This document shows, one piece after another, positions 1 to 64,000 of a stretch of DNA of 64,000 nucleotides. Every line of letters starts with the position of its first letter. Within the stretch, counting starts at the first letter, position 1. A model generated the notes under the pieces. That model did not search any database. It saw only the letters and a list, made by a program, of their open reading frames with translations, and was not told the origin of the DNA. The position numbers were made by a program, and so were the translations under genes. This DNA comes from Lachnospiraceae bacterium (GTDB lineage: Bacteria; Bacillota; Clostridia; Lachnospirales; Lachnospiraceae). The DNA lies in assembly GCA_017450065.1 (NCBI GenBank), contig JAFSYI010000084.1, positions 1 to 64,000 on the forward strand, in the 5' to 3' direction.

Positions 1-3
1 GGT

Positions 4-67
4 GGGACCTGGGGACGGTTCTCCGGTTCCAATAAAACACGTAACGGGAGAACCGTCCCCTGGTCCC
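4..67. repeat. REP-like inverted repeat with GGGGACGGTTCT core
   Basis: GGGGACGGTTCTCC (11-24) is matched by its exact reverse complement at 47-60. The pairing extends outward to GGGACC/GGTCCC with one mismatch, and GC-rich CCCCTCCCCTGGTCCCC follows. It sits just past the 3' end of the formate dehydrogenase gene. A related half-element lies at 14565-14601. Similar GGGGACGGTTCT units are widespread bacterial REP-type repeats, often linked to REP-associated tyrosine transposases, but no such transposase is visible here. Confidence 0.75.
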
Positions 68-99
68 TCCCCTCCCCTGGTCCCCTTTCAGATAACTGT

Positions 100-2790
100 T
101 CAGTCTATCTTCTCAAGATTGATCGCACATACCTTATATTCGGGGATCCTTGCATACTTATCAAGTGCCGCATTGGTGAGCACATTCGCGTTGCCGTCCG
201 GGAAATGGAAGGGCATCCAGGTCTCTCCCGGCGATACCTTCTCCGACACCCTTGCGGTTGACAGTATCGCGCCTCTGCGGGATGATACCCTTATCTTCTC
301 ACCGTTCGATATACCGAGCCTTGCAGCATCGGAAACATTTACCTCTATGAACGAATGTCCCTCTCTCTCCATAAGTCCGGGCGTCTTCCCCGTCATCGCG
401 CGGGTATTGTAATGGTACAGGATACGTCCGGTCATCATAATGAAAGGATAATCATGATCCGGCAGCTCGGCACTCGCCGTGTACTGTGCGGGATAGAACC
501 ATCCGCGGCCTCTCGAGAACTTGCCCACATGTAGAATGGGGGTTCCGGGATGCTTCACATCGGGACACGGCCACTGCAGGCTCTCACCCCTGTCAAGCCT
601 GCGGTGCGATATTCCACCGAAGCTTGGCGTGAGGGATGCGATCTCGTCCATTATCTCTTCGCTTGTAAGCTTTGGCTGGGGATATCCCATACGGTTCATG
701 ATATCTGTGAAAATATCCGTATCAAGCCTCATCTCTCCATCAAGCTCCACAGCCTTTCTCACTCTCTGAACCCTTCTCTCCGTATTGGTGAACGTTCCCT
801 CCTTCTCCGCATATGAGGTTCCCGGAAGTATGACATCCGCATACTGTGCGGTCTCTGTCATAAACAGGTCCGACAGTACCAGGAAATCAAGGCTTTCCAG
901 TGCCTTCCTGATATGATGCTGGTCCGCGTCCGTTACTATCGGATCCTCTCCGAATATAAACAGTCCGCGTATCTCCTTGTCTATTGCCTTACCGAACACA
1001 TCGGTCGCGTGTATTCCCGGCTTCTTATTAAGCTTTACACCCCATGCTTTTTCGAACTTGTTTATCACCTTTTCATCGGCCACCTTCTGATACCCGGGGA
1101 AATCGGTCGGAAGCGCGCCCATGTCACAGGCGCCCTGAACATTGTTCTGGCCTCTCAGAGGATTGACACCACAGCCGCTCTTACCAAGCTTTCCTACAAG
1201 CATTGCCATATTTGACATAGACATAACGCCTTCCGTGCCCGTTGAATGCTCAGTTACTCCGAGACAGTATATTATGGGAGCCTTATCTGCCTTGGCATAC
1301 ATAAGCGCAGCCTCTCTTAAGTGATCCGGATCTATATGGCAGATCTCCCCTACCTTCTCGGGGGTGTACTCCATAACTATCTTTTTAAGCTCTTCATATC
1401 CCTCCGTACGTTCCTTAATGAACTTTTCATCCATAAGACCTTCGTTTATGATCACGTTCATCATACCGTTTGCAAAGGCAACATTGGTTCCCGGCTTAAG
1501 CTTGATATGTACATCGGCCTTCTTGGACAGTCCTATATCACGCGGATCGACCACAATAAGTCTTGCTCCCCTGTCAACGGCCTGCCTTATCTGCATTCCG
1601 ATAACAGGATGTGCTTCCTCGGGATTCGAACCAACCAGCATGATGCAGTCCACATCACTTGTTATATCACCTATCGGGTTGGTCATTGCTCCGGATCCGA
1701 GAGTCATTGCCAGTCCCGCAACTGTAGCCGAGTGACATACTCTTGCGCAGTTATCGACATTATTCGTACCGAAGGCACAGCGCACCATCTTCTGCAGCAT
1801 ATAACAGTCCTCATTGGGAGAACGCGAGCACGCGAATCCCGCAAGTGCATCCGGCCCGTATTCCTTCTTTATCTTCGTGAATCTTGCGGCTATCAGATCA
1901 AGCGCCTCTTCCCAGGTAGCCCTTTCAAACTCTCCGGTCTTTTTGTTCTTAATAAGAGGATATTTAAGCCTCTCCGGTGAATGCACGAAGTTAAAGGATC
2001 CGAATCTTCCCTTAACGCACAGAAGTCCCTTGTTGGAAGGTCCGTTCGCAGGTTCAACATCCACTATCACATTATCCCTTACGATCAGGTAATACTGACA
2101 GCCCGTGGCACAGTGCGGACAGGTGGTCAGAACCTTTCTGACACGGCCGGTCTGATATTTGCTCCTGTTCTTCGCGATAAGTGCTCCTGTAGGACATGCC
2201 TGTGCACAGTTACCGCAGCTCTCGCAGCTGCTTTCCTTCCAGTCCGGTCCGAACGGTGCATTTATAAGCGTTGTTGTACCCAGCTTCCCGTTCTTAAGCG
2301 TCCTGTTCCCGGTTATCTTATGGCAGGTCGATACACATCTCTGGCAGTTGATACACAGCTCGGGATAATATGTCAGGAACGGATTCTCCTTCTTAACGAT
2401 CGCATTATGAACGGATTTCTCATATTTGGACATTTCAATGCCATATTCTCTTGCCAGATCCTGCAGCTGACAGTCACCTGATTTGCCACAGGAAATACAT
2501 CTGACATCATGATGGGCAAGAAGCAGATGCAGTACCTCCTTCCTGGATGCCACAACCCTTGGTGAAGATGTGTTTACTACCATACCATCCCTCACCTTCG
2601 TATTGCAGCTCGTTGCGAGGCTCTCTCTGCCTTCGACCTCAACAACGCACATCTTGCATGCGCCGATCTCATTAACTCCCTTAAGATAACAGAGCGTAGG
2701 TATATTAATATCATTTTGCCGGGCTGCTTCAAGTATGGTAAGCCCGTCCTGTACCTCAAAAGTTCTACCGTCTATCGTGATCCTTACCAT
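100..2790 (-). CDS. fdhF: Formate dehydrogenase, catalytic (alpha) subunit, Cys-type
   Basis: Molybdopterin oxidoreductase predicted to oxidise formate to CO2 (or run in reverse) and pass electrons to an NAD(P)-linked partner. Domains in order: NuoG-like 2Fe-2S domain (about 1-80, CYLKGVNEIGACKMC), HxxxCxxC-type cluster (about 90-110), two ferredoxin 4Fe-4S motifs (about 145-205), the 4Fe-4S Mo/W-bisPGD start (CPHCATGC, about 223) and the catalytic domain. The active-site segment reads CARVCHSATVAG, with Cys352-His353 where E. coli FdhF has selenocysteine-His, so this is a non-selenium form. Its ATG shares one base with the stop of the upstream NuoF/GltD-like gene, so the two are cotranscribed. 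No molybdopterin or FdhD accessory genes are in the window. A NuoG-like hydrogenase subunit is less likely given the active-site motif. Confidence 0.88.
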   Translation of the reverse strand: MVRITIDGRTFEVQDGLTILEAARQNDINIPTLCYLKGVNEIGACKMCVVEVEGRESLATSCNTKVRDGMVVNTSSPRVVASRKEVLHLLLAHHDVRCISCGKSGDCQLQDLAREYGIEMSKYEKSVHNAIVKKENPFLTYYPELCINCQRCVSTCHKITGNRTLKNGKLGTTTLINAPFGPDWKESSCESCGNCAQACPTGALIAKNRSKYQTGRVRKVLTTCPHCATGCQYYLIVRDNVIVDVEPANGPSNKGLLCVKGRFGSFNFVHSPERLKYPLIKNKKTGEFERATWEEALDLIAARFTKIKKEYGPDALAGFACSRSPNEDCYMLQKMVRCAFGTNNVDNCARVCHSATVAGLAMTLGSGAMTNPIGDITSDVDCIMLVGSNPEEAHPVIGMQIRQAVDRGARLIVVDPRDIGLSKKADVHIKLKPGTNVAFANGMMNVIINEGLMDEKFIKERTEGYEELKKIVMEYTPEKVGEICHIDPDHLREAALMYAKADKAPIIYCLGVTEHSTGTEGVMSMSNMAMLVGKLGKSGCGVNPLRGQNNVQGACDMGALPTDFPGYQKVADEKVINKFEKAWGVKLNKKPGIHATDVFGKAIDKEIRGLFIFGEDPIVTDADQHHIRKALESLDFLVLSDLFMTETAQYADVILPGTSYAEKEGTFTNTERRVQRVRKAVELDGEMRLDTDIFTDIMNRMGYPQPKLTSEEIMDEIASLTPSFGGISHRRLDRGESLQWPCPDVKHPGTPILHVGKFSRGRGWFYPAQYTASAELPDHDYPFIMMTGRILYHYNTRAMTGKTPGLMEREGHSFIEVNVSDAARLGISNGEKIRVSSRRGAILSTARVSEKVSPGETWMPFHFPDGNANVLTNAALDKYARIPEYKVCAINLEKID

Positions 2791-4619
2791 CAGTCTATGC
2801 CTCCTCCTATTACATTTCCGCAGCCAAAGTGGTCACAGCGCAGGCACTTTCCGCACTCCTGCATGGCCTCCTCATATGACATCCCGTTCTCCACAGGCTC
2901 AAAGTTCTTCTTACGCTCTCTTGCGGATATGTCGGTAAGATGTACTCTTCCGTAATGATTCCTGTCATTCTCACGCGGTTCGGGTATATCTATTTCCTCC
3001 AGGTATTTATGGTGATATCCAAGATACTCATCTATGTTAAGCGCAGCAACCTTACCGGCTCCTATCGCCTTGATCACTGTAGCCGGACCGAACACACAGT
3101 CACCTCCGGCGAATACCTTTTCATAACCCTTGATCCTTGTCGTATCCTCTGTCTCGAAGGTCTTTCTCCTCGGATTTACACTGTATTTTTCAAAAGGAGC
3201 CGAGACGATATCCTGGCCGATGGCCATCAGGACCACCTCGCATCTTATCTCACGTTCGGGGGCGTTGGCATCGGTCACGCCGGGTCTTCCCTGAATATAT
3301 TCATATATCCTCTGCGGCTGCATTACGAATCCGGCTACCTTACCCTTCTCCACCCTGACCGAACGGGGAGCGTTCATTGTAAGGAGTTCCACTCCCTCTT
3401 CTATCGCACCCTGTATTTCCGAAGGAAGGGCTGTCATATCCACCTGCCGGCGTCTGTATATTATGGTTACCTCGTCCGCCTTGCATCTGATTGCGGAACG
3501 CGCGGCATCCATAGCCACATTGCCTCCGCCTACGACGACAACTCTCTTTCCCTTAAAATCAGGAATGTCTCCCCTTCCTATATCACCGAGAAAATCTACG
3601 GCCGAATATACTCCTTTGGCATTAACACCCTCGATCTTTACTGTCTTGCCCACCTGTGCACCTATTGCAATATAGACGGCATTGTATTCATCAACAAGCT
3701 CATCCATCTTCTCCTCATCCACGGGAGTTTCGAGATAAACATCTATATTTCCGGTAGAAAGTATTGCGTTTATATCCTGATCAAGCCTGTTCTTGGGCAG
3801 CCTGTAGTTCGGGATGCCGAAACGCAGCATACCTCCGAGCTGTGCCCTCTCCTCATATATATCCACATGATGTCCCATCAGAGACAGATAGTATGCTGCT
3901 GTAAGGCCGGACGGTCCGCCGCCCACTATGGCAACCTTTTTTCTTGTAGACACGTTGCACTCGGGAGTCTTGACCTGGTCTGCAGCTATCTGATCGACTG
4001 CGAACTTCTTAAGTCCCCTGATGTTGACCGGCGAATCAAGCAGGTCTCTTCTGCATTTTGCCTCACAGGGATGCTCACAGATAAAGGCACATGCCGTAGG
4101 AAACGGATTATCCTGCCTGATAAGATTTATAGCCTCGGCATACCTGTGCTCTCCGATAAGCGCAATGTATCCCGGTATATCAACATGTGCCGGACAGTAT
4201 GAAATACACGGAACGGTCTGTCCCACCTCCTCACGGCATGAGCGCTCAAGGATATGGCTCATGTACTCATCCCTGAACAGTTCGGTACTTTCCAGCACGA
4301 TCCTTGCAGCTTCATAACCGATGGCACAGTCAGCACTGTCACGTATCATCTTACCAAGGGATACCATATCCCTGAACGTATCCATGTCCGCCCTTCCTTC
4401 GAGTATCTGTCTCATCATGCCTTCGAGCTGTTCGAGTCCGTCACGGCACGGTACACATTTACCGCATGTCTGTGATCTTGCACTCTGCAGAAAAGCCAGC
4501 TGTACCGCGATCGGGCACACTCCCGGCGGGTTGGCTTTGACACGTTTAACGAATCTGTCAAGGAACTTGGCTGTCTTCTCATTCATTTCATTCTTATGAA
4601 TGACATATTTTGTCTGCAT
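2790..4619 (-). CDS. NuoF-C/GltD-like flavoprotein, electron-transfer partner of formate dehydrogenase
   Basis: A 609-residue fusion. The N-terminus has the 4Fe-4S cluster domain of NuoF (CGKCVPCRDG, about residues 28-38). Then come a GltD/Fer4_20 cluster domain (CISYCPAHVDIPGYI and CEHPCEAKCRR), an FAD/NAD(P) two-dinucleotide-fold reductase (VAIVGGGPSGLTAAYYL, VVVVGGGNVAMDAAR) and a C-terminal CGKCLRCDHFGCG cysteine cluster. It lacks the FMN/NADH domain of true NuoF, so NAD(P)H probably reacts at the GltD-like module. I start it at 4619 because GGAGGGAAG lies 9 bases upstream; an in-frame ATG at 4643 has no such site. It follows the GH115 stop by 33 bases and overlaps the next gene by one base. 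Predicted role: NAD(P)-coupled formate metabolism or CO2 reduction as a fermentation electron sink. Confidence 0.82.
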   Translation of the reverse strand: MQTKYVIHKNEMNEKTAKFLDRFVKRVKANPPGVCPIAVQLAFLQSARSQTCGKCVPCRDGLEQLEGMMRQILEGRADMDTFRDMVSLGKMIRDSADCAIGYEAARIVLESTELFRDEYMSHILERSCREEVGQTVPCISYCPAHVDIPGYIALIGEHRYAEAINLIRQDNPFPTACAFICEHPCEAKCRRDLLDSPVNIRGLKKFAVDQIAADQVKTPECNVSTRKKVAIVGGGPSGLTAAYYLSLMGHHVDIYEERAQLGGMLRFGIPNYRLPKNRLDQDINAILSTGNIDVYLETPVDEEKMDELVDEYNAVYIAIGAQVGKTVKIEGVNAKGVYSAVDFLGDIGRGDIPDFKGKRVVVVGGGNVAMDAARSAIRCKADEVTIIYRRRQVDMTALPSEIQGAIEEGVELLTMNAPRSVRVEKGKVAGFVMQPQRIYEYIQGRPGVTDANAPEREIRCEVVLMAIGQDIVSAPFEKYSVNPRRKTFETEDTTRIKGYEKVFAGGDCVFGPATVIKAIGAGKVAALNIDEYLGYHHKYLEEIDIPEPRENDRNHYGRVHLTDISARERKKNFEPVENGMSYEEAMQECGKCLRCDHFGCGNVIGGGID

Positions 4620-4652
4620 CTGTTCTTCCCTCCAGTAAGTCATCCTTCTTAC

Positions 4653-7600
4653 TCAGTCACCGTCAGCTTCGAATGCGGTCCTGAACGTCTCCTTAGGCCC
4701 CAGATATGATCCGGGTATCCGGATTCCGGCCTCGCTTATAACGATCTTCTCGGGAACAAATCCCGGATCCATCGCAAACAGCCTGACGGTATTGATCCCG
4801 GCCGTAAGAATCAGCCGTGCAGAACTGATCCTTATATTGTCAAGGACGCCCTTAGCCCAGAATTCCTGATGGTCACTCACCTTGAAATCCTCAGGAACCG
4901 TATCCACGGTCTCTATCTCTTCCTCCCATTTACAGGAACCTGTCAGATTGCCGGCCGCTGATGAGATCCCGTATCTTAGCTTATTATCCATGGAGACCGG
5001 ATTACACGGTGCCGAATAAACGGTGATCTCGTATTCATCCTCTCTGTCAACGTATATAAGATAATCAAGCGAAGGGGCATTCCTGCCCGGTTCGAAACAT
5101 TCCGTTACCGGAAAGGCCTTCATGGCTGACAGCGTGCGTCCGTAATCCTTAAGCTTTATAAAGCAGCCGGCATCTGTGCTGTTTGCCGATGCATAATGCT
5201 CCGCTTCCATAGATATATAGTTATACGGTTTGTATTCAATAGTCTCATCATTATAACCGCACCATACATATGTGTTTGCCGGAAGCCCAGAATAATCAGT
5301 GCTGTTCACGGGAACGGTTATCTGCGTATCTCCGTATTCACTGTGTATTACGATCACTGCCGGTACATTATCGGATGCTGTACCCGATACATTATTCGAT
5401 GCTTTACCTGATGTGCTGTCTGATGCACCGGCTGACATATTCCCGGGTATATTCTCCCTTATGCACTTTATGTAAACCACGTCGCAGAAGCCGCCCGGGC
5501 AGGTCCCGTTTAATGAAGACACCTCAAGCCATGGCACATCACATTTAACCTCGTAATCAGCACTGTCACGTCCGGTCGTATACAGCGTTACCCTCGCACT
5601 GTCACATGAAGGATCAAGGAAATCCGGCAGGATGAGCTTCTTCCCGCTCCATACGCTTCCCTCGGTATACTGCTCCGTACCCGGAACAGTAACGACGAGC
5701 CTTGCCTTGTTGGACGGTTCGTTCTCATACAGGACAGGGAAACGGCATTCCTCCTCGTTCCAGTTCCTGAATCCGATATGCTCGGACATTCCCATTCCGT
5801 ACCACTTTCCGTTCCGAAGCTCATGTAGCTTATCGGTAAGCGCCCTGTCAAGAGCCAGCCCCGTCCTTGCTTCCTTCGCAAGCTTCGCAGCCATCGATGC
5901 GCCTATTTCCGTAAGGTAATGATTCTCCGTCGTCGCAAGCCAGAGCTTTGTGAGATTAAGTGTGGCTATGAGCGGATATCCTATAAGCTGGAAGAAGGTA
6001 AACGCATTGCTCTCATCGCACAGCGAGCTTACATTATCAGCCGTCTCCATAAGCCCGGTTATCTCAAGCGAAAGATCTTCAAGCTCACCGTAGTTCACGG
6101 CATGATACACATCATCATTCATTGCTTCGGGACGGCGGTTGTTTGCGATCCTCGTATACCCCTTAAGAAGCTCCGTCATTGTCTTCTTTGCGGCTGCATC
6201 CATGCTGTTGCCGAACTGTGTATCTATAAATTCCTTATTGAATTCATCCACGCTGTTCAGATTGCCGATTCCCCACTTTTCGTAGTCATATGCAAGTGAT
6301 AAAAAGTACGAAAGCGGGTACTCATTCGTAAAAATATCACCTACGTTAACTATCCACAGATCCCTTATCCCGAACTCATAGGCTGTAGTCATCTGCTCCC
6401 ATACCTTGGGAAGATATGTACTGTTCACCCATTCATAGGATACCGGCCATCCGTGATAATCGAAGTGATAATACATTCCGTAGCCGCCATTATGCTCACG
6501 CATATGCTCTGTCGGCAGTGTTCTCAGATTACCGAAGTTATCATCACAGAGCATGAGGGTGACTCCTTCAAGCTCCGGCGAATCCATAAGTCCCTCTGTC
6601 ACTCCGTCACCGTAGAAGAAGGGTTCAACCTCTTTATACAGTGCAAGCATCCTCGGTACCTTATCAAGATCCTCATTTACATTTTCTCTGATCAGCCTGT
6701 TCTGCGTTTTTAAAACATCTCTCAGCAGATCTATATTATCCTTAAGTGTCGCATCCTCGCCCATGATGGTCGAATCGAATTCACCACGCATACCGACCGT
6801 GATGACATTCTCAAGATGTCCGCCGCGTTTCAGTCCGTCTTCCCAGAATCTGGTTATGCCTGCCTCATTCTTCCTGAAATCCCATGCATCACCGTAGATG
6901 GATCCGGGACCTCTTAAATACTTATATTCTTCACCCTGACGCAGGCACGGCTCATGATGCGACATTCCCATCACCACTCCGAGCTCATCCGCCAGCTCCG
7001 CGTTCTTAAGCCCGGGTCCGTCATCGGGAAAGATTGCCGACCACATCGCCGGCCACAGATAGTTACCCTTAAGCCTTAGCAGAAGTTCAAACACATGCTC
7101 ATACATTTCAGCGTTAAAGCCGCCGAAGTTCTTATTTGTCCAGTTACCAAATGCCGGCCATTCATCATTTATAAAAAATCCGCGGAATCTTACAGATGGC
7201 TCCTTCGAGATATGATCATCATCACCGGTAAGTATCAGCTCCGTCATCTTATCCGGCATGATATCGCACCAGTCTGTCAGTGGCGAAACCTTTAATATGT
7301 CCGAAAGGTGGAAAAGTCCGTATATGGTACCCCTTTTATCACTTCCGGCTATTATTAGCGCCGACTCCACACCCCCGAAGGGCTCATCGGCAACAGTAAA
7401 GGAATATACCTCCCTCTTACCGCGTATATCATCATGCTTTATTATCCCTCTACTGTCCAGCTCATCAAGAAGCGGACTGTGCCCGGCAGTTCCGAATATG
7501 ACCGGATATACCGCGCCTTCCGGGATACTTAATGATTCCGTATAACCTGTATTTCCGGAAGCCGTTACCTGTTCTGCGGATCTCACGTCCGCATTAAGCT

Positions 7601-7751
7601 CTACTGCCCCGGGCATCGCATCAAAAACATGAAAAACGTCCTTTCTGACCTTATCCGCGATCTTCTTTACACCGCTTAAGGCTGTTTCTTCATATATAAA
7701 TACTATCTTACCTGATTCAATGTTATTTCTGCTGATTATATATTCAGGCAT
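4653..7751 (-). CDS. Glycoside hydrolase family 115 xylan alpha-1,2-glucuronidase
   Basis: 1032 residues, a usual length for GH115, which removes (4-O-methyl)glucuronic acid from xylan or xylo-oligosaccharides. Recognisable family blocks include SVRFRGFFINDEWPAFGNW (near 185), LLRLKGNYLWPAMW, GVVMGMSHHEPCLR, TVGMRGEFDSTI, MLCDDNFGNLR and the GGYGMYYHFDYHG region, followed by a C-terminal beta-rich region. No signal peptide is visible, so it should act inside the cell on imported oligosaccharides. That fits the adjoining glucuronate genes, which would use the released acid. AGGAGGAG sits just ahead of the ATG. A 3 x 8-residue Ser/Ala/Asn repeat interrupts the protein near residue 785 (bases 5361-5432). 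Confidence 0.88.
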   Translation of the reverse strand: MPEYIISRNNIESGKIVFIYEETALSGVKKIADKVRKDVFHVFDAMPGAVELNADVRSAEQVTASGNTGYTESLSIPEGAVYPVIFGTAGHSPLLDELDSRGIIKHDDIRGKREVYSFTVADEPFGGVESALIIAGSDKRGTIYGLFHLSDILKVSPLTDWCDIMPDKMTELILTGDDDHISKEPSVRFRGFFINDEWPAFGNWTNKNFGGFNAEMYEHVFELLLRLKGNYLWPAMWSAIFPDDGPGLKNAELADELGVVMGMSHHEPCLRQGEEYKYLRGPGSIYGDAWDFRKNEAGITRFWEDGLKRGGHLENVITVGMRGEFDSTIMGEDATLKDNIDLLRDVLKTQNRLIRENVNEDLDKVPRMLALYKEVEPFFYGDGVTEGLMDSPELEGVTLMLCDDNFGNLRTLPTEHMREHNGGYGMYYHFDYHGWPVSYEWVNSTYLPKVWEQMTTAYEFGIRDLWIVNVGDIFTNEYPLSYFLSLAYDYEKWGIGNLNSVDEFNKEFIDTQFGNSMDAAAKKTMTELLKGYTRIANNRRPEAMNDDVYHAVNYGELEDLSLEITGLMETADNVSSLCDESNAFTFFQLIGYPLIATLNLTKLWLATTENHYLTEIGASMAAKLAKEARTGLALDRALTDKLHELRNGKWYGMGMSEHIGFRNWNEEECRFPVLYENEPSNKARLVVTVPGTEQYTEGSVWSGKKLILPDFLDPSCDSARVTLYTTGRDSADYEVKCDVPWLEVSSLNGTCPGGFCDVVYIKCIRENIPGNMSAGASDSTSGKASNNVSGTASDNVPAVIVIHSEYGDTQITVPVNSTDYSGLPANTYVWCGYNDETIEYKPYNYISMEAEHYASANSTDAGCFIKLKDYGRTLSAMKAFPVTECFEPGRNAPSLDYLIYVDREDEYEITVYSAPCNPVSMDNKLRYGISSAAGNLTGSCKWEEEIETVDTVPEDFKVSDHQEFWAKGVLDNIRISSARLILTAGINTVRLFAMDPGFVPEKIVISEAGIRIPGSYLGPKETFRTAFEADGD
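5361..5432 (-). repeat. 3 x 24-bp in-frame tandem repeat inside the GH115 gene
   Basis: Three consecutive 24-base units encode AGASDSTS, GKASNNVS and GTASDNVP. Similarity is clear at base level (units at 5409-5432, 5385-5408 and 5361-5384 on the minus strand). The repeat falls between the catalytic part and the C-terminal beta-rich domain, so it most likely forms a flexible linker that can change copy number. Confidence 0.8.
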
Positions 7752-7797
7752 GATCTCCTCCTGTTCCGGTAGCTTAATTACCGTTTATTTCAGTAAA

Positions 7798-7830
7798 GGC
7801 AGACTCCACGCAGGTAGTCTGCCTTTTCTT
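7798..7830. terminator. Hairpin with T-run between GntR and GH115 genes
   Basis: GGCAGACT (7798-7805) pairs with AGTCTGCC (7816-7823), followed on the plus strand by TTTTCTT and on the minus strand by TTTACTG. It lies after the stop of the minus-strand GntR gene, so it may end that transcript or attenuate read-through into GH115. The better T-tract is on the plus strand, where no gene ends. Confidence 0.6.
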
Positions 7831-7883
7831 CATTTTTGTATCTGTTTGTAACAGCTGTGTTTTGCATTTCTCCGGATACTTTC

Positions 7884-8573
7884 TTACTGACCCGAATTTT
7901 TAAAATATTCCGGGAAGCTGTTCTCAAGCTTTTCTTTGTCAAACTTATACCTGAGCAGATGCTTCTCTATACAGGCTCTTGCGTTTTCCTTACTTCCTGT
8001 CTTGATCGCCTCAAGGATCGCACGGTGGTCCGCAACGATCTTCGTATCCTTAATTGTGGCCAGGCTTAATATCCTCACCCTGTCAAAAAGACCCATCATA
8101 GACTGCATCAGGTTATATGTTCTTTCCTTTCCGCACATAATGAACATTTCCCTGTGAAAATCATTGTCCAGCTCCATGATCTTTGAGGACATTCCGTTGT
8201 TCAGATAGTATTCCTGCAGATTTACATTATTTTCAAGCTGTTCTATCTGATCATATGTAATTCTATCACACAGTTCCTCTATTATCGCGATTTCCAGTGT
8301 TCTTCTCAGGAATGCCGCTTCTTCGACCGCATCAAATGAAATACCCGACACAAAGCTGCCTCTCTGCGGAAACACTTCGATAAGCTGTGACTTCTGAAGC
8401 TCCTGAATAGCCTCTCTGACAGGTGTCCTGCTTACTCCCAGTGCCCTGGCAAGCTCATTCTCGCTCACCAGAGATCCGGGCTTGAGCTTCAGGTTGATAA
8501 TGTTTTCGGATATTTCCCTGTATGCATACGCCTTGGCTGTCTCACCGGGCATTCTGTCTTTTACCTGTAGCAT
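7884..8573 (-). CDS. GntR-family transcriptional regulator, FCD (FadR/UxuR-like) subfamily
   Basis: An N-terminal winged helix of GntR type (ENELARALGVSRTPVREAIQEL, about residues 38-58) is followed by an all-helical FCD effector domain with metal-site type residues (DNDFHREMF). Length about 229 residues is normal. Start chosen at 8573 because GGAGA lies 5 bases upstream; an in-frame ATG at 8597 has no ribosome site. It sits directly downstream of uxuA-uxuB and upstream of GH115, so a uronate-responsive repressor of these genes is the natural inference. The palindrome at 11621-11634 ahead of uxuA is a plausible binding site. A second FCD-GntR at 24088-24786 could share targets. Confidence 0.85.
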   Translation of the reverse strand: MLQVKDRMPGETAKAYAYREISENIINLKLKPGSLVSENELARALGVSRTPVREAIQELQKSQLIEVFPQRGSFVSGISFDAVEEAAFLRRTLEIAIIEELCDRITYDQIEQLENNVNLQEYYLNNGMSSKIMELDNDFHREMFIMCGKERTYNLMQSMMGLFDRVRILSLATIKDTKIVADHRAILEAIKTGSKENARACIEKHLLRYKFDKEKLENSFPEYFKNSGQ

Positions 8574-8640
8574 ATCATTCTCTCCGTTATTTGTCATAAG
8601 GAATCCGTTGCCTTATATCAGTTCTCATCTTTCATAATCT

Positions 8641-8776
8641 GTAACTATTCAGAGCCATGCACATACAAGACGGCACATGCTTGCATGAATGCCGGATTGT
8701 ATGTATATGGCGAAGTAACCACATGAGCAAACGAAGTGCGAAGCACGGCTTTGCGAATGGGGTTCTGAATAGTTAC
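8641..8776. repeat. 136-bp inverted-repeat element, hairpin chain (family member 1)
   Basis: Ends are GTAACTATTCAGAgCC (8641-8656) and GGtTCTGAATAGTTAC (8761-8776), complementary over 16 bases with one mismatch. Inside are nested hairpins: ACATACAA...TTGTATGT enclosing GGCA...TGCC and TGCTTGCATGA, then GTGCGAAGCAC. The ends and the TGCTTGCATGA segment recur in the 285-bp element at 11704-11988, and the ends recur at 31356-31396. It lies between uxuB and the GntR gene and has no coding potential, so it is a MITE-like or structured RNA element. Confidence 0.8.
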
Positions 8777-8787
8777 CATAATCTGCT

Positions 8788-10398
8788 TTACACTACCGTG
8801 CTGTGCAGGACCTCGCGGACCTTTCCGGCGGCACTGTTCATCTCATTAAACAGTTCAGTGACACGTTCAGCAAGTCCCGACTCGTACAGATCCACTGCAA
8901 AAATATCTTTTCTTGAAAGTATGGGCTTAAGCTCCTCAGCCGATGCGCTCTTCCAATCCCTGTATGCATTCATTATTCCGGTAAGCTCCGAAAGAAGCGG
9001 ATCGGGACTAAGTTCAAATTCCCTGCCTTCATCATTGATCCCTGTCAGGTATCTTAAGTAACCGGCCAGGACAACAGGTATATAGTTAAGCCTGCTCACA
9101 TCAACGCCCTTGCCGATATACGCCTTAAGTGTCTCTCCGAAGCGGATCGGTATCTTCTGCGAGGTATCACAGGCAATTCTCTGTGGAGTATCCGGCATGA
9201 ACGGATTGACCAGTCTCTTGTGAAGCACCTCATCTATAAAGGTTTCGGGCTTTATAATACCCGGATTTACAACAACCGGCATTCCTTCCTTATACCCCAT
9301 GCTTTCAACGAAGGCCGCAAGATCCTCATCCTTCATTTCCTTCCATATTGAATCATATGAAAGAAGACAGCCGAATACAGCCAATGCTGTATGAAGCGGG
9401 TTAAGGCAGGTACATACCTTCATCTTCTCAACCTTGTCAACAGTCTCTCTGTCGGTGAAATAAACACCACCCTTGTCAAAAGGAGGTCTTCCGTTGGGGA
9501 ATTTATCCTCAACAACAAGATACTGGGTCTCCTCAGCATTAACAAATGCTGCCGTATATGTATGCTTGTCTGTCACTATGATATCCGTATCCTCAAAGCC
9601 GTCCTTCTTAAGCATCTCTACGACATCCGCATCCGGTCTCGGAGTGATCTTGTCGATCATGCTGAGCGGGAAGGTCACCTTACTTTCATCCTTAAGATAT
9701 GCAACGAAATCTGCGGAAACCAGTCCCTGCTCTTCCCATTTCTGCGCATATGCCATAACCGCAGCCTTAAGCTTGTCGCCATTGTGCGAGCAGTTATCCA
9801 TACTGGCCATCGTAACAGGATATGCACCTGCATTGAAACGCTCATTAAGCAGGTAAGTCATCTTTCCCATAAGATGCCTGGGAGGGAAACACTTATTATC
9901 GAAATCATCTTTAACAACTCCCGAAAGAGATCCGTCCGGACCGTTAAGCGAATAACCCTTCTCTGTTATCGTAAAGCTCACCATCTGAAGAGACGGAGCC
10001 GTAAATATCTCCTTAAGCCTTGCAAGATCATCTTCTTTAGCGAAATCAGCGGTCAGGGATTCCGCAACGGATCCAACAACCTTCTTCTCTATATTTCCGT
10101 CACTCTTAAGAGTAACAAGAAGGCTAAGATCATCGAAGGGCTTGTAAGCCTTGGATATTATGTCATAATCGAAACCTTCCACTGCTATAACACCCTTGTC
10201 ATACACTCCCTTGTTAAGCAGATCGTCTATCACTGCCGCAGGGAAAGCCCTGAATATATTACCCGTTCCGAAGTGAACCCATGCAGGCTCCTTTGAAGTA
10301 AGCTCTCTTACCTTTGCCCTGTCATATGCAGGCAGCTTATAACCCTTATCGGTGAATTCTTTCTTAATGCTTTCATCATTGATCTGTGTCAGTCTCAT
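8788..10398 (-). CDS. uxuB: Fructuronate reductase (D-mannonate oxidoreductase)
   Basis: 536-residue polyol-dehydrogenase of the mannitol dehydrogenase family. It reduces D-fructuronate to D-mannonate with NADH in the cytoplasm. The N-terminal half has the nucleotide-binding signature WVHFGTGNIFRAFPAA (about residue 36). Further family blocks are the SMDNCSHNGDKL segment, CLNPLHTALAVFGCLL (about 330) and the LVNPFMPDT/KIPIRFGETL C-terminal region. AAGGAG precedes the ATG. It lies 60 bases after uxuA, giving the order of reactions uxuB then uxuA on glucuronate. It is distinct from the 497-residue UxaB at 14613. Confidence 0.9.
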   Translation of the reverse strand: MRLTQINDESIKKEFTDKGYKLPAYDRAKVRELTSKEPAWVHFGTGNIFRAFPAAVIDDLLNKGVYDKGVIAVEGFDYDIISKAYKPFDDLSLLVTLKSDGNIEKKVVGSVAESLTADFAKEDDLARLKEIFTAPSLQMVSFTITEKGYSLNGPDGSLSGVVKDDFDNKCFPPRHLMGKMTYLLNERFNAGAYPVTMASMDNCSHNGDKLKAAVMAYAQKWEEQGLVSADFVAYLKDESKVTFPLSMIDKITPRPDADVVEMLKKDGFEDTDIIVTDKHTYTAAFVNAEETQYLVVEDKFPNGRPPFDKGGVYFTDRETVDKVEKMKVCTCLNPLHTALAVFGCLLSYDSIWKEMKDEDLAAFVESMGYKEGMPVVVNPGIIKPETFIDEVLHKRLVNPFMPDTPQRIACDTSQKIPIRFGETLKAYIGKGVDVSRLNYIPVVLAGYLRYLTGINDEGREFELSPDPLLSELTGIMNAYRDWKSASAEELKPILSRKDIFAVDLYESGLAERVTELFNEMNSAAGKVREVLHSTVV

Positions 10399-10458
10399 GA
10401 TGCTTATCTCCTTTCCTTTCTCCCAATACTTCTTGTTTTTTCCCGGTGAAGCCTTCTC

Positions 10459-11532
10459 TTATCCTCTCGTTGCGTTCTTCTCGATCGCTTCCCATAACCC
10501 GTTTATATATGTGGCGCCAAGTGCCCTGTCATACAGGCCGTAACCGGGCATTGCCACTTCATCCCAGATCATTCTGCCGTGATCGGGACGTATGGGACCT
10601 TCAAATCCGATCTCATACAGAGCCTTCACTATCTCGTACAGATCGAAATCACCGTCGGATGAAAGATGCGCAGCCTCTTCAAAATCATCATCGGAATTGA
10701 ACTTAAGATTTCTTACATGGGCAAAATGGAGCCTTCCCTTAAGAGCCCTGATCATTCCCGGCAGATCGTTCTCCCTGTTGGTCCCGTAGGATCCCGAACA
10801 GAAGGTTACGCCGTTATGCGGATTGTCAACCATCTTCATCATCCTCTGGATATTGGGCAGGTTGATTATTATCCTCGGAAGGCCGAATACCGACCATGCG
10901 GGATCATCCGGATGTATTGCCATATTGATATCATATTTATCACATACAGGCATTATCCTCTCAAGGAAGTACTTAAGGTTCTCAAACAGCTTCTCCTCGT
11001 CCACATCCTTATATGCCTCGAACAGCTCCTTTATCTTCGCCATACGCTCAGGCTCCCATCCGGGAAGCACCGCACCGTTTGCATCGCCCTTGATGGAATC
11101 AAACATTGTCTCGGGATCAAGTGCATCTATTGCCTTCTGCGAATAGGCAAGAACGGTGGAGCCGTCAGGCCTCTTCCTTGCAAGCTCCGATCTGGTCCAG
11201 TCAAAAACCGGCATGAAATTGTAGCATACCATATGTATATCCTCTTCACCGAGGTTCTTAAGCGTCTCGATATAGTTGTCGATATACCGGTCTCTGTCAG
11301 GAGTACCTATTTTAATAGAATCATGGATGTTAACGGATTCAATACCGGATATACGCAGTCCCGATGCCTCCACTTCATCCTTAAGGGCTTTGATCCGCTC
11401 TCTTGTCCACAGTTCACCGGGCGTAGTGTCATACAGTGTTGTTATAACTCCCTTCACACCCGGCACCTGTCTGATCTGTTTAAGCGTAACTGTGTCAAAT
11501 CCGGTTCCGAACCACCTCATTGTCATTTCCAT
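10459..11532 (-). CDS. uxuA: Mannonate dehydratase
   Basis: Dehydrates D-mannonate to 2-keto-3-deoxygluconate (KDG). The sequence follows the UxuA family throughout: MRWFGTGFDTVTL at the start, VCYNFMPVFDWTRSEL, MAIHPDDPAWSVFGLPRI, VTFCSGSYG, HFAHVRNLKF and PIRPDHGRMIW, which carries metal-site histidines. About 357 residues, normal for Gram-positive UxuA. I prefer the ATG at 11532 (MEMTMRWF; GAGG 9 bases upstream) over the one at 11538. First gene of the uxuA-uxuB-gntR unit. A perfect 14-base palindrome lies about 90 bases upstream. Confidence 0.92.
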   Translation of the reverse strand: MEMTMRWFGTGFDTVTLKQIRQVPGVKGVITTLYDTTPGELWTRERIKALKDEVEASGLRISGIESVNIHDSIKIGTPDRDRYIDNYIETLKNLGEEDIHMVCYNFMPVFDWTRSELARKRPDGSTVLAYSQKAIDALDPETMFDSIKGDANGAVLPGWEPERMAKIKELFEAYKDVDEEKLFENLKYFLERIMPVCDKYDINMAIHPDDPAWSVFGLPRIIINLPNIQRMMKMVDNPHNGVTFCSGSYGTNRENDLPGMIRALKGRLHFAHVRNLKFNSDDDFEEAAHLSSDGDFDLYEIVKALYEIGFEGPIRPDHGRMIWDEVAMPGYGLYDRALGATYINGLWEAIEKNATRG

Positions 11533-11620
11533 AATCATTGTCCTCTTTTCTTTAAATATAATTCATTAACGGTTACAAATTAAAATATAGATACTGTTTA
11601 AATACTGATCTTTACGTTTT

Positions 11621-11634
11621 ACTTGTATACAAGT
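11621..11634. promoter_or_regulatory. Palindromic candidate GntR operator upstream of uxuA
   Basis: ACTTGTATACAAGT is a perfect 14-base palindrome, extended by a further TATAC on the right. It lies about 90 bases ahead of the uxuA start. Its TTGTATACAA core resembles sites of FCD-type GntR regulators. A 3-mismatch copy lies inside the dctP promoter (31231-31244). No clear -35/-10 pair could be placed around it. Confidence 0.6.
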
Positions 11635-11703
11635 ATACTAACACGTCCTGATAACAATTTCCATAGGATTATTTACCAATATATAACCTCCCGATTTGTG
11701 CAA

Positions 11704-11988
11704 TGTGCAACTATTCAGAACAGCACATATATTTTAAAATATGGCTCTCATGCTTGCATGAAAGAGACATATTTTATAAATATATGTATTTGAGCAGAAC
11801 ACTTAGCGAGGTTTTTTCGAGCTTAGTGTGAGCCATGCATATATACTTAATGAGGTGTTTTCGAATTTAGTATATATGCTGGATGAATCCAATACAGCGA
11901 AAAATACGAAGTATTTTGAGGATTCGTCATAAGGGGTACCGCTTGCGGTGGATTCCTTATGACATTACCTGTTCTGAATAGTTGCACA
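11704..11988. repeat. 285-bp inverted-repeat element made of serial hairpins (family member 2)
   Basis: TGTGCAACTATTCAGAACAG (11704-11723) and its exact reverse complement (11969-11988) form a 20-base perfect terminal repeat. The interior is a string of small palindromes: ATATTTTAAAATAT, TCATGCTTGCATGA, CATATATACT...AGTATATATG, AAAATACGAAGTATTTT, GTCATAAGG...CCTTATGAC. There is no open reading frame of note. It fills most of the uxuA/diguanylate cyclase divergent gap. The ends match the elements at 8641 and 31356. Confidence 0.85.
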
Positions 11989-12057
11989 TATCTTATAAAT
12001 ATGATCCGGTAGCCGCCGCGAATAGTTCCACTATTTAATAAATTTCAGCAAATTAAC

Positions 12058-12086
12058 TTTCAATTAACCAATATATATAGTATAAT
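12058..12086 (+). promoter_or_regulatory. Putative sigma-A promoter of the first sensor-GGDEF gene
   Basis: TATAAT at 12081-12086 is perfect; a weak -35 (TTTCAA, 12058-12063) lies 17 bases upstream. The leader is about 45 bases, and AGGAGG (12127-12132) sits 5 bases from the ATG at 12138. Confidence 0.55.
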
Positions 12087-12137
12087 GTTATCAATATATG
12101 CATTTACTATAGGAGTCGTTTCTTTCAGGAGGTATAT

Positions 12138-14510
12138 ATGTCTTCCACTGATGAAAAAGTATTTCACATCGGAGTCATGCTCGGAAATATCCATACACAG
12201 CATCCCAAGGAACTGGTAGAGGGAATATATGAGGCCGCACGTAACGAGAATGTCAACGTAACACTGTTTCTCGGCGCCCAGGGAAATGCATTTGATTTCT
12301 GGAAGGAAAGCAACACAGAGGGATCCATGGCATTTAATTACCAGTTTAATGCGCTGTACGATTATGCGCTTATCAGTAAGCTTGATGTGCTGATAATCTC
12401 TTACGGTACCCTGTGTATCTATTTTGAACAGGAGAATAAGGAGGAATTTATCAGCAAGTTTAGGCAGGTACCTCTTGTAATACTGGAAGAATATGAGAAG
12501 GATTCGGAAGATACCTTCATAATGAGTGATAATTACAACAGTATGAAGAATATCATGGAGCATCTTATTTCCCATCATAAGTATAAGAAGATCCTCCATA
12601 TAAGCGGACCGAAGAATAATGCCGATGCAACAGACCGAAGGCGTGCCTACCTTGACAGCATGGCAGTTCATAATCTTCCCGTCGATGACACAATGATCGA
12701 ATACGGTGACTACTCTACCAACGTGGACAACCTTGTAAACCGTATCCTTGATAATAATCCGGATGCGGAAGCCATAGTAAGCGCCAATGATGAAATGGCG
12801 ATCAGTATTTACCGTGTATGCAAGCAGCGCGGGCTCGTGGTCGGTAAAGACATTGCGGTTACCGGATATGACGATATGGAGCAGGCTCAGCAGATGGATC
12901 CGCCTCTTACAACCGCCGATCAGAACGGTATCGAGATGGGCTATAAAGCATTCAAGCTTGCTTTGCAGATATGCCGCGAGCATACGAGCAAGAAAATACT
13001 GCTCCCCGCTCATTTCAAGCAGCGTGGATCCTGTGGATGCGCCTATTACAGCACGAAGGGTTCCAATCTCATGCTTGAGATACTTCAGGTGACTAAGGAT
13101 TCTTCAGATTCATCGAATATAGCTGCAGCGGCGCGTTGTGCTTCACAGACCTCCATGAAGGGTGTTAATACCAACAGCTCCTCTTCCATATGTAAGGATT
13201 ACTACGTTGATTTCATAACCATGATGTTAAAGATACGCGATGGAATCCTTACACAGCATGACAGGCAGCAGATCGGTGAAGATTCGCTTACCCTTGTCCG
13301 CAACCTTTTTACTTCCGATGCCAGCGAATATATAAATATTTCAAGATTTACCGAGACGCTTCATCAGGTCATAGAATACGTTGAATCCATTACCGATATA
13401 AAGGAACGTCTGCTGCTTGAGAGCCATGCCTTCGAGGTGACCGATACCTATCTTGAGTCTTTCATCATGCACCAGAGCAATGAAACATATGAACGGCTTA
13501 AGAGAAGGAACTGGATGGCTCCGGCGATGATCCAGAAAATGATGGAGAACGTCGGTAATGACAAGAACTTCTACAGGACCGCAATGGAACATATTAAATC
13601 CCAGGGTGCGCTGAGTGCATATCTGTACCTTCTGGAGAAGCCTAAGCGTTATCCGAGAAATAAGGAATTTGTATGTCCGAAGGTGCTGTATCTTGCTGCG
13701 GAATATAACGAGGGAAAGATCAGATCGTATTCACCCGAAAAGCGTCCGGTCATAAACATGGATACAGGTATTGTTTCACGATACCCCTCTTCGCCCGGAC
13801 ACAGATATGTTGCTTTTGTACTGTTTGCGGAGGAATATCAGTACGGACTTATGCTCTGTGAGATAGATGCCGATTCCGTCGGAGCCCTGTACGGCATAGG
13901 GCTTCAGATAAGCACCGCGCAGGCTTACCTTCAGATAAGCCGTAAGGAAATGGAAGCCAAGAAACGCCTCGAGGATACGCTTAAGACACTTAAGGAAAAG
14001 AACGAAATACTTAACTTCATATCTGCCAATGACCAGCTTACGGGTCTGTATAACCGGCGCGGATTTATGGAGCATGTGATAGATGCCAACAGGGCAAACG
14101 AAGGCAAACGTGCAGCCATCTTCTTCTCAGATCTGGATCACCTCAAACAGATCAATGATATTTTCGGGCATTCTGACGGTGACTTCGCTCTGACACATAC
14201 TTCAGATATATTAAAGGAGACCTTCGATTCAAACGGCTTCAGCGGACGTATCGGCGGCGATGAATTTATCTCCTTCTATGTCTTTACCGGCAAGGAAGAC
14301 CCCAGGAAAATGATCGCTTCCATGAAGGAAAAGTGCAAGAAGCTTAATGCGACCAGCTTCAAACCGTATTATGTGGAGTTCTCAACCGGCTACGTTGAAT
14401 TTGTCTGCACTCCCGATGCTTCAATACCCGAGCTCATAGGACGTGCCGATGAAATCCTCTACGAAGCCAAGAAGAAACGGCGCACCAGTATAGTAAGACA
14501 GTTATCATAG
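12138..14510 (+). CDS. Soluble sugar-sensing diguanylate cyclase (LacI-type sensor + GGDEF)
   Basis: 790 residues without membrane segments or signal peptide. Residues about 8-300 match the effector-binding core of LacI/RbsB-type regulators (KILHISGPKNNADATDRR, AEAIVSANDEMAISIYR, DIAVTGYDDMEQAQQ) but the N-terminal HTH is absent. A roughly 290-residue middle region with no obvious family follows, then a coiled coil (about 595-625) and a C-terminal GGDEF domain. The domain has the substrate motif SDLDHLKQINDIFGHSDGD and intact GGDEF at 706-710. No RxxD inhibitory site is present before it. Predicted function: makes c-di-GMP in response to a cytoplasmic sugar or sugar acid. It sits between the glucuronate and galacturonate gene sets, so a uronate or KDG-type ligand is plausible (inference). 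A second protein of the same plan is at 19627. Confidence 0.85.
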   Translation: MSSTDEKVFHIGVMLGNIHTQHPKELVEGIYEAARNENVNVTLFLGAQGNAFDFWKESNTEGSMAFNYQFNALYDYALISKLDVLIISYGTLCIYFEQENKEEFISKFRQVPLVILEEYEKDSEDTFIMSDNYNSMKNIMEHLISHHKYKKILHISGPKNNADATDRRRAYLDSMAVHNLPVDDTMIEYGDYSTNVDNLVNRILDNNPDAEAIVSANDEMAISIYRVCKQRGLVVGKDIAVTGYDDMEQAQQMDPPLTTADQNGIEMGYKAFKLALQICREHTSKKILLPAHFKQRGSCGCAYYSTKGSNLMLEILQVTKDSSDSSNIAAAARCASQTSMKGVNTNSSSSICKDYYVDFITMMLKIRDGILTQHDRQQIGEDSLTLVRNLFTSDASEYINISRFTETLHQVIEYVESITDIKERLLLESHAFEVTDTYLESFIMHQSNETYERLKRRNWMAPAMIQKMMENVGNDKNFYRTAMEHIKSQGALSAYLYLLEKPKRYPRNKEFVCPKVLYLAAEYNEGKIRSYSPEKRPVINMDTGIVSRYPSSPGHRYVAFVLFAEEYQYGLMLCEIDADSVGALYGIGLQISTAQAYLQISRKEMEAKKRLEDTLKTLKEKNEILNFISANDQLTGLYNRRGFMEHVIDANRANEGKRAAIFFSDLDHLKQINDIFGHSDGDFALTHTSDILKETFDSNGFSGRIGGDEFISFYVFTGKEDPRKMIASMKEKCKKLNATSFKPYYVEFSTGYVEFVCTPDASIPELIGRADEILYEAKKKRRTSIVRQLS

Positions 14511-14520
14511 TGAAACAAAA

Positions 14521-14557
14521 AGACAGGGGATTCCACAAATCTCCTGTCTCTTTTATT
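14521..14557 (+). terminator. Rho-independent terminator after the sensor-GGDEF gene
   Basis: AGACAGGGGATT pairs with AATCTCCTGTCT (12-bp stem with one G-T pair, 5-base loop), followed by CTTTTATT. It lies 10 bases after the stop of the plus-strand gene and also faces the convergent uxaB gene. Confidence 0.85.
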
Positions 14558-14564
14558 GGCCGGC

Positions 14565-14601
14565 GGGGACCACAGAACCGTCCCCGGGTCCCCGGGTCCC
14601 C
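14565..14601. repeat. REP-like half element (GGGGACCACAGAACCGTCCCC)
   Basis: Shares the AGAACCGTCCCC core with the element at 4-67, followed by two GGGTCCCC units. It lies in the 100-base gap between the terminator and the uxaB stop codon, a typical place for REP-type repeats. Confidence 0.6.
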
Positions 14602-14612
14602 CCGGAACCACA

Positions 14613-16106
14613 TCAGTTTTCCGATATTTCCTTCATGGCCTCGTACATGCCCTTTTCCCTTATAAGCGCAAGATCCGCTATAACCTCATCCGTAAAGCCT
14701 TCAAGGTTTTTAAGGGAATCATCCCACAATTTCTCATTATTTATTATTGTCTTTGCAACCACCTCATCCGGTTCATCCTTAAGCTTAAGGAATTCCTCAA
14801 GCACCCACTCATCATCCCTTATAAGGAACATCTCTCCGTTCCTTTCAGCCTTAAGGGCTCCGACGGCGTTCTCTCTTCCGAGATGATAGAAGCTTAAGAA
14901 TGCCGCAAAGGAGAACGTAAGTATCTTCGGAAGTTCTTTTCTCTGCTCATAATATTCAAGTATGGTAGGCATTACCCTTGCCTTCCATTTGGCTGCGGAA
15001 TTAAGCGAAATGGACAGAAGCTCATGATCGATAAAGGGATTGGCGAACCTGTCTGTTACCGAAGCCGCGAATTCTTCAAGCTCGTTCCTGTCTATTCCCT
15101 TAAGCACCGGTATTATCTCATCATCAAGAGCTCTGTTCATATATCCTTTTATCACATCATCCTGCATGCAGTCCCTCACTATATCCTTGCCTGCAAGGTA
15201 TGCTCCCAGGACCATGGCAGTATGCGCTCCGTTTAATATCCTGACCTTACGCTTCTTATACGGATCAACATTGTCCACAATACGTATCGGAAGTCCTGCC
15301 CTGTCCACAGGGAATTCATCCTTAATACTCTGCGGTCCTTCTATTATCCATGCTCCGAACACCTCGGCGGCATCTATAAGCTCATCCACATAGCCAAGCT
15401 CTTCCCACAGATCCTCGGCCTCAGTCTTTGGATAACCGGGCACTATCATGTCAACCAGCGTCGAACAGAAGATGTTTTCCTTCTCAACCCAGCTCTTGAA
15501 TTCCTCCGGTAACTTCCACTGCTCTATATAGCTGTTTACACATCTGTGAAGCTCGTCTCCGTTTCTGTCTATAAGCTCACAGGAAAGTATTATGAAGCCG
15601 GGAAGCCTGTTCTTATACCTTGCATACAGGAACTGAGTAAGCTTTCCGGGAAAGCTTGATGCAGGTTCATCTTCAAACAGGCATTCAGGGTCATAGGCAA
15701 TGCCGGCCTCCGTCGTATTGCTGACTATGAAACGAAGCCGGGGATTGGCTGCGCATTTAATGAATTCCCGGTATTCCACATAGGGATTGATACACCTCGA
15801 AACGCAGGATATCACTCTGGAATCATTTACCTTCTCGCCGTTCTCCTGTCCTCTCATGATAAGCGTATAGAGTCCTTCCTGTTCATTGATCTTGTCATAT
15901 GTCCCGTTCGGTCTCGGCGGCCGCGGCTGGCATATCACAACCTTTCCGTTAAAATCAGCCTTTTCATTAAGAGTATCGATAAAACCTTCCATAAACGCCC
16001 TGAGGAAATTACCTTCTCCGAACTGCAGCACTCTCTCAGGCGCATCCTTAAGAAGATATCCTTTATAACCGATCTTTTCCAATACCGAATAACTTAATCG
16101 TTCCAT
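14613..16106 (-). CDS. uxaB: Tagaturonate reductase (altronate oxidoreductase)
   Basis: 497 residues of the mannitol-dehydrogenase/UxaB family. It converts D-tagaturonate to D-altronate with NADH in galacturonate breakdown. Characteristic blocks are RVLQFGEGNFLRAFMEGFID near residue 25, VSNTTEAGIAYD (about 130), IILSCELIDRNGDEL, and the catalytic-region sequence KVRILNGAHTAMVLGAYLAG (about 288), with Lys and His spaced as in the family. It begins 22 bases after uxaA and has an AAGGAG site. The 3' end is separated from a convergent plus-strand gene by a terminator and a REP-like element. Confidence 0.92.
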   Translation of the reverse strand: MERLSYSVLEKIGYKGYLLKDAPERVLQFGEGNFLRAFMEGFIDTLNEKADFNGKVVICQPRPPRPNGTYDKINEQEGLYTLIMRGQENGEKVNDSRVISCVSRCINPYVEYREFIKCAANPRLRFIVSNTTEAGIAYDPECLFEDEPASSFPGKLTQFLYARYKNRLPGFIILSCELIDRNGDELHRCVNSYIEQWKLPEEFKSWVEKENIFCSTLVDMIVPGYPKTEAEDLWEELGYVDELIDAAEVFGAWIIEGPQSIKDEFPVDRAGLPIRIVDNVDPYKKRKVRILNGAHTAMVLGAYLAGKDIVRDCMQDDVIKGYMNRALDDEIIPVLKGIDRNELEEFAASVTDRFANPFIDHELLSISLNSAAKWKARVMPTILEYYEQRKELPKILTFSFAAFLSFYHLGRENAVGALKAERNGEMFLIRDDEWVLEEFLKLKDEPDEVVAKTIINNEKLWDDSLKNLEGFTDEVIADLALIREKGMYEAMKEISEN

Positions 16107-16128
16107 GATTACCAGCTCCTTTTTTCCA

Positions 16129-17610
16129 TTACAGGGTCACTCCATCTTTAAATATCGCGATTCCCCTTATCTCGCCGTTTTCCTGCCTTGTCAGCTTACC
16201 CGATGCTATATCAATTACCAGATCAAGCAGCCGGTCGGCCGCTTCATCCATAGACTCCGTACCATCGGCTATCGTACCGGCATTGAAGTCTATCCAGTTA
16301 CTTTTCTTTTCATACAATGCGGTGTTTGTCGATATCTTAACCGTCGGAACCGGTGCGCCGAACGGAGTACCTCTCCCTGTTGTAAACAGTATCATATGTA
16401 CACCGGCTGCGGTAAGATCCGTTGTTGAGACCATGTCATTTCCGGGACCTGACAGAAGAGTCAGTCCCTTACATTTAACAGGTTCTGCATATCCAAGGAC
16501 ATCAACCACCTGTGCACTGCCGCCCTTCTGGACACAGCCACAGGATTTATCCTCAAGAGTTGTTATGCCTCCTGCCTTGTTACCGGGACTCGGGTTCTCA
16601 TAGACCACCTGACCGTGATCCGTAAAGTATTTTTTAAATCCGTTAACCATTGCAACAGCTTTATCGAAGGTCTCTCTGTCCCTGCAGCGGTTAAACAGCA
16701 TTGATTCCGCGCCGAACATTTCGGGAACTTCCGTAAGCACCGTGGAACCTCCGATGGAGATAAGTCTGTCGGAAAATCTTCCGACCGTCGGATTGGCTGT
16801 AATTCCTGACAGACCGTCCGAGCCTCCGCACTTCATTCCTACAATAAGCTCCGATGCATCTGTATCTTCCCGCCTGAATTTTCCGGCATATGCACTGAGT
16901 TCCTTAAGAAGCCTTCTTCCCTCCAGCATCTCGTCCTCAACCTTCTGACAGGTCAGGAATTTAACTCTCTCATCGTTCCATTCTCCGAGTTCTTCCCGGA
17001 ACTGCTCCTCCGTAAGGTTCTCACAGCCCAGTGACAAAACAAGAACGCCGCCTGCGTTGGGATGACGTACCAGAGCTGCGAGCAGCTTCCTCGTGGTCGC
17101 ATGATCATCCCCCATCTGGGAGCATCCGTAAGGATGGGTAAAGCAGTGAAGCCCGTCCACAGATCCTGTGACAAGATCCTGATTGTCCCTTACAAGATTC
17201 TCTGCAATTGAATTAACGCAGCCTACCGTAGGTATTATCCAGATTTCATTACGTATTCCTGTTTTTCCGTTCTCCCTCCTGTATCCCATGAATGTCCGGC
17301 CCTTTATCTCCGGAAGCTTATTAATAACGGGATCATATTCATACTCTGCCTCTTCGGAAAGAGCTGTCTTAACATTATGGGTGTGGACGAAGCACCCGGT
17401 CTTTATCTCTTCCTTCGCTATCCCTATCCGGGTTCCGTACTTTATCACCGGACTGTCTTTCGGAATATCTCTTATGGCTATCTTATGGCCTCTTCCAACC
17501 TTCTCCCGCACTGTGACGGCTTTATCTCCCGTCTCTATACTCTGTCCCTTATCTATATCATGCAGCGCAACTACTACATTGTCCTCCGGGTGTATCCTTA
17601 TGGTATCCAT
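16129..17610 (-). CDS. uxaA: Altronate dehydratase
   Basis: 493 residues, full-length UxaA/GarD type: an N-terminal SAF-like domain (about 1-90, DNVVVALHDIDKGQSI) and a large C-terminal catalytic domain (TFMGYRRENGKTGIRNEIWIIPTVGC, HCFTHPYGCSQMGDD, MKCGGSDGLSGITANP, TTGRGTPFGAPVPTVKISTN). It removes water from D-altronate to give KDG. Conserved His and Cys blocks used for iron binding are all present. GGAGG precedes the ATG. First gene of uxaA-uxaB, transcribed away from a KduD-like dehydrogenase across a 195-base shared control region. Confidence 0.92.
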   Translation of the reverse strand: MDTIRIHPEDNVVVALHDIDKGQSIETGDKAVTVREKVGRGHKIAIRDIPKDSPVIKYGTRIGIAKEEIKTGCFVHTHNVKTALSEEAEYEYDPVINKLPEIKGRTFMGYRRENGKTGIRNEIWIIPTVGCVNSIAENLVRDNQDLVTGSVDGLHCFTHPYGCSQMGDDHATTRKLLAALVRHPNAGGVLVLSLGCENLTEEQFREELGEWNDERVKFLTCQKVEDEMLEGRRLLKELSAYAGKFRREDTDASELIVGMKCGGSDGLSGITANPTVGRFSDRLISIGGSTVLTEVPEMFGAESMLFNRCRDRETFDKAVAMVNGFKKYFTDHGQVVYENPSPGNKAGGITTLEDKSCGCVQKGGSAQVVDVLGYAEPVKCKGLTLLSGPGNDMVSTTDLTAAGVHMILFTTGRGTPFGAPVPTVKISTNTALYEKKSNWIDFNAGTIADGTESMDEAADRLLDLVIDIASGKLTRQENGEIRGIAIFKDGVTL

Positions 17611-17704
17611 AAACGTCCTCCGTCAATCTTAAAATACCGTTTCTTTCTATACTTGATTATATTTGTTCAAAGCATTCAACGATACTGATAAAATTGCTTT
17701 TTAT

Positions 17705-17730
17705 ATTGCATTTCTTGTTTTAAATGCAAT
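17705..17730. promoter_or_regulatory. Inverted repeat ATTGCATTT-N8-AAATGCAAT in the uxaA/SDR divergent region
   Basis: Perfect 9-base half-sites separated by CTTGTTTT. It sits immediately upstream of the -35 of the plus-strand promoter and about 95 bases ahead of uxaA, a good place for a regulator serving both directions. The AraC protein encoded at 18715 is the nearest candidate (inference). Confidence 0.55.
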
Positions 17731-17735
17731 TTTCT

Positions 17736-17763
17736 TTGAAATATGAATATTAGGTTATATAAT
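17736..17763 (+). promoter_or_regulatory. Putative sigma-A promoter of the SDR-AraC-GGDEF unit
   Basis: TTGAAA (17736-17741), 16-base spacer, TATAAT (17758-17763). A ribosome site GGAGG (17794-17798) lies 7 bases before the ATG at 17806. Confidence 0.7.
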
Positions 17764-17805
17764 AGATATAAAGTAACTGATGGCTATCAAAAGGGAGGAC
17801 ATATC

Positions 17806-18672
17806 ATGGCAGGAATTCTTGACAGCTTTCGTCTTGACGGAAAAGTAGCATGGGTAACGGGCGCATCTTACGGACTTGGGATGGCATACGCGATGGCTTT
17901 TGCCGAAGCAGGTGCCACCGTAGTATTCAACAGTTCCAATCAGGAGCGTGTGGAAAAAGCCGTTAAGGAGTATAAAGAGGCCGGTTTTGACGTATACGGA
18001 GCTGTATGCGATGTTACGGACGAAGCTCAGGTCCGGTCATTTGTTGAAGATGTTGAGGAACGGTTCGGAAGTATTGATATCCTCGTCAACAATGCCGGAA
18101 TAATAAAACGTATTCCCATGACTGAAATGTCCCTTGAAGAGTGGAACCGCGTCATAAACGTGGATCTTACGGGTCCGTTCATATGCAGTAAGGCCGTGAT
18201 CCCGGCTATGATCAAAAAAGGAGGCGGCAAGATAATAAACGCCTGTTCAATGATGAGTGAATTCGGGCGTGAAACAGTATCCGCATATGCTGCCGCAAAG
18301 GGTGGACTTAAGATGCTCACACGCAATATCTGCTCCGAATACGGTCAGTACAACATCCAGTGTAACGGTATTGGTCCCGGTTATATAGCCACTCCGCAGA
18401 CAGCGCCTCTTCGCAAAAGGGGTGAGGATGGGTCGATCAATCCATTTGACCGTTTCATACGCTCCAAGACTCCCGCACAGAGATGGGGACATACAGATGA
18501 GCTTAAAGGACTTGCAGTATTCCTCGCTTCTCCCGCTTCCGATTTTGTTAACGGACAGGTCATATACATAGACGGCGGAATAAGTGCCTACATAGGACAG
18601 GACCCCGGCAATCTGGACATTTCCAGATTCGAATCGGAAAAGGAGGACGACAGCATTATTGTTAACGATTAA
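17806..18672 (+). CDS. Short-chain dehydrogenase, KduD / gluconate 5-dehydrogenase-like
   Basis: 288 residues from the ATG that follows GGGAGGA; an upstream in-frame start at 17743 lacks a ribosome site and would overlap the promoter. Classical SDR features: TGASYGLG nucleotide motif (18-25), NNAG, catalytic Ser in the SMMSEFG stretch, Y161 and K165. It is longer than E. coli KduD (about 253) because of a loop after the PQTAPLRKRGEDGS stretch and a charged C-terminal tail. In this neighbourhood the best guess is interconversion of a diketo-deoxy-uronate and KDG for pectin or unsaturated uronate use. Gluconate 5-dehydrogenase activity is the main alternative. Followed by AraC and GGDEF genes on the same strand. 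Confidence 0.75.
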   Translation: MAGILDSFRLDGKVAWVTGASYGLGMAYAMAFAEAGATVVFNSSNQERVEKAVKEYKEAGFDVYGAVCDVTDEAQVRSFVEDVEERFGSIDILVNNAGIIKRIPMTEMSLEEWNRVINVDLTGPFICSKAVIPAMIKKGGGKIINACSMMSEFGRETVSAYAAAKGGLKMLTRNICSEYGQYNIQCNGIGPGYIATPQTAPLRKRGEDGSINPFDRFIRSKTPAQRWGHTDELKGLAVFLASPASDFVNGQVIYIDGGISAYIGQDPGNLDISRFESEKEDDSIIVND

Positions 18673-18714
18673 GCGGTATGATACCATACGCCGAAAGCCG
18701 GAACCCTGATTGAT

Positions 18715-19623
18715 ATGAAAAAGAATCTTACAACAAATTATGATGACAGACAATATATGATATCCGAAGATTTCGAGCTCTTCTACTACCGTGACACCAA
18801 TCCGGTAAAAAGGACGGGACTTCACTCACATCCCTATTATGAATTATATTTTTTTCTTGAGGGCAATGTGGAACTCAGTATACGGCAGAAGAATTACAGT
18901 CTGTCTTACGGTGATATCTTTTATATACCTCCCAATACCACTCACGGGGTCTTTGTAAAGAACTTTGATGTTCCTTACCGCCGTTTTGATCTGTGGCTGA
19001 GCATACCCTTTTATAACCGTCTCGTGGAGGTCTGCCCGGATCTTAGCTACTACCCGGATCTTGTGATGAAGGAGAATTGTCATCTTATCCATACCGAGAG
19101 AACCGCTTTCAGTCTTGTTCTTAACAGGCTCTACAGTATTATCGAAGAGCAGAAAGGCAACCGTTTCGGCCGCGACAGCCGTATACTGATACTGATCTCA
19201 GATCTCGGGCTGACCATAAACCGCCTGGCATATGAGCAGATCAACAAACCCCTGCCCAGCCAGCAGGATTCACTTTATAAAAACATCTGCACATATATAG
19301 ACAACAATATCGACGAGGTATTGACGCTTGACAGGATAGCCGATCACTTTTTCCTGAGTAAATATTATCTGTCGCATGTTTTTAAAGATAACATAGGCAT
19401 TTCAATCCACAAATATATTACCAAAAGACGGCTTACGATGTGCCATGATGCAATAATCGCCGGTGTACCCGCATCCTCGGTCTGTCAGCAGCACGGCTTT
19501 GATGATTACTCAAGCTTCTACCGTGCTTTTAAAAAAGAATACGGGATTTCCCCAAAGGCTCTTGCCCAACAGGCCAAGCTGGAAATTGCAGGGATTAGGA
19601 ATGACAAAGATATTAAGGGGTAG
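18715..19623 (+). CDS. AraC-family transcriptional regulator with cupin sensor domain
   Basis: 302 residues. The N-terminal AraC-type cupin (about 30-110) has GLHSHPYYELYFFLEG and YSLSYGDIFYIPPNTTHGV. The C-terminal double HTH (about 195-295) has LDRIADHFFLSKYYLSHVFK and the family signature YSSFYRAFKKEYGISPKAL. It lies 42 bases after the SDR gene and 3 bases before the second sensor-GGDEF gene, so the three form one unit. It probably senses a sugar acid and controls this unit and/or the divergent uxaAB genes through the inverted repeat at 17705-17730. Confidence 0.88.
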   Translation: MKKNLTTNYDDRQYMISEDFELFYYRDTNPVKRTGLHSHPYYELYFFLEGNVELSIRQKNYSLSYGDIFYIPPNTTHGVFVKNFDVPYRRFDLWLSIPFYNRLVEVCPDLSYYPDLVMKENCHLIHTERTAFSLVLNRLYSIIEEQKGNRFGRDSRILILISDLGLTINRLAYEQINKPLPSQQDSLYKNICTYIDNNIDEVLTLDRIADHFFLSKYYLSHVFKDNIGISIHKYITKRRLTMCHDAIIAGVPASSVCQQHGFDDYSSFYRAFKKEYGISPKALAQQAKLEIAGIRNDKDIKG

Positions 19624-19626
19624 AAT

Positions 19627-21576
19627 ATGAAAAAAATAATCTATATTCTTAATGATGCCAAACGTGCCTTCACCTATGAAAGGATCGCCGGATTCTGCGA
19701 AGCTATAAACAATGCCGAAGAAGACATTAATCTATATATTTTCCGAAGTGCAGGCTATGCAGGATATGATGCAGCTCACAACTGCGGTGAATACAGCATC
19801 TACCGCCTTCCCGATCTTAATGATTTTGACGGGATTCTTCTTGATATCAGCAATGTAGGCAATACGGGCGGAAATATTTACGGAGCCAGAGGCGCCTCAT
19901 ATATAATCCGTGCGGCAGCCGCATCAGGCAAGCCGGTCCTTGCTCTGGCAAACAGCATTGCGGACTTCTATTATGTGGGCATAAATAACAGCTCTGCAAT
20001 GACGTCGATAATAGAATATCTCCATGGAGATCTTGGTCTTACGGATTTCTGGTTCCTTATGGGACCTTCGGACAACTATGAGAATATTATACGTACCGAA
20101 GCTCTGAAGCTTTACTGTAAGGAGCACAGGCTCCCTGCAGAGAGTATCCGTTTCTACTCAGAGAGCTTTACCGCCGAATGCGGTGTTAACGGATTCGAAA
20201 AAGTATATATGCAGCATTCCGGGAAGCTTCCCCAGGCGATAATCTGCGCCAACGACTGGATAGCTACGGGAGCCTGCAAGGCAGCTGCATCCCATGGAAT
20301 AAAGATCCCCGGTGATCTGTATATCACCGGCTTTGACAATGTAGATTCATCATCCTACCACTCTCCCGGAATAACAACGGTAGATCAGTACAGGTGGGAA
20401 ATGGGGAAGACATGCATCGGTCTGCTTGAAAGGATCTGGAGGGGCGAGAATGTCGATCCCATCACTTATACAGATACCCGTATCATCAAAAGGGAATCAA
20501 CCGGTGAAAACAGGATCTCCGAAAGCAGACTGGAAGCCAGAGTGGCCGAATCCATTGTCAAAGAGGTTTATACCGCCAAGATAAACGACCGTATATGTAC
20601 GCTCCAGTACAGTCTTCCCGGGTGTGACACTCTCGAACAGATATGTGAATCGCTTGCCCCCTGCATAAGTGAGATAAGATGCAAGGGTTTCTGGATAGCG
20701 ATCGATAAGGAGCTTTATGATTACGGAAGCCAGATAGAACTCGATCCCGATACCGGAAATATCAAGCCCGGCACCAGCTCTCTTAAGAAGGACGGATATC
20801 CCGATACTCTCGAGATAATCTACACATGGAACAGGAAACGCGGAGGCAGCTGTACCCATGAGATCATTCATGGCCTTTTCCCGTATTTTGATAATGAGCA
20901 GCGTGGAAATGATTATATGTTTATTCCGCTTCACTTCATGGATGCGACTGTCGGATTCGTAGCAATAAACGACTGCTCGGATATAATGCATACCGGAAAT
21001 ATCGCGCCCATCGTAAACACCCTTACCATGGCTATGAGAAGCTTCTTTGCCGGCAAGAAGCTTGAATATGTGAACCAGATGCTTTCGGGTATTTCAATGA
21101 GCGACAATCTGACAGGGATGTGTAATCGTCTCGGATATCATCATCTTGCCACACGGCTCTTTAAGAAAACGCACGATAACGAAAAAAAGCTTACTGTACT
21201 GTTCATAGATATGGACAAAATGAAATGGTTTAATGATACCTTCGGTCATTCATGCGGTGATGATGCCATACGATGTGTGTCAACAGCCATCAAAAACAGC
21301 GTTACCGGCAATTCCATTCCCGTACGTTTCGGCGGCGATGAGTTCCTCGTTCTTACACCCATAGAGGATCCTGCGGAAGTCGAAGAACTGATCAATAACA
21401 TAAACTACAATCTCCCGCGGGAATCGGAAAAATTCAACCTTCCTTCCATACCGGAGCTCAGCATAGGTTATGTGATAACAGATCCCCATTCAGGCATCAC
21501 GCTTAATGAGTATGTAGAGGAAGCAGACAAGCTCATGTATAATGTAAAGAAAGCCAAAAAGGCCGCGAGAGGATGA
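19627..21576 (+). CDS. Second soluble LacI-type sensor + GGDEF diguanylate cyclase
   Basis: 649 residues, no HTH, no membrane segment. The sensor core (about 1-285) shows LacI/RbsB-type strands and hinge elements (IICANDWIATGACKAAASHGIKIPGD, YITGFDNVDSSSYHSPGITTVDQ). A middle region (about 300-470), possibly GAF-like, follows. The GGDEF domain has FIDMDKMKWFNDTFGHSCGDD and an intact GGDEF motif at 569-573; no RxxD site precedes it. It starts 3 bases after the AraC stop with AAGGGG as ribosome site, so the two are translationally close. The plan matches the protein at 12138, although the middle regions differ. A uronate-pathway ligand is inferred from context only. Confidence 0.85.
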   Translation: MKKIIYILNDAKRAFTYERIAGFCEAINNAEEDINLYIFRSAGYAGYDAAHNCGEYSIYRLPDLNDFDGILLDISNVGNTGGNIYGARGASYIIRAAAASGKPVLALANSIADFYYVGINNSSAMTSIIEYLHGDLGLTDFWFLMGPSDNYENIIRTEALKLYCKEHRLPAESIRFYSESFTAECGVNGFEKVYMQHSGKLPQAIICANDWIATGACKAAASHGIKIPGDLYITGFDNVDSSSYHSPGITTVDQYRWEMGKTCIGLLERIWRGENVDPITYTDTRIIKRESTGENRISESRLEARVAESIVKEVYTAKINDRICTLQYSLPGCDTLEQICESLAPCISEIRCKGFWIAIDKELYDYGSQIELDPDTGNIKPGTSSLKKDGYPDTLEIIYTWNRKRGGSCTHEIIHGLFPYFDNEQRGNDYMFIPLHFMDATVGFVAINDCSDIMHTGNIAPIVNTLTMAMRSFFAGKKLEYVNQMLSGISMSDNLTGMCNRLGYHHLATRLFKKTHDNEKKLTVLFIDMDKMKWFNDTFGHSCGDDAIRCVSTAIKNSVTGNSIPVRFGGDEFLVLTPIEDPAEVEELINNINYNLPRESEKFNLPSIPELSIGYVITDPHSGITLNEYVEEADKLMYNVKKAKKAARG

Positions 21577-21592
21577 TCCCGCGGCCTTTTCC
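21557..21592. terminator. Bidirectional terminator between convergent GGDEF and kdgK genes
   Basis: AAGGCCGCG pairs with CGCGGCCTT; T-runs flank both sides (TTTTCC on plus, TTTTTGG on minus). The stem overlaps the last codons of the plus-strand gene. Confidence 0.85.
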
Positions 21593-21631
21593 GTTTGCCG
21601 GTTTTAAGATTCAGGCTGTGTAAGCCGGCTT

Positions 21632-22678
21632 TTATCTGTTTATATCAAGATTCATTTTCATTATATTACGTATTGTGGCTTCATCATCGGTAATATTCCC
21701 GTCGCCATGTATGGTATGCTTGATAACGCTGCTTGCAGTTGCGAAATCCACCATCTCCTGAGGCTCATAACCCTTTAACATTGCATATATCAGTCCGCTC
21801 GCAAAGGCATCACCGCCTCCTACCCTGTCAAGGATATTAAATGTATATGTCCTGCTCTCATATGTATTGCCTCTGTAATACATATATGCCTTCAGGCTGT
21901 TCTCGCTTCCGGAGTGAACATAACGCACATGCCGTGCAATACATGATATACCCGGATACTTCTTCACGAACTCCTTAAAGACCATCTCCTGCTGTTCGAA
22001 ATCCGGCTGCAGCGGTATATCATCCTTTATGTCACCCTTTGTATGGTCATTATCATCCTTCCACAGATGATAAGGCTCTATACCCATAAGAACATCTACA
22101 TATGGAAGGCACCCCGTACAGAAATCTCTTGCCTTCTCAAAGCTCCATAACCCGGATCTGAAATTACCGTCAAAGCTTACTGTAAGTCCTATTCGTTTTG
22201 CCGCCTTTAAGCAGTTCATTACCAGTTCAGCACAGCTGTCGGACAGCGCAGGCGTTATTCCCGACAAATGGAGCCAGTCATAATCCTTAAGCAGTTCTTC
22301 TATGTCAGTGTTATCGAAATCATATTCAGTAATGGCACTGTGCTTTCTGTCATAGGTTACCTTACTGGGTCTTATCCCGTATCCCGTTTCAAGATAATAG
22401 GTTCCCAACCTGTGAGTCGGAGTCTCTTCCGGCGTAGAAAGGATAACCGGAGAACAATGCACATCATTGCTCCTTAACATCCTTATTGCACTCTTTCCGA
22501 GACTGTTATTGGGTACCACCGAAAAAAAAGTGGAATCAATACCAAGATTGGCAAGAGCGAGTGCAATATTTGCCTCGCTCCCTCCATAGCTTGCCTCAAA
22601 TTCATTGGCAACTCTTATCTTATTATAATTCGGAGGCGTCAGCCTTAGCATTATTTCACCTGCCGTGATAAATCTCAT
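21632..22678 (-). CDS. kdgK: 2-keto-3-deoxygluconate kinase, PfkB family
   Basis: 348 residues. It phosphorylates KDG to KDPG with ATP. PfkB features are the N-terminal FEASYGGSEANIALALANLGI (substrate lid and Gly pair), and the C-terminal signature DRVGGGDAFASGLIYAML with the catalytic Asp of the GGD motif. It is the last gene of the long minus-strand unit, 23 bases after the aldolase. A second PfkB kinase of about 340 residues at 26317 is clearly related; one of the two may prefer another keto-deoxy acid or sugar. Confidence 0.85.
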   Translation of the reverse strand: MRFITAGEIMLRLTPPNYNKIRVANEFEASYGGSEANIALALANLGIDSTFFSVVPNNSLGKSAIRMLRSNDVHCSPVILSTPEETPTHRLGTYYLETGYGIRPSKVTYDRKHSAITEYDFDNTDIEELLKDYDWLHLSGITPALSDSCAELVMNCLKAAKRIGLTVSFDGNFRSGLWSFEKARDFCTGCLPYVDVLMGIEPYHLWKDDNDHTKGDIKDDIPLQPDFEQQEMVFKEFVKKYPGISCIARHVRYVHSGSENSLKAYMYYRGNTYESRTYTFNILDRVGGGDAFASGLIYAMLKGYEPQEMVDFATASSVIKHTIHGDGNITDDEATIRNIMKMNLDINR

Positions 22679-22701
22679 ATGGACTTCCCTTCCGGATTTT
22701 C

Positions 22702-23661
22702 TTATTTCCTTACAAGATGGATAGCAAAGCCCCCGAATTCGCCATCAAGGTAGATAGCCTTCGTTCCCCTGCCATCACTCTTCCTTGTGCTCTCATCAAA
22801 TTTCGCGCCTGCCCTTGAAAGATGATATACAGCCCTGTCTACATTGATCGCTGCTATTGCGATATGTCCATGCGTACCTTTACCAATGCTCTTCATTATC
22901 TCGAATTCCTTACCCGCAAATATTGAGCTGTTCCCCGGCTTATATTCAAGATCAAACAGAGCACATAAGGTTTTTGCCGTAGCTTCCGCTTTCCTCTCAT
23001 CTACACTGTTAATTCCTATATGCCTAAGCTCCAGTCCGAGCATATTCTTTACAGCAGCCTTGCAGATGGCTGTTATCTCATCCCACTTCTCACCTTCTAT
23101 GAGATCCTTCTTTACCATCCATGTACCACCGCATGCAAGCACCTGGTCAAAGCTCATGTAATTAACCAGATTAGCTGTATTTACCCCGCCTGTGGGCATC
23201 CATCTGAGAGTTTTATACGGACCTGCAAGTGCCTTGAGCTTATCTACTCCTCCGTTCTGTTCAGCCGGGAAGAACTTAACCGCATCAAGGCCAAGCATCA
23301 TGGCCTGCTCCATCTCACCTGCCGTTGCGGTACCGGGAAGCATACATATGCCCTTATCCAGCACATACTTTGTTATCTCAGGATTAAAGCCCGGGCTTAC
23401 TATGAAGCTTACTCCGGCCTCTATTGCCCTGTCCGCCTGCTCTTTTGTAAGAACCGTACCCGCTCCCACTATCATCTCGGGGACCTCTGCAACTATGGCC
23501 TTGATCGCACCGGCTGCCGCTTCCGTACGGAAGGTAACCTCGGCTGCGGGAAGCCCTCCCTTAACCAGAGCTTTGGCAAGCGGTACCGCCTTTTTTGCAT
23601 CTTCAATAGCTATAACAGGCACTATCCCGATATCATGGATCCTGTTAAGTAAATCGTTCAA
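22702..23661 (-). CDS. kdgA: KDPG/KHG aldolase with C-terminal VOC (glyoxalase-like) domain
   Basis: Residues 1 to about 208 are a class I KDPG aldolase (Eda): GLPAAEVTFRT with the catalytic Glu, GAGTVLTKEQA, and the Schiff-base Lys in LDAVKFFPAE. It cleaves KDPG to pyruvate and glyceraldehyde 3-phosphate. About 105 further residues (LRHIGINS ... THGHIAIAAINVDRA ... GGFAIHLV) have the beta-alpha-beta-beta-beta pattern and His positions of a VOC domain. Eda alone is about 210 residues, so this is a fusion. I place the start at the TTG at 23661: AAGGAG lies 8 bases upstream, whereas the in-frame GTG at 23670 overlaps that ribosome site. Role of the VOC part is unknown; metal-dependent handling of a keto acid is possible. 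Confidence 0.88.
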   Translation of the reverse strand: MNDLLNRIHDIGIVPVIAIEDAKKAVPLAKALVKGGLPAAEVTFRTEAAAGAIKAIVAEVPEMIVGAGTVLTKEQADRAIEAGVSFIVSPGFNPEITKYVLDKGICMLPGTATAGEMEQAMMLGLDAVKFFPAEQNGGVDKLKALAGPYKTLRWMPTGGVNTANLVNYMSFDQVLACGGTWMVKKDLIEGEKWDEITAICKAAVKNMLGLELRHIGINSVDERKAEATAKTLCALFDLEYKPGNSSIFAGKEFEIMKSIGKGTHGHIAIAAINVDRAVYHLSRAGAKFDESTRKSDGRGTKAIYLDGEFGGFAIHLVRK

Positions 23662-23714
23662 TTTATTCACTCCTTTCAGTTTTGTGCTTAACTGATGTCT
23701 TCTTATCTAAACAG

Positions 23715-24038
23715 TCATACAAAGTCTTCTCTCATCGGCGTAAAGATATCAAGAAGCTTTACATTGGTAAGGCATTCTATACCATGCATCACATTGGGGG
23801 CAACAATATATGTATCGCCCGCATTAAGTGTTACATCCTCGCTTCCTTCTTCCTTATATATAAGAGAGCCTTCAATAACATAGCCTATCTGCTCATGGGG
23901 ATGCTTATGCATTTCACCCACTGCTCCTTTTTCGAACTTAAGCTCCACATTCATTATGTTGTCGCTGTAAGCCAGGACCTTGCGCATCACTCCGCCACCG
24001 AGATCCTTATACTGTTTATCCTTGTTATAAACGTGCAT
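23715..24038 (-). CDS. kdgF: Cupin protein KdgF, opens unsaturated uronates
   Basis: 107 residues, a single small cupin. Motif 1 (GEMHKHPHEQIGYVIEG) and motif 2 (GDTYIVAPNVMHGIE) carry the metal-binding His/His/Gln/His set. KdgF helps convert 4,5-unsaturated monouronates from pectate or alginate lyases into the linear keto form that feeds KDG metabolism. It lies between the GntR and aldolase genes in the same unit, and AAGGAG precedes the ATG. Its presence indicates that pectin-lyase products are used besides glucuronoxylan. Confidence 0.82.
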   Translation of the reverse strand: MHVYNKDKQYKDLGGGVMRKVLAYSDNIMNVELKFEKGAVGEMHKHPHEQIGYVIEGSLIYKEEGSEDVTLNAGDTYIVAPNVMHGIECLTNVKLLDIFTPMREDFV

Positions 24039-24087
24039 AGTAAAGTACTCCTTTTCTTCCCCTGACCGGGGATCCTGAAAGACTGTT

Positions 24088-24786
24088 TTACTCCCGCTCC
24101 CGAGCCGTATCTGTGTCCTGTTTGAAAAGTAACGGTCTTACCTTCTTGATCTCTTCAATATCCTTTTCAAAAAACCAGATGTGCTCATGAAGCAGCTTTC
24201 TGTATGTTTCTTTATTCCTGGCACCGATACTGCCTACCAGCTGCTCATGCGATTCGAGAGTCCTGTCATTATAGGTCTTCTCTCTGATTATCAGAAATCT
24301 TATCCTGTTATAGTGAGCCATCGTATTTGCCACAAGCTCTGCTGCCAGTTTCTGTCCGGCCACAAAATATGTGACTGCATGAAATTCATTATCGTATCTT
24401 AAATAATCATAGGTTTTGAACGGGTCATCCATCTCACCGGATATTTCTTCCATCTGCCTGCAGTATTCCCGCATTTTCCGGATGTCATCCTCAGAAACGT
24501 TTTCAAACAGTCCGTCCACCACGCCCATCTCAAGGGCTCTTCTTACAAACCACTCCTGCTTTGCCCTGTTCTCATCTATCTTTGAAACAACAGAACCGAC
24601 CTGTGGGTATATATCAACCAGTCCCTCGGTCTCAAGCTTAACCAGAGCCTCTCTTGCCGGAGTACGGCTTACATTATATCTGTCAGCTATCTTGGCAGCC
24701 GACAGCACCTCACCGGGCATCAGAGACAGAGTCATTATATCCCGCTTAAGGTTTTCGTATGTCAGAGCATTCAAAGATTCAACCAT
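24088..24786 (-). CDS. GntR-family regulator, FCD subfamily (second copy)
   Basis: 232 residues: GntR winged helix (AAKIADRYNVSRTPAREALVKLE, about 28-50) plus an FCD domain with metal-type residues (RYDNEFHAVTYF). GGGGAGG lies 5 bases before the ATG. It sits in the middle of the kdg/uxaC unit, 36 bases after uxaC. Likely a uronate- or KDG-responsive regulator of this unit (inference); the degenerate palindrome between the dctP -35 and -10 boxes is a candidate target. It shares the family but not close sequence with the GntR at 7884. Confidence 0.85.
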   Translation of the reverse strand: MVESLNALTYENLKRDIMTLSLMPGEVLSAAKIADRYNVSRTPAREALVKLETEGLVDIYPQVGSVVSKIDENRAKQEWFVRRALEMGVVDGLFENVSEDDIRKMREYCRQMEEISGEMDDPFKTYDYLRYDNEFHAVTYFVAGQKLAAELVANTMAHYNRIRFLIIREKTYNDRTLESHEQLVGSIGARNKETYRKLLHEHIWFFEKDIEEIKKVRPLLFKQDTDTARERE

Positions 24787-24822
24787 TTGTACCTCCCCGG
24801 AATTGTTCTGTCTTCCGGATCT

Positions 24823-26256
24823 TCAGATTCCGAAATATCTTTTCGCATTATTGTAGGATATGCCTTCAACAATCCTCTTAAGTGCCTTCTCATCGCACGG
24901 ATATTCGCCGTTCTCAACCCAGCCACCTATGAGATTGCACATTATCCTTCTGAAATAATCATGTCTTGTGTAAGACAGGAAGGATCTGGAATCGGTAAGC
25001 ATTCCTATGAAGTTGCCAAGGAGCCCCAGGTTGGCAAGTGATTTCATCTGCTCTTCCATACCCGACTTCGTATCATTGAACCACCACGCCGGTCCATGCT
25101 GTATCTTACCGGGAACCTCAGATGACTGGAAGCATCCGAGGATAGTTCCTATCTGCTCGTTATCAGCCGGATTAAGCGAGAAAATGATCGTCTTGGGAAG
25201 TTCGTCCGTCATATCAAGCTCGGACAGAAGGTTTGCCACGCTTCCGCCGCAGGTATTCTGAGCGATCATATCATAGCCTGTATCCGGACCAAGCTTTTTA
25301 AACATCCTTTCATTCATATTCCTTAAGCATGAATAATGCAGCTCCATTACGATATTATGCTTATGATATGCCTTACCCAATGCAACAAGAACAGCTGTCT
25401 GATAGCCCTCAGCTTCCTCAGGGCTCACGGGCTCACCGTTCATTGCTTTTTTGAAAGCAGTGTCGCATACCTCCATAGGCAGCTTCCTGAACGGAACATA
25501 ATCAAGACCGTGATCCGAGGCAAGACATCCGCGGGATGCAAAGAATTCCACCCTGTTTACCAGCGCGTCTATTACATCCTGCGTTGAATCAAGGCTCTCC
25601 CTGCCCACAGCTTCGGCAAGGCTTCCAATATACTCCTTAAAGCCCGGCTTTGAAATATTGATGGCCTTATCCGGTCTGAAGGAAGGTCTCACAAGGAAGT
25701 CAACGCTTTCATCCTTTGCTATTTTTTCATGCCATTCAAGCGAATCGACCGGATCATCCGTTGTACCCACATAAGCAACATTGCTCTGTCGGATCAGTCC
25801 TCTGGCCGACATCGAAGGATCGTTCTTCAGTCTGTCATTGCATTTGTTCCATATTGCTTCCGCATTATCTGCATTTAACGGCTCGGTAACACCGAAATAC
25901 TTCTTAAGTTCAAGATGGCACCAGTGATACATGGGATTACCTATAGCCATGCTGAGCGTATCCGCAAAGCCCTTAAACCTTGCAAGCTCATCCTTTCTTC
26001 CGGTCACCTCATCGTCAGCCATGCCGTTTGATCTCATAAGACGCCACTTATAATGATCTCCGTAATAGCTTCCGTCAGCCTGCTTCCCCCCGAACCACAC
26101 ATCTCCGAGACTGTCAAATCTGACATCTTCATATATTTCCCTCGGCGAAAGATGACAATGGTAATCTATTATAGGAAGGTTTTCTGCATAATCATGAAAC
26201 AGATGCTTCGCCGTATCATTTCCCAATATAAAATCATCATCCATAAATCTCTTCAT
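24823..26256 (-). CDS. uxaC: Glucuronate (uronate) isomerase
   Basis: 477 residues, normal for UxaC. It interconverts D-glucuronate/D-fructuronate and D-galacturonate/D-tagaturonate, the shared first step of both branches here. Conserved blocks: NLPIIDYHCHLSPREI (about residues 29-44, metal-type HCH), MYHWCHLELKKYFG (about 109), VAYVGTTDDPVDSLEWH, SDHGLDYVPF, MELHYSCLRNMNERMF and GMLTDSRSFLSYTRHDYFRR. Located downstream of the TRAP genes and a PfkB kinase; GAGGAG precedes the ATG. Confidence 0.93.
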   Translation of the reverse strand: MKRFMDDDFILGNDTAKHLFHDYAENLPIIDYHCHLSPREIYEDVRFDSLGDVWFGGKQADGSYYGDHYKWRLMRSNGMADDEVTGRKDELARFKGFADTLSMAIGNPMYHWCHLELKKYFGVTEPLNADNAEAIWNKCNDRLKNDPSMSARGLIRQSNVAYVGTTDDPVDSLEWHEKIAKDESVDFLVRPSFRPDKAINISKPGFKEYIGSLAEAVGRESLDSTQDVIDALVNRVEFFASRGCLASDHGLDYVPFRKLPMEVCDTAFKKAMNGEPVSPEEAEGYQTAVLVALGKAYHKHNIVMELHYSCLRNMNERMFKKLGPDTGYDMIAQNTCGGSVANLLSELDMTDELPKTIIFSLNPADNEQIGTILGCFQSSEVPGKIQHGPAWWFNDTKSGMEEQMKSLANLGLLGNFIGMLTDSRSFLSYTRHDYFRRIMCNLIGGWVENGEYPCDEKALKRIVEGISYNNAKRYFGI

Positions 26257-26316
26257 TTAAGCTTACTCCTCTTATCCGATTGCTTCATAAATTTTTATTC
26301 CCTGTATATCTTTCCG

Positions 26317-27339
26317 TTAACGCTGAACTCTTCCCGATGCGTCGCCGCCGGCAAGCTTCTTTACTTCATCAACGCTCACTCTGTTGAAATCACCCTCAAC
26401 CGAATGCTTTAATGCTGATGCTGCCACTGCGAATTCAATTGCATCCTGTGTCGAATATCCGTTAACCAGTGAGTAGATAAGTCCTCCGCCGAAGCTGTCG
26501 CCTCCGCCCACTCTGTCAACAATATGTAAATGATACTGCTTGGAGAAACAGTAATCCCTGCCGTCATAGAGCATTCCCTGCCAGTCATTGTCATTGGCGG
26601 ATATTGAAGTACGAAGCGTTATTGCCACCTTTTCAAAGCCGAACTTATCTGCAAGCTGCTTAGCTACCGACTTATATCCCTCGGTATTAAGCTTTCCACC
26701 CGTAATGTCGCTTCCCTCCGCCTCAATGCCGAACACATCCTTGGCATCTTCTTCATTGGAAATACATACATCCACATACTCGCATAACTTTGTCATTGCC
26801 TCTCTTGCCTGTTCCCTCGTCCACAGCTTTCCTCTGTAATTAAGATCACAGCTTATCTTTACACCATGTGCATGAGCTGCCTTGCAGGCATCAAGACATA
26901 TATTTACGAGGTTTTCACCAAGAGCGGGTGTAATACCGGTGAAATGGAACCAGTCCGCTCCTTCGAATATCTTATCCCAGTCAAAATCGGAAGCAGATGC
27001 CTCCTGGATAGACGAATGTGCCCTGTCATAAATACATACGCTGCCTCTCTGTGAAGCTCCCTTTTCAAGGAAGTAGATACCAACCCTGTCACCGCCTCTT
27101 GCGATATAGCTTGTATCCACGCCAAAATATCTCAAGCTGTTGACAGCAGCCTGTCCTATTGCATGCTTCGGAAGCCTGGTAACATATACGGAATCCATGC
27201 CGTAATTGGCAAGCGATACCGATACATTAGCCTCTCCGCCGCCGAAGGTTGCCTGCATCTGGTCATCCTGAAAGAACCTGTAATAGCCGTTAGGCGCCAG
27301 CCTTAGCATTATCTCACCAAAAGTTACGATCTTTCCCAT
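26317..27339 (-). CDS. PfkB-family sugar kinase, probable second KDG kinase
   Basis: 340 residues. It has the PfkB entry motif (MQATFGGGEANVSVSLANYGM) and exit motif (DRVGGGDSFGGGLIYSLV). Most similar in plan to the kinase at 21632, so KDG kinase is the first choice; a kinase for another keto-deoxy sugar acid is possible. Start taken as the ATG at 27339 (AGGAGG 7 bases upstream) rather than the adjacent GTG. It lies between a small membrane protein gene and uxaC in the TRAP-led unit. Confidence 0.8.
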   Translation of the reverse strand: MGKIVTFGEIMLRLAPNGYYRFFQDDQMQATFGGGEANVSVSLANYGMDSVYVTRLPKHAIGQAAVNSLRYFGVDTSYIARGGDRVGIYFLEKGASQRGSVCIYDRAHSSIQEASASDFDWDKIFEGADWFHFTGITPALGENLVNICLDACKAAHAHGVKISCDLNYRGKLWTREQAREAMTKLCEYVDVCISNEEDAKDVFGIEAEGSDITGGKLNTEGYKSVAKQLADKFGFEKVAITLRTSISANDNDWQGMLYDGRDYCFSKQYHLHIVDRVGGGDSFGGGLIYSLVNGYSTQDAIEFAVAASALKHSVEGDFNRVSVDEVKKLAGGDASGRVQR

Positions 27340-27364
27340 CACTTATCCTCCTGTATAAACAACT

Positions 27365-27859
27365 CTATTTTCTGTCTGCACCGCTTTCCTTCTTATTGAG
27401 CATATCCGAAAGAAAAGCGTACAGTTCATTGCGTGTTTCCTTTAAAACGCTGTTCCTGAGTATATAGCCGTTGCCATCCTCCATATAAATAAGGAGGATG
27501 GTCGGCTTCTTTACTACTGCCCTGACACTCTTCCACTGCTTGTGCTGCTTCCGGCCGTCGGATATTATCGTAACCCCCGCCTGAGAGAAGGCCAACTCAA
27601 GCTCGGAATACACCCCGCCAAGAGAAGCCCTGGCACGAAGCCATATGATAAGAGGCTGGAACACAGTAAATATAAGCAGGAACAAAAGCATTACCGTCCT
27701 GAAAAGATCCGACGCATCCCGCCACCGGCTTATTATAAGCACTATGGCCGAAACGATGCAGACCAGATTAACCACTCCCATAAAGGATGAGTATGCATAA
27801 TACATTGAAGCCTGCCACAGATCTGAAGTTTTCACGCGGTATTTGTAATTAAAATTCAT
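27365..27859 (-). CDS. YcxB-like small membrane protein
   Basis: 164 residues. Two hydrophobic segments (about 27-46 and 55-73) precede a soluble C-terminal region of mixed beta character (SELELAFSQAGVTIISDGRKQ ... WKSVRAVVKKPTILLIYMED). This arrangement is that of the YcxB-like family, whose role is not known. It follows dctM by 64 bases and precedes the PfkB kinase, so it is carried in the uronate unit, though a link with uronates is not evident. Confidence 0.6.
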   Translation of the reverse strand: MNFNYKYRVKTSDLWQASMYYAYSSFMGVVNLVCIVSAIVLIISRWRDASDLFRTVMLLFLLIFTVFQPLIIWLRARASLGGVYSELELAFSQAGVTIISDGRKQHKQWKSVRAVVKKPTILLIYMEDGNGYILRNSVLKETRNELYAFLSDMLNKKESGADRK

Positions 27860-27923
27860 TTCCGTCTCCGGTTTGTTTCCAACAATACATTATTATGATC
27901 ATCGCAGTTCCATATTCTTCAGC

Positions 27924-29219
27924 TTATTTACTAAGCAGTTCAGGCAGGAACATTGCGATACCCGGGATAAAGGTTACCAGAAGCAGTGTGATGATCATGC
28001 ATACATAGAACGGAAGTGTTGCCTTGACAACTCTCTCCATCTTACAGTGACCAACAGCCGAACCTATGAAAAGCACAGCGCCTACAGGAGGTGTCAGAAG
28101 ACCGATACCACAGTTAAGCACCATGATGATACCGAACTGTACAGGTGTGATTCCTATTGATGTTGCTATAGGGAGCAGTATGGGTGTTGCTATAAGAATG
28201 ATCGGCGCCATATCCATGATACATCCGAGTATAAGGAGTATAAGATCAATAAGCAGCGCGATAACATAAGGGTTGCTCGATACACCGAGGATTGCCTTGG
28301 ACGCCATATCCGGTACGTGAAGCCTGGTAAGACAGAAACCGAATATTGCCGATGTTGAAATAAGAATAAGCACTATCGAAAGCGTATCGATACATTTATC
28401 CAGTGCCTGCCATACACCCTTCCAGTTAAGTCCCTTATAGATAAATACCGAAACAATAAGACTGTATATAACCGCTACAGCTGCTGACTCTGTAGCTGTA
28501 AACACACCGCCTACAACGCCTACGACAACAATAAGTACTGCTGCCAGTGCCCAGAACGAAGCAACGAACTGTTTTCCGAGACGCTTGATGGAGAACTTGT
28601 CGCCCTTGGGATAATGACGTTTCTTGGAAATTATATACGAACCTACCATAAGGGATACTGCCAGCAGGGCTCCGGGAAGATATCCCGCAAGGAACAGAGC
28701 TCCTACCGAAACTCCTCCTGCACTCATTGCGTAGATTACCATATTGTGGCTGGGCGGAACCAGAAGTCCCTCACATGATGAAGTTATCGTAACCGCTGTT
28801 GAGAAATCATCATCATAGCCCTGATCCACCATCATGGGGATCATTATTGAACCGATAGATGCTGTATCGGCTGCAGCCGAACCAGAGATGCCTCCGAAGA
28901 AATATGATGCAACAATGTTAACCATTGCCATTCCCCCGGTCATCCATCCGACTATCGAATCAGCCAGTGCAATGAGCTTATCCGATATTCCTCCGGTTCC
29001 CATAAGGACACCCATTGTTATAAAGAACGGAACAGCCATCAGCGAAAATGAACTGATTCCCTTAACCATATACTGACATATTGTTGCAAGGCTCTGTCCC
29101 TGAACCATAAGACACAATACAGACGAAATACCTACCGCATATGCGATCGGGAAGCGGAGCAAAACCATGAGCAGGAAGCTTCCCAGCAAAACAACTATTG
29201 CCAAAGTCTGTGCACTCAT
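27924..29219 (-). CDS. dctM: TRAP transporter large permease (DctM)
   Basis: 431 residues with about 12 hydrophobic segments and the DctM pattern (LRFPIAYAVGISSVLCLMV, GGISGSAAADTASIGSIMIPMM, PPSHNMVIYA, LTPPVGAVLF). It is the Na+-driven channel subunit of a TRAP system and works with DctQ and DctP. Its ATG overlaps the stop of dctQ by four bases (ATGA), so translation is coupled. In this operon the likely cargo is a hexuronate. Confidence 0.93.
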   Translation of the reverse strand: MSAQTLAIVVLLGSFLLMVLLRFPIAYAVGISSVLCLMVQGQSLATICQYMVKGISSFSLMAVPFFITMGVLMGTGGISDKLIALADSIVGWMTGGMAMVNIVASYFFGGISGSAAADTASIGSIMIPMMVDQGYDDDFSTAVTITSSCEGLLVPPSHNMVIYAMSAGGVSVGALFLAGYLPGALLAVSLMVGSYIISKKRHYPKGDKFSIKRLGKQFVASFWALAAVLIVVVGVVGGVFTATESAAVAVIYSLIVSVFIYKGLNWKGVWQALDKCIDTLSIVLILISTSAIFGFCLTRLHVPDMASKAILGVSSNPYVIALLIDLILLILGCIMDMAPIILIATPILLPIATSIGITPVQFGIIMVLNCGIGLLTPPVGAVLFIGSAVGHCKMERVVKATLPFYVCMIITLLLVTFIPGIAMFLPELLSK

Positions 29220-29827
29220 TTCTTATCACTCTCCTTTCCCTTCATTGCAGCCTCTTCTTCTGCCGCTTTCTTAAGCGCTTCAGTCACCTCATCCTTATCC
29301 TCGATCGCTCCCGACATATAATCACTCTTAAGTACGATCGACTTGATATGAGCGTAAAATGTCTCGAGCTCAAATATTATCATTGCTGCTCCCGCAACCG
29401 GAACCGGCAGATACATCCATATTCTGGATACGCTCGGCATTGAAACATAAGTACCTTTCGAACCTATCGTTGATGCGTACTGTATTCCGACTACAAGCAT
29501 GATGATCGCAAAAGCGAATACCATCAGATCTGCAAGAATATCGAGTGCCTTAAGTACACCGTCCGGAAGATACCGGTCGAATGCCGTCATCCTTATATGG
29601 GCTCCTCTTCTTATTGCAAGCGCCGCTGACAAAACGGCCATATATGACATAAGCGTAAGTACCACTTCCTCAGTCCATGAGGGATCGGGAATAAAGCTTA
29701 TATAACGCCCCATAACTGCCATTGTGGTTATCAGTATGTCAGCAATAAGCAACAGCTTACATATGACAAGAACCACTTTGTATATCGCATCATATACGGG
29801 CTTGATCCTGTCCAGTTTCTCAAACAT
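29216..29827 (-). CDS. dctQ: TRAP transporter small permease (DctQ)
   Basis: 203 residues with four hydrophobic segments (about 15-40, 50-70, 92-112, 130-155) and the family sequence WTEEVVLTLMSYMAVLSAALAIRRGAHIRM. The C-terminal 45 residues form a long charged cytoplasmic tail rich in Glu, Lys and Ala, longer than usual. It is separated from dctP by a strong stem-loop, which may lower membrane-subunit expression relative to the binding protein. Confidence 0.9.
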   Translation of the reverse strand: MFEKLDRIKPVYDAIYKVVLVICKLLLIADILITTMAVMGRYISFIPDPSWTEEVVLTLMSYMAVLSAALAIRRGAHIRMTAFDRYLPDGVLKALDILADLMVFAFAIIMLVVGIQYASTIGSKGTYVSMPSVSRIWMYLPVPVAGAAMIIFELETFYAHIKSIVLKSDYMSGAIEDKDEVTEALKKAAEEEAAMKGKESDKK

Positions 29828-29858
29828 AAGACTACCTTCTCCTTCTTTTATTTATAGT

Positions 29859-29890
29859 AAGGGCACAGCACCTGCTGATGCTGTGCCCTT
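29859..29890 (-). other. Intercistronic stem-loop between dctP and dctQ
   Basis: AAGGGCACAGCA and TGCTGTGCCCTT form a perfect 12-bp stem with an 8-base loop. No T-run follows on the minus strand, so it is better explained as an mRNA-stabilising or partial-termination element that favours dctP over dctQM than as a full terminator. Confidence 0.75.
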
Positions 29891-29934
29891 AATCACCACT
29901 TATAAACCTTCAAAAACTCAGTGTGATTTATTTC

Positions 29935-31092
29935 TTACTGAAGATCAAGAATCTTCTGATACAGATCCTTAAGCTCATCTGTGTTAACCTGCTCGTCTAT
30001 AACCTTTGCAACTGCATCCTGCCAAGGTTTGATATCGGTTACTTCGATTACGTTACATCCTTCGTCCTTAAGCTGCTGAAGAACTTCTGCTTCCTTGTCT
30101 GCAGAGATCTCCTTGCAGTACTCACCTGCAAGCTTGCCTGCTTCCATCATTGCTTCCTGCTGAGCCGGTGTCATCTTGTCCCATGCGGAATCAGTGATGA
30201 TAACCTCGATAGCGCCAAGTGTATGTCCGTCAAGGATGATGTTGTTTGCAACCTCAGGGAATGCGTTTGACTTATAGTTGGCAATGGGCTGCTCTGCTGC
30301 ATCTACAACTCCTGTCTGAAGTGCCGAATAAAGCTCACCGAAAGCAACAACTGTAGGTGAAGCGCCAAGACCTTCCACAAGACCGTTCATAACAGGGTCA
30401 TTGGAAACACGGATCTTCATGCCTGCCAGATCTTCGATACCCTTGATCTCATTAACCGTAAAGAAGTGGCGGAAACCTTCCTCGCCATAGAACAGGCCGC
30501 GAACTCCGGCGCCGTTCTTCTGAGGCTCCTCAAGGAAATCCTTTGCAAGATCGCTCTGTGCGAAGTTCCAGAAATGGTCTCTGCTTACGAATGTATAAGG
30601 AAGTGAAAGAAGCAGTGACTTCGTTCCGCCGTAGCTTGTAAGTGAGAATGCAGAGATACGTGAGATATCACAGATACCGTTGTCTGCAAGCATACCGTCA
30701 AGGATATCGTTCTCCGATCCGAGAACACCGCCTGCTTGAAGGTCGATCTCGATAGAACCGCCCGAAAGCTTCTCAACCTCTTCCTTGAACTTGGAATCGG
30801 TCATACCAACGATGGTATCAAGAGGGTTAACCTCTGCCATAACGAAGGTAACCTTGGGATCGTTCGCTGCTGCAGCTTCGGATGTTTCCTCAGCAGGCTC
30901 CTCTTTTGCCTCCTCAGCGGGCTCCTCTGCCTTCTCTTCAGCTGCAGGCTCCTCTGCCTTCTCCTCTGCTGCGGGTTCAGCAGCTGCGGGAGCTTCTGCC
31001 GGTGCGGGTGCTGCGCTCTGCAGACCACATCCTGCAAGAAGCGATGCTACCATCGTTGCAGCCAAAACAACTGATAATAATCTTCTCTTCAT
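29935..31092 (-). CDS. dctP: TRAP transporter solute-binding lipoprotein (DctP), probable hexuronate binder
   Basis: 385 residues from the ATG that follows GGAGG; a longer in-frame reading to 31242 runs through the promoter and is rejected. Signal peptide of lipoprotein type with lipobox SLLAGC (Cys about 22). An Ala/Glu/Pro-rich linker (about 26-77) has repeated EEKAEEPAA units. The DctP domain has GGSIEIDLQAGGVLGSENDILDGM, EGFRHFFTVN, the hallmark MKIRVSNDPVMNGLVEGLGASPTVV and YSALQTGVVDAAEQPIANY. The Arg in KIRV is the usual carboxylate ligand, consistent with an acidic substrate. First gene of the long unit running to 21632. Confidence 0.9.
   Translation of the reverse strand: MKRRLLSVVLAATMVASLLAGCGLQSAAPAPAEAPAAAEPAAEEKAEEPAAEEKAEEPAEEAKEEPAEETSEAAAANDPKVTFVMAEVNPLDTIVGMTDSKFKEEVEKLSGGSIEIDLQAGGVLGSENDILDGMLADNGICDISRISAFSLTSYGGTKSLLLSLPYTFVSRDHFWNFAQSDLAKDFLEEPQKNGAGVRGLFYGEEGFRHFFTVNEIKGIEDLAGMKIRVSNDPVMNGLVEGLGASPTVVAFGELYSALQTGVVDAAEQPIANYKSNAFPEVANNIILDGHTLGAIEVIITDSAWDKMTPAQQEAMMEAGKLAGEYCKEISADKEAEVLQQLKDEGCNVIEVTDIKPWQDAVAKVIDEQVNTDELKDLYQKILDLQ
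30920..30973 (-). repeat. 2 x 27-bp tandem repeat in the dctP linker
   Basis: Two adjacent 27-base units (30920-30946 and 30947-30973) differ at only a few positions and encode repeated EEKAEEP-type residues; looser copies flank them. This forms the acidic spacer between the lipid anchor and the binding domain. Confidence 0.75.
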
Positions 31093-31125
31093 AAGTATTT
31101 CCTCCTTAAGAAATATATTGTTTGT

Positions 31126-31140
31126 TGCCGACCGTCGGCA
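31126..31140. other. Short perfect palindrome in the dctP leader
   Basis: TGCCGACCGTCGGCA (7-base arms, one-base centre) lies about 34 bases upstream of the dctP start and inside its predicted transcript. It could be a protein-binding site or a small RNA hairpin; no T-run follows. Confidence 0.45.
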
Positions 31141-31220
31141 TACCGTTCTTTTCACAAATCCTCTGTCTCTGTTATCAGAACTCCGGTTGCCTTTCGTCTG
31201 ACATGTTAGATTATGGGTAT

Positions 31221-31249
31221 AGTTTAACATGCTAGTATGCAAGTGTAAA
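31221..31249 (-). promoter_or_regulatory. dctP promoter overlapping a degenerate GntR-type palindrome
   Basis: On the minus strand TTTACA (31249-31244), 17-base spacer, TAAACT (31226-31221). The spacer holds ACTTGCATACTAGC (31244-31231), which matches the uxuA palindrome ACTTGTATACAAGT at 11 of 14 positions. A repressor here would block RNA polymerase, tying TRAP uptake to the same control as uxuA (inference). Confidence 0.55.
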
Positions 31250-31325
31250 TATGTAAAATTTCACAGAATGGATTTTTTATTTTAGTGCATTTTCACAACA
31301 AAGCCTATTCTCAGCCATGCATTTA

Positions 31326-31354
31326 TTTACAAACTCCACTACATATGGTATCTT
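31326..31354 (+). promoter_or_regulatory. Putative promoter of the lipoprotein-GGDEF-HD/kinase unit
   Basis: TTTACA (31326-31331), 17-base spacer, TATCTT (31349-31354). The predicted leader contains the short inverted repeat at 31356-31396. Confidence 0.5.
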
Positions 31355-31355
31355 T

Positions 31356-31396
31356 TAACTATTCAGGAAGCATTTTAAACCTGTCCTGAATAGTTA
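31356..31396. repeat. 41-bp inverted repeat, minimal member of the TATTCAG family
   Basis: TAACTATTCAGGA (31356-31368) and its exact complement TCCTGAATAGTTA (31384-31396) enclose 15 bases. The arms match the ends of the 136-bp and 285-bp elements at 8641 and 11704, so this looks like the same family without its interior. It lies at the predicted transcription start of the next gene. Confidence 0.7.
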
Positions 31397-31423
31397 ATAA
31401 CACCCAGACAATAAGGACATGAA

Positions 31424-32479
31424 ATGAACCTGTTCAAAAAAAGTTTCATATACATAATAACGTTCTTCTGTTTGCCGGTCTTATCTCTTACAAGCTGCTC
31501 CGGCTCCGGGTCTGACAGCGAAAAAGCAGATGTCTCTTCTTTTGAGTTCGAAGCCTTATCCGAAATAAAGGAAGGACGTCCCGACATCTACCTTATACTA
31601 AAACTTATTGATTCAAGCTACTGGCAGGTAATAATAGACGGTGCAAGGGACGCTGCGGCTGATCTTGACTGCAATCTTTATATGTCGGGCACATCCAATG
31701 AAACCGATTGGGAAGGTCAGCTTGTCATCCTTGAGCAGTGTATGGAACGCGGAGCCGACGCCATCATACTTTCTCCGGACGACTCGGTAAAGCTTTCACC
31801 CAAGATAGAGGAGATATATGAACAGGGACTTCCCATGGTCTTTATAGATACAGCAGCCAACACAGAACAGTTTGACGTCTGTTATATGACGGATAATCTT
31901 CTGGCAGGGCAGATGGCAGCCCGGGAAATGCTTTCCGAGCTTGAGCTTATGGGAATCTCACAGAATGAAGAAGCCTATGTGGGTATTGTTGTCGGACAGG
32001 CGGCATCGCTTACCATCAACGAACGTCTGGCGGGTTTCTACCAGTACTGGACAAAGAATTCGCCCGACAAATGGCATATAATCTCAGACATAATGAACTG
32101 CAACGGCGATATCAGCACAGCTGCAGGCATGATCACGAAATCCCTGGAGGAATATCCTGCTCTTCACGGACTGTACGGCACCAATAACGGTCCTTCAAAA
32201 GAAATCGCAAGGTTTGTTTCGGATAACGGCCGCACAGATATTGCAGTGGTGGGCTTTGATTATTCCGATGAAATAAAAAGCATCATCAACTCGGAGGATT
32301 ATCACGCATCCACAATGCTTCAGCGTCAGTATGATATGAGCTTTAAGGGAGTACAGACAGCCATGAAGCTGCTTGAAGGCGGAAAAATAAATACAAAATT
32401 CGTGGATACCGGTGTGGTAACGGTAAACAGACGTACACTTGGCAATCCGGAGGTTGTTTCTGTAATAGAACATAACTGA
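31424..32479 (+). CDS. RbsB-like sugar-binding lipoprotein without an ABC transporter
   Basis: 351 residues. An N-terminal hydrophobic segment ends in lipobox SLTSC (Cys about 25), so it should be anchored outside the membrane. The rest is a periplasmic-binding-protein type I fold (PDIYLILKLIDSSYWQVIIDGARDAA, AIILSPDDSVKLSPKI, GLYGTNNGPSKEIARFV, IAVVGFDYSDEIK). No permease or ATPase gene is near. Its stop is 10 bases before a membrane diguanylate cyclase, so it probably presents sugar to that receptor as a sensor subunit rather than to a transporter (inference). Confidence 0.82.
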   Translation: MNLFKKSFIYIITFFCLPVLSLTSCSGSGSDSEKADVSSFEFEALSEIKEGRPDIYLILKLIDSSYWQVIIDGARDAAADLDCNLYMSGTSNETDWEGQLVILEQCMERGADAIILSPDDSVKLSPKIEEIYEQGLPMVFIDTAANTEQFDVCYMTDNLLAGQMAAREMLSELELMGISQNEEAYVGIVVGQAASLTINERLAGFYQYWTKNSPDKWHIISDIMNCNGDISTAAGMITKSLEEYPALHGLYGTNNGPSKEIARFVSDNGRTDIAVVGFDYSDEIKSIINSEDYHASTMLQRQYDMSFKGVQTAMKLLEGGKINTKFVDTGVVTVNRRTLGNPEVVSVIEHN

Positions 32480-32489
32480 TAACATTTCG

Positions 32490-34001
32490 ATGGGAAAGAA
32501 AAAAGAGAAAGAAAAAAAACCGAATTCAATGCAGAATAACAGGTCCTTCTATATGACCATCATTCTGTGTATGATAATATTTATGGCTTCCATTGCATAT
32601 CTTATTATCTCCTTTAACAGGCTTATCTCACAGCATGATGAGCATCTGTCCAGTGAGATCTGTACTCTTTTAACGGAAAAAATGAACAATTCCCTTCGTT
32701 TCATGACCGATTCCGCAAAGGACATTTCCGAGGTGCTTTCCGCTCAGGATTTCAAGGATCTTGGCGATATCTACAGAAAGCTTTCAACTGACAAGAGAGG
32801 TGACTATGTCGGTATAGGCTTTATAGATGAGGAGGGGGTATTGTATGCAACGACGGAGGAACGTTACGAATTCCGCAAATGGAACCTGTTATCCGCAGCA
32901 ACATACGATCAGGATATAACCATTTCGGCACCCTACCGCTCCACTACCATAGGACAGCCCGTGATCACCCTTTTCACTTCATTCAGATACGCCGGGGGAC
33001 GACATGGAACAATGTTCATAACCTACAGACTGAGTGATCTTCAGGATATCGTCAACACCGAATCTCTGACAGACGAGATAGAGATATGGCTTATGGACGC
33101 CGAATCGGCAAACATGATACTGTGTGTGGGAACGGCCCGGTATGCCATCGGAAGCTGGTCTAACGCCTATCTTTCCATGCAGGATATAAATGAGGAGTAC
33201 AAGGAAGCCTATGACGAGTGGCACAAAAGCATGGTCAAGGGCATTAAGAGTGCATCTCTTACCTACAAAATAGGCAAGATCAACTATTCGCAGTTCTGCG
33301 CTGCCATAGACAATATGCCGGGATGGTACGTTGTTGTCCGTATTCCGGGAAATGCCCTGTCGGCAACAATGAATACCTTCAGGAACTATGTGCTCATCTT
33401 CCTTGCTCTCCTGCTGACTGTGGTCATACTTCTCATAATAAATATGTATGCAAGAAACAGGAAAGAAAACCGGAAGCTCGAACAGCTGTCCATTCATGAC
33501 CCTCTTACGGGGCTGCTCAACCGCAGGGCCTTCGACAATGCGGCACAGCAGCTGGTAAACAGTGGTGAGCCATCCGTCTTTATATTCTTTGATATAGATT
33601 ATTTCAAGCAGGTAAACGATCTGTTCGGACACGACTCAGGAGATAAGATACTCAAAACCTTCTCCGAAATACTGAAATCCCATTTCAGGGGGACGGATCT
33701 TATATCAAGATACGGCGGCGATGAATATGTTGTCCTTGCAAAGACCGATTCCGTACCGGCAATAAGCCGCACTCTCGCTGCCATCCGTGATGAGTTCCAC
33801 AGCGTTAAATCCTCGGATTTCTCAAGCACGATCACCGACCACACCTTTACCTTCAGTGCCGGAGCCGCAATATCACCTGCGGATTCCTCCGAATTCGAAG
33901 ATCTGAAGAAATGTGCGGACGAAGCACTCTATAAGGTAAAGGAATTCAACAGGGACGGTTATCTTTGGTATGATGAAGCTGTAAAACCAGACTATGTATA
34001 A
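32490..34001 (+). CDS. Membrane diguanylate cyclase with extracellular Cache-like sensor
   Basis: 503 residues. After a lysine-rich start there is a membrane segment (about 22-44), a roughly 255-residue outside domain of double-Cache character (GDYVGIGFIDEEGVLYATT ... MPGWYVVVRIPG), a second membrane segment (about 296-318) and a GGDEF domain (about 340-495). The catalytic loop reads GGDEY (409-413), with FDIDYFKQVNDLFGHDSGD upstream. Tyr replaces the usual Phe but the catalytic acidic residues are kept. No RxxD site. The start has no clear ribosome site, which suggests coupling to the preceding lipoprotein gene. Predicted to make c-di-GMP in response to the lipoprotein-bound ligand. Confidence 0.85.
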   Translation: MGKKKEKEKKPNSMQNNRSFYMTIILCMIIFMASIAYLIISFNRLISQHDEHLSSEICTLLTEKMNNSLRFMTDSAKDISEVLSAQDFKDLGDIYRKLSTDKRGDYVGIGFIDEEGVLYATTEERYEFRKWNLLSAATYDQDITISAPYRSTTIGQPVITLFTSFRYAGGRHGTMFITYRLSDLQDIVNTESLTDEIEIWLMDAESANMILCVGTARYAIGSWSNAYLSMQDINEEYKEAYDEWHKSMVKGIKSASLTYKIGKINYSQFCAAIDNMPGWYVVVRIPGNALSATMNTFRNYVLIFLALLLTVVILLIINMYARNRKENRKLEQLSIHDPLTGLLNRRAFDNAAQQLVNSGEPSVFIFFDIDYFKQVNDLFGHDSGDKILKTFSEILKSHFRGTDLISRYGGDEYVVLAKTDSVPAISRTLAAIRDEFHSVKSSDFSSTITDHTFTFSAGAAISPADSSEFEDLKKCADEALYKVKEFNRDGYLWYDEAVKPDYV

Positions 34002-34022
34002 GCAGGAAGGAGCCGGAAATCT

Positions 34023-35498
34023 ATGAACATCGTTGAAGAAGCAATCATTTATGCAACCATCATGCATCAGGGTAAGGTACGTAAATTCAAGAACAGACCA
34101 TTTATCCTTCATCCATTGGAGGTGGCTGAGATCCTGTCTACAATGACAGATGATGCGGAGATCATTACCGCAGGCATTCTGCATGATATTGTCGAAAGCA
34201 CGGACGGTACATTGGAGGAAATTGAGAAAAGATTCGGAAAACGTGTGGCATATCTGGTCCGGTCCGAGTCGGAAAACGAATATCCGGATAAGGACCGCAG
34301 TGAAACATGGAAGATACGTAAGGAGGAGTCTCTCTCTATCCTGAGAAACAGCAATGACCGCGGTGTCAAAATGGTCTGGCTGGCCGACAAGCTTTCCAAT
34401 CTGCGTTCGATATCCGGTATGTATTCGGAAATGGGTGAGGCGATCTGGGATACTCTCGATGAGGGCGACCCTGTCATGCAGTGCTGGTACTATAAGACGG
34501 TCGCGGAGCTTATAGAGCTTTCACTTAACAGGACCGGAGCCTTCAAGGAGCTTATCAAACACATTAATTTCATCTGGCCCAACACATTTGATTCCGATAA
34601 GGCCAGATACAGGAAGTATAAAGAGATTTCCCTGGACGGCTGTACTCTTCTGGGACGCGGCGCCAAGGGCGAGGTGTACCGATATGACGATGAACTTGTC
34701 ATTAAGGTATTCAATCAGAACAATACCTACAAGGATGTGGAACAGGAAATCGCTCTGGCCAGAAAAGCCTTTATACTTGGTGTGCCTACCGCAATCTCAT
34801 TCGGAATAGTTTCCGTGGGTGACCGCTACGGCGCGATGTTTGAAATAGTTGATTCCGAAACAGTGTCAAAATCTATCTCAAGAGCTCCGGGACAGGTCAA
34901 AACATATGCAAGAATTATGGCAGAGCTTGCACGAACCATTCACGGTATTTCCGTCGATGATGAGAATGCTTTCCCGAATGTGACAGTGAGGCTCAAGGAC
35001 TATGTTGAAGGCGGGATCGCACATGAGAACAGAGAGCTTGCACAAAAATGCATGGCGCTTATAGACACCATTGCCCCTTTCAATACTCTTATCCATGGTG
35101 ATTTTCACACAGGAAACGTATTTATGGTAAAGGGCGAGCCTCTTCTTATCGATATGGACAGGATCTCCACCGGACACCCTATCTCAGAGATCAGTGATCT
35201 GTACTATACTTATGTGGTCCGCGGTGAAGAGGGCGCTTCTTTTGTTGAAGACTTTATGGGCTTTTCCTATGAAACCTCCAAAAAGTTTTACCGCAGTTTC
35301 CTCAAGCACTATCTGCAGACAGAGGATGAAAACAGGCTTAAAGAGGTAACAGAAAAAGCGTCTGTCATCTGCTGCACCAGGATGATCCGCAAGCTTCGTA
35401 AGAAAGGCAGACCTTCCGAAGAGGAACAGAAGAAAATAGCCGTTTATGTCGACAGACTTACAGAACTGGTTGAGAAATATGACACTCTGGTATTTTAA
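34023..35498 (+). CDS. Fusion of SpoT/MESH1-like HD domain and APH-like kinase
   Basis: 491 residues. The N-terminal domain (about 1-185) follows the ppGpp-hydrolase pattern: HP motif (H30), H54-D55, E58, and LADKLSNLRS with D122 and N126. The usual Glu-Asp pair reads E58-S59, so one acidic residue is lost. The C-terminal domain (about 203-490) is an aminoglycoside-phosphotransferase-type kinase: Gly-rich loop LGRGAKGEVYRY, K228, HGDFHTGN (358-365) and IDMDR (Asp377, Asp379), all catalytic positions present. It starts 22 bases after the diguanylate cyclase with GGAAGGAG as ribosome site. Substrate of either half is unknown; a role in alarmone or nucleotide signalling linked to the upstream sensor is an inference. 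I know of no characterised protein with this pairing. Confidence 0.78.
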   Translation: MNIVEEAIIYATIMHQGKVRKFKNRPFILHPLEVAEILSTMTDDAEIITAGILHDIVESTDGTLEEIEKRFGKRVAYLVRSESENEYPDKDRSETWKIRKEESLSILRNSNDRGVKMVWLADKLSNLRSISGMYSEMGEAIWDTLDEGDPVMQCWYYKTVAELIELSLNRTGAFKELIKHINFIWPNTFDSDKARYRKYKEISLDGCTLLGRGAKGEVYRYDDELVIKVFNQNNTYKDVEQEIALARKAFILGVPTAISFGIVSVGDRYGAMFEIVDSETVSKSISRAPGQVKTYARIMAELARTIHGISVDDENAFPNVTVRLKDYVEGGIAHENRELAQKCMALIDTIAPFNTLIHGDFHTGNVFMVKGEPLLIDMDRISTGHPISEISDLYYTYVVRGEEGASFVEDFMGFSYETSKKFYRSFLKHYLQTEDENRLKEVTEKASVICCTRMIRKLRKKGRPSEEEQKKIAVYVDRLTELVEKYDTLVF

Positions 35499-35550
35499 TC
35501 CCGGACTGTCTCTCCACCGGCATCGGTTATAAATTCTCGTATAAAACCTG

Positions 35551-37485
35551 TTACAATACGTATATTCCGGGACTCATGGGCAGCCCTTCAGAATTATAGA
35601 TAAGGGCTCCCGTGTTAGTCTGGGAATAACAGTATCTTATTTCCTTTACCGAATGCTTAAGCCCTCTCACCTTAAGGATCAGCCTGTCTTTATTCACTGT
35701 GACATCGGCTTTAAAACTGTTCCCATCTTCATCTGTAAGTATAAGATCGGTCACTCTTCCATCGCTTCCCTTACCGCCAGCCTCACATACTTTAAGACCT
35801 TCTCCAACACCGGACATATTAAGGGTTATCTCTGCCTCATCCCCGTTTCTTACACACATAAATTTCTTTATGGACGGACCGTGGCATTCTATGTCAAGAC
35901 CGCAGCTGTTCCTTGCGGCAAGCAGCGCAAGACGTCTGCCCAGCTCTCTCTTTTCCTGTGGATGAAGGTCGTTATCCTCTCCAAGATCTATCGTAACTAT
36001 GCTGTCACAGCCTTCAATGCTCTCTCCCAGGCGCCTTAACACCTCTCTCATTCCCTGCCAGGCTTCACTGCAGGGATCATTGTCTATCGTAAAATTCGGC
36101 AGCTGGACTACATTCACGGGAAGCTTATCATCACTCCATTCCTTCCTGTAGCCCTCAACCATACGCCTGAAAAGCTCCGTATATTCATCCCTCTCCTCGC
36201 AGTCCGACTCCCCCTGATACCAGTTGACACCGCCTATCACATAAGATGTACACGGAGCAGTCATCGCATTGTACAGCCCGGCCGGCTTCCAGCTTACGAA
36301 ATCCTGTCTCGGCGCCTCACTGTCAGCTGAGGCTCCTGTCATATATTTCCACTCGCCGCTTAAATCTATCGTATTCTCTTCATTAAACACCTTATATTCC
36401 TTACCGGGTGTAAATCTGGCCGCGGAATGGCCCTTGGCCCCGAATTCAATAAGGTACTCAGCCTTAAGCCTTACGGTCACATTATTGATACCCTCATGAA
36501 GCAGATTTGCGGGAATCACATATTTTCTCGGCGGATACTGATAATCCGTGCTTCCGACATATTTTCCGTTAACAAAGGTCCTGTCACTGTCCACCATTGT
36601 CCCAAGCCACAGCTTTGCTTCTTTACCTGCCATTTCAGCCGGCACGATGAAGCTCTTCCTGAAATATATGACTCCCAGGGTATCCCCTATTTCCGTATCC
36701 TTAAGAAAGGCCGGAAGAATTACTGTTCTCCATGAAGAATCATCGAAGCCTTCCGCTTCCCAATGTTCTATGCGTCCCCTGTCTTTACTGTCCAGCTCAT
36801 TATGCCACCTAAGCGGAACTTCTATATTTGATTCAAGTACGGATTTCCTGAATTGCTCATCAGAATACCTGTCAGCCTCAGCCAGCTTGTCATCATAGCC
36901 CTTCAGCATTTCCCTGCTCATCCAGCAGTGAATTTTCGAACCGCCGAGACTTGCATCAATGAATCCTACCGGTATCCCGGTAAACCTGTTAAGCTCCCTT
37001 GCAAAGAAATAAGCGGTTGCGGAGAATTCACCTATGTATTCCTTATCGGGCTTCCTCCACTTACCCGTCAGACTGTCGTCAAGCGGCTTTATAAAATCAA
37101 GCGCCTCCTGAATCTTAAACTCCCTTACCTGAGGATAGTCACAGTCTGTCATCTCTTCGGGATATCTGTCTTTGACACGCGCCATGGGAAGCTCCATATT
37201 GGACTGCCCCGAGCAGAGCCATACTTCACCTATAAGAATGTCACCGATCCTTATGCATTCACCCCGGTCATTACTTACCGTCATGGTATATGGACCTCCG
37301 TAAGGCTGTTCCTTAAGCCACAGCTCAAACCGTCCTGCAGCACCTGCCAAAGCCTCATACTTCTCATTCATGAAATCAACCGAAATCCTGCTGCCCGGCT
37401 CATCCCAGCCCCAGATATGCTGCTTCTTATCTTTCTGCAATACCATTCCGTTACTGATAAGCCTCGGTAATCTTAATCCACTCAT
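35551..37485 (-). CDS. SASA-type carbohydrate acetylesterase (sialate O-acetylesterase-like)
   Basis: 644 residues from the ATG at 37485, 17 bases after the response-regulator stop; its GGAGG overlaps that stop. The SGNH/SASA blocks are VWLCSGQSNMELPM (nucleophile Ser), GGVNWYQGESDCEE and DLHPQEKRELGRRLA (Asp/His pair). A beta-sandwich insertion (about 240-370) resembling a galactose-binding jelly roll splits the catalytic domain, as is usual in this family. No signal peptide, so it is cytoplasmic. In a xylan/pectin degrader it probably removes acetyl groups from imported acetylated oligosaccharides; sialic acid is the alternative substrate. Cotranscribed with a YesM/YesN pair. Confidence 0.8.
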   Translation of the reverse strand: MSGLRLPRLISNGMVLQKDKKQHIWGWDEPGSRISVDFMNEKYEALAGAAGRFELWLKEQPYGGPYTMTVSNDRGECIRIGDILIGEVWLCSGQSNMELPMARVKDRYPEEMTDCDYPQVREFKIQEALDFIKPLDDSLTGKWRKPDKEYIGEFSATAYFFARELNRFTGIPVGFIDASLGGSKIHCWMSREMLKGYDDKLAEADRYSDEQFRKSVLESNIEVPLRWHNELDSKDRGRIEHWEAEGFDDSSWRTVILPAFLKDTEIGDTLGVIYFRKSFIVPAEMAGKEAKLWLGTMVDSDRTFVNGKYVGSTDYQYPPRKYVIPANLLHEGINNVTVRLKAEYLIEFGAKGHSAARFTPGKEYKVFNEENTIDLSGEWKYMTGASADSEAPRQDFVSWKPAGLYNAMTAPCTSYVIGGVNWYQGESDCEERDEYTELFRRMVEGYRKEWSDDKLPVNVVQLPNFTIDNDPCSEAWQGMREVLRRLGESIEGCDSIVTIDLGEDNDLHPQEKRELGRRLALLAARNSCGLDIECHGPSIKKFMCVRNGDEAEITLNMSGVGEGLKVCEAGGKGSDGRVTDLILTDEDGNSFKADVTVNKDRLILKVRGLKHSVKEIRYCYSQTNTGALIYNSEGLPMSPGIYVL

Positions 37486-37502
37486 TGTATTTATACTACC
37501 TC

Positions 37503-38624
37503 CTACTCGGTGTAAGTTCCTCTGTTCCTTCTGTATCTTGCCGGCGTACACCCCTTCAGATCAATGAACTTCTGTATAAAATAATCCATATCCTTATACC
37601 CGACCTTCTCGGCGATTATCGCTATCTTTTCATCAGTCTTAAGCAGCATGGATGCTGCCTCATTTATCCGTACGGACGACAGATAGTCCTTAAAGGACTG
37701 ATCATACTTCTTCCTGAACAGCTGGCCAAGATATGATGTATTGACATAGTATTTCCTGCTCAGATCCTTAAGCGTAAGGTTCTCGGCATAATTAAGCTTG
37801 ATCTCTTTCTCTATCTCAATGAGTACATCTGTCGATGCATTCTTCTTAAGCTCAGCAAGGTACTCCGCATAGCTTAGCGCAAATCTCTTAAGATGTGTGC
37901 GTGTTCCCTTTGTATTAACCGCATCATAAACATTCTCATTTATATATCTGAGTATCTCTTCCTGATCTACCGACTCATCCAGTTCAACAGCCAGATGTAT
38001 AAGATTAAACTGCAGATAGCTTATGTTGGCGGAAACGATATTTCCCGAAAGCCCCATGGAGAACATCCTGTCATACAATCCATCAACCCCTGCGTTGATC
38101 CGGGTCATGTCATTTTGCTCTATAGCCTCCACGAGAGCATCGACCTCTTCCTTACACAGCTCTTCCCTTGTATTGCCGGCCATGGCACTTCCGGCCGGAT
38201 CCGCGTTCTCAGACAGATCATCCTCTGTTTCCCCCGCGTCCTTCCTCTCTGCTGCAGACTGCGAAACCCTGGCAAGTATTCCCGTCAGCTGTTCCCTGCT
38301 TATGGGCTTCAGCAGATAATCCATACAGGCATATCTTATAGCCTTTCTGGCATATTCGAATTCATTGTATCCGCTGAGTATTATAAACCATGCATCGGAA
38401 AGCCTTTCTTCTCTTATCCTCTCAAGCAGCTCTATTCCCGTCATGACAGGCATGCTAATATCCGCTATGATAAGATCAACCCTTTTATTCTTAAGATACT
38501 CATATGCTTCTCCGCCGTTTCCGGCCATCTTCACGATCTCAAAGCCAAGCTCATTCCAGTTAATAAGCACTGACAGACCCTGCATGATAAAAGGTTCGTC
38601 ATCCACAAGCATAACCCTAAGCAA
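37503..38624 (-). CDS. YesN-type response regulator with AraC DNA-binding domain
   Basis: 373 residues. Receiver domain 1-120 with acidic pocket DDE (8-10), phospho-acceptor D55 (IIADISMPVM), Ser/Thr and Lys105-type residues (LLKPIS). A variable helical linker follows, then an AraC double HTH (about 275-370; LKDLSRKYYVNTSYLGQLFRKKY, KVGYKDMDYFIQKFIDLKGCTPARYRR). The start is a TTG with GGAGG 8 bases upstream. Partner of the histidine kinase ending 34 bases upstream; it probably activates the esterase gene that follows and other carbohydrate genes. Confidence 0.9.
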   Translation of the reverse strand: MLRVMLVDDEPFIMQGLSVLINWNELGFEIVKMAGNGGEAYEYLKNKRVDLIIADISMPVMTGIELLERIREERLSDAWFIILSGYNEFEYARKAIRYACMDYLLKPISREQLTGILARVSQSAAERKDAGETEDDLSENADPAGSAMAGNTREELCKEEVDALVEAIEQNDMTRINAGVDGLYDRMFSMGLSGNIVSANISYLQFNLIHLAVELDESVDQEEILRYINENVYDAVNTKGTRTHLKRFALSYAEYLAELKKNASTDVLIEIEKEIKLNYAENLTLKDLSRKYYVNTSYLGQLFRKKYDQSFKDYLSSVRINEAASMLLKTDEKIAIIAEKVGYKDMDYFIQKFIDLKGCTPARYRRNRGTYTE

Positions 38625-38658
38625 TGTATATTCCTCCTACCGGATCTATATAGCCTCC

Positions 38659-40452
38659 CTATTGCACGCTTACCGCCAATGTATCAACAGGGATACTTAT
38701 AAATATTGTGGTGCCTACGCCCTTCTCACTCTCCACCTGCACGGAAGCCCTGTTATTGGTATGCATCTTAAGACGCAGGCAGGCATTTATCATCCCTATA
38801 TGATCCCCCTTCTTAAGTTCGTCTATGGTGCAGCTCCTCAGCCTCTCATTAAGCTCCTCCACAGCCTCATCTGCCATTCCGTCACCTGTATCCTCAACCT
38901 CCATATACAGCCTGTCATCCTGCTCGTAAACCCTGATATAGATATAGGTGGTGCCTGCCTTGTTCTCAGCGCCGTGGACACAGGCATTCTCAACGAAGGT
39001 TTCAAGGGTCAGTCTCGGCATATAATAATTCTCACACCCGTTCCTTACGCTTATATTATAGCTCAGCTTGTCTCCGAAGCGGTATTTCTGCAGCTCCAGA
39101 TACGCCTCCACGAACTTAAGCTCTTCCTTAAGCCTCACCTGATCATCGGACCAGTCCACATTCTGCCTCTGAAGGATAGCCAGACGCTCTATCATATCGG
39201 CAGTTTCACCCTCGCCCTTGATTATACTGTGCATACGTATGCTTTCAAGCACATTAAAGAGGAAATGGGGGTTGATCTGTGAATGCAGTGCCAGAAGCTC
39301 CGCCTGCTGCCTCTCTATATCTATTTCCTGTTTGCGCAGGCGTTCCTCATAAACAGTCCTTATAAGCTCCTTTAAGCGAACCACCATCCTGTTATAATTC
39401 CTCATCAGGCTGCCGATCTCATCCCTGCCATGTATATCGCTTATTTCCTCGAGTGAACTCATGTCGTTGTTCACGTTGTCAAATGATGAACTCAGCGTCC
39501 GCAGACGGTCTGTAAATGAAATGTTGATCATATACATCAGCACAGACGGGAGCAGGATATTTACCGATAAAAGCAGGATGAGCAGCGGAAAATGCCTCTT
39601 TATCAGGTCAAATACATCCCTCTCACTGTCAGAGACCAGTATCCGCAGCTTAAGACCATATAGTTCAAAATCATTTTCATATGCGAAATCCGCGTTCCTG
39701 CCAAGATTTGCAAAAGGGGTTATAAGATCTGTATAGCCTTCTGTCGAATACAGTATCCTGTCACCCTCGCATATGTAAACCGGCATCGAATAATGCATAT
39801 CATTAAACCGCCTGACAAGCTTGCTGTAATCAATATCAACCTTGACCAGCATCCTGTGTGTGAAATCCTTATAATGATCGAGACGTCTTACCACTGCAAG
39901 CCTTTTCCGCACAGTCTCTGTCATATGGTCATCACCCATGTAATAGCTCTCCAGTATGACGTCCCTGTCATTCTCATTTACTGCTTTCAGCCATTCCTCA
40001 CCCTCCTGCGACATAATGGATACAAAAGTTCCGCCGCTTACTATCGTCGGGTTATCGGTATACATGGTCATGAGCATATCACTGCTTGAGAGAAGGATTT
40101 TGGCAAACGGTTCATTAAGAAGTTCATACCTCGCAGTATAATAGTCAACCGACGACTCATATTCCCTGTCCATGAACTCATATATCTCCCTGTTTATGAA
40201 CAGATTCGTAGTCGGTCTTACCGCACCTTCCACCGTATTTCTGAAATCAGCCTCTATCGCGCTTGCCAGGTTCTTCATTTCGGTCTGTCTGGCTGCCTGC
40301 TCATCCGAGCTTATTATGCTTAAGATGACCCCGTCAGTAACGAACAGCGGCAGAAGCACACAGAACACAAATAAGACTATAAGCTTACTGCGTACAGTCA
40401 GATCATCCATTATTCCTTTATAGATATTTCTTTTATGTGATTGCCGTTTCAT
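38659..40452 (-). CDS. YesM-type sensor histidine kinase
   Basis: 597 residues: two membrane segments (about 20-45 and 283-307) flank an outside Cache-like sensor; then HAMP (about 310-365), a coiled coil, a His_kinase domain with ALHSQINPHFLFNVLESIRM (phospho-accepting His) and an HATPase_c domain (LTLETFVENACVHGAENKAG, VEDTGDGMADEA, HIGMINACLRL). This is the standard partner of YesN-like regulators and senses extracellular oligosaccharides in relatives. It begins 48 bases after the stop of a small gene of the neighbouring cluster. The ribosome site is weak for both ATG candidates (40452 and 40410). Confidence 0.9.
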   Translation of the reverse strand: MKRQSHKRNIYKGIMDDLTVRSKLIVLFVFCVLLPLFVTDGVILSIISSDEQAARQTEMKNLASAIEADFRNTVEGAVRPTTNLFINREIYEFMDREYESSVDYYTARYELLNEPFAKILLSSSDMLMTMYTDNPTIVSGGTFVSIMSQEGEEWLKAVNENDRDVILESYYMGDDHMTETVRKRLAVVRRLDHYKDFTHRMLVKVDIDYSKLVRRFNDMHYSMPVYICEGDRILYSTEGYTDLITPFANLGRNADFAYENDFELYGLKLRILVSDSERDVFDLIKRHFPLLILLLSVNILLPSVLMYMINISFTDRLRTLSSSFDNVNNDMSSLEEISDIHGRDEIGSLMRNYNRMVVRLKELIRTVYEERLRKQEIDIERQQAELLALHSQINPHFLFNVLESIRMHSIIKGEGETADMIERLAILQRQNVDWSDDQVRLKEELKFVEAYLELQKYRFGDKLSYNISVRNGCENYYMPRLTLETFVENACVHGAENKAGTTYIYIRVYEQDDRLYMEVEDTGDGMADEAVEELNERLRSCTIDELKKGDHIGMINACLRLKMHTNNRASVQVESEKGVGTTIFISIPVDTLAVSVQ

Positions 40453-40500
40453 TCCTCAGATGCGGTATTTCATTTCATCATATCAGTATCAGCACATTTC

Positions 40501-40734
40501 TCATAATTGCGGAAGTAACTCGAGCAGCCTGATCGTTTCAACGTCTGTTGCCGTGAGACGTATATTGGAAACATATTCATTTCCGTCAGGATCCGTTACC
40601 CGCATTTCTACTACCGTTCCATCCTTAAGAGCCTTTCCCTTAAGCATCTCCAGAAAAGGCATTACCTTCGGGTGATCGGCGTTAAACATATCCATCCTCT
40701 TTTTTGCTTCGTTTTTGATCATTTTGTCCATCAT
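40501..40734 (-). CDS. 77-residue protein of unknown function
   Basis: Not recognised. A helical, charged first half (NEAKKRMDMFNADHPKVMPFLEML) precedes a beta-type stretch (GTVVEMRVTDPDGNEYVSNIRL) and a leucine-rich end. No signal peptide or cysteine. GGAGG lies 11 bases upstream. It starts 19 bases after the acyl-ligase stop and closes the acyl-ligase/ACP/condensation unit, so it is probably an accessory of that system (inference from position only), much as MbtH-like proteins help NRPS adenylation enzymes; it is not itself MbtH-like. Confidence 0.65.
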   Translation of the reverse strand: MMDKMIKNEAKKRMDMFNADHPKVMPFLEMLKGKALKDGTVVEMRVTDPDGNEYVSNIRLTATDVETIRLLELLPQL

Positions 40735-40753
40735 GGTTTATCTTTCCTCCAAC

Positions 40754-42283
40754 TTATAACAGCCTTCCCTTTTCTCCCGTCTGTATTCTCTTTACCTTTC
40801 TTGAAGTGGTCTTGTCAAACTCTTTATCCCTGAGTCTTAACCTCAGTATCCTCTTTGACTGCGGAACACTCTTGTTTATTTCTGCAACCTTCTTCTTAAA
40901 CAGCTCTTCCGCCTTATCCCTGAACTCCGGATAAGGATAGACCTCTGCCGTGATCTGTTCCTCTTCCGAATAAACAAGTATCTCCTGCATCCATTCAAGA
41001 CCGGCGAATTTATTCTCAAGCTCCTCCGGGGAAATATTCTCGCCGTTGCTTAAGATTATAAGATTCTTCTTTCTGCCGGTAAGGTAGAGACGCCTGTCCT
41101 TAACATATCCGAGATCTCCGGTCTTAAGCCAGCCGTCCTCCGTAAACATTTCCTTTGTCGCTTCATCATTCTTATAATATCCGAGCATGACAGAGGGGCT
41201 CTTAACCTGTATCTCGTCATCCTCGATCCTCACCTCGCAGCCCTTAACGATGATACCCACCTCATCTCCTATAGTAGGATCGTTAAGGCTTGATGATGAA
41301 ATGCGCGGTGAGCATTCGGTCATTCCGTACCCCTGAAGCAGCGGTACTCCCATTTTCTTATATGCCTTTATAAGATCCGGCGCAAGATAAGCGCCTCCGC
41401 AGAATATACATTTTAAGTTCTTTCCAAATACTGACCTTCCGACCAAAAGCATGGGAACAAGAGGCCTGGCCTTGTGGGCTGCCTGTATCTTTCTGTAGAT
41501 CGTCTCCACTATCATGGGCACGAGCAGTATCTTGGTCGGCTCGAACAGCTTGATGTTCTGAGCTATCCTCATTATCGAATCATTAATGCAGACAGTAACC
41601 CCGTACCTTATCGCGAGAAGGTAATCGCAGGTAAGACAGTAGGCATGATGTATTGGAAGCACCGATAGAATAACATCCGAACTGTCAGCCTCATTCTCGC
41701 AGCACAGTGCGTTATCCGTAAGATTCCCGTGTGAAAGCATGACTCCCTTGCTCTTACCCGTTGTTCCCGAGGTATAGAGGATGCAGGCACAGCTGTCTTT
41801 CGAGGGATGCACAGGCTCAATGGGTTCATTGGCCGAAAGGATCCCCGCAAGCTCATCTTCCTCACCGTTTAAGCATACATAGGTTTTAATGCCGGGACAC
41901 AGTTCCTTAAGCGTATCGATTATCCGCTTAAATCTTGAATCGTAGAAGAACAGCATTACATCGGCCCGGTTCAGATTATCGGCGACCTCTCCGGCGCTGA
42001 GCTGCGGATCTATGGGTACTGCCACTCCGCCTGAGAGCATGATCCCGAAAAGGCTCGTAAGATAGCCTATGCTGCTGGTCCCTATGAGCCCGGCTCTTAT
42101 TTCGCAGCCGTCTGCTTCCTTTGTAAGATATGACGACACCCTGCGTGCTTCCTCATAAAAGGTTCCAAAGCCTTTCTCCCTGAAGCCCTCGCCGGCCTTT
42201 TCCTTAAGAAAGGTCTTATCCCCGTATTCCCCGGCAGCAAAGCCGATCAGATCCTCAATAGTCTTAATATCTTCCACTTTCAT
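40754..42283 (-). CDS. AMP-forming acyl-CoA/acyl-ACP ligase
   Basis: 509 residues of the ANL adenylate-forming superfamily. P-loop CILYTSGTTGKSKGVMLSHGN (about 167-185), LQGYGMTECSPRISS (about 314), TGDLGYVKDRRLYLTGRKKNLI, and C-terminal catalytic Lys in the FDKTTSRKVKR stretch. It resembles long-chain fatty acyl ligases more than NRPS adenylation domains. It begins 3 bases after the acyl carrier protein gene, so the acyl-adenylate is most likely passed to that ACP. This could feed acyl groups to the condensation protein encoded upstream. Confidence 0.83.
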   Translation of the reverse strand: MKVEDIKTIEDLIGFAAGEYGDKTFLKEKAGEGFREKGFGTFYEEARRVSSYLTKEADGCEIRAGLIGTSSIGYLTSLFGIMLSGGVAVPIDPQLSAGEVADNLNRADVMLFFYDSRFKRIIDTLKELCPGIKTYVCLNGEEDELAGILSANEPIEPVHPSKDSCACILYTSGTTGKSKGVMLSHGNLTDNALCCENEADSSDVILSVLPIHHAYCLTCDYLLAIRYGVTVCINDSIMRIAQNIKLFEPTKILLVPMIVETIYRKIQAAHKARPLVPMLLVGRSVFGKNLKCIFCGGAYLAPDLIKAYKKMGVPLLQGYGMTECSPRISSSSLNDPTIGDEVGIIVKGCEVRIEDDEIQVKSPSVMLGYYKNDEATKEMFTEDGWLKTGDLGYVKDRRLYLTGRKKNLIILSNGENISPEELENKFAGLEWMQEILVYSEEEQITAEVYPYPEFRDKAEELFKKKVAEINKSVPQSKRILRLRLRDKEFDKTTSRKVKRIQTGEKGRLL

Positions 42284-42286
42284 GCT

Positions 42287-42517
42287 TTATTTGCCGCCCT
42301 TTTTCTTAATATACTCGCAAACATCACCTATCGTCGCTATCCCGGTAAGCTCTGTTTCGTCCACAGTGATTCCGAAGGCCTCTTCGAATTCACCCATCAT
42401 ACTCATCATGGAGAAAGAGCTGAGTCCCAGATCCTCCGCCAGTCTTGATTCCTCCGTCACCTCATCAAGATCAACCTCTGCATACTGTGCAAGTATTTCC
42501 TTTATTTTGTCTAACAT
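42287..42517 (-). CDS. Acyl carrier protein
   Basis: 76 residues starting at the ATG that follows AAGGAG; a longer in-frame start at 42562 is unlikely. Four-helix ACP pattern: KIKEILAQYAEVDLDEVTEES, then EDLGLSSFSMM. Ser34 is the predicted phosphopantetheine site; the canonical Asp-Ser-Leu reads Ser-Ser-Phe, an unusual variant. The strongly acidic helix II and III suit a dedicated carrier. It sits between the stand-alone condensation gene and the acyl ligase gene, forming an activation-carrier-transfer set. Confidence 0.85.
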   Translation of the reverse strand: MLDKIKEILAQYAEVDLDEVTEESRLAEDLGLSSFSMMSMMGEFEEAFGITVDETELTGIATIGDVCEYIKKKGGK

Positions 42518-42635
42518 GGCATTCTCCTTATCCCGTTTCATCTTATCTTTTAATTTGATCATATCTTCTCTGTTTTGAATTCACCCTCAGTATCCGGTCT
42601 TCATGAATACTGTACTTCATAAGGCACCCGGTATG

Positions 42636-44051
42636 TCACATCCAGTCAAGGATCTCACCGATGGTTATGGACGGATCCTCTATACCCTTAAATATGGCCC
42701 TGCACAGATAATAGTACAGCTTCTCAAGCTCGTCCTCGGACACTTCATTCTTCTGGTATTCAAAATGCACGCTCATTCCGTGGTCTGTAGGCCTGTGCAT
42801 AACCGTTACATATACATGCTGCATTGCAACGCCATTGGTATACCATCTGCTCTTATAATTGATCTCAGGAAGATTTATATGCTGTAATGAAGCAAGTGCA
42901 ACAGGCTGGTAGGTAAGTGTTGTACATTCGTAGCCTGCTCCCTGCGGTGCCTTGTAATGCTCACCGACCATACCCATGTAAAGTATGGGATCGAAGTTGG
43001 CATGTCTTAACAGCTCATTTTCCTTGGCCTGTACGATACGGAGCGCATCCATGAAGGTGGTCTTTGGCTTGATATCCGTACGCAGCGGCCAGAAATGGAT
43101 ACGTGTTCCGCCTGATTTCTGTTCAAGCAGCGTTCCTCTTCTGGCAACGGCATTCTTAAGGCTTATATCCGTTCTGTTATCCGAGAAATGCGAAAAAACG
43201 GTACGCAGTCCAAGAAGCAGCAGTGATGCCACAGGTACATTATTCTCCTTGCAGAAATCCAGTAACCTGTCCGTTGAATCCGCTTCCAGATCGTAGACCT
43301 TAATGGCTGCCTCAATATTTCCCGTCGGATATGCGGCTCTGAGCCTCTTCTTACCGGTCTGTTCACGCAGCTCAAGCAGTCTGTTCCTTGAACTGAACGG
43401 CGTATACATGGGTTCAGGCGCATCCAGCTGTCCTATCCAGTAATCCCTGTCCTTCTGCTGTTTCTCGCTGTTATCCTCATATTTAAGATCAAGCTCCAGC
43501 TGCTTTAAATAACTCATAGGCGGCTTGGGAGCCGGAGTATCCTCGAACATTCTGGAGCAGTAAAGCTGAAGGACATAGCCGTAGAAGGATGTGATCCCCT
43601 GGGAATCAAGCGTAAGATGCTGAACCTTCATGTACAGACCCGTATAACCGCCCGGAAGCTTTATCATCTTTATCTCGTTCATCGGACCGTTATCGATCTT
43701 AAAAGGGATCCTGGTCCAGTCCTCCATCCTCTTATGGGCATCATCCTCGTTCCAGTCCGAAAAATCAACCACTTCGATATCTCTGTCCTCTGCAGGGATC
43801 AGATACTGCATGAGCGTTCCGTCCTCCTGTACGCTGAACCTTAACCTCATACATTCGAACTTCTCATAGCCGTCATAAATGCATTCCTTAAGAACATCAA
43901 AATCAACGTCCGAGTATTCAAGGTAAAATCCCGTTCCAATGTTCAGAAGCTCCCATCTTTTACATGCGCTGACCGTGTAAAAATGGATACGCTGTGCTGC
44001 TGTGAGCGGATATGCCTGTACCACCGCACCGTTAATGGTTAGTTCTTTCAT
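42636..44051 (-). CDS. Stand-alone condensation-domain protein (acyl/peptidyl transferase)
   Basis: 471 residues, one NRPS-type condensation domain and nothing else. The catalytic loop is QHLTLDS: the second His (H145) and Asp149 of HHxxxDG are kept, the first His is Gln. A downstream DWTRIPFKIDNGPMNEIKMI stretch and the FWPLRTDI segment also fit the fold. Start at 44051 chosen for AAAGGAG 4-5 bases upstream. With an ACP and acyl ligase beside it, it could transfer a fatty acyl group to an amine, either on the NRPS-bound first residue or on another acceptor. PapA- or AtfA-like ester formation is an alternative. Confidence 0.78.
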   Translation of the reverse strand: MKELTINGAVVQAYPLTAAQRIHFYTVSACKRWELLNIGTGFYLEYSDVDFDVLKECIYDGYEKFECMRLRFSVQEDGTLMQYLIPAEDRDIEVVDFSDWNEDDAHKRMEDWTRIPFKIDNGPMNEIKMIKLPGGYTGLYMKVQHLTLDSQGITSFYGYVLQLYCSRMFEDTPAPKPPMSYLKQLELDLKYEDNSEKQQKDRDYWIGQLDAPEPMYTPFSSRNRLLELREQTGKKRLRAAYPTGNIEAAIKVYDLEADSTDRLLDFCKENNVPVASLLLLGLRTVFSHFSDNRTDISLKNAVARRGTLLEQKSGGTRIHFWPLRTDIKPKTTFMDALRIVQAKENELLRHANFDPILYMGMVGEHYKAPQGAGYECTTLTYQPVALASLQHINLPEINYKSRWYTNGVAMQHVYVTVMHRPTDHGMSVHFEYQKNEVSEDELEKLYYYLCRAIFKGIEDPSITIGEILDWM

Positions 44052-44093
44052 ATAACTCCTTTCCCGACCATCATATGTAGTCAAATAGTATAT

Positions 44094-45062
44094 TTATACC
44101 GTCAGTACTTCTTCAAGGAATTCTTTTTCCGTTTTTTCATATGTTTCCGTGTCTTCAAAGACACTTGATCCGTGTCCGCCTTCATCCACTATAAGCAGCC
44201 TCTTCTTACAGGTTGCCGACTCGTAATTCTTATTGCTCATCCAGGTCGGTACAAACTTATCCTTTCCTCCGTGAATGAAAAGTACGGGAACCTTATTGTC
44301 CTTAAGTGCCTCAATGGTCGAATAATCCCCGAACTTATATCCCGCAAGGAACTGCGAGTACACATCCCCTATCTCCATAAACGGAAATGACGGAACATGA
44401 TAATCCTTCTTCATGACATGGGCGAATATCTCCCTGGCCGAGGTGAAAGCACAGTCGGCTATCACGGCACTGACATGCTCCTGTACATACGGAAGTCCCA
44501 ATGCCATCAGTACGGTTGTAGCTCCCATGGAAGTACCGTGAAGGACATACTTCATATTATTTCCGAATCTGTTAATGCACCATGTCAGCCATTCTTCGGT
44601 GTCAAACCGGTCGAGCACACCGAAGCCAACGTATTTTCCCTCGGACTGTCCGTGAGCGCGGAGATCCAGCAGCATCACCTCGTAGCCCATCTCGTGGAAA
44701 AATTTCGCATGGGTCATATTATCCATCGCCTTACTGGTAAAACCGTGATGAAGGATAATGCATTTATCTGTCGGCACTCCCGCCGGAAGATAGAACGCAT
44801 GGAGCTTAAGCCCGTCTCTGCTCTGTATATATACTTCCTCATAAGACTGCTGCTCGGCCCACTGTGCTACAGGAGCCATCTTCGTCTCGTATTCCTTCAT
44901 TTTTTCCGCATCGGCGAATTCCGATATTATTGCCTCACTGGTTCCCCTGGGTCTTATAAGAGTCTTGCTTATGAGCACACCGGCTCCCACCATTCCACCG
45001 ACTGCCATTCCGGCTGTCCCTACCGCAGCCAGTGTTCCCACAACTTTGGTTTTTCTATCCAT
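44094..45062 (-). CDS. Membrane-anchored alpha/beta hydrolase
   Basis: 322 residues. A Gly/Ala-rich N-terminal hydrophobic segment (about 10-32) probably anchors it. The hydrolase fold has the oxyanion loop LHHGFTSKAMDN, nucleophile elbow HGTSMGAT (Ser), Asp in FIHGGKDKFVPTW, and catalytic His in DEGGHGSSV. This belongs with the esterase/BAAT-like or peptidase S9-type serine hydrolases. First gene of the condensation/ACP/acyl-ligase unit, with a good AAGGAGG site. It might act as a thioesterase, deacylase or self-protection hydrolase for the cluster product. Confidence 0.8.
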   Translation of the reverse strand: MDRKTKVVGTLAAVGTAGMAVGGMVGAGVLISKTLIRPRGTSEAIISEFADAEKMKEYETKMAPVAQWAEQQSYEEVYIQSRDGLKLHAFYLPAGVPTDKCIILHHGFTSKAMDNMTHAKFFHEMGYEVMLLDLRAHGQSEGKYVGFGVLDRFDTEEWLTWCINRFGNNMKYVLHGTSMGATTVLMALGLPYVQEHVSAVIADCAFTSAREIFAHVMKKDYHVPSFPFMEIGDVYSQFLAGYKFGDYSTIEALKDNKVPVLFIHGGKDKFVPTWMSNKNYESATCKKRLLIVDEGGHGSSVFEDTETYEKTEKEFLEEVLTV

Positions 45063-45199
45063 TTTCTGCCTCCTTTTTATCTTAAGGCTGCGAAGCCTCT
45101 ATGACCATTTACGTTTCCCGGAATCAGCATTACACCGTTATATATCCCGGGGTATGCCATACATTTCACGTACCGGTAATGTCCTTAATTATCAAGATA

Positions 45200-45228
45200 A
45201 TAGTAAAAGAAATAACTAAATTTGTCTA
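45200..45228 (-). promoter_or_regulatory. Putative promoter of the hydrolase-condensation-ACP-ligase unit
   Basis: TAGACA (45228-45223), 17-base spacer, TACTAT (45205-45200) on the minus strand. The leader of about 130 bases ends with a small AGGCT/AGCCT hairpin (45085-45098) before the ribosome site. It lies just beyond the terminator of the preceding unit. Confidence 0.5.
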
Positions 45229-45287
45229 CATTAAAATAACCGATTCAGCAGGTGCGGAACAGAGATCCATACAGTGTCCGATTTTTC

Positions 45288-45321
45288 AAAAAAAAAGAAC
45301 CGGACATAAAATGTCCGGCTC
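45288..45321 (-). terminator. Rho-independent terminator ending the exporter/peptide unit
   Basis: On the minus strand GAGCCGGACAT and ATGTCCGGTTC form an 11-bp stem (one G-T pair) with a TTT loop, followed by nine T. It comes 24 bases after the stop of the 86-residue gene. Confidence 0.92.
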
Positions 45322-45344
45322 ATATACATATCCAATATTTATTT

Positions 45345-45605
45345 TCAGCTCTCGAAAGGAGTTTTATCCATAAGGCTGACCGCATTCATCATACCCATCT
45401 GCATCTGCATCCCCAGAACATCGGCATAATTCTTCGTTTCGCCCCTCTTTAACGGATTCTCATTCTCACCACTCGTAAGTCCGGAAAAATCTGTCTTACC
45501 GGAAGTAACATCACTTCCTATGGCATCTATCTTATTAAGACTTGCCGAGCTTACTCTGTTGGTATTATAGATGTAAGGACTTGCTCCCACCGCACCTATT
45601 CTCAT
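45345..45605 (-). CDS. 86-residue protein of unknown function next to leader peptides
   Basis: Not recognised. Start at 45605 because AAGGAG lies 5 bases upstream. The N-terminus has MRIGAVGASPYIYNTNRVSS; the middle is Ser/Gly/Asn rich; the end has a Met-rich segment (LGMQMQMGMMNAVSLM). There is no cysteine, no hydrophobic signal and no double-glycine cleavage site. It is the last gene before a strong terminator and follows the two double-glycine peptide genes. It may be another exported small protein, an accessory, or a housekeeping protein that happens to lie here. Confidence 0.65.
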   Translation of the reverse strand: MRIGAVGASPYIYNTNRVSSASLNKIDAIGSDVTSGKTDFSGLTSGENENPLKRGETKNYADVLGMQMQMGMMNAVSLMDKTPFES

Positions 45606-45691
45606 AGCGTCTCCTTCTCTATACGTCACATTAGCTCTTATATGTAACTATGATAGCTTATGTGGCAAAAAAAGTCAACCCTTTTTTGTAC

Positions 45692-45967
45692 TCAGCAGGC
45701 TCCCGATCCGAAGCTTCCACCGCTTACCAGCTTGGAGCCCGGAATATCCTCGAGATTATTGATATCCGAACCGCCAAGCAGCGTTGCCTTGGGCCTTTCT
45801 CCGTTAAGTATAGCATTTTCTGCCTTAGGCCTCTTCCCGTTCTTACTCTTGTATACCAGGTCATTTCCTATACCTGATATGGCACCTGTACCAAGAAAAA
45901 CACCACCGTTTACATCATTCAGATCACTATCACTTATGGCTCTGTTCATCTTTTCATTCTCGTTCAT
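45692..45967 (-). CDS. Double-glycine leader peptide, 69-residue core (candidate C39 substrate)
   Basis: 91 residues. The leader ends ISDSDLNDVNGG (11-22); counted back from Gly22 as -1 it has I-12, S-11, D-8, L-7, V-4, G-2, G-1, the classic C39-peptidase recognition pattern. The 69-residue core is Gly/Ser/Asn rich, contains two related segments starting NGKRPKAE (43) and NGERPKAT (55), and ends in a lone Cys91. AGGAGG lies 8 bases before the ATG. It sits in the peptide transcript just after two NHLM-type exporter genes. No lanthionine, radical-SAM or YcaO modification enzyme is in the window, so it may be exported unmodified. Confidence 0.78.
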   Translation of the reverse strand: MNENEKMNRAISDSDLNDVNGGVFLGTGAISGIGNDLVYKSKNGKRPKAENAILNGERPKATLLGGSDINNLEDIPGSKLVSGGSFGSGAC

Positions 45968-45998
45968 AGTATTATCCTCCTACTGTTATGTACTATGG

Positions 45999-46262
45999 CT
46001 ATGCCATCCTTGCGCCTGTTCCAGTCGATGCCACTGTCTGCGGCACTGTATCCGCTATACCAAGCACGATATTCGTTATATCCTCATGACAGGCCGGGCA
46101 TATTATCGGGCGGATTTTTTTGTTAACCATAAATATCTCCCCGCACGGACACTTTGCACGTTGCAGATCCATGTCATCCTTATTCTGATTATTCTCGGCT
46201 GTTCCGCCGTTTATTCTGCCGAGCACCTCATCATCCAATATTTTATCCTTCATGTTTTTCAT
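45999..46262 (-). CDS. Double-glycine leader protein with CxC...CxxC zinc-ribbon-like core
   Basis: 87 residues from the ATG that follows GGAGG by 5 bases; the in-frame ATG at 46274 lies before that site. The leader reads KILDDEVLGRINGG with Gly20 at -1: L-12, L-7, I-4, G-2. The core holds KCPCGEIF (C38, C40) and ICPACHED (C55, C58), a spacing suited to a small zinc ribbon or two disulfides, then a hydrophobic stretch and TGTGARMA. It is encoded 109 bases after the NHLM exporter, behind its own promoter. A cytoplasmic zinc-ribbon protein with a chance GG is possible, but both small proteins share the leader pattern. Confidence 0.72.
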   Translation of the reverse strand: MKNMKDKILDDEVLGRINGGTAENNQNKDDMDLQRAKCPCGEIFMVNKKIRPIICPACHEDITNIVLGIADTVPQTVASTGTGARMA

Positions 46263-46334
46263 TTTATCCTCCATATGTTATCTTTTGTCATGCGGTCCGT
46301 TAAAAATACACTCTTAACTTACCTCTTCTGATAA

Positions 46335-46363
46335 TTTATACGCATGTTTAAAAAAAATGGCAA
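46335..46363 (-). promoter_or_regulatory. Putative promoter of the double-glycine peptide genes
   Basis: On the minus strand TTGCCA (46363-46358), 17-base spacer, TATAAA (46340-46335), beginning 8 bases after the exporter stop. This would let the small proteins be made in greater amount than the exporter. Confidence 0.6.
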
Positions 46364-46371
46364 AAGATTAC

Positions 46372-48561
46372 CTATTTTTCCTTATTGTCCACAAGCTGCC
46401 GTTTGACAAGATTAGTGAAGAACCCGTTAAGCGCCATAAGCTCGTCATAGGTTCCATCCTCAATTATCTTACCTCCGTCAAGTACGATTATCCTGTCGCA
46501 GTGACGGATCGTAGAAAGCCTGTGAGCAATGACGATACGGGTGCATTTAAGGCTCTCAAGTGAATCCGATACTATCTTCTGGGTTATGTTGTCAAGCGCT
46601 GAGGTAGCTTCATCAAACATAAGTATCCTGGGTTTGGGCGCTATCGCCCTCGCGATCATAAGCCTCTGACGCTGTCCGCCGGAAATGCCGCCCTGCCCCT
46701 CTGATATGATCGTATTCATCCCCATGGGCATGCGCCTTATATCATCACCCATACCGGCCATATCGGCTGCTTCCCAGGCCTCATCAAGGGTAAGCAGAGG
46801 CGCAGATATTGTGATATTCGAAAAAATGTCTCCCTGGAACAGACTGCTGTTCTGCATCACAACACCGATATTGCGCCGGAGGGATTTAAGATCCATAGCG
46901 GTTATATCCTTTCCGTCATAATAAACGGCGCCCTTCTGCGGCTTTTCAAAACCAAGCAGTATCCTCATCAGTGTGGATTTACCGCAGCCTGTCTTACCGA
47001 CTATTGCCACATACTGCCCGGGACGTATTCTAAGTGAAATATCATCAAGCACGTTCGGCATATTGTCTTTATATCTGAAGGAAATGTTATTTATCTCTAT
47101 TCCACCCCTCAGCTTCCTTACGACAGGCCTGTCCGCATCCACCTCAGGCTGTGCGTCGAATACCGGTTTTATAAGCCTCAGCGTGGGACGAATCTGGGCT
47201 ATGATAACAGCGATCGATGCCAAAGACATAAACGCCCCGCTGACCATGCTGTAGGCTGTATTAAAAGCCATGTAATCCGCGACCTTCACACCGCTCCGTA
47301 TCGCACCGAAATAAAGAACCACGGTTCCTATAAGAGATATTCCCAGGGTCAGTGTTGAGCTAAGCTTAAGAAACATGGGCGGATCGTATAAATACTTTGC
47401 CGCTTTTACATACTGCTCGCTCCACTTGGCGAAGGCTCTCTTCTCCGCTCCCGCATTTTTGATCTTGGCCACCCCGCAGATCAGGGAATAAACCATACCG
47501 TCTTCCTTATTGGATTCACGCATCATGTTCTCCGATACACCCATCTGTCGCAGTGCGGTAACCGTCGATACGATAAACGTGAGAAAGGTTATGGTCATTG
47601 CCGGAGCCGTCAGTGCAGGTGCATATGTCATGACCTGACCGATATAAATAAGCGAAAATATAGCAGTAAGTCCTATAGACAGTATGGAATCAAAGATCGT
47701 CTCAACCAGCATATTAACATTGTCAAGCCTGCCCGCCAGCTCTCCTGCGCTGTAGTCCTTAAAAAAATTAACAGGCAGTGACAGGATGCGCATGATCATG
47801 GCACTCTCAACGCTGAGGGTTATCCTTGTCGTGATGTTTTTGTTGACAAGCTCCCTGATCACGGCCAGAAGATTATTGCCGATGCTGACGCAAAGAAAGG
47901 TCAGCATAGTGCATGCAAGAAGCATTGAGTTGGAGTACTTTATTACATCACCGTAAAGGAAATGTGATATTGCCGGCGATACAAGGCCGAGAAGTGCACC
48001 GGCCAGCGCAACCCCGAGCATCAGTACATAATCCTTCATCCTCAGCTGCATAACCATAAAGGTCAGCAGATCCGAAAATTTGATCTGTCTCAGCGGAAGA
48101 GGCGCATAAAAGCATATTGCATCCTCATCTATTTCTTTCTCATTGGCATTTGTGATACGTCTGGTCTCACCTGTCAAAGGATCATTATAGCAGTATCCGC
48201 CTGCCTTTCCCGGAAGGATAGCTATAATGCTCCCGTCCTTTTTGCTTCCGAGCATGGCGCCCACCGCATCCTTATGCCAGCCGGGTGTCAGCTTTACGGG
48301 ACGCCGCATTATACCCGAAGGCCTTAGAAGGTATTCCAAAGCCTCATCCATATCATCCATATCATACGGAAGCTCCTGAGGCTTTACACGATAGTACTTT
48401 AATATATCGCTTATTGCCTCGCCCGACAGCCTGCTGCCCTGTGACAGCCCTGTCATTATCTTATCTGTGCTGACGATGTTTACCATCCTTGCCACGGCAT
48501 CGGTAAGCATTTCGTCATCACTTATCATTCTCTGTTTTATCTGTTCTTCAAACCAACCCAT
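46372..48561 (-). CDS. NHLM-type ABC exporter without peptidase (ABC2)
   Basis: 729 residues. An N-terminal soluble region (about 1-150) with LTPGWHKDAVGAMLGSKKDGSIIAILP resembles that of the second NHLM bacteriocin ABC protein; it lacks C39 catalytic residues. A six-segment membrane domain (about 165-465) follows, then an NBD: VAIVGKTGCGKSTLMR (Walker A), GISGGQRQRLMIARAI (signature), ILMFDEATSALD (Walker B) and IVIAHRLSTIRHCD. It starts 31 bases after the peptidase-containing exporter gene, so the two probably form a heterodimer that exports leader-bearing peptides or the NRPS product. Confidence 0.86.
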   Translation of the reverse strand: MGWFEEQIKQRMISDDEMLTDAVARMVNIVSTDKIMTGLSQGSRLSGEAISDILKYYRVKPQELPYDMDDMDEALEYLLRPSGIMRRPVKLTPGWHKDAVGAMLGSKKDGSIIAILPGKAGGYCYNDPLTGETRRITNANEKEIDEDAICFYAPLPLRQIKFSDLLTFMVMQLRMKDYVLMLGVALAGALLGLVSPAISHFLYGDVIKYSNSMLLACTMLTFLCVSIGNNLLAVIRELVNKNITTRITLSVESAMIMRILSLPVNFFKDYSAGELAGRLDNVNMLVETIFDSILSIGLTAIFSLIYIGQVMTYAPALTAPAMTITFLTFIVSTVTALRQMGVSENMMRESNKEDGMVYSLICGVAKIKNAGAEKRAFAKWSEQYVKAAKYLYDPPMFLKLSSTLTLGISLIGTVVLYFGAIRSGVKVADYMAFNTAYSMVSGAFMSLASIAVIIAQIRPTLRLIKPVFDAQPEVDADRPVVRKLRGGIEINNISFRYKDNMPNVLDDISLRIRPGQYVAIVGKTGCGKSTLMRILLGFEKPQKGAVYYDGKDITAMDLKSLRRNIGVVMQNSSLFQGDIFSNITISAPLLTLDEAWEAADMAGMGDDIRRMPMGMNTIISEGQGGISGGQRQRLMIARAIAPKPRILMFDEATSALDNITQKIVSDSLESLKCTRIVIAHRLSTIRHCDRIIVLDGGKIIEDGTYDELMALNGFFTNLVKRQLVDNKEK

Positions 48562-48592
48562 GATCCTTACCCGGTTTTACTCCCTGTTATCT

Positions 48593-50887
48593 TTACTCAC
48601 TGCTTATCAGCTCTTCATACTTTCCGTGCCTGGCGATAAGCTCATCATGTGTTCCTCTCTCCACCACCTTACCGTTATCCATGACTATGATCTCATTACA
48701 GTCACGTATTGTTGAGAGACGATGTGCGATGACTATACAGGTTATACCCCTGTCCTCGATAGCCTTGACCACCTCATATTCTGTGGCTGCATCCAGAGCA
48801 CTGGTCGCTTCATCCATGATTATTACCGTTGGATCCTGAGACAGTACCCTCGCTATCTCTATCCGCTGCCTCTGTCCCCCGGAAAAATCCTTCCCGCCGG
48901 CAAGCATCCTGTATCTGTAACCTCCGTCACGCTGCATTATATCCTCATGGAGGCTTGCATCCCTTGATGCCAGTATCATCTCGAAATCCTCGATCGAGCT
49001 GTCCCACATCTTTATATTGTTTGCTATTGTATCCTCAAACAGGATTATGTCCTGATCCACAACTGCAAGTGAACCGGTAAAGACATTTCTGTCTATCTCA
49101 TCGATCGATCTGCCGTCAAACATTATTTCCCCGCTCCATGGCCTGTACAGTCCTGAAATAAGCTTGGAAAGAGTTGATTTACCGCATCCGGACGGTCCGA
49201 CAAAAGCAACTCTCTGTCCGGGCTCCACAGTCATTGAGAAGTTCTCTATCAGCGGTTTGGCAAGCCTTGAGTACCCAAAAGTAACATTCTTAAGCTCTAC
49301 CCTTCCGCTAAGCTTTCTGTAACCGTTCCCGCCGCTCATAACCGGTTCTGTTCCTGCCGCAGGTTCTTTCCCTTTCGGAGGTTCTTTTCCTTCTTCAGAT
49401 TCTGTTTGATTCCCGGGCTCCCCAGTCACTTTCCCGCTTTCAGTCTCTCCCGATACACTTTTTTCTTCACCGTACTCAACGTCTGTCGGATATTCCATGA
49501 CATCCTCGATGCGCTCCATGTTCACGCGCATCTCACGTATTATCGAAGCTGCGGATGAAAGTGTGAGGACGGGAGCCATGAAGGAATTAAGCATTGTCTG
49601 GAAGGCAAAAAGCATACCGATTGAAAAACTGCCATGAATTATAAGCCATATACCCGTGCCCATAATGAGAGTGTTTGTGACGGTATTTGCAACAGCGGGT
49701 ATGATGCCGTAATAAGTAGTAAGCCTGACTGTTTCCATCTGGCTTTTATTCACTGATGCCTGAAAACCTGCCCATTTCTCAAAGAAGCCGTTCTCCGCTC
49801 CGCTGCTCTTCACGGTCTCTATCATTTCTATTCCCGAAACAGTTGCCGATGACAGCTTGGCCGCATCCCTCATCTGTACCCTGGAAATGTTCATGGACTT
49901 TGAAGAAACATACTGACCGATAACGATATTAACAGCCATTCCGAACAGACCGATGATCGTCAGGATAACACTGTACCTGAGTATGACCACCAGGTAAACG
50001 ATCATCATAATGGAATTAAGTACAGTAGGCGCCAGCGTATTGATTATCGTTGACGCAAGTGACTGGTTTATCTTCTTTCTGATGGCAATATCCTCTGCAT
50101 GACGCTGCGTAAAGAATTCGACCGGCATGCGAAGTACGTGCCACATATAAACTGCGTTTGCCTTTATCGCAAGCTTTCCCTGCATCTTAAGGTTATAGAC
50201 AGCCTGCATCGCGGACAGGACTATCTGGATCAGGGCAAAGGTGCTTAGGAATATTAAAAACGGAACTGTCCACTCAAGATTTCTTCCGGCAAGAAAACGG
50301 TCCACAAACAGTTTTGAAAAAACAGGATTGATAACTCCGATAATAGCATTTATCAGCGAAACAATAACAGTAAATGCCATAACTGCGCCGGTTCCCTCAA
50401 GTTGTTTCTGAAGAAAGCCTCTCATGCTTTTCTTTTGGCCTTCGGGCTTAAACGTCTCCGAAGGCTCCATCATGATACATACTCCGGTAAATGACTTATC
50501 GAAGCTTTCCATGGAGATTTCCACTCTTCCCCTTGCGGGATCGTTGATTATGGCATTGCCCTTCTTAAATCCGTCCAATACCACAAAGTGGTTGAATTCC
50601 CAGAATATTATGCAGGGAAATTCTCCCTCCTTCTGCAGATCCTCCGGCTCAAACCTGTATCCCTGAGCCTCCATGCCGTAATTTCTTGCCGCCAGCAATA
50701 TATTCATGGCATTGGAGCCGTCTCTTGACACTCCGCAGTCCACTCTCGCCTGCTCAAGCGGTATCCATTTCCCGTAATATGCCAGAACCATGGACAGACA
50801 GGCAGCACCGCACTCCAGAGCCTCAAGCTGGAGTATCACCGGTACCCTGGCCACTCCGCCGGTCACAGGCTTCTTATTTATCTTCAT
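48593..50887 (-). CDS. C39 peptidase-containing ABC exporter (NHLM type, ABC1)
   Basis: 764 residues. The peptidase C39 domain (about 12-140) has LQLEALECGAACLSMVL with Q20 and catalytic C26, H100 in FNHFVVLDG, and D116 (IINDPARG): all catalytic residues present. It removes double-glycine leaders during export. The membrane domain spans about 160-460. Before the NBD is an unusual acidic Glu/Gly/Lys/Pro-rich insertion of about 60 residues (EKSVSGETESGK ... PAAGTEPVMSGG). NBD motifs are VAFVGPSGCGKST, FSGGQRQRIEIARV and IIMDEATSALD. It lies 25 bases after the short HlyD-like gene. Likely substrates are the two double-glycine proteins at 45692 and 45999. Confidence 0.9.
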   Translation of the reverse strand: MKINKKPVTGGVARVPVILQLEALECGAACLSMVLAYYGKWIPLEQARVDCGVSRDGSNAMNILLAARNYGMEAQGYRFEPEDLQKEGEFPCIIFWEFNHFVVLDGFKKGNAIINDPARGRVEISMESFDKSFTGVCIMMEPSETFKPEGQKKSMRGFLQKQLEGTGAVMAFTVIVSLINAIIGVINPVFSKLFVDRFLAGRNLEWTVPFLIFLSTFALIQIVLSAMQAVYNLKMQGKLAIKANAVYMWHVLRMPVEFFTQRHAEDIAIRKKINQSLASTIINTLAPTVLNSIMMIVYLVVILRYSVILTIIGLFGMAVNIVIGQYVSSKSMNISRVQMRDAAKLSSATVSGIEMIETVKSSGAENGFFEKWAGFQASVNKSQMETVRLTTYYGIIPAVANTVTNTLIMGTGIWLIIHGSFSIGMLFAFQTMLNSFMAPVLTLSSAASIIREMRVNMERIEDVMEYPTDVEYGEEKSVSGETESGKVTGEPGNQTESEEGKEPPKGKEPAAGTEPVMSGGNGYRKLSGRVELKNVTFGYSRLAKPLIENFSMTVEPGQRVAFVGPSGCGKSTLSKLISGLYRPWSGEIMFDGRSIDEIDRNVFTGSLAVVDQDIILFEDTIANNIKMWDSSIEDFEMILASRDASLHEDIMQRDGGYRYRMLAGGKDFSGGQRQRIEIARVLSQDPTVIIMDEATSALDAATEYEVVKAIEDRGITCIVIAHRLSTIRDCNEIIVMDNGKVVERGTHDELIARHGKYEELISSE

Positions 50888-50912
50888 ATTTCAGTATCCT
50901 CACAAAAGTATA

Positions 50913-51152
50913 TCATTCGTCCATAAGAATCGTTACCGGCGCTATCCTGACTACGCTTACATTTCCCTGCTGATCCACTATCTCATCCTCTATGCGGCCC
51001 GTAAATCCCCAGATAACAGCTCCTGTGAGAAGCATAAGGATGCATCCCAGTATCAGCCACATGCTGATCCCCGTTATCTTCATATAGTCGTCTATCTTTT
51101 CGGGTGAGGATATCCTTTCTATACTCTTTTCTCTGAAAATCGATTTGTTCAT
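50913..51152 (-). CDS. Very short HlyD/NHLM-secretion-like membrane protein
   Basis: 79 residues. The N-terminus (SIFREKSIERISSPEKIDDYMKITG) and single membrane segment (about 30-50) match the start of NHLM-system HlyD-like adaptor proteins, but those continue for a few hundred residues with coiled-coil and lipoyl parts. Here only about 28 residues (IEDEIVDQQGNVSVVRIAPV) remain outside. There is no leftover coding sequence downstream: the C39 exporter begins 25 bases later. It is either a truncated adaptor or a minimal form. Its ATG directly abuts the stop of the phosphatase gene. Confidence 0.72.
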   Translation of the reverse strand: MNKSIFREKSIERISSPEKIDDYMKITGISMWLILGCILMLLTGAVIWGFTGRIEDEIVDQQGNVSVVRIAPVTILMDE

Positions 51153-52946
51153 TTATTCCTCCACTTTACCAAAGTAATTAAACATAAGCATTGTTATGTC
51201 ATCAAACTGCGGTGCCTCACCTACAAATTCATCAATATCCTTACGTACAGCCCTTAAGACTTCCTCAGGCTTTTCGTCTTTCGTACGGTTCAGCACATTA
51301 AGCATGCGGTCTGTTCCGTAAAGCTCATTATTGGCATCGGTAGCCTCGGCAACACCATCGGTATATACATAGAGACTGTCTCCGGGATAAAGCTCGAACT
51401 CATGCTGTCTGAAAGGAATACCTTCCATCGTTGCAACAGCCGGGGAATGCTTATAGATCGACAGCTCGAAATCCCCGTCTTTTCTCCTGATCGCAGGATG
51501 TTCATGTCCTGCATTGGCAGCCCAGCCTTTCCCCGTGCTGATTTCTATGATGGCAAGCCATACGGTTACGAACAGCTCGGCGTCATTTCCCTCACACAGT
51601 GTATCATTAACCTCGGAAAGTATATCTCCGGGAAGCCCTCCCTGCTGAGTCCTTGTCTTAATAAGAGTCTTGGCGATAACCATGAACAGTGCTGCGGGAA
51701 CGCCCTTACCGGATACATCCGCCATAACAAGAGCTATGTGATCGTCGTCTACCATGAAGAAATCATAGAAGTCTCCACCAACCTCCTTGGCCGGATTCAT
51801 GGTAGCATACAGATCGAATTCGTCCCTGGTCGGAAATGCGGGGAATACTCTTGGCAGCATGTCCGCCTGGATCTGCGTTGCGACGTTAAGCTCGGCTCCG
51901 ATACGCTCCTTCTCTGCCGTGACATGCTGGAGATTGACCATGTAATCCTTAAGTTCAACGATCATATCGGCGAACTGGTCGGACAGGCTCCTTATCTCGT
52001 CATTGCCTTTTTCATTTACACGTATTTCGTCAGCAACATGTACATCCTTGCTGTCAGAATACTTTTCAACACTTCCCTCAAGACTTATTATACGATAAAG
52101 GAATTTCCTCTTAATTATGTAAACCATTGCGAGCATTCCAAAGAACAATACTAAAAATGCGCCGATAAACTGTACATACACACCATTCAGAATAGTCTTA
52201 TTTACTGCATCAATATTCAAATCCGAACATACCAAGCCTATCTTCTCCCCATTGATATATACAGGTGTATAATAGGCATATGAATATCCGTACTCATTAT
52301 CAAAAACATCAAAGCCTTCCGGCGATATACCTGTATGCCAAGCCTCCCACATTCTGGTATATTTCGCGGGATCCTCTTCTACTATATCCGCAAGCCTGAT
52401 ATATGTCTTTCCGTCAACAACCTTTTCCTCACGCACCGCATCTATCATATAACACATATTCGGTTCTTCAGTGGGGAAGATAAAGTATGTATACTTAATT
52501 CCGAACGAATCCCTTGCCTCTTCGAAGACAGTAAGCCAGTATTCAAAGATATATGTGGCGTAAACCAGCTTAACATCCTCGTCAAGGTCATCAAAGAAGA
52601 TATCTTGTCCATATATCTTACCGGGATATCTATCCATAAATATACTCTCGAATTTTTCCTTGCTTTCATTGAACTCATCATCATAATCTATCGGAATGAG
52701 CATCTCATCGCCATGCTTTAGTATATAATCCTTAAGATGGGCAAAATCAGTACCTTCTCTTTCTATCAATGCCCCCAGATAAATATTTATGTTCTTCAGG
52801 TTTTCCTCACACTGTCGGTGATAGGATCTGTCTTGAACAACATAGGTATATATGGTATTCATAATGAGAGTGACAAATGCATAAATTGTAAACATTATTA
52901 CGAACAGTTTTATCAGGCTTTTCTTCTTGATCTTATCATTCTTCAT
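51153..52946 (-). CDS. Membrane SpoIIE/RsbU-type PP2C phosphatase
   Basis: 597 residues. Membrane segments (about 10-33 and 258-280) flank an outside sensor of about 220 residues. Then come HAMP, a coiled coil (VTAEKERIGAELNVATQIQ) and a SpoIIE phosphatase domain (about 365-590) with metal-binding motifs EVGGDFYDFF, ADVSGKGVPA, NAGHEHPA and YTDGVAEA. Such proteins dephosphorylate anti-anti-sigma factors in partner-switching systems. No STAS or anti-sigma gene is near, so the target must lie elsewhere. Its position between the NRPS and the exporter genes, touching the HlyD-like ATG, suggests that it regulates or is regulated with this cluster. Confidence 0.86.
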   Translation of the reverse strand: MKNDKIKKKSLIKLFVIMFTIYAFVTLIMNTIYTYVVQDRSYHRQCEENLKNINIYLGALIEREGTDFAHLKDYILKHGDEMLIPIDYDDEFNESKEKFESIFMDRYPGKIYGQDIFFDDLDEDVKLVYATYIFEYWLTVFEEARDSFGIKYTYFIFPTEEPNMCYMIDAVREEKVVDGKTYIRLADIVEEDPAKYTRMWEAWHTGISPEGFDVFDNEYGYSYAYYTPVYINGEKIGLVCSDLNIDAVNKTILNGVYVQFIGAFLVLFFGMLAMVYIIKRKFLYRIISLEGSVEKYSDSKDVHVADEIRVNEKGNDEIRSLSDQFADMIVELKDYMVNLQHVTAEKERIGAELNVATQIQADMLPRVFPAFPTRDEFDLYATMNPAKEVGGDFYDFFMVDDDHIALVMADVSGKGVPAALFMVIAKTLIKTRTQQGGLPGDILSEVNDTLCEGNDAELFVTVWLAIIEISTGKGWAANAGHEHPAIRRKDGDFELSIYKHSPAVATMEGIPFRQHEFELYPGDSLYVYTDGVAEATDANNELYGTDRMLNVLNRTKDEKPEEVLRAVRKDIDEFVGEAPQFDDITMLMFNYFGKVEE

Positions 52947-53023
52947 AGTGTTACATCCTTTACTTAATATATAATGATTTGTAGTTTTTATTAAAGATAC
53001 CGGTCAGAACTCCTTTAACCATT

Positions 53024-56000
53024 TTATTTCATAATCAATTTTTTTACAATCTCCGATATAACACTTCGGTATTTGGAAAGAAATACCAGATGTTCATCAT
53101 AATCACACGATATAATGAAAGTACGTCCCATAGTATATGTATATGACGCCCATGGATTGTCTCCGGACAAGGTATATAATACAGCATCATCCCCGGAATC
53201 GCTGGCAAGCAATATACTATCGATCTTAGCCATTACCCTGCCTTCTGTGTGCAATTCATTACAGACATTTGCCGAATAAACGAGATACGTTTCGTATAAC
53301 GAATGCAGCAGCGTATCGCTGCTCTCTTCACCCATAAGCGCTTTCAGTCTGTTTCTCAGATAGGTGACATCCTGAATTTCCTCCATGTGGTCTTCACTGT
53401 TATCATCTACATTGCTTCCCGTAAAAATGGCCACAGCAGTTCTTAATCTTTCAGACCTTTCCTTATCTTTATCGTAAACACCTCCTTCATCCCTGTACGG
53501 AACTGATTCGAGCATTATAATTTGACCTACGGTATAGCCCTGCTTCTCCAGTATTCCTGCTATCATATGCGCTACGTTTCCTCCCTGTGAATATCCCACA
53601 AGGATATCTCCATCCTTAAATTCCGTGACCACGCTGTCGGTATATTTCCTAACCGTATCGACCCACAGATTCTCACTGTACGGATCGTATCCGGTCAACT
53701 CATCAAGCGACATGGTGCCAAATCTGTTATACTTATCATCCGTTAAAGCGAATATTCTTCCCTCAGTGCTTATATCCTCAACAAATGGGATATAACATAA
53801 AGACATTCCTCCGGATGGAGGTACACAGAAAATTGATGGCCGATCGATCCTCCCATCCCTAAGCAGCATCATTCCATTATTATTTCTCTCACTTCCGTTC
53901 CAATTATTTAACATGCGCTCACCGAGCAGTGCGGGCGTCGGGTAGCCTGCAACATCGGAAACTCTTATATGATATCTGTGAAGTCCGGATACAAGCTTCA
54001 TTACATCTATTGAACTGCCACCCAGTTCGAAGAAGGAATCATTCCTGCCGATTCTTTCAATTCTCAGAATTTTCCTAAACAACCCGGCAACAAGTTGTTC
54101 AAAAAAGCCAACCGGTGCTGAAAATCCGGACATCTCTTTCGGCGTCGGAAGTGCCTTTATATCCAGCTTGCCGTTTATGGTAAGAGGCAATTCGTCCACT
54201 CTTTCTATAACCGATGGAACCATGTACGCAGGAAGCCTCTTTAAAAGCCTGTTTTTAAGCTGTCTCAGATCAAGCTCCTCCTCTGATGTTATATAAGCAA
54301 CAAGGTATGGCTCCCTATCTCCATCCTTCCGGTTTATTACCGCAACCTCCTTGACCGGTTCATACTTCCTGATGCAGTTCTCTATCTCACCTGTTTCTAT
54401 ACGGAACCCCCTTATCTTGATCTGATCGTCTTCTCTTCCAAGGAATCGCAGTTCCTTATCAAGACCATATACTCCGATATCTCCCGAATGATATATCTGT
54501 CCATCCTCATAAGGATTGTCCGTAAACTTCTGCCTGTTTAACTCATCACGGTTATGATACCCCCTTGCAAGTCCGTTACCACCGATGCATATTTCTCCTT
54601 TCTGTCCGATACCGCAAAGTTCATCCCCCTGCATGACATATACACGCTTACCCCGGTAAGGAGTACCGATGGGAATATACCTGGAATCTCCCGTCTCATA
54701 CGTATGGACAGTCGCATTGACACAGGCTTCCGTCGGGCCATAATCATTTACCAGTATCTGTGTATATTTCGACCATATTGCAAAGGTTTCCGCATTAGCA
54801 GCATCTCCTCCGGCGCAAACAATCTTAAGATCACCGAATTCGGCAGGGTCTAGAGCCTGCAGCAGTGCATTGGTGGTTATCAGTATCCTTACGCCTTTGT
54901 TCCTGCAGAATTCAGCAGTGTCCTCGGCACTTCCAAGCACTGACCTTGGTATCGTGCATACTGTTCCCCCGGAACCAAGGGTAACGAATATCTCCTGTAA
55001 AGAAGCATCAAACACATAATTAGCTGCCTGCAAGACCGGCATGTCGAAAAAACCGTAATACCCGATATTGGATATTACCATACCTGCAAGCGCGGAATGC
55101 CCGACCTCTACACCCTTAGGCTCACCTGTCGTACCGGAGGTATATATCATATAAGCCAGACGGTCACCAGACAGTCCGGACGGCAGAACAAGCTCCTCAT
55201 CCACTTCATCATGGCTATTTGCTCGAACATCAACATCAATAACTCTTAGTCCAAGTTCCGTAAAAAGCTCTTCCCTGCCATCAGTTTCTGCGTCAGTGTA
55301 TCGTAATATGGTCTCAGCGCCGCAATCTTTAATTATATATTTTATCCGCTCATCGGGATAATCAGGATCCAGCGGAACATATGCACCTCCTGACATAAAT
55401 GCGGCTATCATCGATATTATCATACCGACACCCCTGTCACAGAAAAGCGCTATAAACCTTTCCCCACCGTATCCTATCCGGCCTGCCAGCCTTGCAGACA
55501 GAATCCAGAGTTCTCTATAGCTTAATTCAGAGTCAAGCCCGGAAACAGCCTTAGCATCCGGATTCTTCATAACTGTTTTACGGATCATATCAAGCACAGT
55601 CTGATTGGGTGACTCACATTTAATCCCTGCCATATCTCCAAGCATCATCCGACGTTCATCGGTCGGTATCCTCGCAAGCTCACCCATCTTATGTTCCAAA
55701 TCCGATGTTATCTGATCTATTATATGCATATATCTTCCTACGAGAAGATCAATATAACGCCGGTCATAACGTGTTTTGTCATACTGTATTGATACGGTAA
55801 AGCTACTACCCTCTTCAACACTTACGGAAATAGGATAATCGACCTCTTCATGTATCATTTCATATTGATACCGGTCATTGTTATCGGTTTCGGGGAAATT
55901 CTCATACACATAGTGCGTACTTATTAGATCTGATGCCTTAATACCATCCGTACCTGCCCTGTCAAGCGGCACATCAAGCGCATCCTGCATGGTATAATAA

Positions 56001-59000
56001 TCCTCCTGTCTCTGTCTGAACACCTCATGAACCTTTGTATCTGCTGTCCATTTTATTCTGACAGGTACGGTATTGATAAACATACCCACTGCACTTGTGA
56101 TCCCTTCCGGTCCGTTCTCACGTCCGGAGACTGTCTCGCCGAATACAACATCGTCCGTATTATTCTCAAAACCAAGCAATATTCCCCAAACACAACCAAA
56201 AAAACATCCTGTAGTGATACGGTTTTTTTCTGCGAATCTGTGTATGCGTTCCTTACTTTGTCCGTCTATAGTAAAGCTTACAAAATCAGCAACACCGCTC
56301 CTTCCTTCATTATCTTTACCGTAGAATATCCCTGTCCCTTCGTCTATACCTTCAAGATATTTGTTCCATGTTTCAAGCTTACCATATACATGCGAACCTG
56401 CTCTGTTTCTTAAGAAATCCGCAAATGAGCAGCCCAATCTGCTCTCCCTTTCCGCTGTATCAAACAGATACTCCGGACTTACTCCACGCATAAGCATTTG
56501 ATAGTAATTCATAAAAGTATCGATAAGGATTGAAAAGCTCCATCCGTCAAGAATACAGTGATGCGACGTAATCAGCACTTCCATATCCGCATCATGTATG
56601 GCTTTTTCCGGAATAGTCACCCTGAACATAATCTCTGAAGAGGGATTCATGCCACGCTCCAGATCTTCCTGAACCATCTCATCAAAACCCACGGCTTTGG
56701 AATATATTATTTCAGGCTTTATCCTATCTTCCTTCAGGATTATCTGAACCGGCTGTTCAAGACCGCTGTAAAGCATCTGTATACGCAGTACATCAAAACG
56801 GACAAACACTGCCTGCAATGCTTTTTCAAAATGAGAGCCGTCCCACTCCCCCTTTATGGTAAGTCTGTCTTGAAGAAAATAGGCACTGCTGTCAGGTTCA
56901 ATCATGTATCTGTACAGCATTCCCTGCTGAAGTGGCGTGAGCGGACTTATCATCTCTATATCCTGTGGCGAATATATATCTGTTATTATTCTCCACTCAT
57001 CCATTGTAAGTATCCGCCCCACACAAAAATCAGACGGAGTATATATACGATCATTACGGGAGCTGCTTCGGACAATGGTCGTGATCATGCTTACATAATT
57101 GTCAACGATGCGTTCTATCCTGCCTGCCTCAAATACCTTGTCGTACAAGCACTCTATCTTAAAACCTGCTCCTGTATCCCGTATATTTACGGAAATAGTC
57201 TCAGGATCCACATTTACGGGACTGATCTCTACTCCGCCATACTCATCGGTCCATTCTATGACCGAATCGTGCTTTACCTTCTCACTGCCAAGATAATTAA
57301 ACACAAGCCCGCCAAGCTCCGTAAGGTCATCAAACATAAGACCATACCCTATACCTGAATTCGGAATCCCCGCCATTAACTCCTTAAGCTCTATGATCTG
57401 CTCATCGATCAGATTGTGGACATGTAGTATTACAGGATATACTGCAGTAAACCATCCCACCGTACGCTCAGTATGCGGCAGTATTCCTGCATCCGTACGT
57501 CCGTGACTCTCCATCTGAAGCAGTAAGACTTCTACGCCATCCGAATCAAATACCGATTTACAAAGAACTGCCATCAGAACTGTCTCCGGACCGGCTCCGT
57601 AACGAAGTTGAGCAAGTGTCTTCAGCTTGTGGGCGGTCACCTTATCCACAGTTCTTGAGACAGTACCATATCCCTTTTCGGTGTCACTTCCATTTCTCTT
57701 ATACGAGTCCAACCATTCTGATATATTGTATCTTGAAGATTCCAGTTCTTCATGAACCGACATCCAATACTCTTTCTCGGATCTAAACGCATTATTGCTT
57801 CCGTATTTCCACAGGCTTTCCGACCATTCCCCAAAGGATACAGTGCTGTCGGGGAGCAGCTTTAGTGACTCTTCATAGCCTCTGCTGTATAACTTTTTCT
57901 TTACCGCCTGTTCGTATAAAGTATTAATATCTTCCGTTATAATATCCCAGGATACCTCATCTATAACATAATGATGAAATGAAAGGAATAGATAAGTCTT
58001 CTTTCCGTCTTCAAATACCGCAGCACCCATCACTTTACCAGACATAAGATCCATTGAGGAATTAATGTCATTCATCAGCTTTTCACGTTCCACGGAAGAT
58101 ATATTTCCATATACTTTCAGTGTGAGTACCGGAGCCTCCCTGGCATCTCTTATGCCTATGTTTCCGTCATTCTTAAGGTACATCCTCAGCATACCATGGC
58201 AATAGATCAGTCCGTTCAGAGCCCATTCAAGCGAATGTATATCCACTTTACCCTTAACAAGAAATACTGTGCTTTGATTGTAATATGAAGGCTCAGGCAT
58301 ATGTGCTGCCGCAAACATCCGCATAACGGGCGTAGGTCTGACTGTATCATATTCCCGATATGATATTTGCTCATTCCTTTTCAGAGCAGCCGCCATACCC
58401 TTTATGCTATGGCTCTTTAAAACAGATGAGGCATTTATGGCATATCCCTTTTCTCTGAGTAATGCAACAATACGTATCGCCTTGATTGAATCGCCGCCAA
58501 GAGAGAGAAAATCATCGGAAACACTTACATTCTTCAGCCCCAGAACCTTCTCAAAGGACATACAACAATCCCTCTCTTCCTGTGTTACAGGGGCGCAATA
58601 GTCATTCATTATTGTCTGTCTGTCAATAACATCTCCCGGATCCGGCAAAAGATTCCGGTTTATCTTTCCGTTTATAGTAAGCGGTAATTCTTCAAGTGGA
58701 ACAAGTACCGAAGGCACCATATATTCCGGAATCCTGTTCTTAAGTTCTTTTCTTATTCTCTTAAGTCCGGGATCTTCCGGGTCTTTCGGAACATAATATC
58801 CACACAACAGCTTCTCGCCCTTGCTGTCTTTAACAATAACTACGGCATTCCTGACCGAAGCAATGGAACGCATCGCCGATTCCACCTCTTCAAGTTCTAT
58901 CCTGAACCCGCGTATTTTGACCTGATTGTCTAAACGGCTTATAAATTCAATATTTCCGTCAGGCAACATCCTTGCAAGATCGCCGCTCCTATACAGCTTT

Positions 59001-62000
59001 CCATCTGTAAAAGGGTCATCGGTAAATCTCTCTGCTGTCAGATCAGGTCTGTTGTGATAACCTCTGGCTACCTGTTTACCTGCTATACACAATTCTCCTG
59101 GAACTCCGATACCACAGAGTTCATTTCCTTGCATTATGTATATATTCAATCCGGGCGCAGGCCGCCCTATAGGTACGTTCTCTCCTTTTAAATCCGTCTC
59201 ATCACTGAGCACTCCCTCTCTTGCAAAAACATAACTCGATGCATTGACAGTTGTCTCCGTAGGTCCATAAGTGTTATAAACAGTTCTTCCCCTGCTCCAT
59301 GCAAGAAGTAATGACCTGTCAGGAGCTTCACCCCCGACATCCAGCAACCGCAGGCTCTTAAAATTATCAGAAGAAAGAAGTCTTAAGTATCCGGGGGTCA
59401 GAGAAGCCACTGTGACCTTATTATCCTCGCAATAACGTGCTAAAGCATCCGGATCATTGTTAAGTCCTTTGGGAATAAGACAGAGTGTACCACCAACTGT
59501 AAGAATATGGAATATGTCCCATACTGACTGATCGAAAACAAAATTTGCAAACTGAAGTACCGTATCTTCCTTATCAAGATCGTATATCTTCCCATAGGCA
59601 TCCAACATCGCCGAAAGCTGTCTGTGCTCCACCACAACACCCTTCGGTTCTCCTGAAGTACCTGATGTATAAATCATATATGCTATCCTGTCCATACTTA
59701 CTTGCGGCAGTTCTTCAGTCCCATTGGTTTTACCAACGGTATCATCCCGAACATCCCCGTCATATGATACCGTCAGAACTGTAATACCAATCTTATCCGC
59801 CTCTTCCTTTATAAAAGACGGCAGCTCATATCCGCATACGACCATCGCATGCGGCATACAGTCTTTAAGCAGATACACGATCCTTTCCGCTGGATATTCC
59901 AAAGACACCGGCACATACCCGGCTCCGGAACGTAATATCCCGAGTATCGATGCTATCATTCCAGTGCATCTGTCAGACAAAAGGATAACTCTTAAGTCTG
60001 TTGTAGCTTCATCGTTCTTGCCCCGATTCATCCTGCCGACATAAGTCCTGTCGGTCACATATGATCTCACAAGAGCTTCCGCTATCCTTCCCGATCGGAT
60101 CCACAGTGTCTCGTAACTGACAACTTCATTCCGAAATATAACCGCTGTCTTGTCGGGACATCCCACAACATGATCTTCAATGCGCTTGATGACCGTATTC
60201 TGTCTGTACGGACATTCATCTCCGGCTGCCAGTCTTAACAATTCCTTTCTCTCCGCAGCATCCGTCATTGATAATGTATCAATATCCCGATCCGCCTTAT
60301 TGATACACTCTCTGATCAGATTCACATAATGTCTGCTCATAATGCTGACAGAATCCGATCTAAACAATTTCATATCGTATTCAAAGAAATAATTGTAGCA
60401 TCCTTCATCTTTACCGGTTTCCAGAGTGATATCGTACATAGGTCTTTCGTCTGCGGGGAACGTAACCCATGCTCTCCTGTTGTTGATATCTGAAAGAGAT
60501 GTCCCGAAATCCCTCATGGTAAAGAAATAATCAAACAGAAGATGATCATGCGATGTTCTTGTATATCCGCCAAGTGCCATAAAATCAGCGGCTATATCCT
60601 CGATTGCAATATGCTTGAATGTATGACAATCAAGAATTCTCTCCTTTACCTGTCTTAAAAGTCCGGAAAAGGTATCTCCTTCCCTGATATCTGTTAAGAC
60701 AGGTACGGTGCATGCAAACATTCCCTGCATTCTTTCGGTGTATTGGTCGCTCCGTCCGTCCATGACGGTTCCAGTGATAAATCTGCGTTGACCCGAATAC
60801 TTATACAGAAGCACAAAATAAACTGCAATAAAAAACATATAAGGAGTAACTCCGCTGTTCTTACATAGTACATCGATACTCCCCGAAAGCTCCTTCTCTA
60901 TTATCCCATATTCATGCCCCGCCTTCCCCGGATACAACGATCTTGCAATACTATCCTGAGGAAGCTGAAGCTCCTGAATATCATCATACCCAACAAAAAG
61001 CTTTCTCCATGCATCACGACCCTTATTGTATGCTTTTGTCTCTGTCTGCCTTCTTTCCCATGCCGCATATTCTTTCTGATGAAGCCTTGGAAGATCGATC
61101 TCCTGACCGTTATACAAGGCAACAAATTCCGAAGCAAACATCGAAGCACCAACACCGTCATTTATTATATGGTGCCAGTAGAATATAAGCCGATTGCCCT
61201 CATACTTCCACCAAAACAGCGGAGCTTTATCTAGCATAAATCCTATCGGTTCCGTCACGACCCTCGAACTCTCCACCGCTCTGTCTATCCATTCGTAGGA
61301 CGCCTCTTGTATCTTCTGAACAAATTTTCCGTCAATGATCTGAAAGCTGCTCCTTAAGCTCTCATGTATCCTGAACAGATCTGACAGGACTTCCATAATC
61401 CTTACAATGTCAAGCGGTTCCTCGTTATTTATCACAGCACTTATAAGATATGTCGGATCATCATCAGCAAGAAGCGCCTGTGCTGTATATATTCTCTCCT
61501 GTGCCTTACTTATCTCATAGTATTCCTGCTCCGGCAGAGTCGAATCACTCATCGGTTCATATTCCAATATGTCCGTATTCTTATGCTTTTCTTCAACCTT
61601 AAGGGCTAATGCGACCACCGTTGGATTCTCCATAACATCTCTGACACTAAGCCGCACAGACAATTCTTTCTCAATACTATAAATAAGACCGGCAATAAGG
61701 ATCGAATTACCGCCTATAAGCATGAAATCATCATTTCTGCCTACTCTTTCGGTATTAAGCAGTAAGGCATATATCCCGGAAATCTTTCTCTCGGTTTCAT
61801 TTTCAGGTTCTTCATAAGCTGCCTTATAATTCTCAAAGGATGGTTTCGGAAGCCTGTCATAATCAATCTTCCCGTTTGTATTAAGCGGGAAGCTGTTAAC
61901 CCTTATGAAAAACGACGGAAGCATATAAGAAGGTTTTTTCAACAGTATGAACTGCGAAAGCCTGCCTTCATCTATTATATCTTCGGAAATGTAGTACGCC

Positions 62001-63334
62001 GTAAGAATCATCTGGGAACCAAGCTTTATTGCTGTAACAACCGCATCCTCAATATCTTTAAATTCCCTTAATGCTGCCTCAACCTCGGCCGGTTCTATAC
62101 GAAATCCACGTATCTTTATCTGCCTGTCAGCTCTTCCCATGAATTCAAGCAGACCGTCGCTCCTTCTAAATGCAAGATCACCTGTATGATACAGTCTTTC
62201 ATATCCTGCTCTTTTTGAAAACGGATTGTCGGTAAAGGCCTTCATTGTTAGCTCCGGACTGTTTAAATAACCCGCGGCCACATGCAATCCGCTTATACAC
62301 AACTCTCCTACAGTATTATCGGGAACCTCATTACCATGCTCATCAAGGATATAAATCTCCACGTCACTGATAGGTCTGCCTAAGGGAACCTTCTCGGGAT
62401 AACTCTCCTTTACCGGAAACATGGTCACAAAAAGCGTACACTCGGCAGGACCGTACCCGTTATGCAGAGTATATCCCTCCGGCGGATCTACAGACGTAAG
62501 TGCCTCTCCACCCACTGTAAGGTGACGCAGCGAATGATTCTTAATACTTATCGCGAACTGTCTTCCAAGCTGCGTGGTCATTGTTACATGCGTTATTACG
62601 TTGTCTTCAAAGAATGAATTTAATGCCAATAGATCTGTTCTGATATGATCCGGTATAATATATACTGCCGCTCCGGCAGTATACGGCAGAAGAAGTTCTG
62701 CAATGGCAAGATCGAAAACATAGCTCGGATGCTGCCCCATCCTGCAGTCCGCGTCCACTTCATAATAGTCCGCATACCACTTGGCAAATGAAAGTATATT
62801 TCCATGTGTGAGCATAATACCCTTGGGAACCCCGGTGGAGCCTGATGTATATAGAATAACAAAGAGATCCTGCTCCATTATATCCGGCCACCCATACCCG
62901 TCTTCGTCCGGAAGACTTACAATATCTTCAACATACAGGAGCCTGCGGTTCTTTCCAGTTATGTCTTCGGACAGAAGATGCCCGTTTTCATGTGTGGTTA
63001 TAATAAACCCGGTATCAGCGTTCTCTATCATAAAGTCGATACGCTCCACGGGATATGATGCATCAAGCGGCTGGTATGCCGCTCCCGACCTGAGTATACC
63101 GAGCGAAGCTATGGACATATACTCATTTCGCGGTACAAGAACAGAGACAACACTTCCCCTGCCTACCCCGCATTTATTAAGATATGCCGCCAACTTACCC
63201 GTAATCCTGTCAAGTTCTCCGTAGGTATAACTTCTGCCGACATAATTAAGTGCCTCTTTATTTTCAAATCTATGTATTGACTCACGTATCAGGTCAAGTA
63301 TTGAGTGTACTCCGTTTGACATCATAATACCCAT
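53024..63334 (-). CDS. Three-module non-ribosomal peptide synthetase (A-T-C-A-T-E-C-A-T-TE)
   Basis: 3436 residues. A1 about 20-510 (TSGSTG near 162), T1 Ser544 (IGGNSI); C2 about 610-1040 (HHIINDG, H721-G727), A2 (TSGTSG near 1223), T2 Ser1616 (LGGDSI); epimerisation domain about 1660-2100 (HHYVIDEVSW from H1787, FNYLG); C3 about 2135-2570 (HHCILDG from H2258, preceded by the LTPLQQGML entry typical of D-accepting C domains); A3 (TSGTTG near 2732), T3 Ser3108 (LGGSSI); thioesterase about 3165-3420 (GYSQGG, Ser3249). All core motifs and the three NGK lysines are present, so it should be active. Predicted product: a tripeptide with a D residue in the middle, released by hydrolysis or cyclisation. 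There is no starter C domain. No phosphopantetheinyl transferase is in the window. It follows the substrate-binding protein gene by 22 bases. Confidence 0.93.
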   Translation of the reverse strand: MGIMMSNGVHSILDLIRESIHRFENKEALNYVGRSYTYGELDRITGKLAAYLNKCGVGRGSVVSVLVPRNEYMSIASLGILRSGAAYQPLDASYPVERIDFMIENADTGFIITTHENGHLLSEDITGKNRRLLYVEDIVSLPDEDGYGWPDIMEQDLFVILYTSGSTGVPKGIMLTHGNILSFAKWYADYYEVDADCRMGQHPSYVFDLAIAELLLPYTAGAAVYIIPDHIRTDLLALNSFFEDNVITHVTMTTQLGRQFAISIKNHSLRHLTVGGEALTSVDPPEGYTLHNGYGPAECTLFVTMFPVKESYPEKVPLGRPISDVEIYILDEHGNEVPDNTVGELCISGLHVAAGYLNSPELTMKAFTDNPFSKRAGYERLYHTGDLAFRRSDGLLEFMGRADRQIKIRGFRIEPAEVEAALREFKDIEDAVVTAIKLGSQMILTAYYISEDIIDEGRLSQFILLKKPSYMLPSFFIRVNSFPLNTNGKIDYDRLPKPSFENYKAAYEEPENETERKISGIYALLLNTERVGRNDDFMLIGGNSILIAGLIYSIEKELSVRLSVRDVMENPTVVALALKVEEKHKNTDILEYEPMSDSTLPEQEYYEISKAQERIYTAQALLADDDPTYLISAVINNEEPLDIVRIMEVLSDLFRIHESLRSSFQIIDGKFVQKIQEASYEWIDRAVESSRVVTEPIGFMLDKAPLFWWKYEGNRLIFYWHHIINDGVGASMFASEFVALYNGQEIDLPRLHQKEYAAWERRQTETKAYNKGRDAWRKLFVGYDDIQELQLPQDSIARSLYPGKAGHEYGIIEKELSGSIDVLCKNSGVTPYMFFIAVYFVLLYKYSGQRRFITGTVMDGRSDQYTERMQGMFACTVPVLTDIREGDTFSGLLRQVKERILDCHTFKHIAIEDIAADFMALGGYTRTSHDHLLFDYFFTMRDFGTSLSDINNRRAWVTFPADERPMYDITLETGKDEGCYNYFFEYDMKLFRSDSVSIMSRHYVNLIRECINKADRDIDTLSMTDAAERKELLRLAAGDECPYRQNTVIKRIEDHVVGCPDKTAVIFRNEVVSYETLWIRSGRIAEALVRSYVTDRTYVGRMNRGKNDEATTDLRVILLSDRCTGMIASILGILRSGAGYVPVSLEYPAERIVYLLKDCMPHAMVVCGYELPSFIKEEADKIGITVLTVSYDGDVRDDTVGKTNGTEELPQVSMDRIAYMIYTSGTSGEPKGVVVEHRQLSAMLDAYGKIYDLDKEDTVLQFANFVFDQSVWDIFHILTVGGTLCLIPKGLNNDPDALARYCEDNKVTVASLTPGYLRLLSSDNFKSLRLLDVGGEAPDRSLLLAWSRGRTVYNTYGPTETTVNASSYVFAREGVLSDETDLKGENVPIGRPAPGLNIYIMQGNELCGIGVPGELCIAGKQVARGYHNRPDLTAERFTDDPFTDGKLYRSGDLARMLPDGNIEFISRLDNQVKIRGFRIELEEVESAMRSIASVRNAVVIVKDSKGEKLLCGYYVPKDPEDPGLKRIRKELKNRIPEYMVPSVLVPLEELPLTINGKINRNLLPDPGDVIDRQTIMNDYCAPVTQEERDCCMSFEKVLGLKNVSVSDDFLSLGGDSIKAIRIVALLREKGYAINASSVLKSHSIKGMAAALKRNEQISYREYDTVRPTPVMRMFAAAHMPEPSYYNQSTVFLVKGKVDIHSLEWALNGLIYCHGMLRMYLKNDGNIGIRDAREAPVLTLKVYGNISSVEREKLMNDINSSMDLMSGKVMGAAVFEDGKKTYLFLSFHHYVIDEVSWDIITEDINTLYEQAVKKKLYSRGYEESLKLLPDSTVSFGEWSESLWKYGSNNAFRSEKEYWMSVHEELESSRYNISEWLDSYKRNGSDTEKGYGTVSRTVDKVTAHKLKTLAQLRYGAGPETVLMAVLCKSVFDSDGVEVLLLQMESHGRTDAGILPHTERTVGWFTAVYPVILHVHNLIDEQIIELKELMAGIPNSGIGYGLMFDDLTELGGLVFNYLGSEKVKHDSVIEWTDEYGGVEISPVNVDPETISVNIRDTGAGFKIECLYDKVFEAGRIERIVDNYVSMITTIVRSSSRNDRIYTPSDFCVGRILTMDEWRIITDIYSPQDIEMISPLTPLQQGMLYRYMIEPDSSAYFLQDRLTIKGEWDGSHFEKALQAVFVRFDVLRIQMLYSGLEQPVQIILKEDRIKPEIIYSKAVGFDEMVQEDLERGMNPSSEIMFRVTIPEKAIHDADMEVLITSHHCILDGWSFSILIDTFMNYYQMLMRGVSPEYLFDTAERESRLGCSFADFLRNRAGSHVYGKLETWNKYLEGIDEGTGIFYGKDNEGRSGVADFVSFTIDGQSKERIHRFAEKNRITTGCFFGCVWGILLGFENNTDDVVFGETVSGRENGPEGITSAVGMFINTVPVRIKWTADTKVHEVFRQRQEDYYTMQDALDVPLDRAGTDGIKASDLISTHYVYENFPETDNNDRYQYEMIHEEVDYPISVSVEEGSSFTVSIQYDKTRYDRRYIDLLVGRYMHIIDQITSDLEHKMGELARIPTDERRMMLGDMAGIKCESPNQTVLDMIRKTVMKNPDAKAVSGLDSELSYRELWILSARLAGRIGYGGERFIALFCDRGVGMIISMIAAFMSGGAYVPLDPDYPDERIKYIIKDCGAETILRYTDAETDGREELFTELGLRVIDVDVRANSHDEVDEELVLPSGLSGDRLAYMIYTSGTTGEPKGVEVGHSALAGMVISNIGYYGFFDMPVLQAANYVFDASLQEIFVTLGSGGTVCTIPRSVLGSAEDTAEFCRNKGVRILITTNALLQALDPAEFGDLKIVCAGGDAANAETFAIWSKYTQILVNDYGPTEACVNATVHTYETGDSRYIPIGTPYRGKRVYVMQGDELCGIGQKGEICIGGNGLARGYHNRDELNRQKFTDNPYEDGQIYHSGDIGVYGLDKELRFLGREDDQIKIRGFRIETGEIENCIRKYEPVKEVAVINRKDGDREPYLVAYITSEEELDLRQLKNRLLKRLPAYMVPSVIERVDELPLTINGKLDIKALPTPKEMSGFSAPVGFFEQLVAGLFRKILRIERIGRNDSFFELGGSSIDVMKLVSGLHRYHIRVSDVAGYPTPALLGERMLNNWNGSERNNNGMMLLRDGRIDRPSIFCVPPSGGMSLCYIPFVEDISTEGRIFALTDDKYNRFGTMSLDELTGYDPYSENLWVDTVRKYTDSVVTEFKDGDILVGYSQGGNVAHMIAGILEKQGYTVGQIIMLESVPYRDEGGVYDKDKERSERLRTAVAIFTGSNVDDNSEDHMEEIQDVTYLRNRLKALMGEESSDTLLHSLYETYLVYSANVCNELHTEGRVMAKIDSILLASDSGDDAVLYTLSGDNPWASYTYTMGRTFIISCDYDEHLVFLSKYRSVISEIVKKLIMK

Positions 63335-63356
63335 TCGCTGCTTAGCCTTTCTATCA

Positions 63357-64000
63357 TTACCGGTATATGTAATCTGCTATCTGAAGCTTCTCGAACGGTA
63401 TTTCGTACCCTATTCGTAGTGCAGTAGTATAATTGACACCTATTCTCGGCGTAACCTCACAAACCATATCGAGCTGATCGAAGGGGACCTCCTCCTCCGC
63501 ATATCTTCTAAGCTGCTTAACAACATGATAAGCCGATTCGGCGCAGTCGGTAAGAGTAACACCAAACAATACTCCGTTCTTTACCGGAATAAGCTCGTCC
63601 TGTGCCAATGTTTTTATACCTGCAGGAATAACCGAATCATCCAGAAGTTCCTGCATTTTAGTATCATATTCAATGGAAGCCACCGTCACAAACAGACAGT
63701 CTATCCCTTCATTTACCAGTTTTCTGTATGCATTCTTCAGTACTTCATAGTATCTGTCATAATCATCATCGCTTACAGGTTCATTTACGTATTCATAAAC
63801 CACTTCAAATCCATATTCCCTTGATTTTTCTTCAACCACATCAATAGCCGAATAGATATATGCATCCTCAGAATCCTCATATACGACTCCCAGCTTTTTA
63901 AAACCAATAAATTTATATCCTGCATCAAGCTGTCTTTTGTAAGTATCTTTATCCAACAGAGCATATGAATTATCAGTATATCTTTCGGTCTCACTTTTTA
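63357..64000 (-). CDS. ABC-type substrate-binding protein, TrpX/ABC_sub_bind-like (5' end outside window)
   Basis: The frame stays open to the window edge, so the N-terminus and any lipoprotein signal are missing; about 214 residues are visible. The pattern KKLGVVYEDSEDAYIYSAIDVVEE, CLFVTVASIEYDTKMQELL and the C-terminal IGVNYTTALRIGYEIPFEKL matches the ABC_sub_bind family (TrpX-like), where the closing segment normally reads like INLKTAKALGITIP. It ends 22 bases before the NRPS, suggesting one transcript. It may take up a precursor, or bind the product or a related peptide. Confidence 0.7.
   Translation of the reverse strand, partial: KSETERYTDNSYALLDKDTYKRQLDAGYKFIGFKKLGVVYEDSEDAYIYSAIDVVEEKSREYGFEVVYEYVNEPVSDDDYDRYYEVLKNAYRKLVNEGIDCLFVTVASIEYDTKMQELLDDSVIPAGIKTLAQDELIPVKNGVLFGVTLTDCAESAYHVVKQLRRYAEEEVPFDQLDMVCEVTPRIGVNYTTALRIGYEIPFEKLQIADYIYR

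Follow-up and report, generated by a model that had tools for sequence, protein, structure and literature searches.

An NRPS, an NHLM-type exporter and a fatty-acid-amide cluster probably adjoin as autonomous units in a Lachnospiraceae genome

Introduction

Fatty-acid-amide (FAA) clusters are a system of gut Clostridia whose fatty acid amides act on host receptors, as described in the available portion of PMC13142362. According to that portion, the Oaa system of Coprococcus eutactus has a free-standing condensation (C) domain, an acyl carrier protein (ACP) and an acyl adenylating enzyme in a row, and its C domain, OaaC, uses free amines. Within the motif (D/H)HxxxDS of OaaC-type C domains, the second histidine is present in over 99% and the aspartate is highly conserved (PMC13142362, same portion). 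Exporters of the NHLM type (NHLP/Nif11) belong to bacteriocin systems. For the ComQXPA pherotype locus of Bacillus subtilis, the available part of PMC6334282 describes how the synthesis gene is replaced jointly with the receptor's sensor end, the signalling domain being conserved. Small NRPS products such as pyrazinones are likewise described as signals, and the portions of those accounts available to us mention no partner-switching phosphatase, SBP or ecto-MFS.

We analyzed a 64,000-nucleotide stretch (the window) of a draft Lachnospiraceae genome, G000, in which an NRPS, an NHLM-type exporter and an acyl set lie on one strand. A preliminary description had proposed a joint pathway for these genes. 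We favor, at a probability of roughly 80%, the reading that the window would hold three autonomous units stacked at one chromosomal site rather than a joint pathway. Literature searches with incomplete journal coverage, on NHLM with NRPS, SpoIIE with NRPS, SBP/MFS/SpoIIE modules and NRPS signals in gut Clostridia, listed no account of the present arrangement. A word search of the available main text of a Hungate1000 bacteriocin paper (PMC13289728) found no NHLM or NHLP term.

Results

The NRPS unit

All of the genes previously named were present on the minus strand. Unit 1 has the gene order MFS-SBP-NRPS-SpoIIE, with the MFS transporter gene beyond the window edge.

63357..64000, minus strand: SBP, extracytoplasmic binding protein, C-terminal part in the window (full gene at contig positions 63357-64517, 386 aa)
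53024..63334, minus strand: NRPS, 3436 aa (Pfam; C, E, T and TE motifs)
51153..52946, minus strand: SpoIIE-family phosphatase with an N-terminal ectodomain (Pfam SpoIIE, 2.2e-47)

The assignment of three NRPS modules held up, with three AMP-binding, three Condensation-type, three PP-binding and one Thioesterase match in Pfam. The domain order by motif reading is A-T-C-A-T-E-C-A-T-TE, the second Condensation-type match being an epimerisation (E) domain with the motif HHYVIDEVSW. The SBP itself had no Pfam match; in G079 the SBP-homologous part is fused to an MFS protein and gave a weak ABC_sub_bind match (23.1 bits, cut-off 25.9). The E domain, the SpoIIE phosphatase, a 79-aa HlyD-like protein, and the MFS gene and full binding protein past the window edge are additions to the earlier account. 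An Rfam scan of 36-64 kb gave no match.

NRPS orthologues were found in six other genomes (G138, G124, G127, G120, G149 and G734), each with a SpoIIE gene 3' of the NRPS; the loci of G120 and G149 stop at contig edges and are not scorable for NHLM. At a threshold of at least 40% identity, 6 of the 37 genus genomes, including that of the window, have an orthologue. Unit 1 occurs without an adjoining NHLM or acyl gene in G127, where SBP-NRPS-SpoIIE-p94-HK-RR is contiguous, and in G734, a member of another genus (identities of 67% for MFS, 64% for SBP, 49% for NRPS and 60% for SpoIIE), where unrelated genes adjoin it.

The product of unit 1 would be a tripeptide, X1-(D)X2-X3, which the TE domain would free and the unit's own MFS/SBP pair would handle outside the cell; the SpoIIE ectodomain would sense an outside cue. 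Pocket positions of the A domains were numbered by the GrsA scheme. There were six forms of the third-module pocket in seven genomes, three forms of the first in six genomes, and three forms of the second; comparison of the codes with substrates left none nameable with confidence.

The exporter unit

50913..51152, minus strand: short HlyD-like membrane protein, 79 aa (NHLM_micro_HlyD positions 1-46, 28.1 bits, below the cut-off of 156.2)
48593..50887, minus strand: NHLM ABC1, C39 peptidase/permease/ATPase (TIGR03796, NHLM_micro_ABC1, 912 bits; Peptidase_C39 1.2e-34)
46372..48561, minus strand: NHLM ABC2, permease/ATPase (TIGR03797, NHLM_micro_ABC2, 718.7 bits, above cut-off)
45999..46274, minus strand: pepA, double-glycine protein whose CxCG...CxxC core is zinc-ribbon-like (conserved, along with the exporter, in G138, G124, G154 and G142)
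45692..45967, minus strand: pepB, double-glycine protein with a conserved C-terminal VSGGxF..G.C (alignment of four homologues; also in G142)

The exporter pair is of the NHLM type, as previously proposed: both ABC subunits exceed the NCBIfam cut-offs (853.3 bits for ABC1, 709.4 for ABC2), and there is a C39 domain and adjoining double-glycine cargo, as in the NHLP/Nif11 bacteriocin exporters. The two double-glycine proteins are also present, their GG motifs having been identified by reading. In contrast to the described exporters, the HlyD protein is cut down to 79 aa and the peptides lack a leader family: neither matched an NHLP or Nif11 leader in Pfam or NCBIfam, and their G124 homologues matched no leader family in NCBIfam, the one collection used for them. 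Short HlyD forms are usual (median of 158 aa in 77 loci), and no TIGR03794 HlyD subunit above cut-off was found at the locus or in the whole draft genome. The proteins scanned from 40.5 to 53 kb included no RiPP-modifying enzyme. Unit 2 (short HlyD, ABC1, ABC2, pepA and pepB) would cut the two small proteins at GG and export them.

NHLM ABC1 (E up to 1e-80) is present in 34 of the 37 genus genomes, the window genome counted. Among 80 NHLM loci in the genome collection, many of them cut by contig ends, one has the NRPS of unit 1 and none has FaaC, the C domain of the acyl set.

The order NRPS-SpoIIE-HlyD-ABC1-ABC2-pepA-pepB is the same in G000, G138 and G124, and no base separates the SpoIIE gene from the HlyD gene in G000 and G138. 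The shared NRPS-SpoIIE-NHLM order argues against the three-unit reading, and with G124 proteins at only 63-82% identity over this stretch, its retention is more than a single accident. It is also what makes co-transcription plausible: the NRPS, SpoIIE and NHLM genes are probably on a shared transcript in the three species, and units 1 and 2 would thus probably form one transcript in the window species. Together with the constancy of both GG peptides beside this exporter subgroup (G138, G124, G154 and G142), this order is what one would expect if the NRPS and the exporter were a functional pair, the exporter secreting the NRPS product or the peptides and product acting together, with the acyl set a bystander. 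However, unit 1 comes with an MFS transporter of its own and lacks NHLM in G127 and G734, and the exporter and the same two peptides occur without the NRPS in G154 and in G142, which has a partial unit (ABC2-pepA-pepB-p94-HK-RR). In addition, the NRPS block of G138 is swapped (about 50% identity) but the exporter is kept (about 90%), and a SpoIIE gene lies upstream of ABC1 in 23 of 55 NHLM loci anyway (including L127 and L128; Pfam agreed for nine further loci). We consider a functional pair unlikely. Given the MFS transporter of unit 1, NHLM was rejected as the default exporter of the NRPS product. On the reading of autonomous units, a shared transcript would join chemically independent functions.

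A separator between the exporter and acyl units

45678-45650, minus strand: promoter-like site before p94 (TTGACT-17 sites in G000, G127, G138 and G124)
45345..45629, minus strand: p94, small conserved gene separating units 2 and 3 (71-97% identity in G138, G124, G127 and G154; 73% in G142)
45297..45321, minus strand: terminator-like hairpin, 11-bp stem then a T-run, between p94 and the acyl set (z -3.92)

The reported tight spacing (22, 77, 0, 25 and 31 bases) is correct for SBP-NRPS-SpoIIE-HlyD-ABC1-ABC2 and does not extend further: the gaps past ABC2 are 97, 31 and 62 bases, and then 282 bases with the terminator-like hairpin before the acyl set. Only 2 of 200 shuffles were as good as this hairpin. 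Its exact core is also found in G138, and hairpins lie 3' of p94 in G142, G127 and G124. Because the region has fewer terminator-like sites than shuffled sequence (4 vs 9.2), the pattern scan carries little weight, and hairpin stability and recurrence carry the assignment. No TTGACT-17 site is listed before p94 in G142. With its own promoter-like site and hairpin, p94 would be transcribed separately, as would unit 3 after it. In G000 and G138 alike, the acyl set lies between p94 and HK, a shared placement that weighs against the three-unit reading.

The acyl unit

44094..45062, minus strand: alpha/beta hydrolase of the FAA cluster (Pfam; immediately precedes FaaC in 14 of the 20 other loci from the family)
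42636..44084, minus strand: FaaC, free-standing condensation domain, motif QHLTLDS (PDB 12KH, crystallised OaaC, E 2.7e-112, residues 24-480)
42287..42562, minus strand: acyl carrier protein (PP-binding 1.7e-13)
40754..42283, minus strand: FaaA, fatty acyl adenylating enzyme (AMP-binding 4.6e-57)
40501..40734, minus strand: 77-aa protein at the end of unit 3 (no family above cut-off; among the loci compared, a match in G138 only)

The separate ligase, ACP and condensation set is thus present (40754-44084), with an alpha/beta hydrolase gene besides. Judged by homology, it is an FAA cluster of the known autonomous OaaC type: FaaC is a related free-standing C domain with an adjacent free-standing adenylating enzyme and ACP, and it shares the HxxxDS part of the motif, with the second histidine, the aspartate and the serine all present. 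It differs from the Oaa system, as far as the available text of PMC13142362 describes it, in having Q rather than D or H at the first motif position and in the hydrolase gene that precedes FaaC. Unit 3 would activate a fatty acid, load it onto the ACP and couple it to a free small amine.

Counting the window genome each time, FaaC was found in 6 of the 37 genus genomes (E up to 1e-20) and in 21 of 120 family genomes, and a scan of viral contigs found no relative. Hydrolase, C domain, ACP and ligase lie directly in a row in 14 of the 20 other family loci; those 20 stretches contain no NRPS, no peptide genes and no NHLM-type match. Of 25 other FAA loci, 24 lack NRPS, NHLM and peptide genes, the exception being that of G138. 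In the genomes with both ABC1 and FaaC other than G000 and G138 (G029, G058, G094, G112, G131, G132, G135 and G143), the two are on different contigs.

These distributions bear directly on the joint pathway, in which the NHLM exporter would secrete an NRPS product, or peptides, lipidated by the acyl set. All of the genes lie on one strand in G000 and G138, and the G138 NRPS, which begins with a C domain and is missing the first A-T module, could in principle take an acyl donor. The G000 NRPS, however, begins with an A domain (residues 17-357) and so has no starter C domain; OaaC, a relative of FaaC, uses free amines; the hairpin and 282-base gap precede the acyl set; and acyl genes were not found in the compared stretches of G124, G127, G734, G142 and G154. 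The joint pathway is therefore very improbable. The idea that the acyl set lipoinitiates the NRPS was rejected for lack of the starter domain in G000, and acylation of pepA/pepB by FaaC was rejected because the peptides occur without adjoining FAA genes in G124, G154 and G142.

Replacement of the NRPS block

G000 and G138 differ by the replacement of a block that runs from MFS to the SpoIIE ectodomain and includes the NRPS, so that the synthesis gene and the SpoIIE sensor end have changed together and the signalling domain is conserved. All of the close comparisons involve draft genomes, G000 and G138 being 88-89% complete with 3.4-5% contamination, and the NRPS gene of G138 is divided between two contigs, as might be seen if the block and the stacking were metagenome assembly chimeras. 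We consider this highly unlikely: both breakpoints lie inside contigs, the two contig ends share 141 identical overlapping bases, the NRPS-NHLM order recurs on one contig in G124, and exporter-peptides-p94-HK recurs in G142.

The joint replacement resembles that of ComQXPA (PMC6334282, in the part available), and differs in involving an NRPS rather than a ribosomal peptide and a SpoIIE phosphatase rather than a kinase. It also differs in that the G127/G149 pair has nearly identical NRPSs and dissimilar SpoIIE ectodomains; there, co-inheritance of signal and receptor fails. The SBP-MFS-SpoIIE chassis recurs beside other amino-acid enzymes: formyltransferase-like (a weak label), alanine racemase, aminomutase-like with an ATP-grasp ligase, and GH3. 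Four close pairs of the formyltransferase-like type had no comparable swap, and in two the SBP was the most variable part.

It is doubtful, though conceivable, that MFS-SBP-NRPS-SpoIIE acts as a cassette for self-sensed signalling and belongs to a family that joins one common SBP/ecto-MFS/SpoIIE chassis to differing enzymes, each with a private signal. The second position of the tripeptide would hardly vary, the first would vary little, and the third would differ between lineages; the ecto-MFS and SBP would move or present the tripeptide, and the SpoIIE ectodomain would read it and drive an RsbW/STAS partner switch. A self-sensed signal is thus possible and unproven, and the G127/G149 pair speaks against it.

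Discussion

The gene content given in the preliminary description was accurate, and the NRPS-SpoIIE-NHLM part of the grouping on one strand recurs in related species. The joint pathway did not survive gene-order comparison in relatives, where the NRPS and the exporter/peptide genes occur independently. The peptide, exporter and acyl units are most probably separate units that happen to adjoin.

This reading keeps a false "lipidated NRPS/RiPP hybrid" out of the records and assigns the acyl set to a gut system already known, that of fatty acid amides acting on host receptors (PMC13142362, in the portion available). Unit 1, the peptide factory, falls within a family of gene modules that has drawn little notice; each couples a small-molecule enzyme with a transporter, a binding protein and a partner-switching phosphatase. 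If these modules are signals, they would be a testable class of private communication for uncultured gut Clostridia.

Gene content of the minus-strand locus

In reading order, the minus strand from 40501 to 64000 encodes the end of an extracytoplasmic binding protein (SBP), an NRPS (3436 aa), a SpoIIE phosphatase, an HlyD-like protein (79 aa), the NHLM exporter proteins ABC1 and ABC2, two double-glycine proteins (pepA and pepB), the small gene p94 (94 aa), an alpha/beta hydrolase, a free-standing condensation domain (FaaC), an ACP, an acyl adenylating enzyme and a 77-aa protein. Past the window edge, the same contig carries the remainder of the SBP (386 aa in full), a 756-aa MFS protein extended by long additional segments at its N-terminus, and another SpoIIE protein (SpoIIE2). 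The NRPS has the domain order A-T-C-A-T-E-C-A-T-TE, and C, E, T and TE motifs were all found. This confirmed the gene content in the preliminary description, which had placed the NRPS, an NHLM-type exporter pair, the two double-glycine proteins and the acyl set on this strand. Another condensation-type protein is encoded in the window genome (G000) at C22:151304-152239, within a 427-aa open frame.

The acyl set mostly occurs apart from the NRPS and the exporter

The proposal that the acyl set shares a pathway with the NRPS and the exporter was not supported: 24 of the 25 other FaaC loci, that of G138 included in the 25, have neither an NRPS nor NHLM genes. FaaC was found in 21 of 120 family genomes, counting the window genome. 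Among the 20 other family loci (6-20 kb fetched each), hydrolase, C domain, ACP and ligase are uninterrupted in 14, and C domain, ACP and ligase are present in 19. No NRPS or peptide genes were near FaaC in any of these 20; in three, a remote match to an ABC ATPase (26-30%, about 220 residues) was not of the NHLM type. The four genus loci besides G138 (L260-L263) have acyl genes only. Eight genomes besides G000 and G138 carry both ABC1 and FaaC, every time on separate contigs, which in draft genomes shows only that the two are not close.

FaaC matched a crystallised stand-alone C domain (PDB 12KH, given as OaaC in PMC13142362) at 2.7e-112 over residues 24-480. Its motif is QHLTLDS, whereas PMC13142362 gives (D/H)HxxxDS, with the second His conserved in over 99%. 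In G142, HK starts 138 bases after p94; the acyl set sits between these two genes in G000 and G138, where it reads as an insertion. The OaaC match, the FaaC loci lacking NRPS and NHLM genes, and this insertion-like place together point to an autonomous cluster, with a fatty-acid amide as the predicted product.

The features around p94 are as follows.
45692-45967, minus strand: pepB
45345-45629, minus strand: p94, conserved, 94 aa, ahead of an HK/RR pair; new genes entered on either side
45321-45297, minus strand: terminator-like hairpin with an 11-bp stem and a T-run, 3' of p94

The exact core of the hairpin is present in G138, though the scan of G138 listed no terminator there, and hairpins also lie 3' of p94 in G142, G127 and G124 (the G124 site listed on the opposite strand). 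A promoter-like site, TTGACT-17-TAnnnT, lies 5' of p94 in G000, G127, G124 and G138; none was listed there in G142 by the pattern scan. These are pattern matches, and over the window promoter-like sites were near chance (32, against 25.8 expected, sd 5.2) and terminator-like sites fewer than expected (4, against 9.2). It looks as if p94 is a separate small gene closing off the exporter unit.

The NRPS and exporter units occur together and separately

The window was set against 120 genomes of the family and 37 of the genus (its own genome among both), 80 loci from a named collection of genomes, and other loci fetched in addition. In the genus set, ABC1 matched in 34 genomes (E up to 1e-80) and FaaC in six (E up to 1e-20). 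Any NRPS match was found in 17, including six with an orthologue of at least 40% identity (G000, G138, G124, G127, G120 and G149). The genes from NRPS through SpoIIE, HlyD, ABC1 and ABC2 to the peptides are contiguous in G000, G138 and G124. The contigs of G120 and G149 end too early to score an exporter after SpoIIE; in G120 the gene after the NRPS unit is an RsbW-like ATPase.

Gene order in relatives, proposed as a check on the joint pathway, went against it. In G127, p94-HK-RR directly follows SpoIIE with no exporter between, and in G734, from another genus, unrelated genes flank MFS-SBP-NRPS-SpoIIE. Conversely, exporter and both peptides stand without the NRPS in G154 (an 82% complete genome) and on a short G142 contig (partial ABC2-pepA-pepB-p94-HK-RR). 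Shared transcription of the NRPS and NHLM genes is probable, and a joint pathway beyond that is doubtful; each also occurs without the other. Of the 80 NHLM loci in the named collection, whose flanks reach at most 10 kb and often stop at a contig end, one (L127) has this NRPS and none has FaaC. Judged by length, L127 and L128 are the G124 and G154 contigs, so these two overlap with the genus set.

The MFS-SBP-NRPS-SpoIIE unit is complete in G000, G124, G120 and G734, and spread over two contigs in G138. The G127 contig stops within the SBP gene, and G149 shows NRPS and SpoIIE only. The G149 NRPS gene (C285, L257) is broken by a stop and lies in two frames.

The exporter and its peptides

Both peptide genes are kept as a pair in G000, G138, G124 and G154 and are recognisable in G142. 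The pepA core is CxCG...CxxC, and pepB ends in VSGGxF..G.C. In addition, pepB and its homologues carry a second GG, six or seven residues ahead of the C-terminal Cys, at which cleavage could release a short C-terminal peptide. The pepA profile matched 18 of 37 genus genomes (E up to 0.01, mostly weakly), and no NHLM gene adjoined eight of nine fetched places. A scan of the proteins from 40.5 to 53 kb turned up no RiPP-modifying enzyme. In the window as in its relatives, HlyD is a short protein (median across 77 loci 158 aa, range 47-224). G000 has a further NHLM exporter pair at C90:10148-12304 (L091), accompanied by a short HlyD of its own; the ABC1 there is about 55% identical to that of the window. 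Of the 55 loci among L127-L206 whose flank was long enough, 23 have a same-strand SpoIIE phosphatase gene that ends at most 3.5 kb upstream of ABC1, which suggests a wider link between NHLM export and partner-switching control.

A replaced block in the NRPS unit

We compared G000 with G138 at fourfold-degenerate sites and in protein identity along the genes. Over MFS residues 1-200 the fourfold sites are 83-100% identical. From there to SpoIIE residue 300, across SBP and the NRPS, their identity is 7-77% (mostly under 55%), and within the SpoIIE phosphatase domain it is back at 76-96%. Protein identity follows, at 97-100% in the MFS start, about 38-81% in the middle stretch and 84-100% in the phosphatase domain. 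This pattern marks a block that was replaced, its two breakpoints falling within the MFS gene and the SpoIIE gene. The exporter, peptide and acyl genes lie outside it; fourfold identity is 58-80% overall in the exporter, acyl and HK/RR genes and 52-55% in the two peptide genes, from few sites. As a caution, SpoIIE2 lies outside the block and yet its first half is also less conserved, at 33-76% identity in silent sites, while the protein remains 86-96% identical. The G138 NRPS lacks the first A-T module, and its two contig ends have 141 identical bases in common.

We compared the A domains at their presumed selectivity positions. For A1, the six genomes that have the domain (G138 lacks it) show three forms: four genomes are identical, and G000 and G120 differ. 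A2 takes three forms across seven genomes, five of them identical. A3 is the most varied, with six forms across seven genomes: DAQIVADVN, DAQIVVDVN, DAFAVADVN (two genomes), DALHVLDVH, DAWGIADVN and DAYSIVDVN. The NRPS genes of G127 and G149 are 97-98% identical at silent sites, and their SpoIIE genes diverge past residue 50, with silent-site identity down to 18% by residue 350. Such near-identical NRPS genes beside divergent SpoIIE genes argue against strict signal-receptor linkage.

A wider module of SBP, MFS and SpoIIE

An SBP search of 397 family genomes matched 10 (E up to 1e-5), and a profile search of 392 order genomes matched 15 (E up to 1e-20), each counting the window genome. Both together gave 22 places besides that of the window, all of which were examined. 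An MFS gene is at or near SBP in 20 (Pfam-confirmed in 11, the remainder by BLAST), being fused to SBP in G079, one gene off in G194 and broken in G588; none was near SBP at L278 and L279. SpoIIE is within the cluster at 17 places (on the opposite strand in G076), with nine previously unscanned cases all Pfam-confirmed, and is not in the cluster at L278, L279, L329 and the short contigs L331 and L339. RsbW-like ATPases occur at five places and STAS proteins at three. One 1147-aa protein (L281:7011-10454) unites an ecto-MFS with an SBP, evidence that the two can work together. At L329:3217-5910, on the strand opposite an adjoining MFS-SBP pair, a reading by eye gave two genes for Nif11-like precursors and a pair of small proteins resembling radical SAM enzymes.

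The partner enzyme varies (see table).

Partner enzymes at the 22 SBP places
Formyltransferase-like, by BLAST to L282 (modest Pfam match in L282; of two others, one barely above cut-off and one without a match): 8
Alanine racemase with a 478-490-aa protein without assignment: 3
Radical SAM/aminomutase-like with D-Ala-D-Ala-ligase-like ATP-grasp: 2
GH3: 2
NRPS (G734): 1
None of these five types: 6

A constant SBP/MFS/SpoIIE part joined to a changing enzyme suggests a module that makes, exports and senses a product. Of the readings compatible with the data, signalling is the boldest; control of a metabolite used in defence or nutrition fits equally well. The MFS-SBP-NRPS-SpoIIE unit is the part of this locus of lasting interest.
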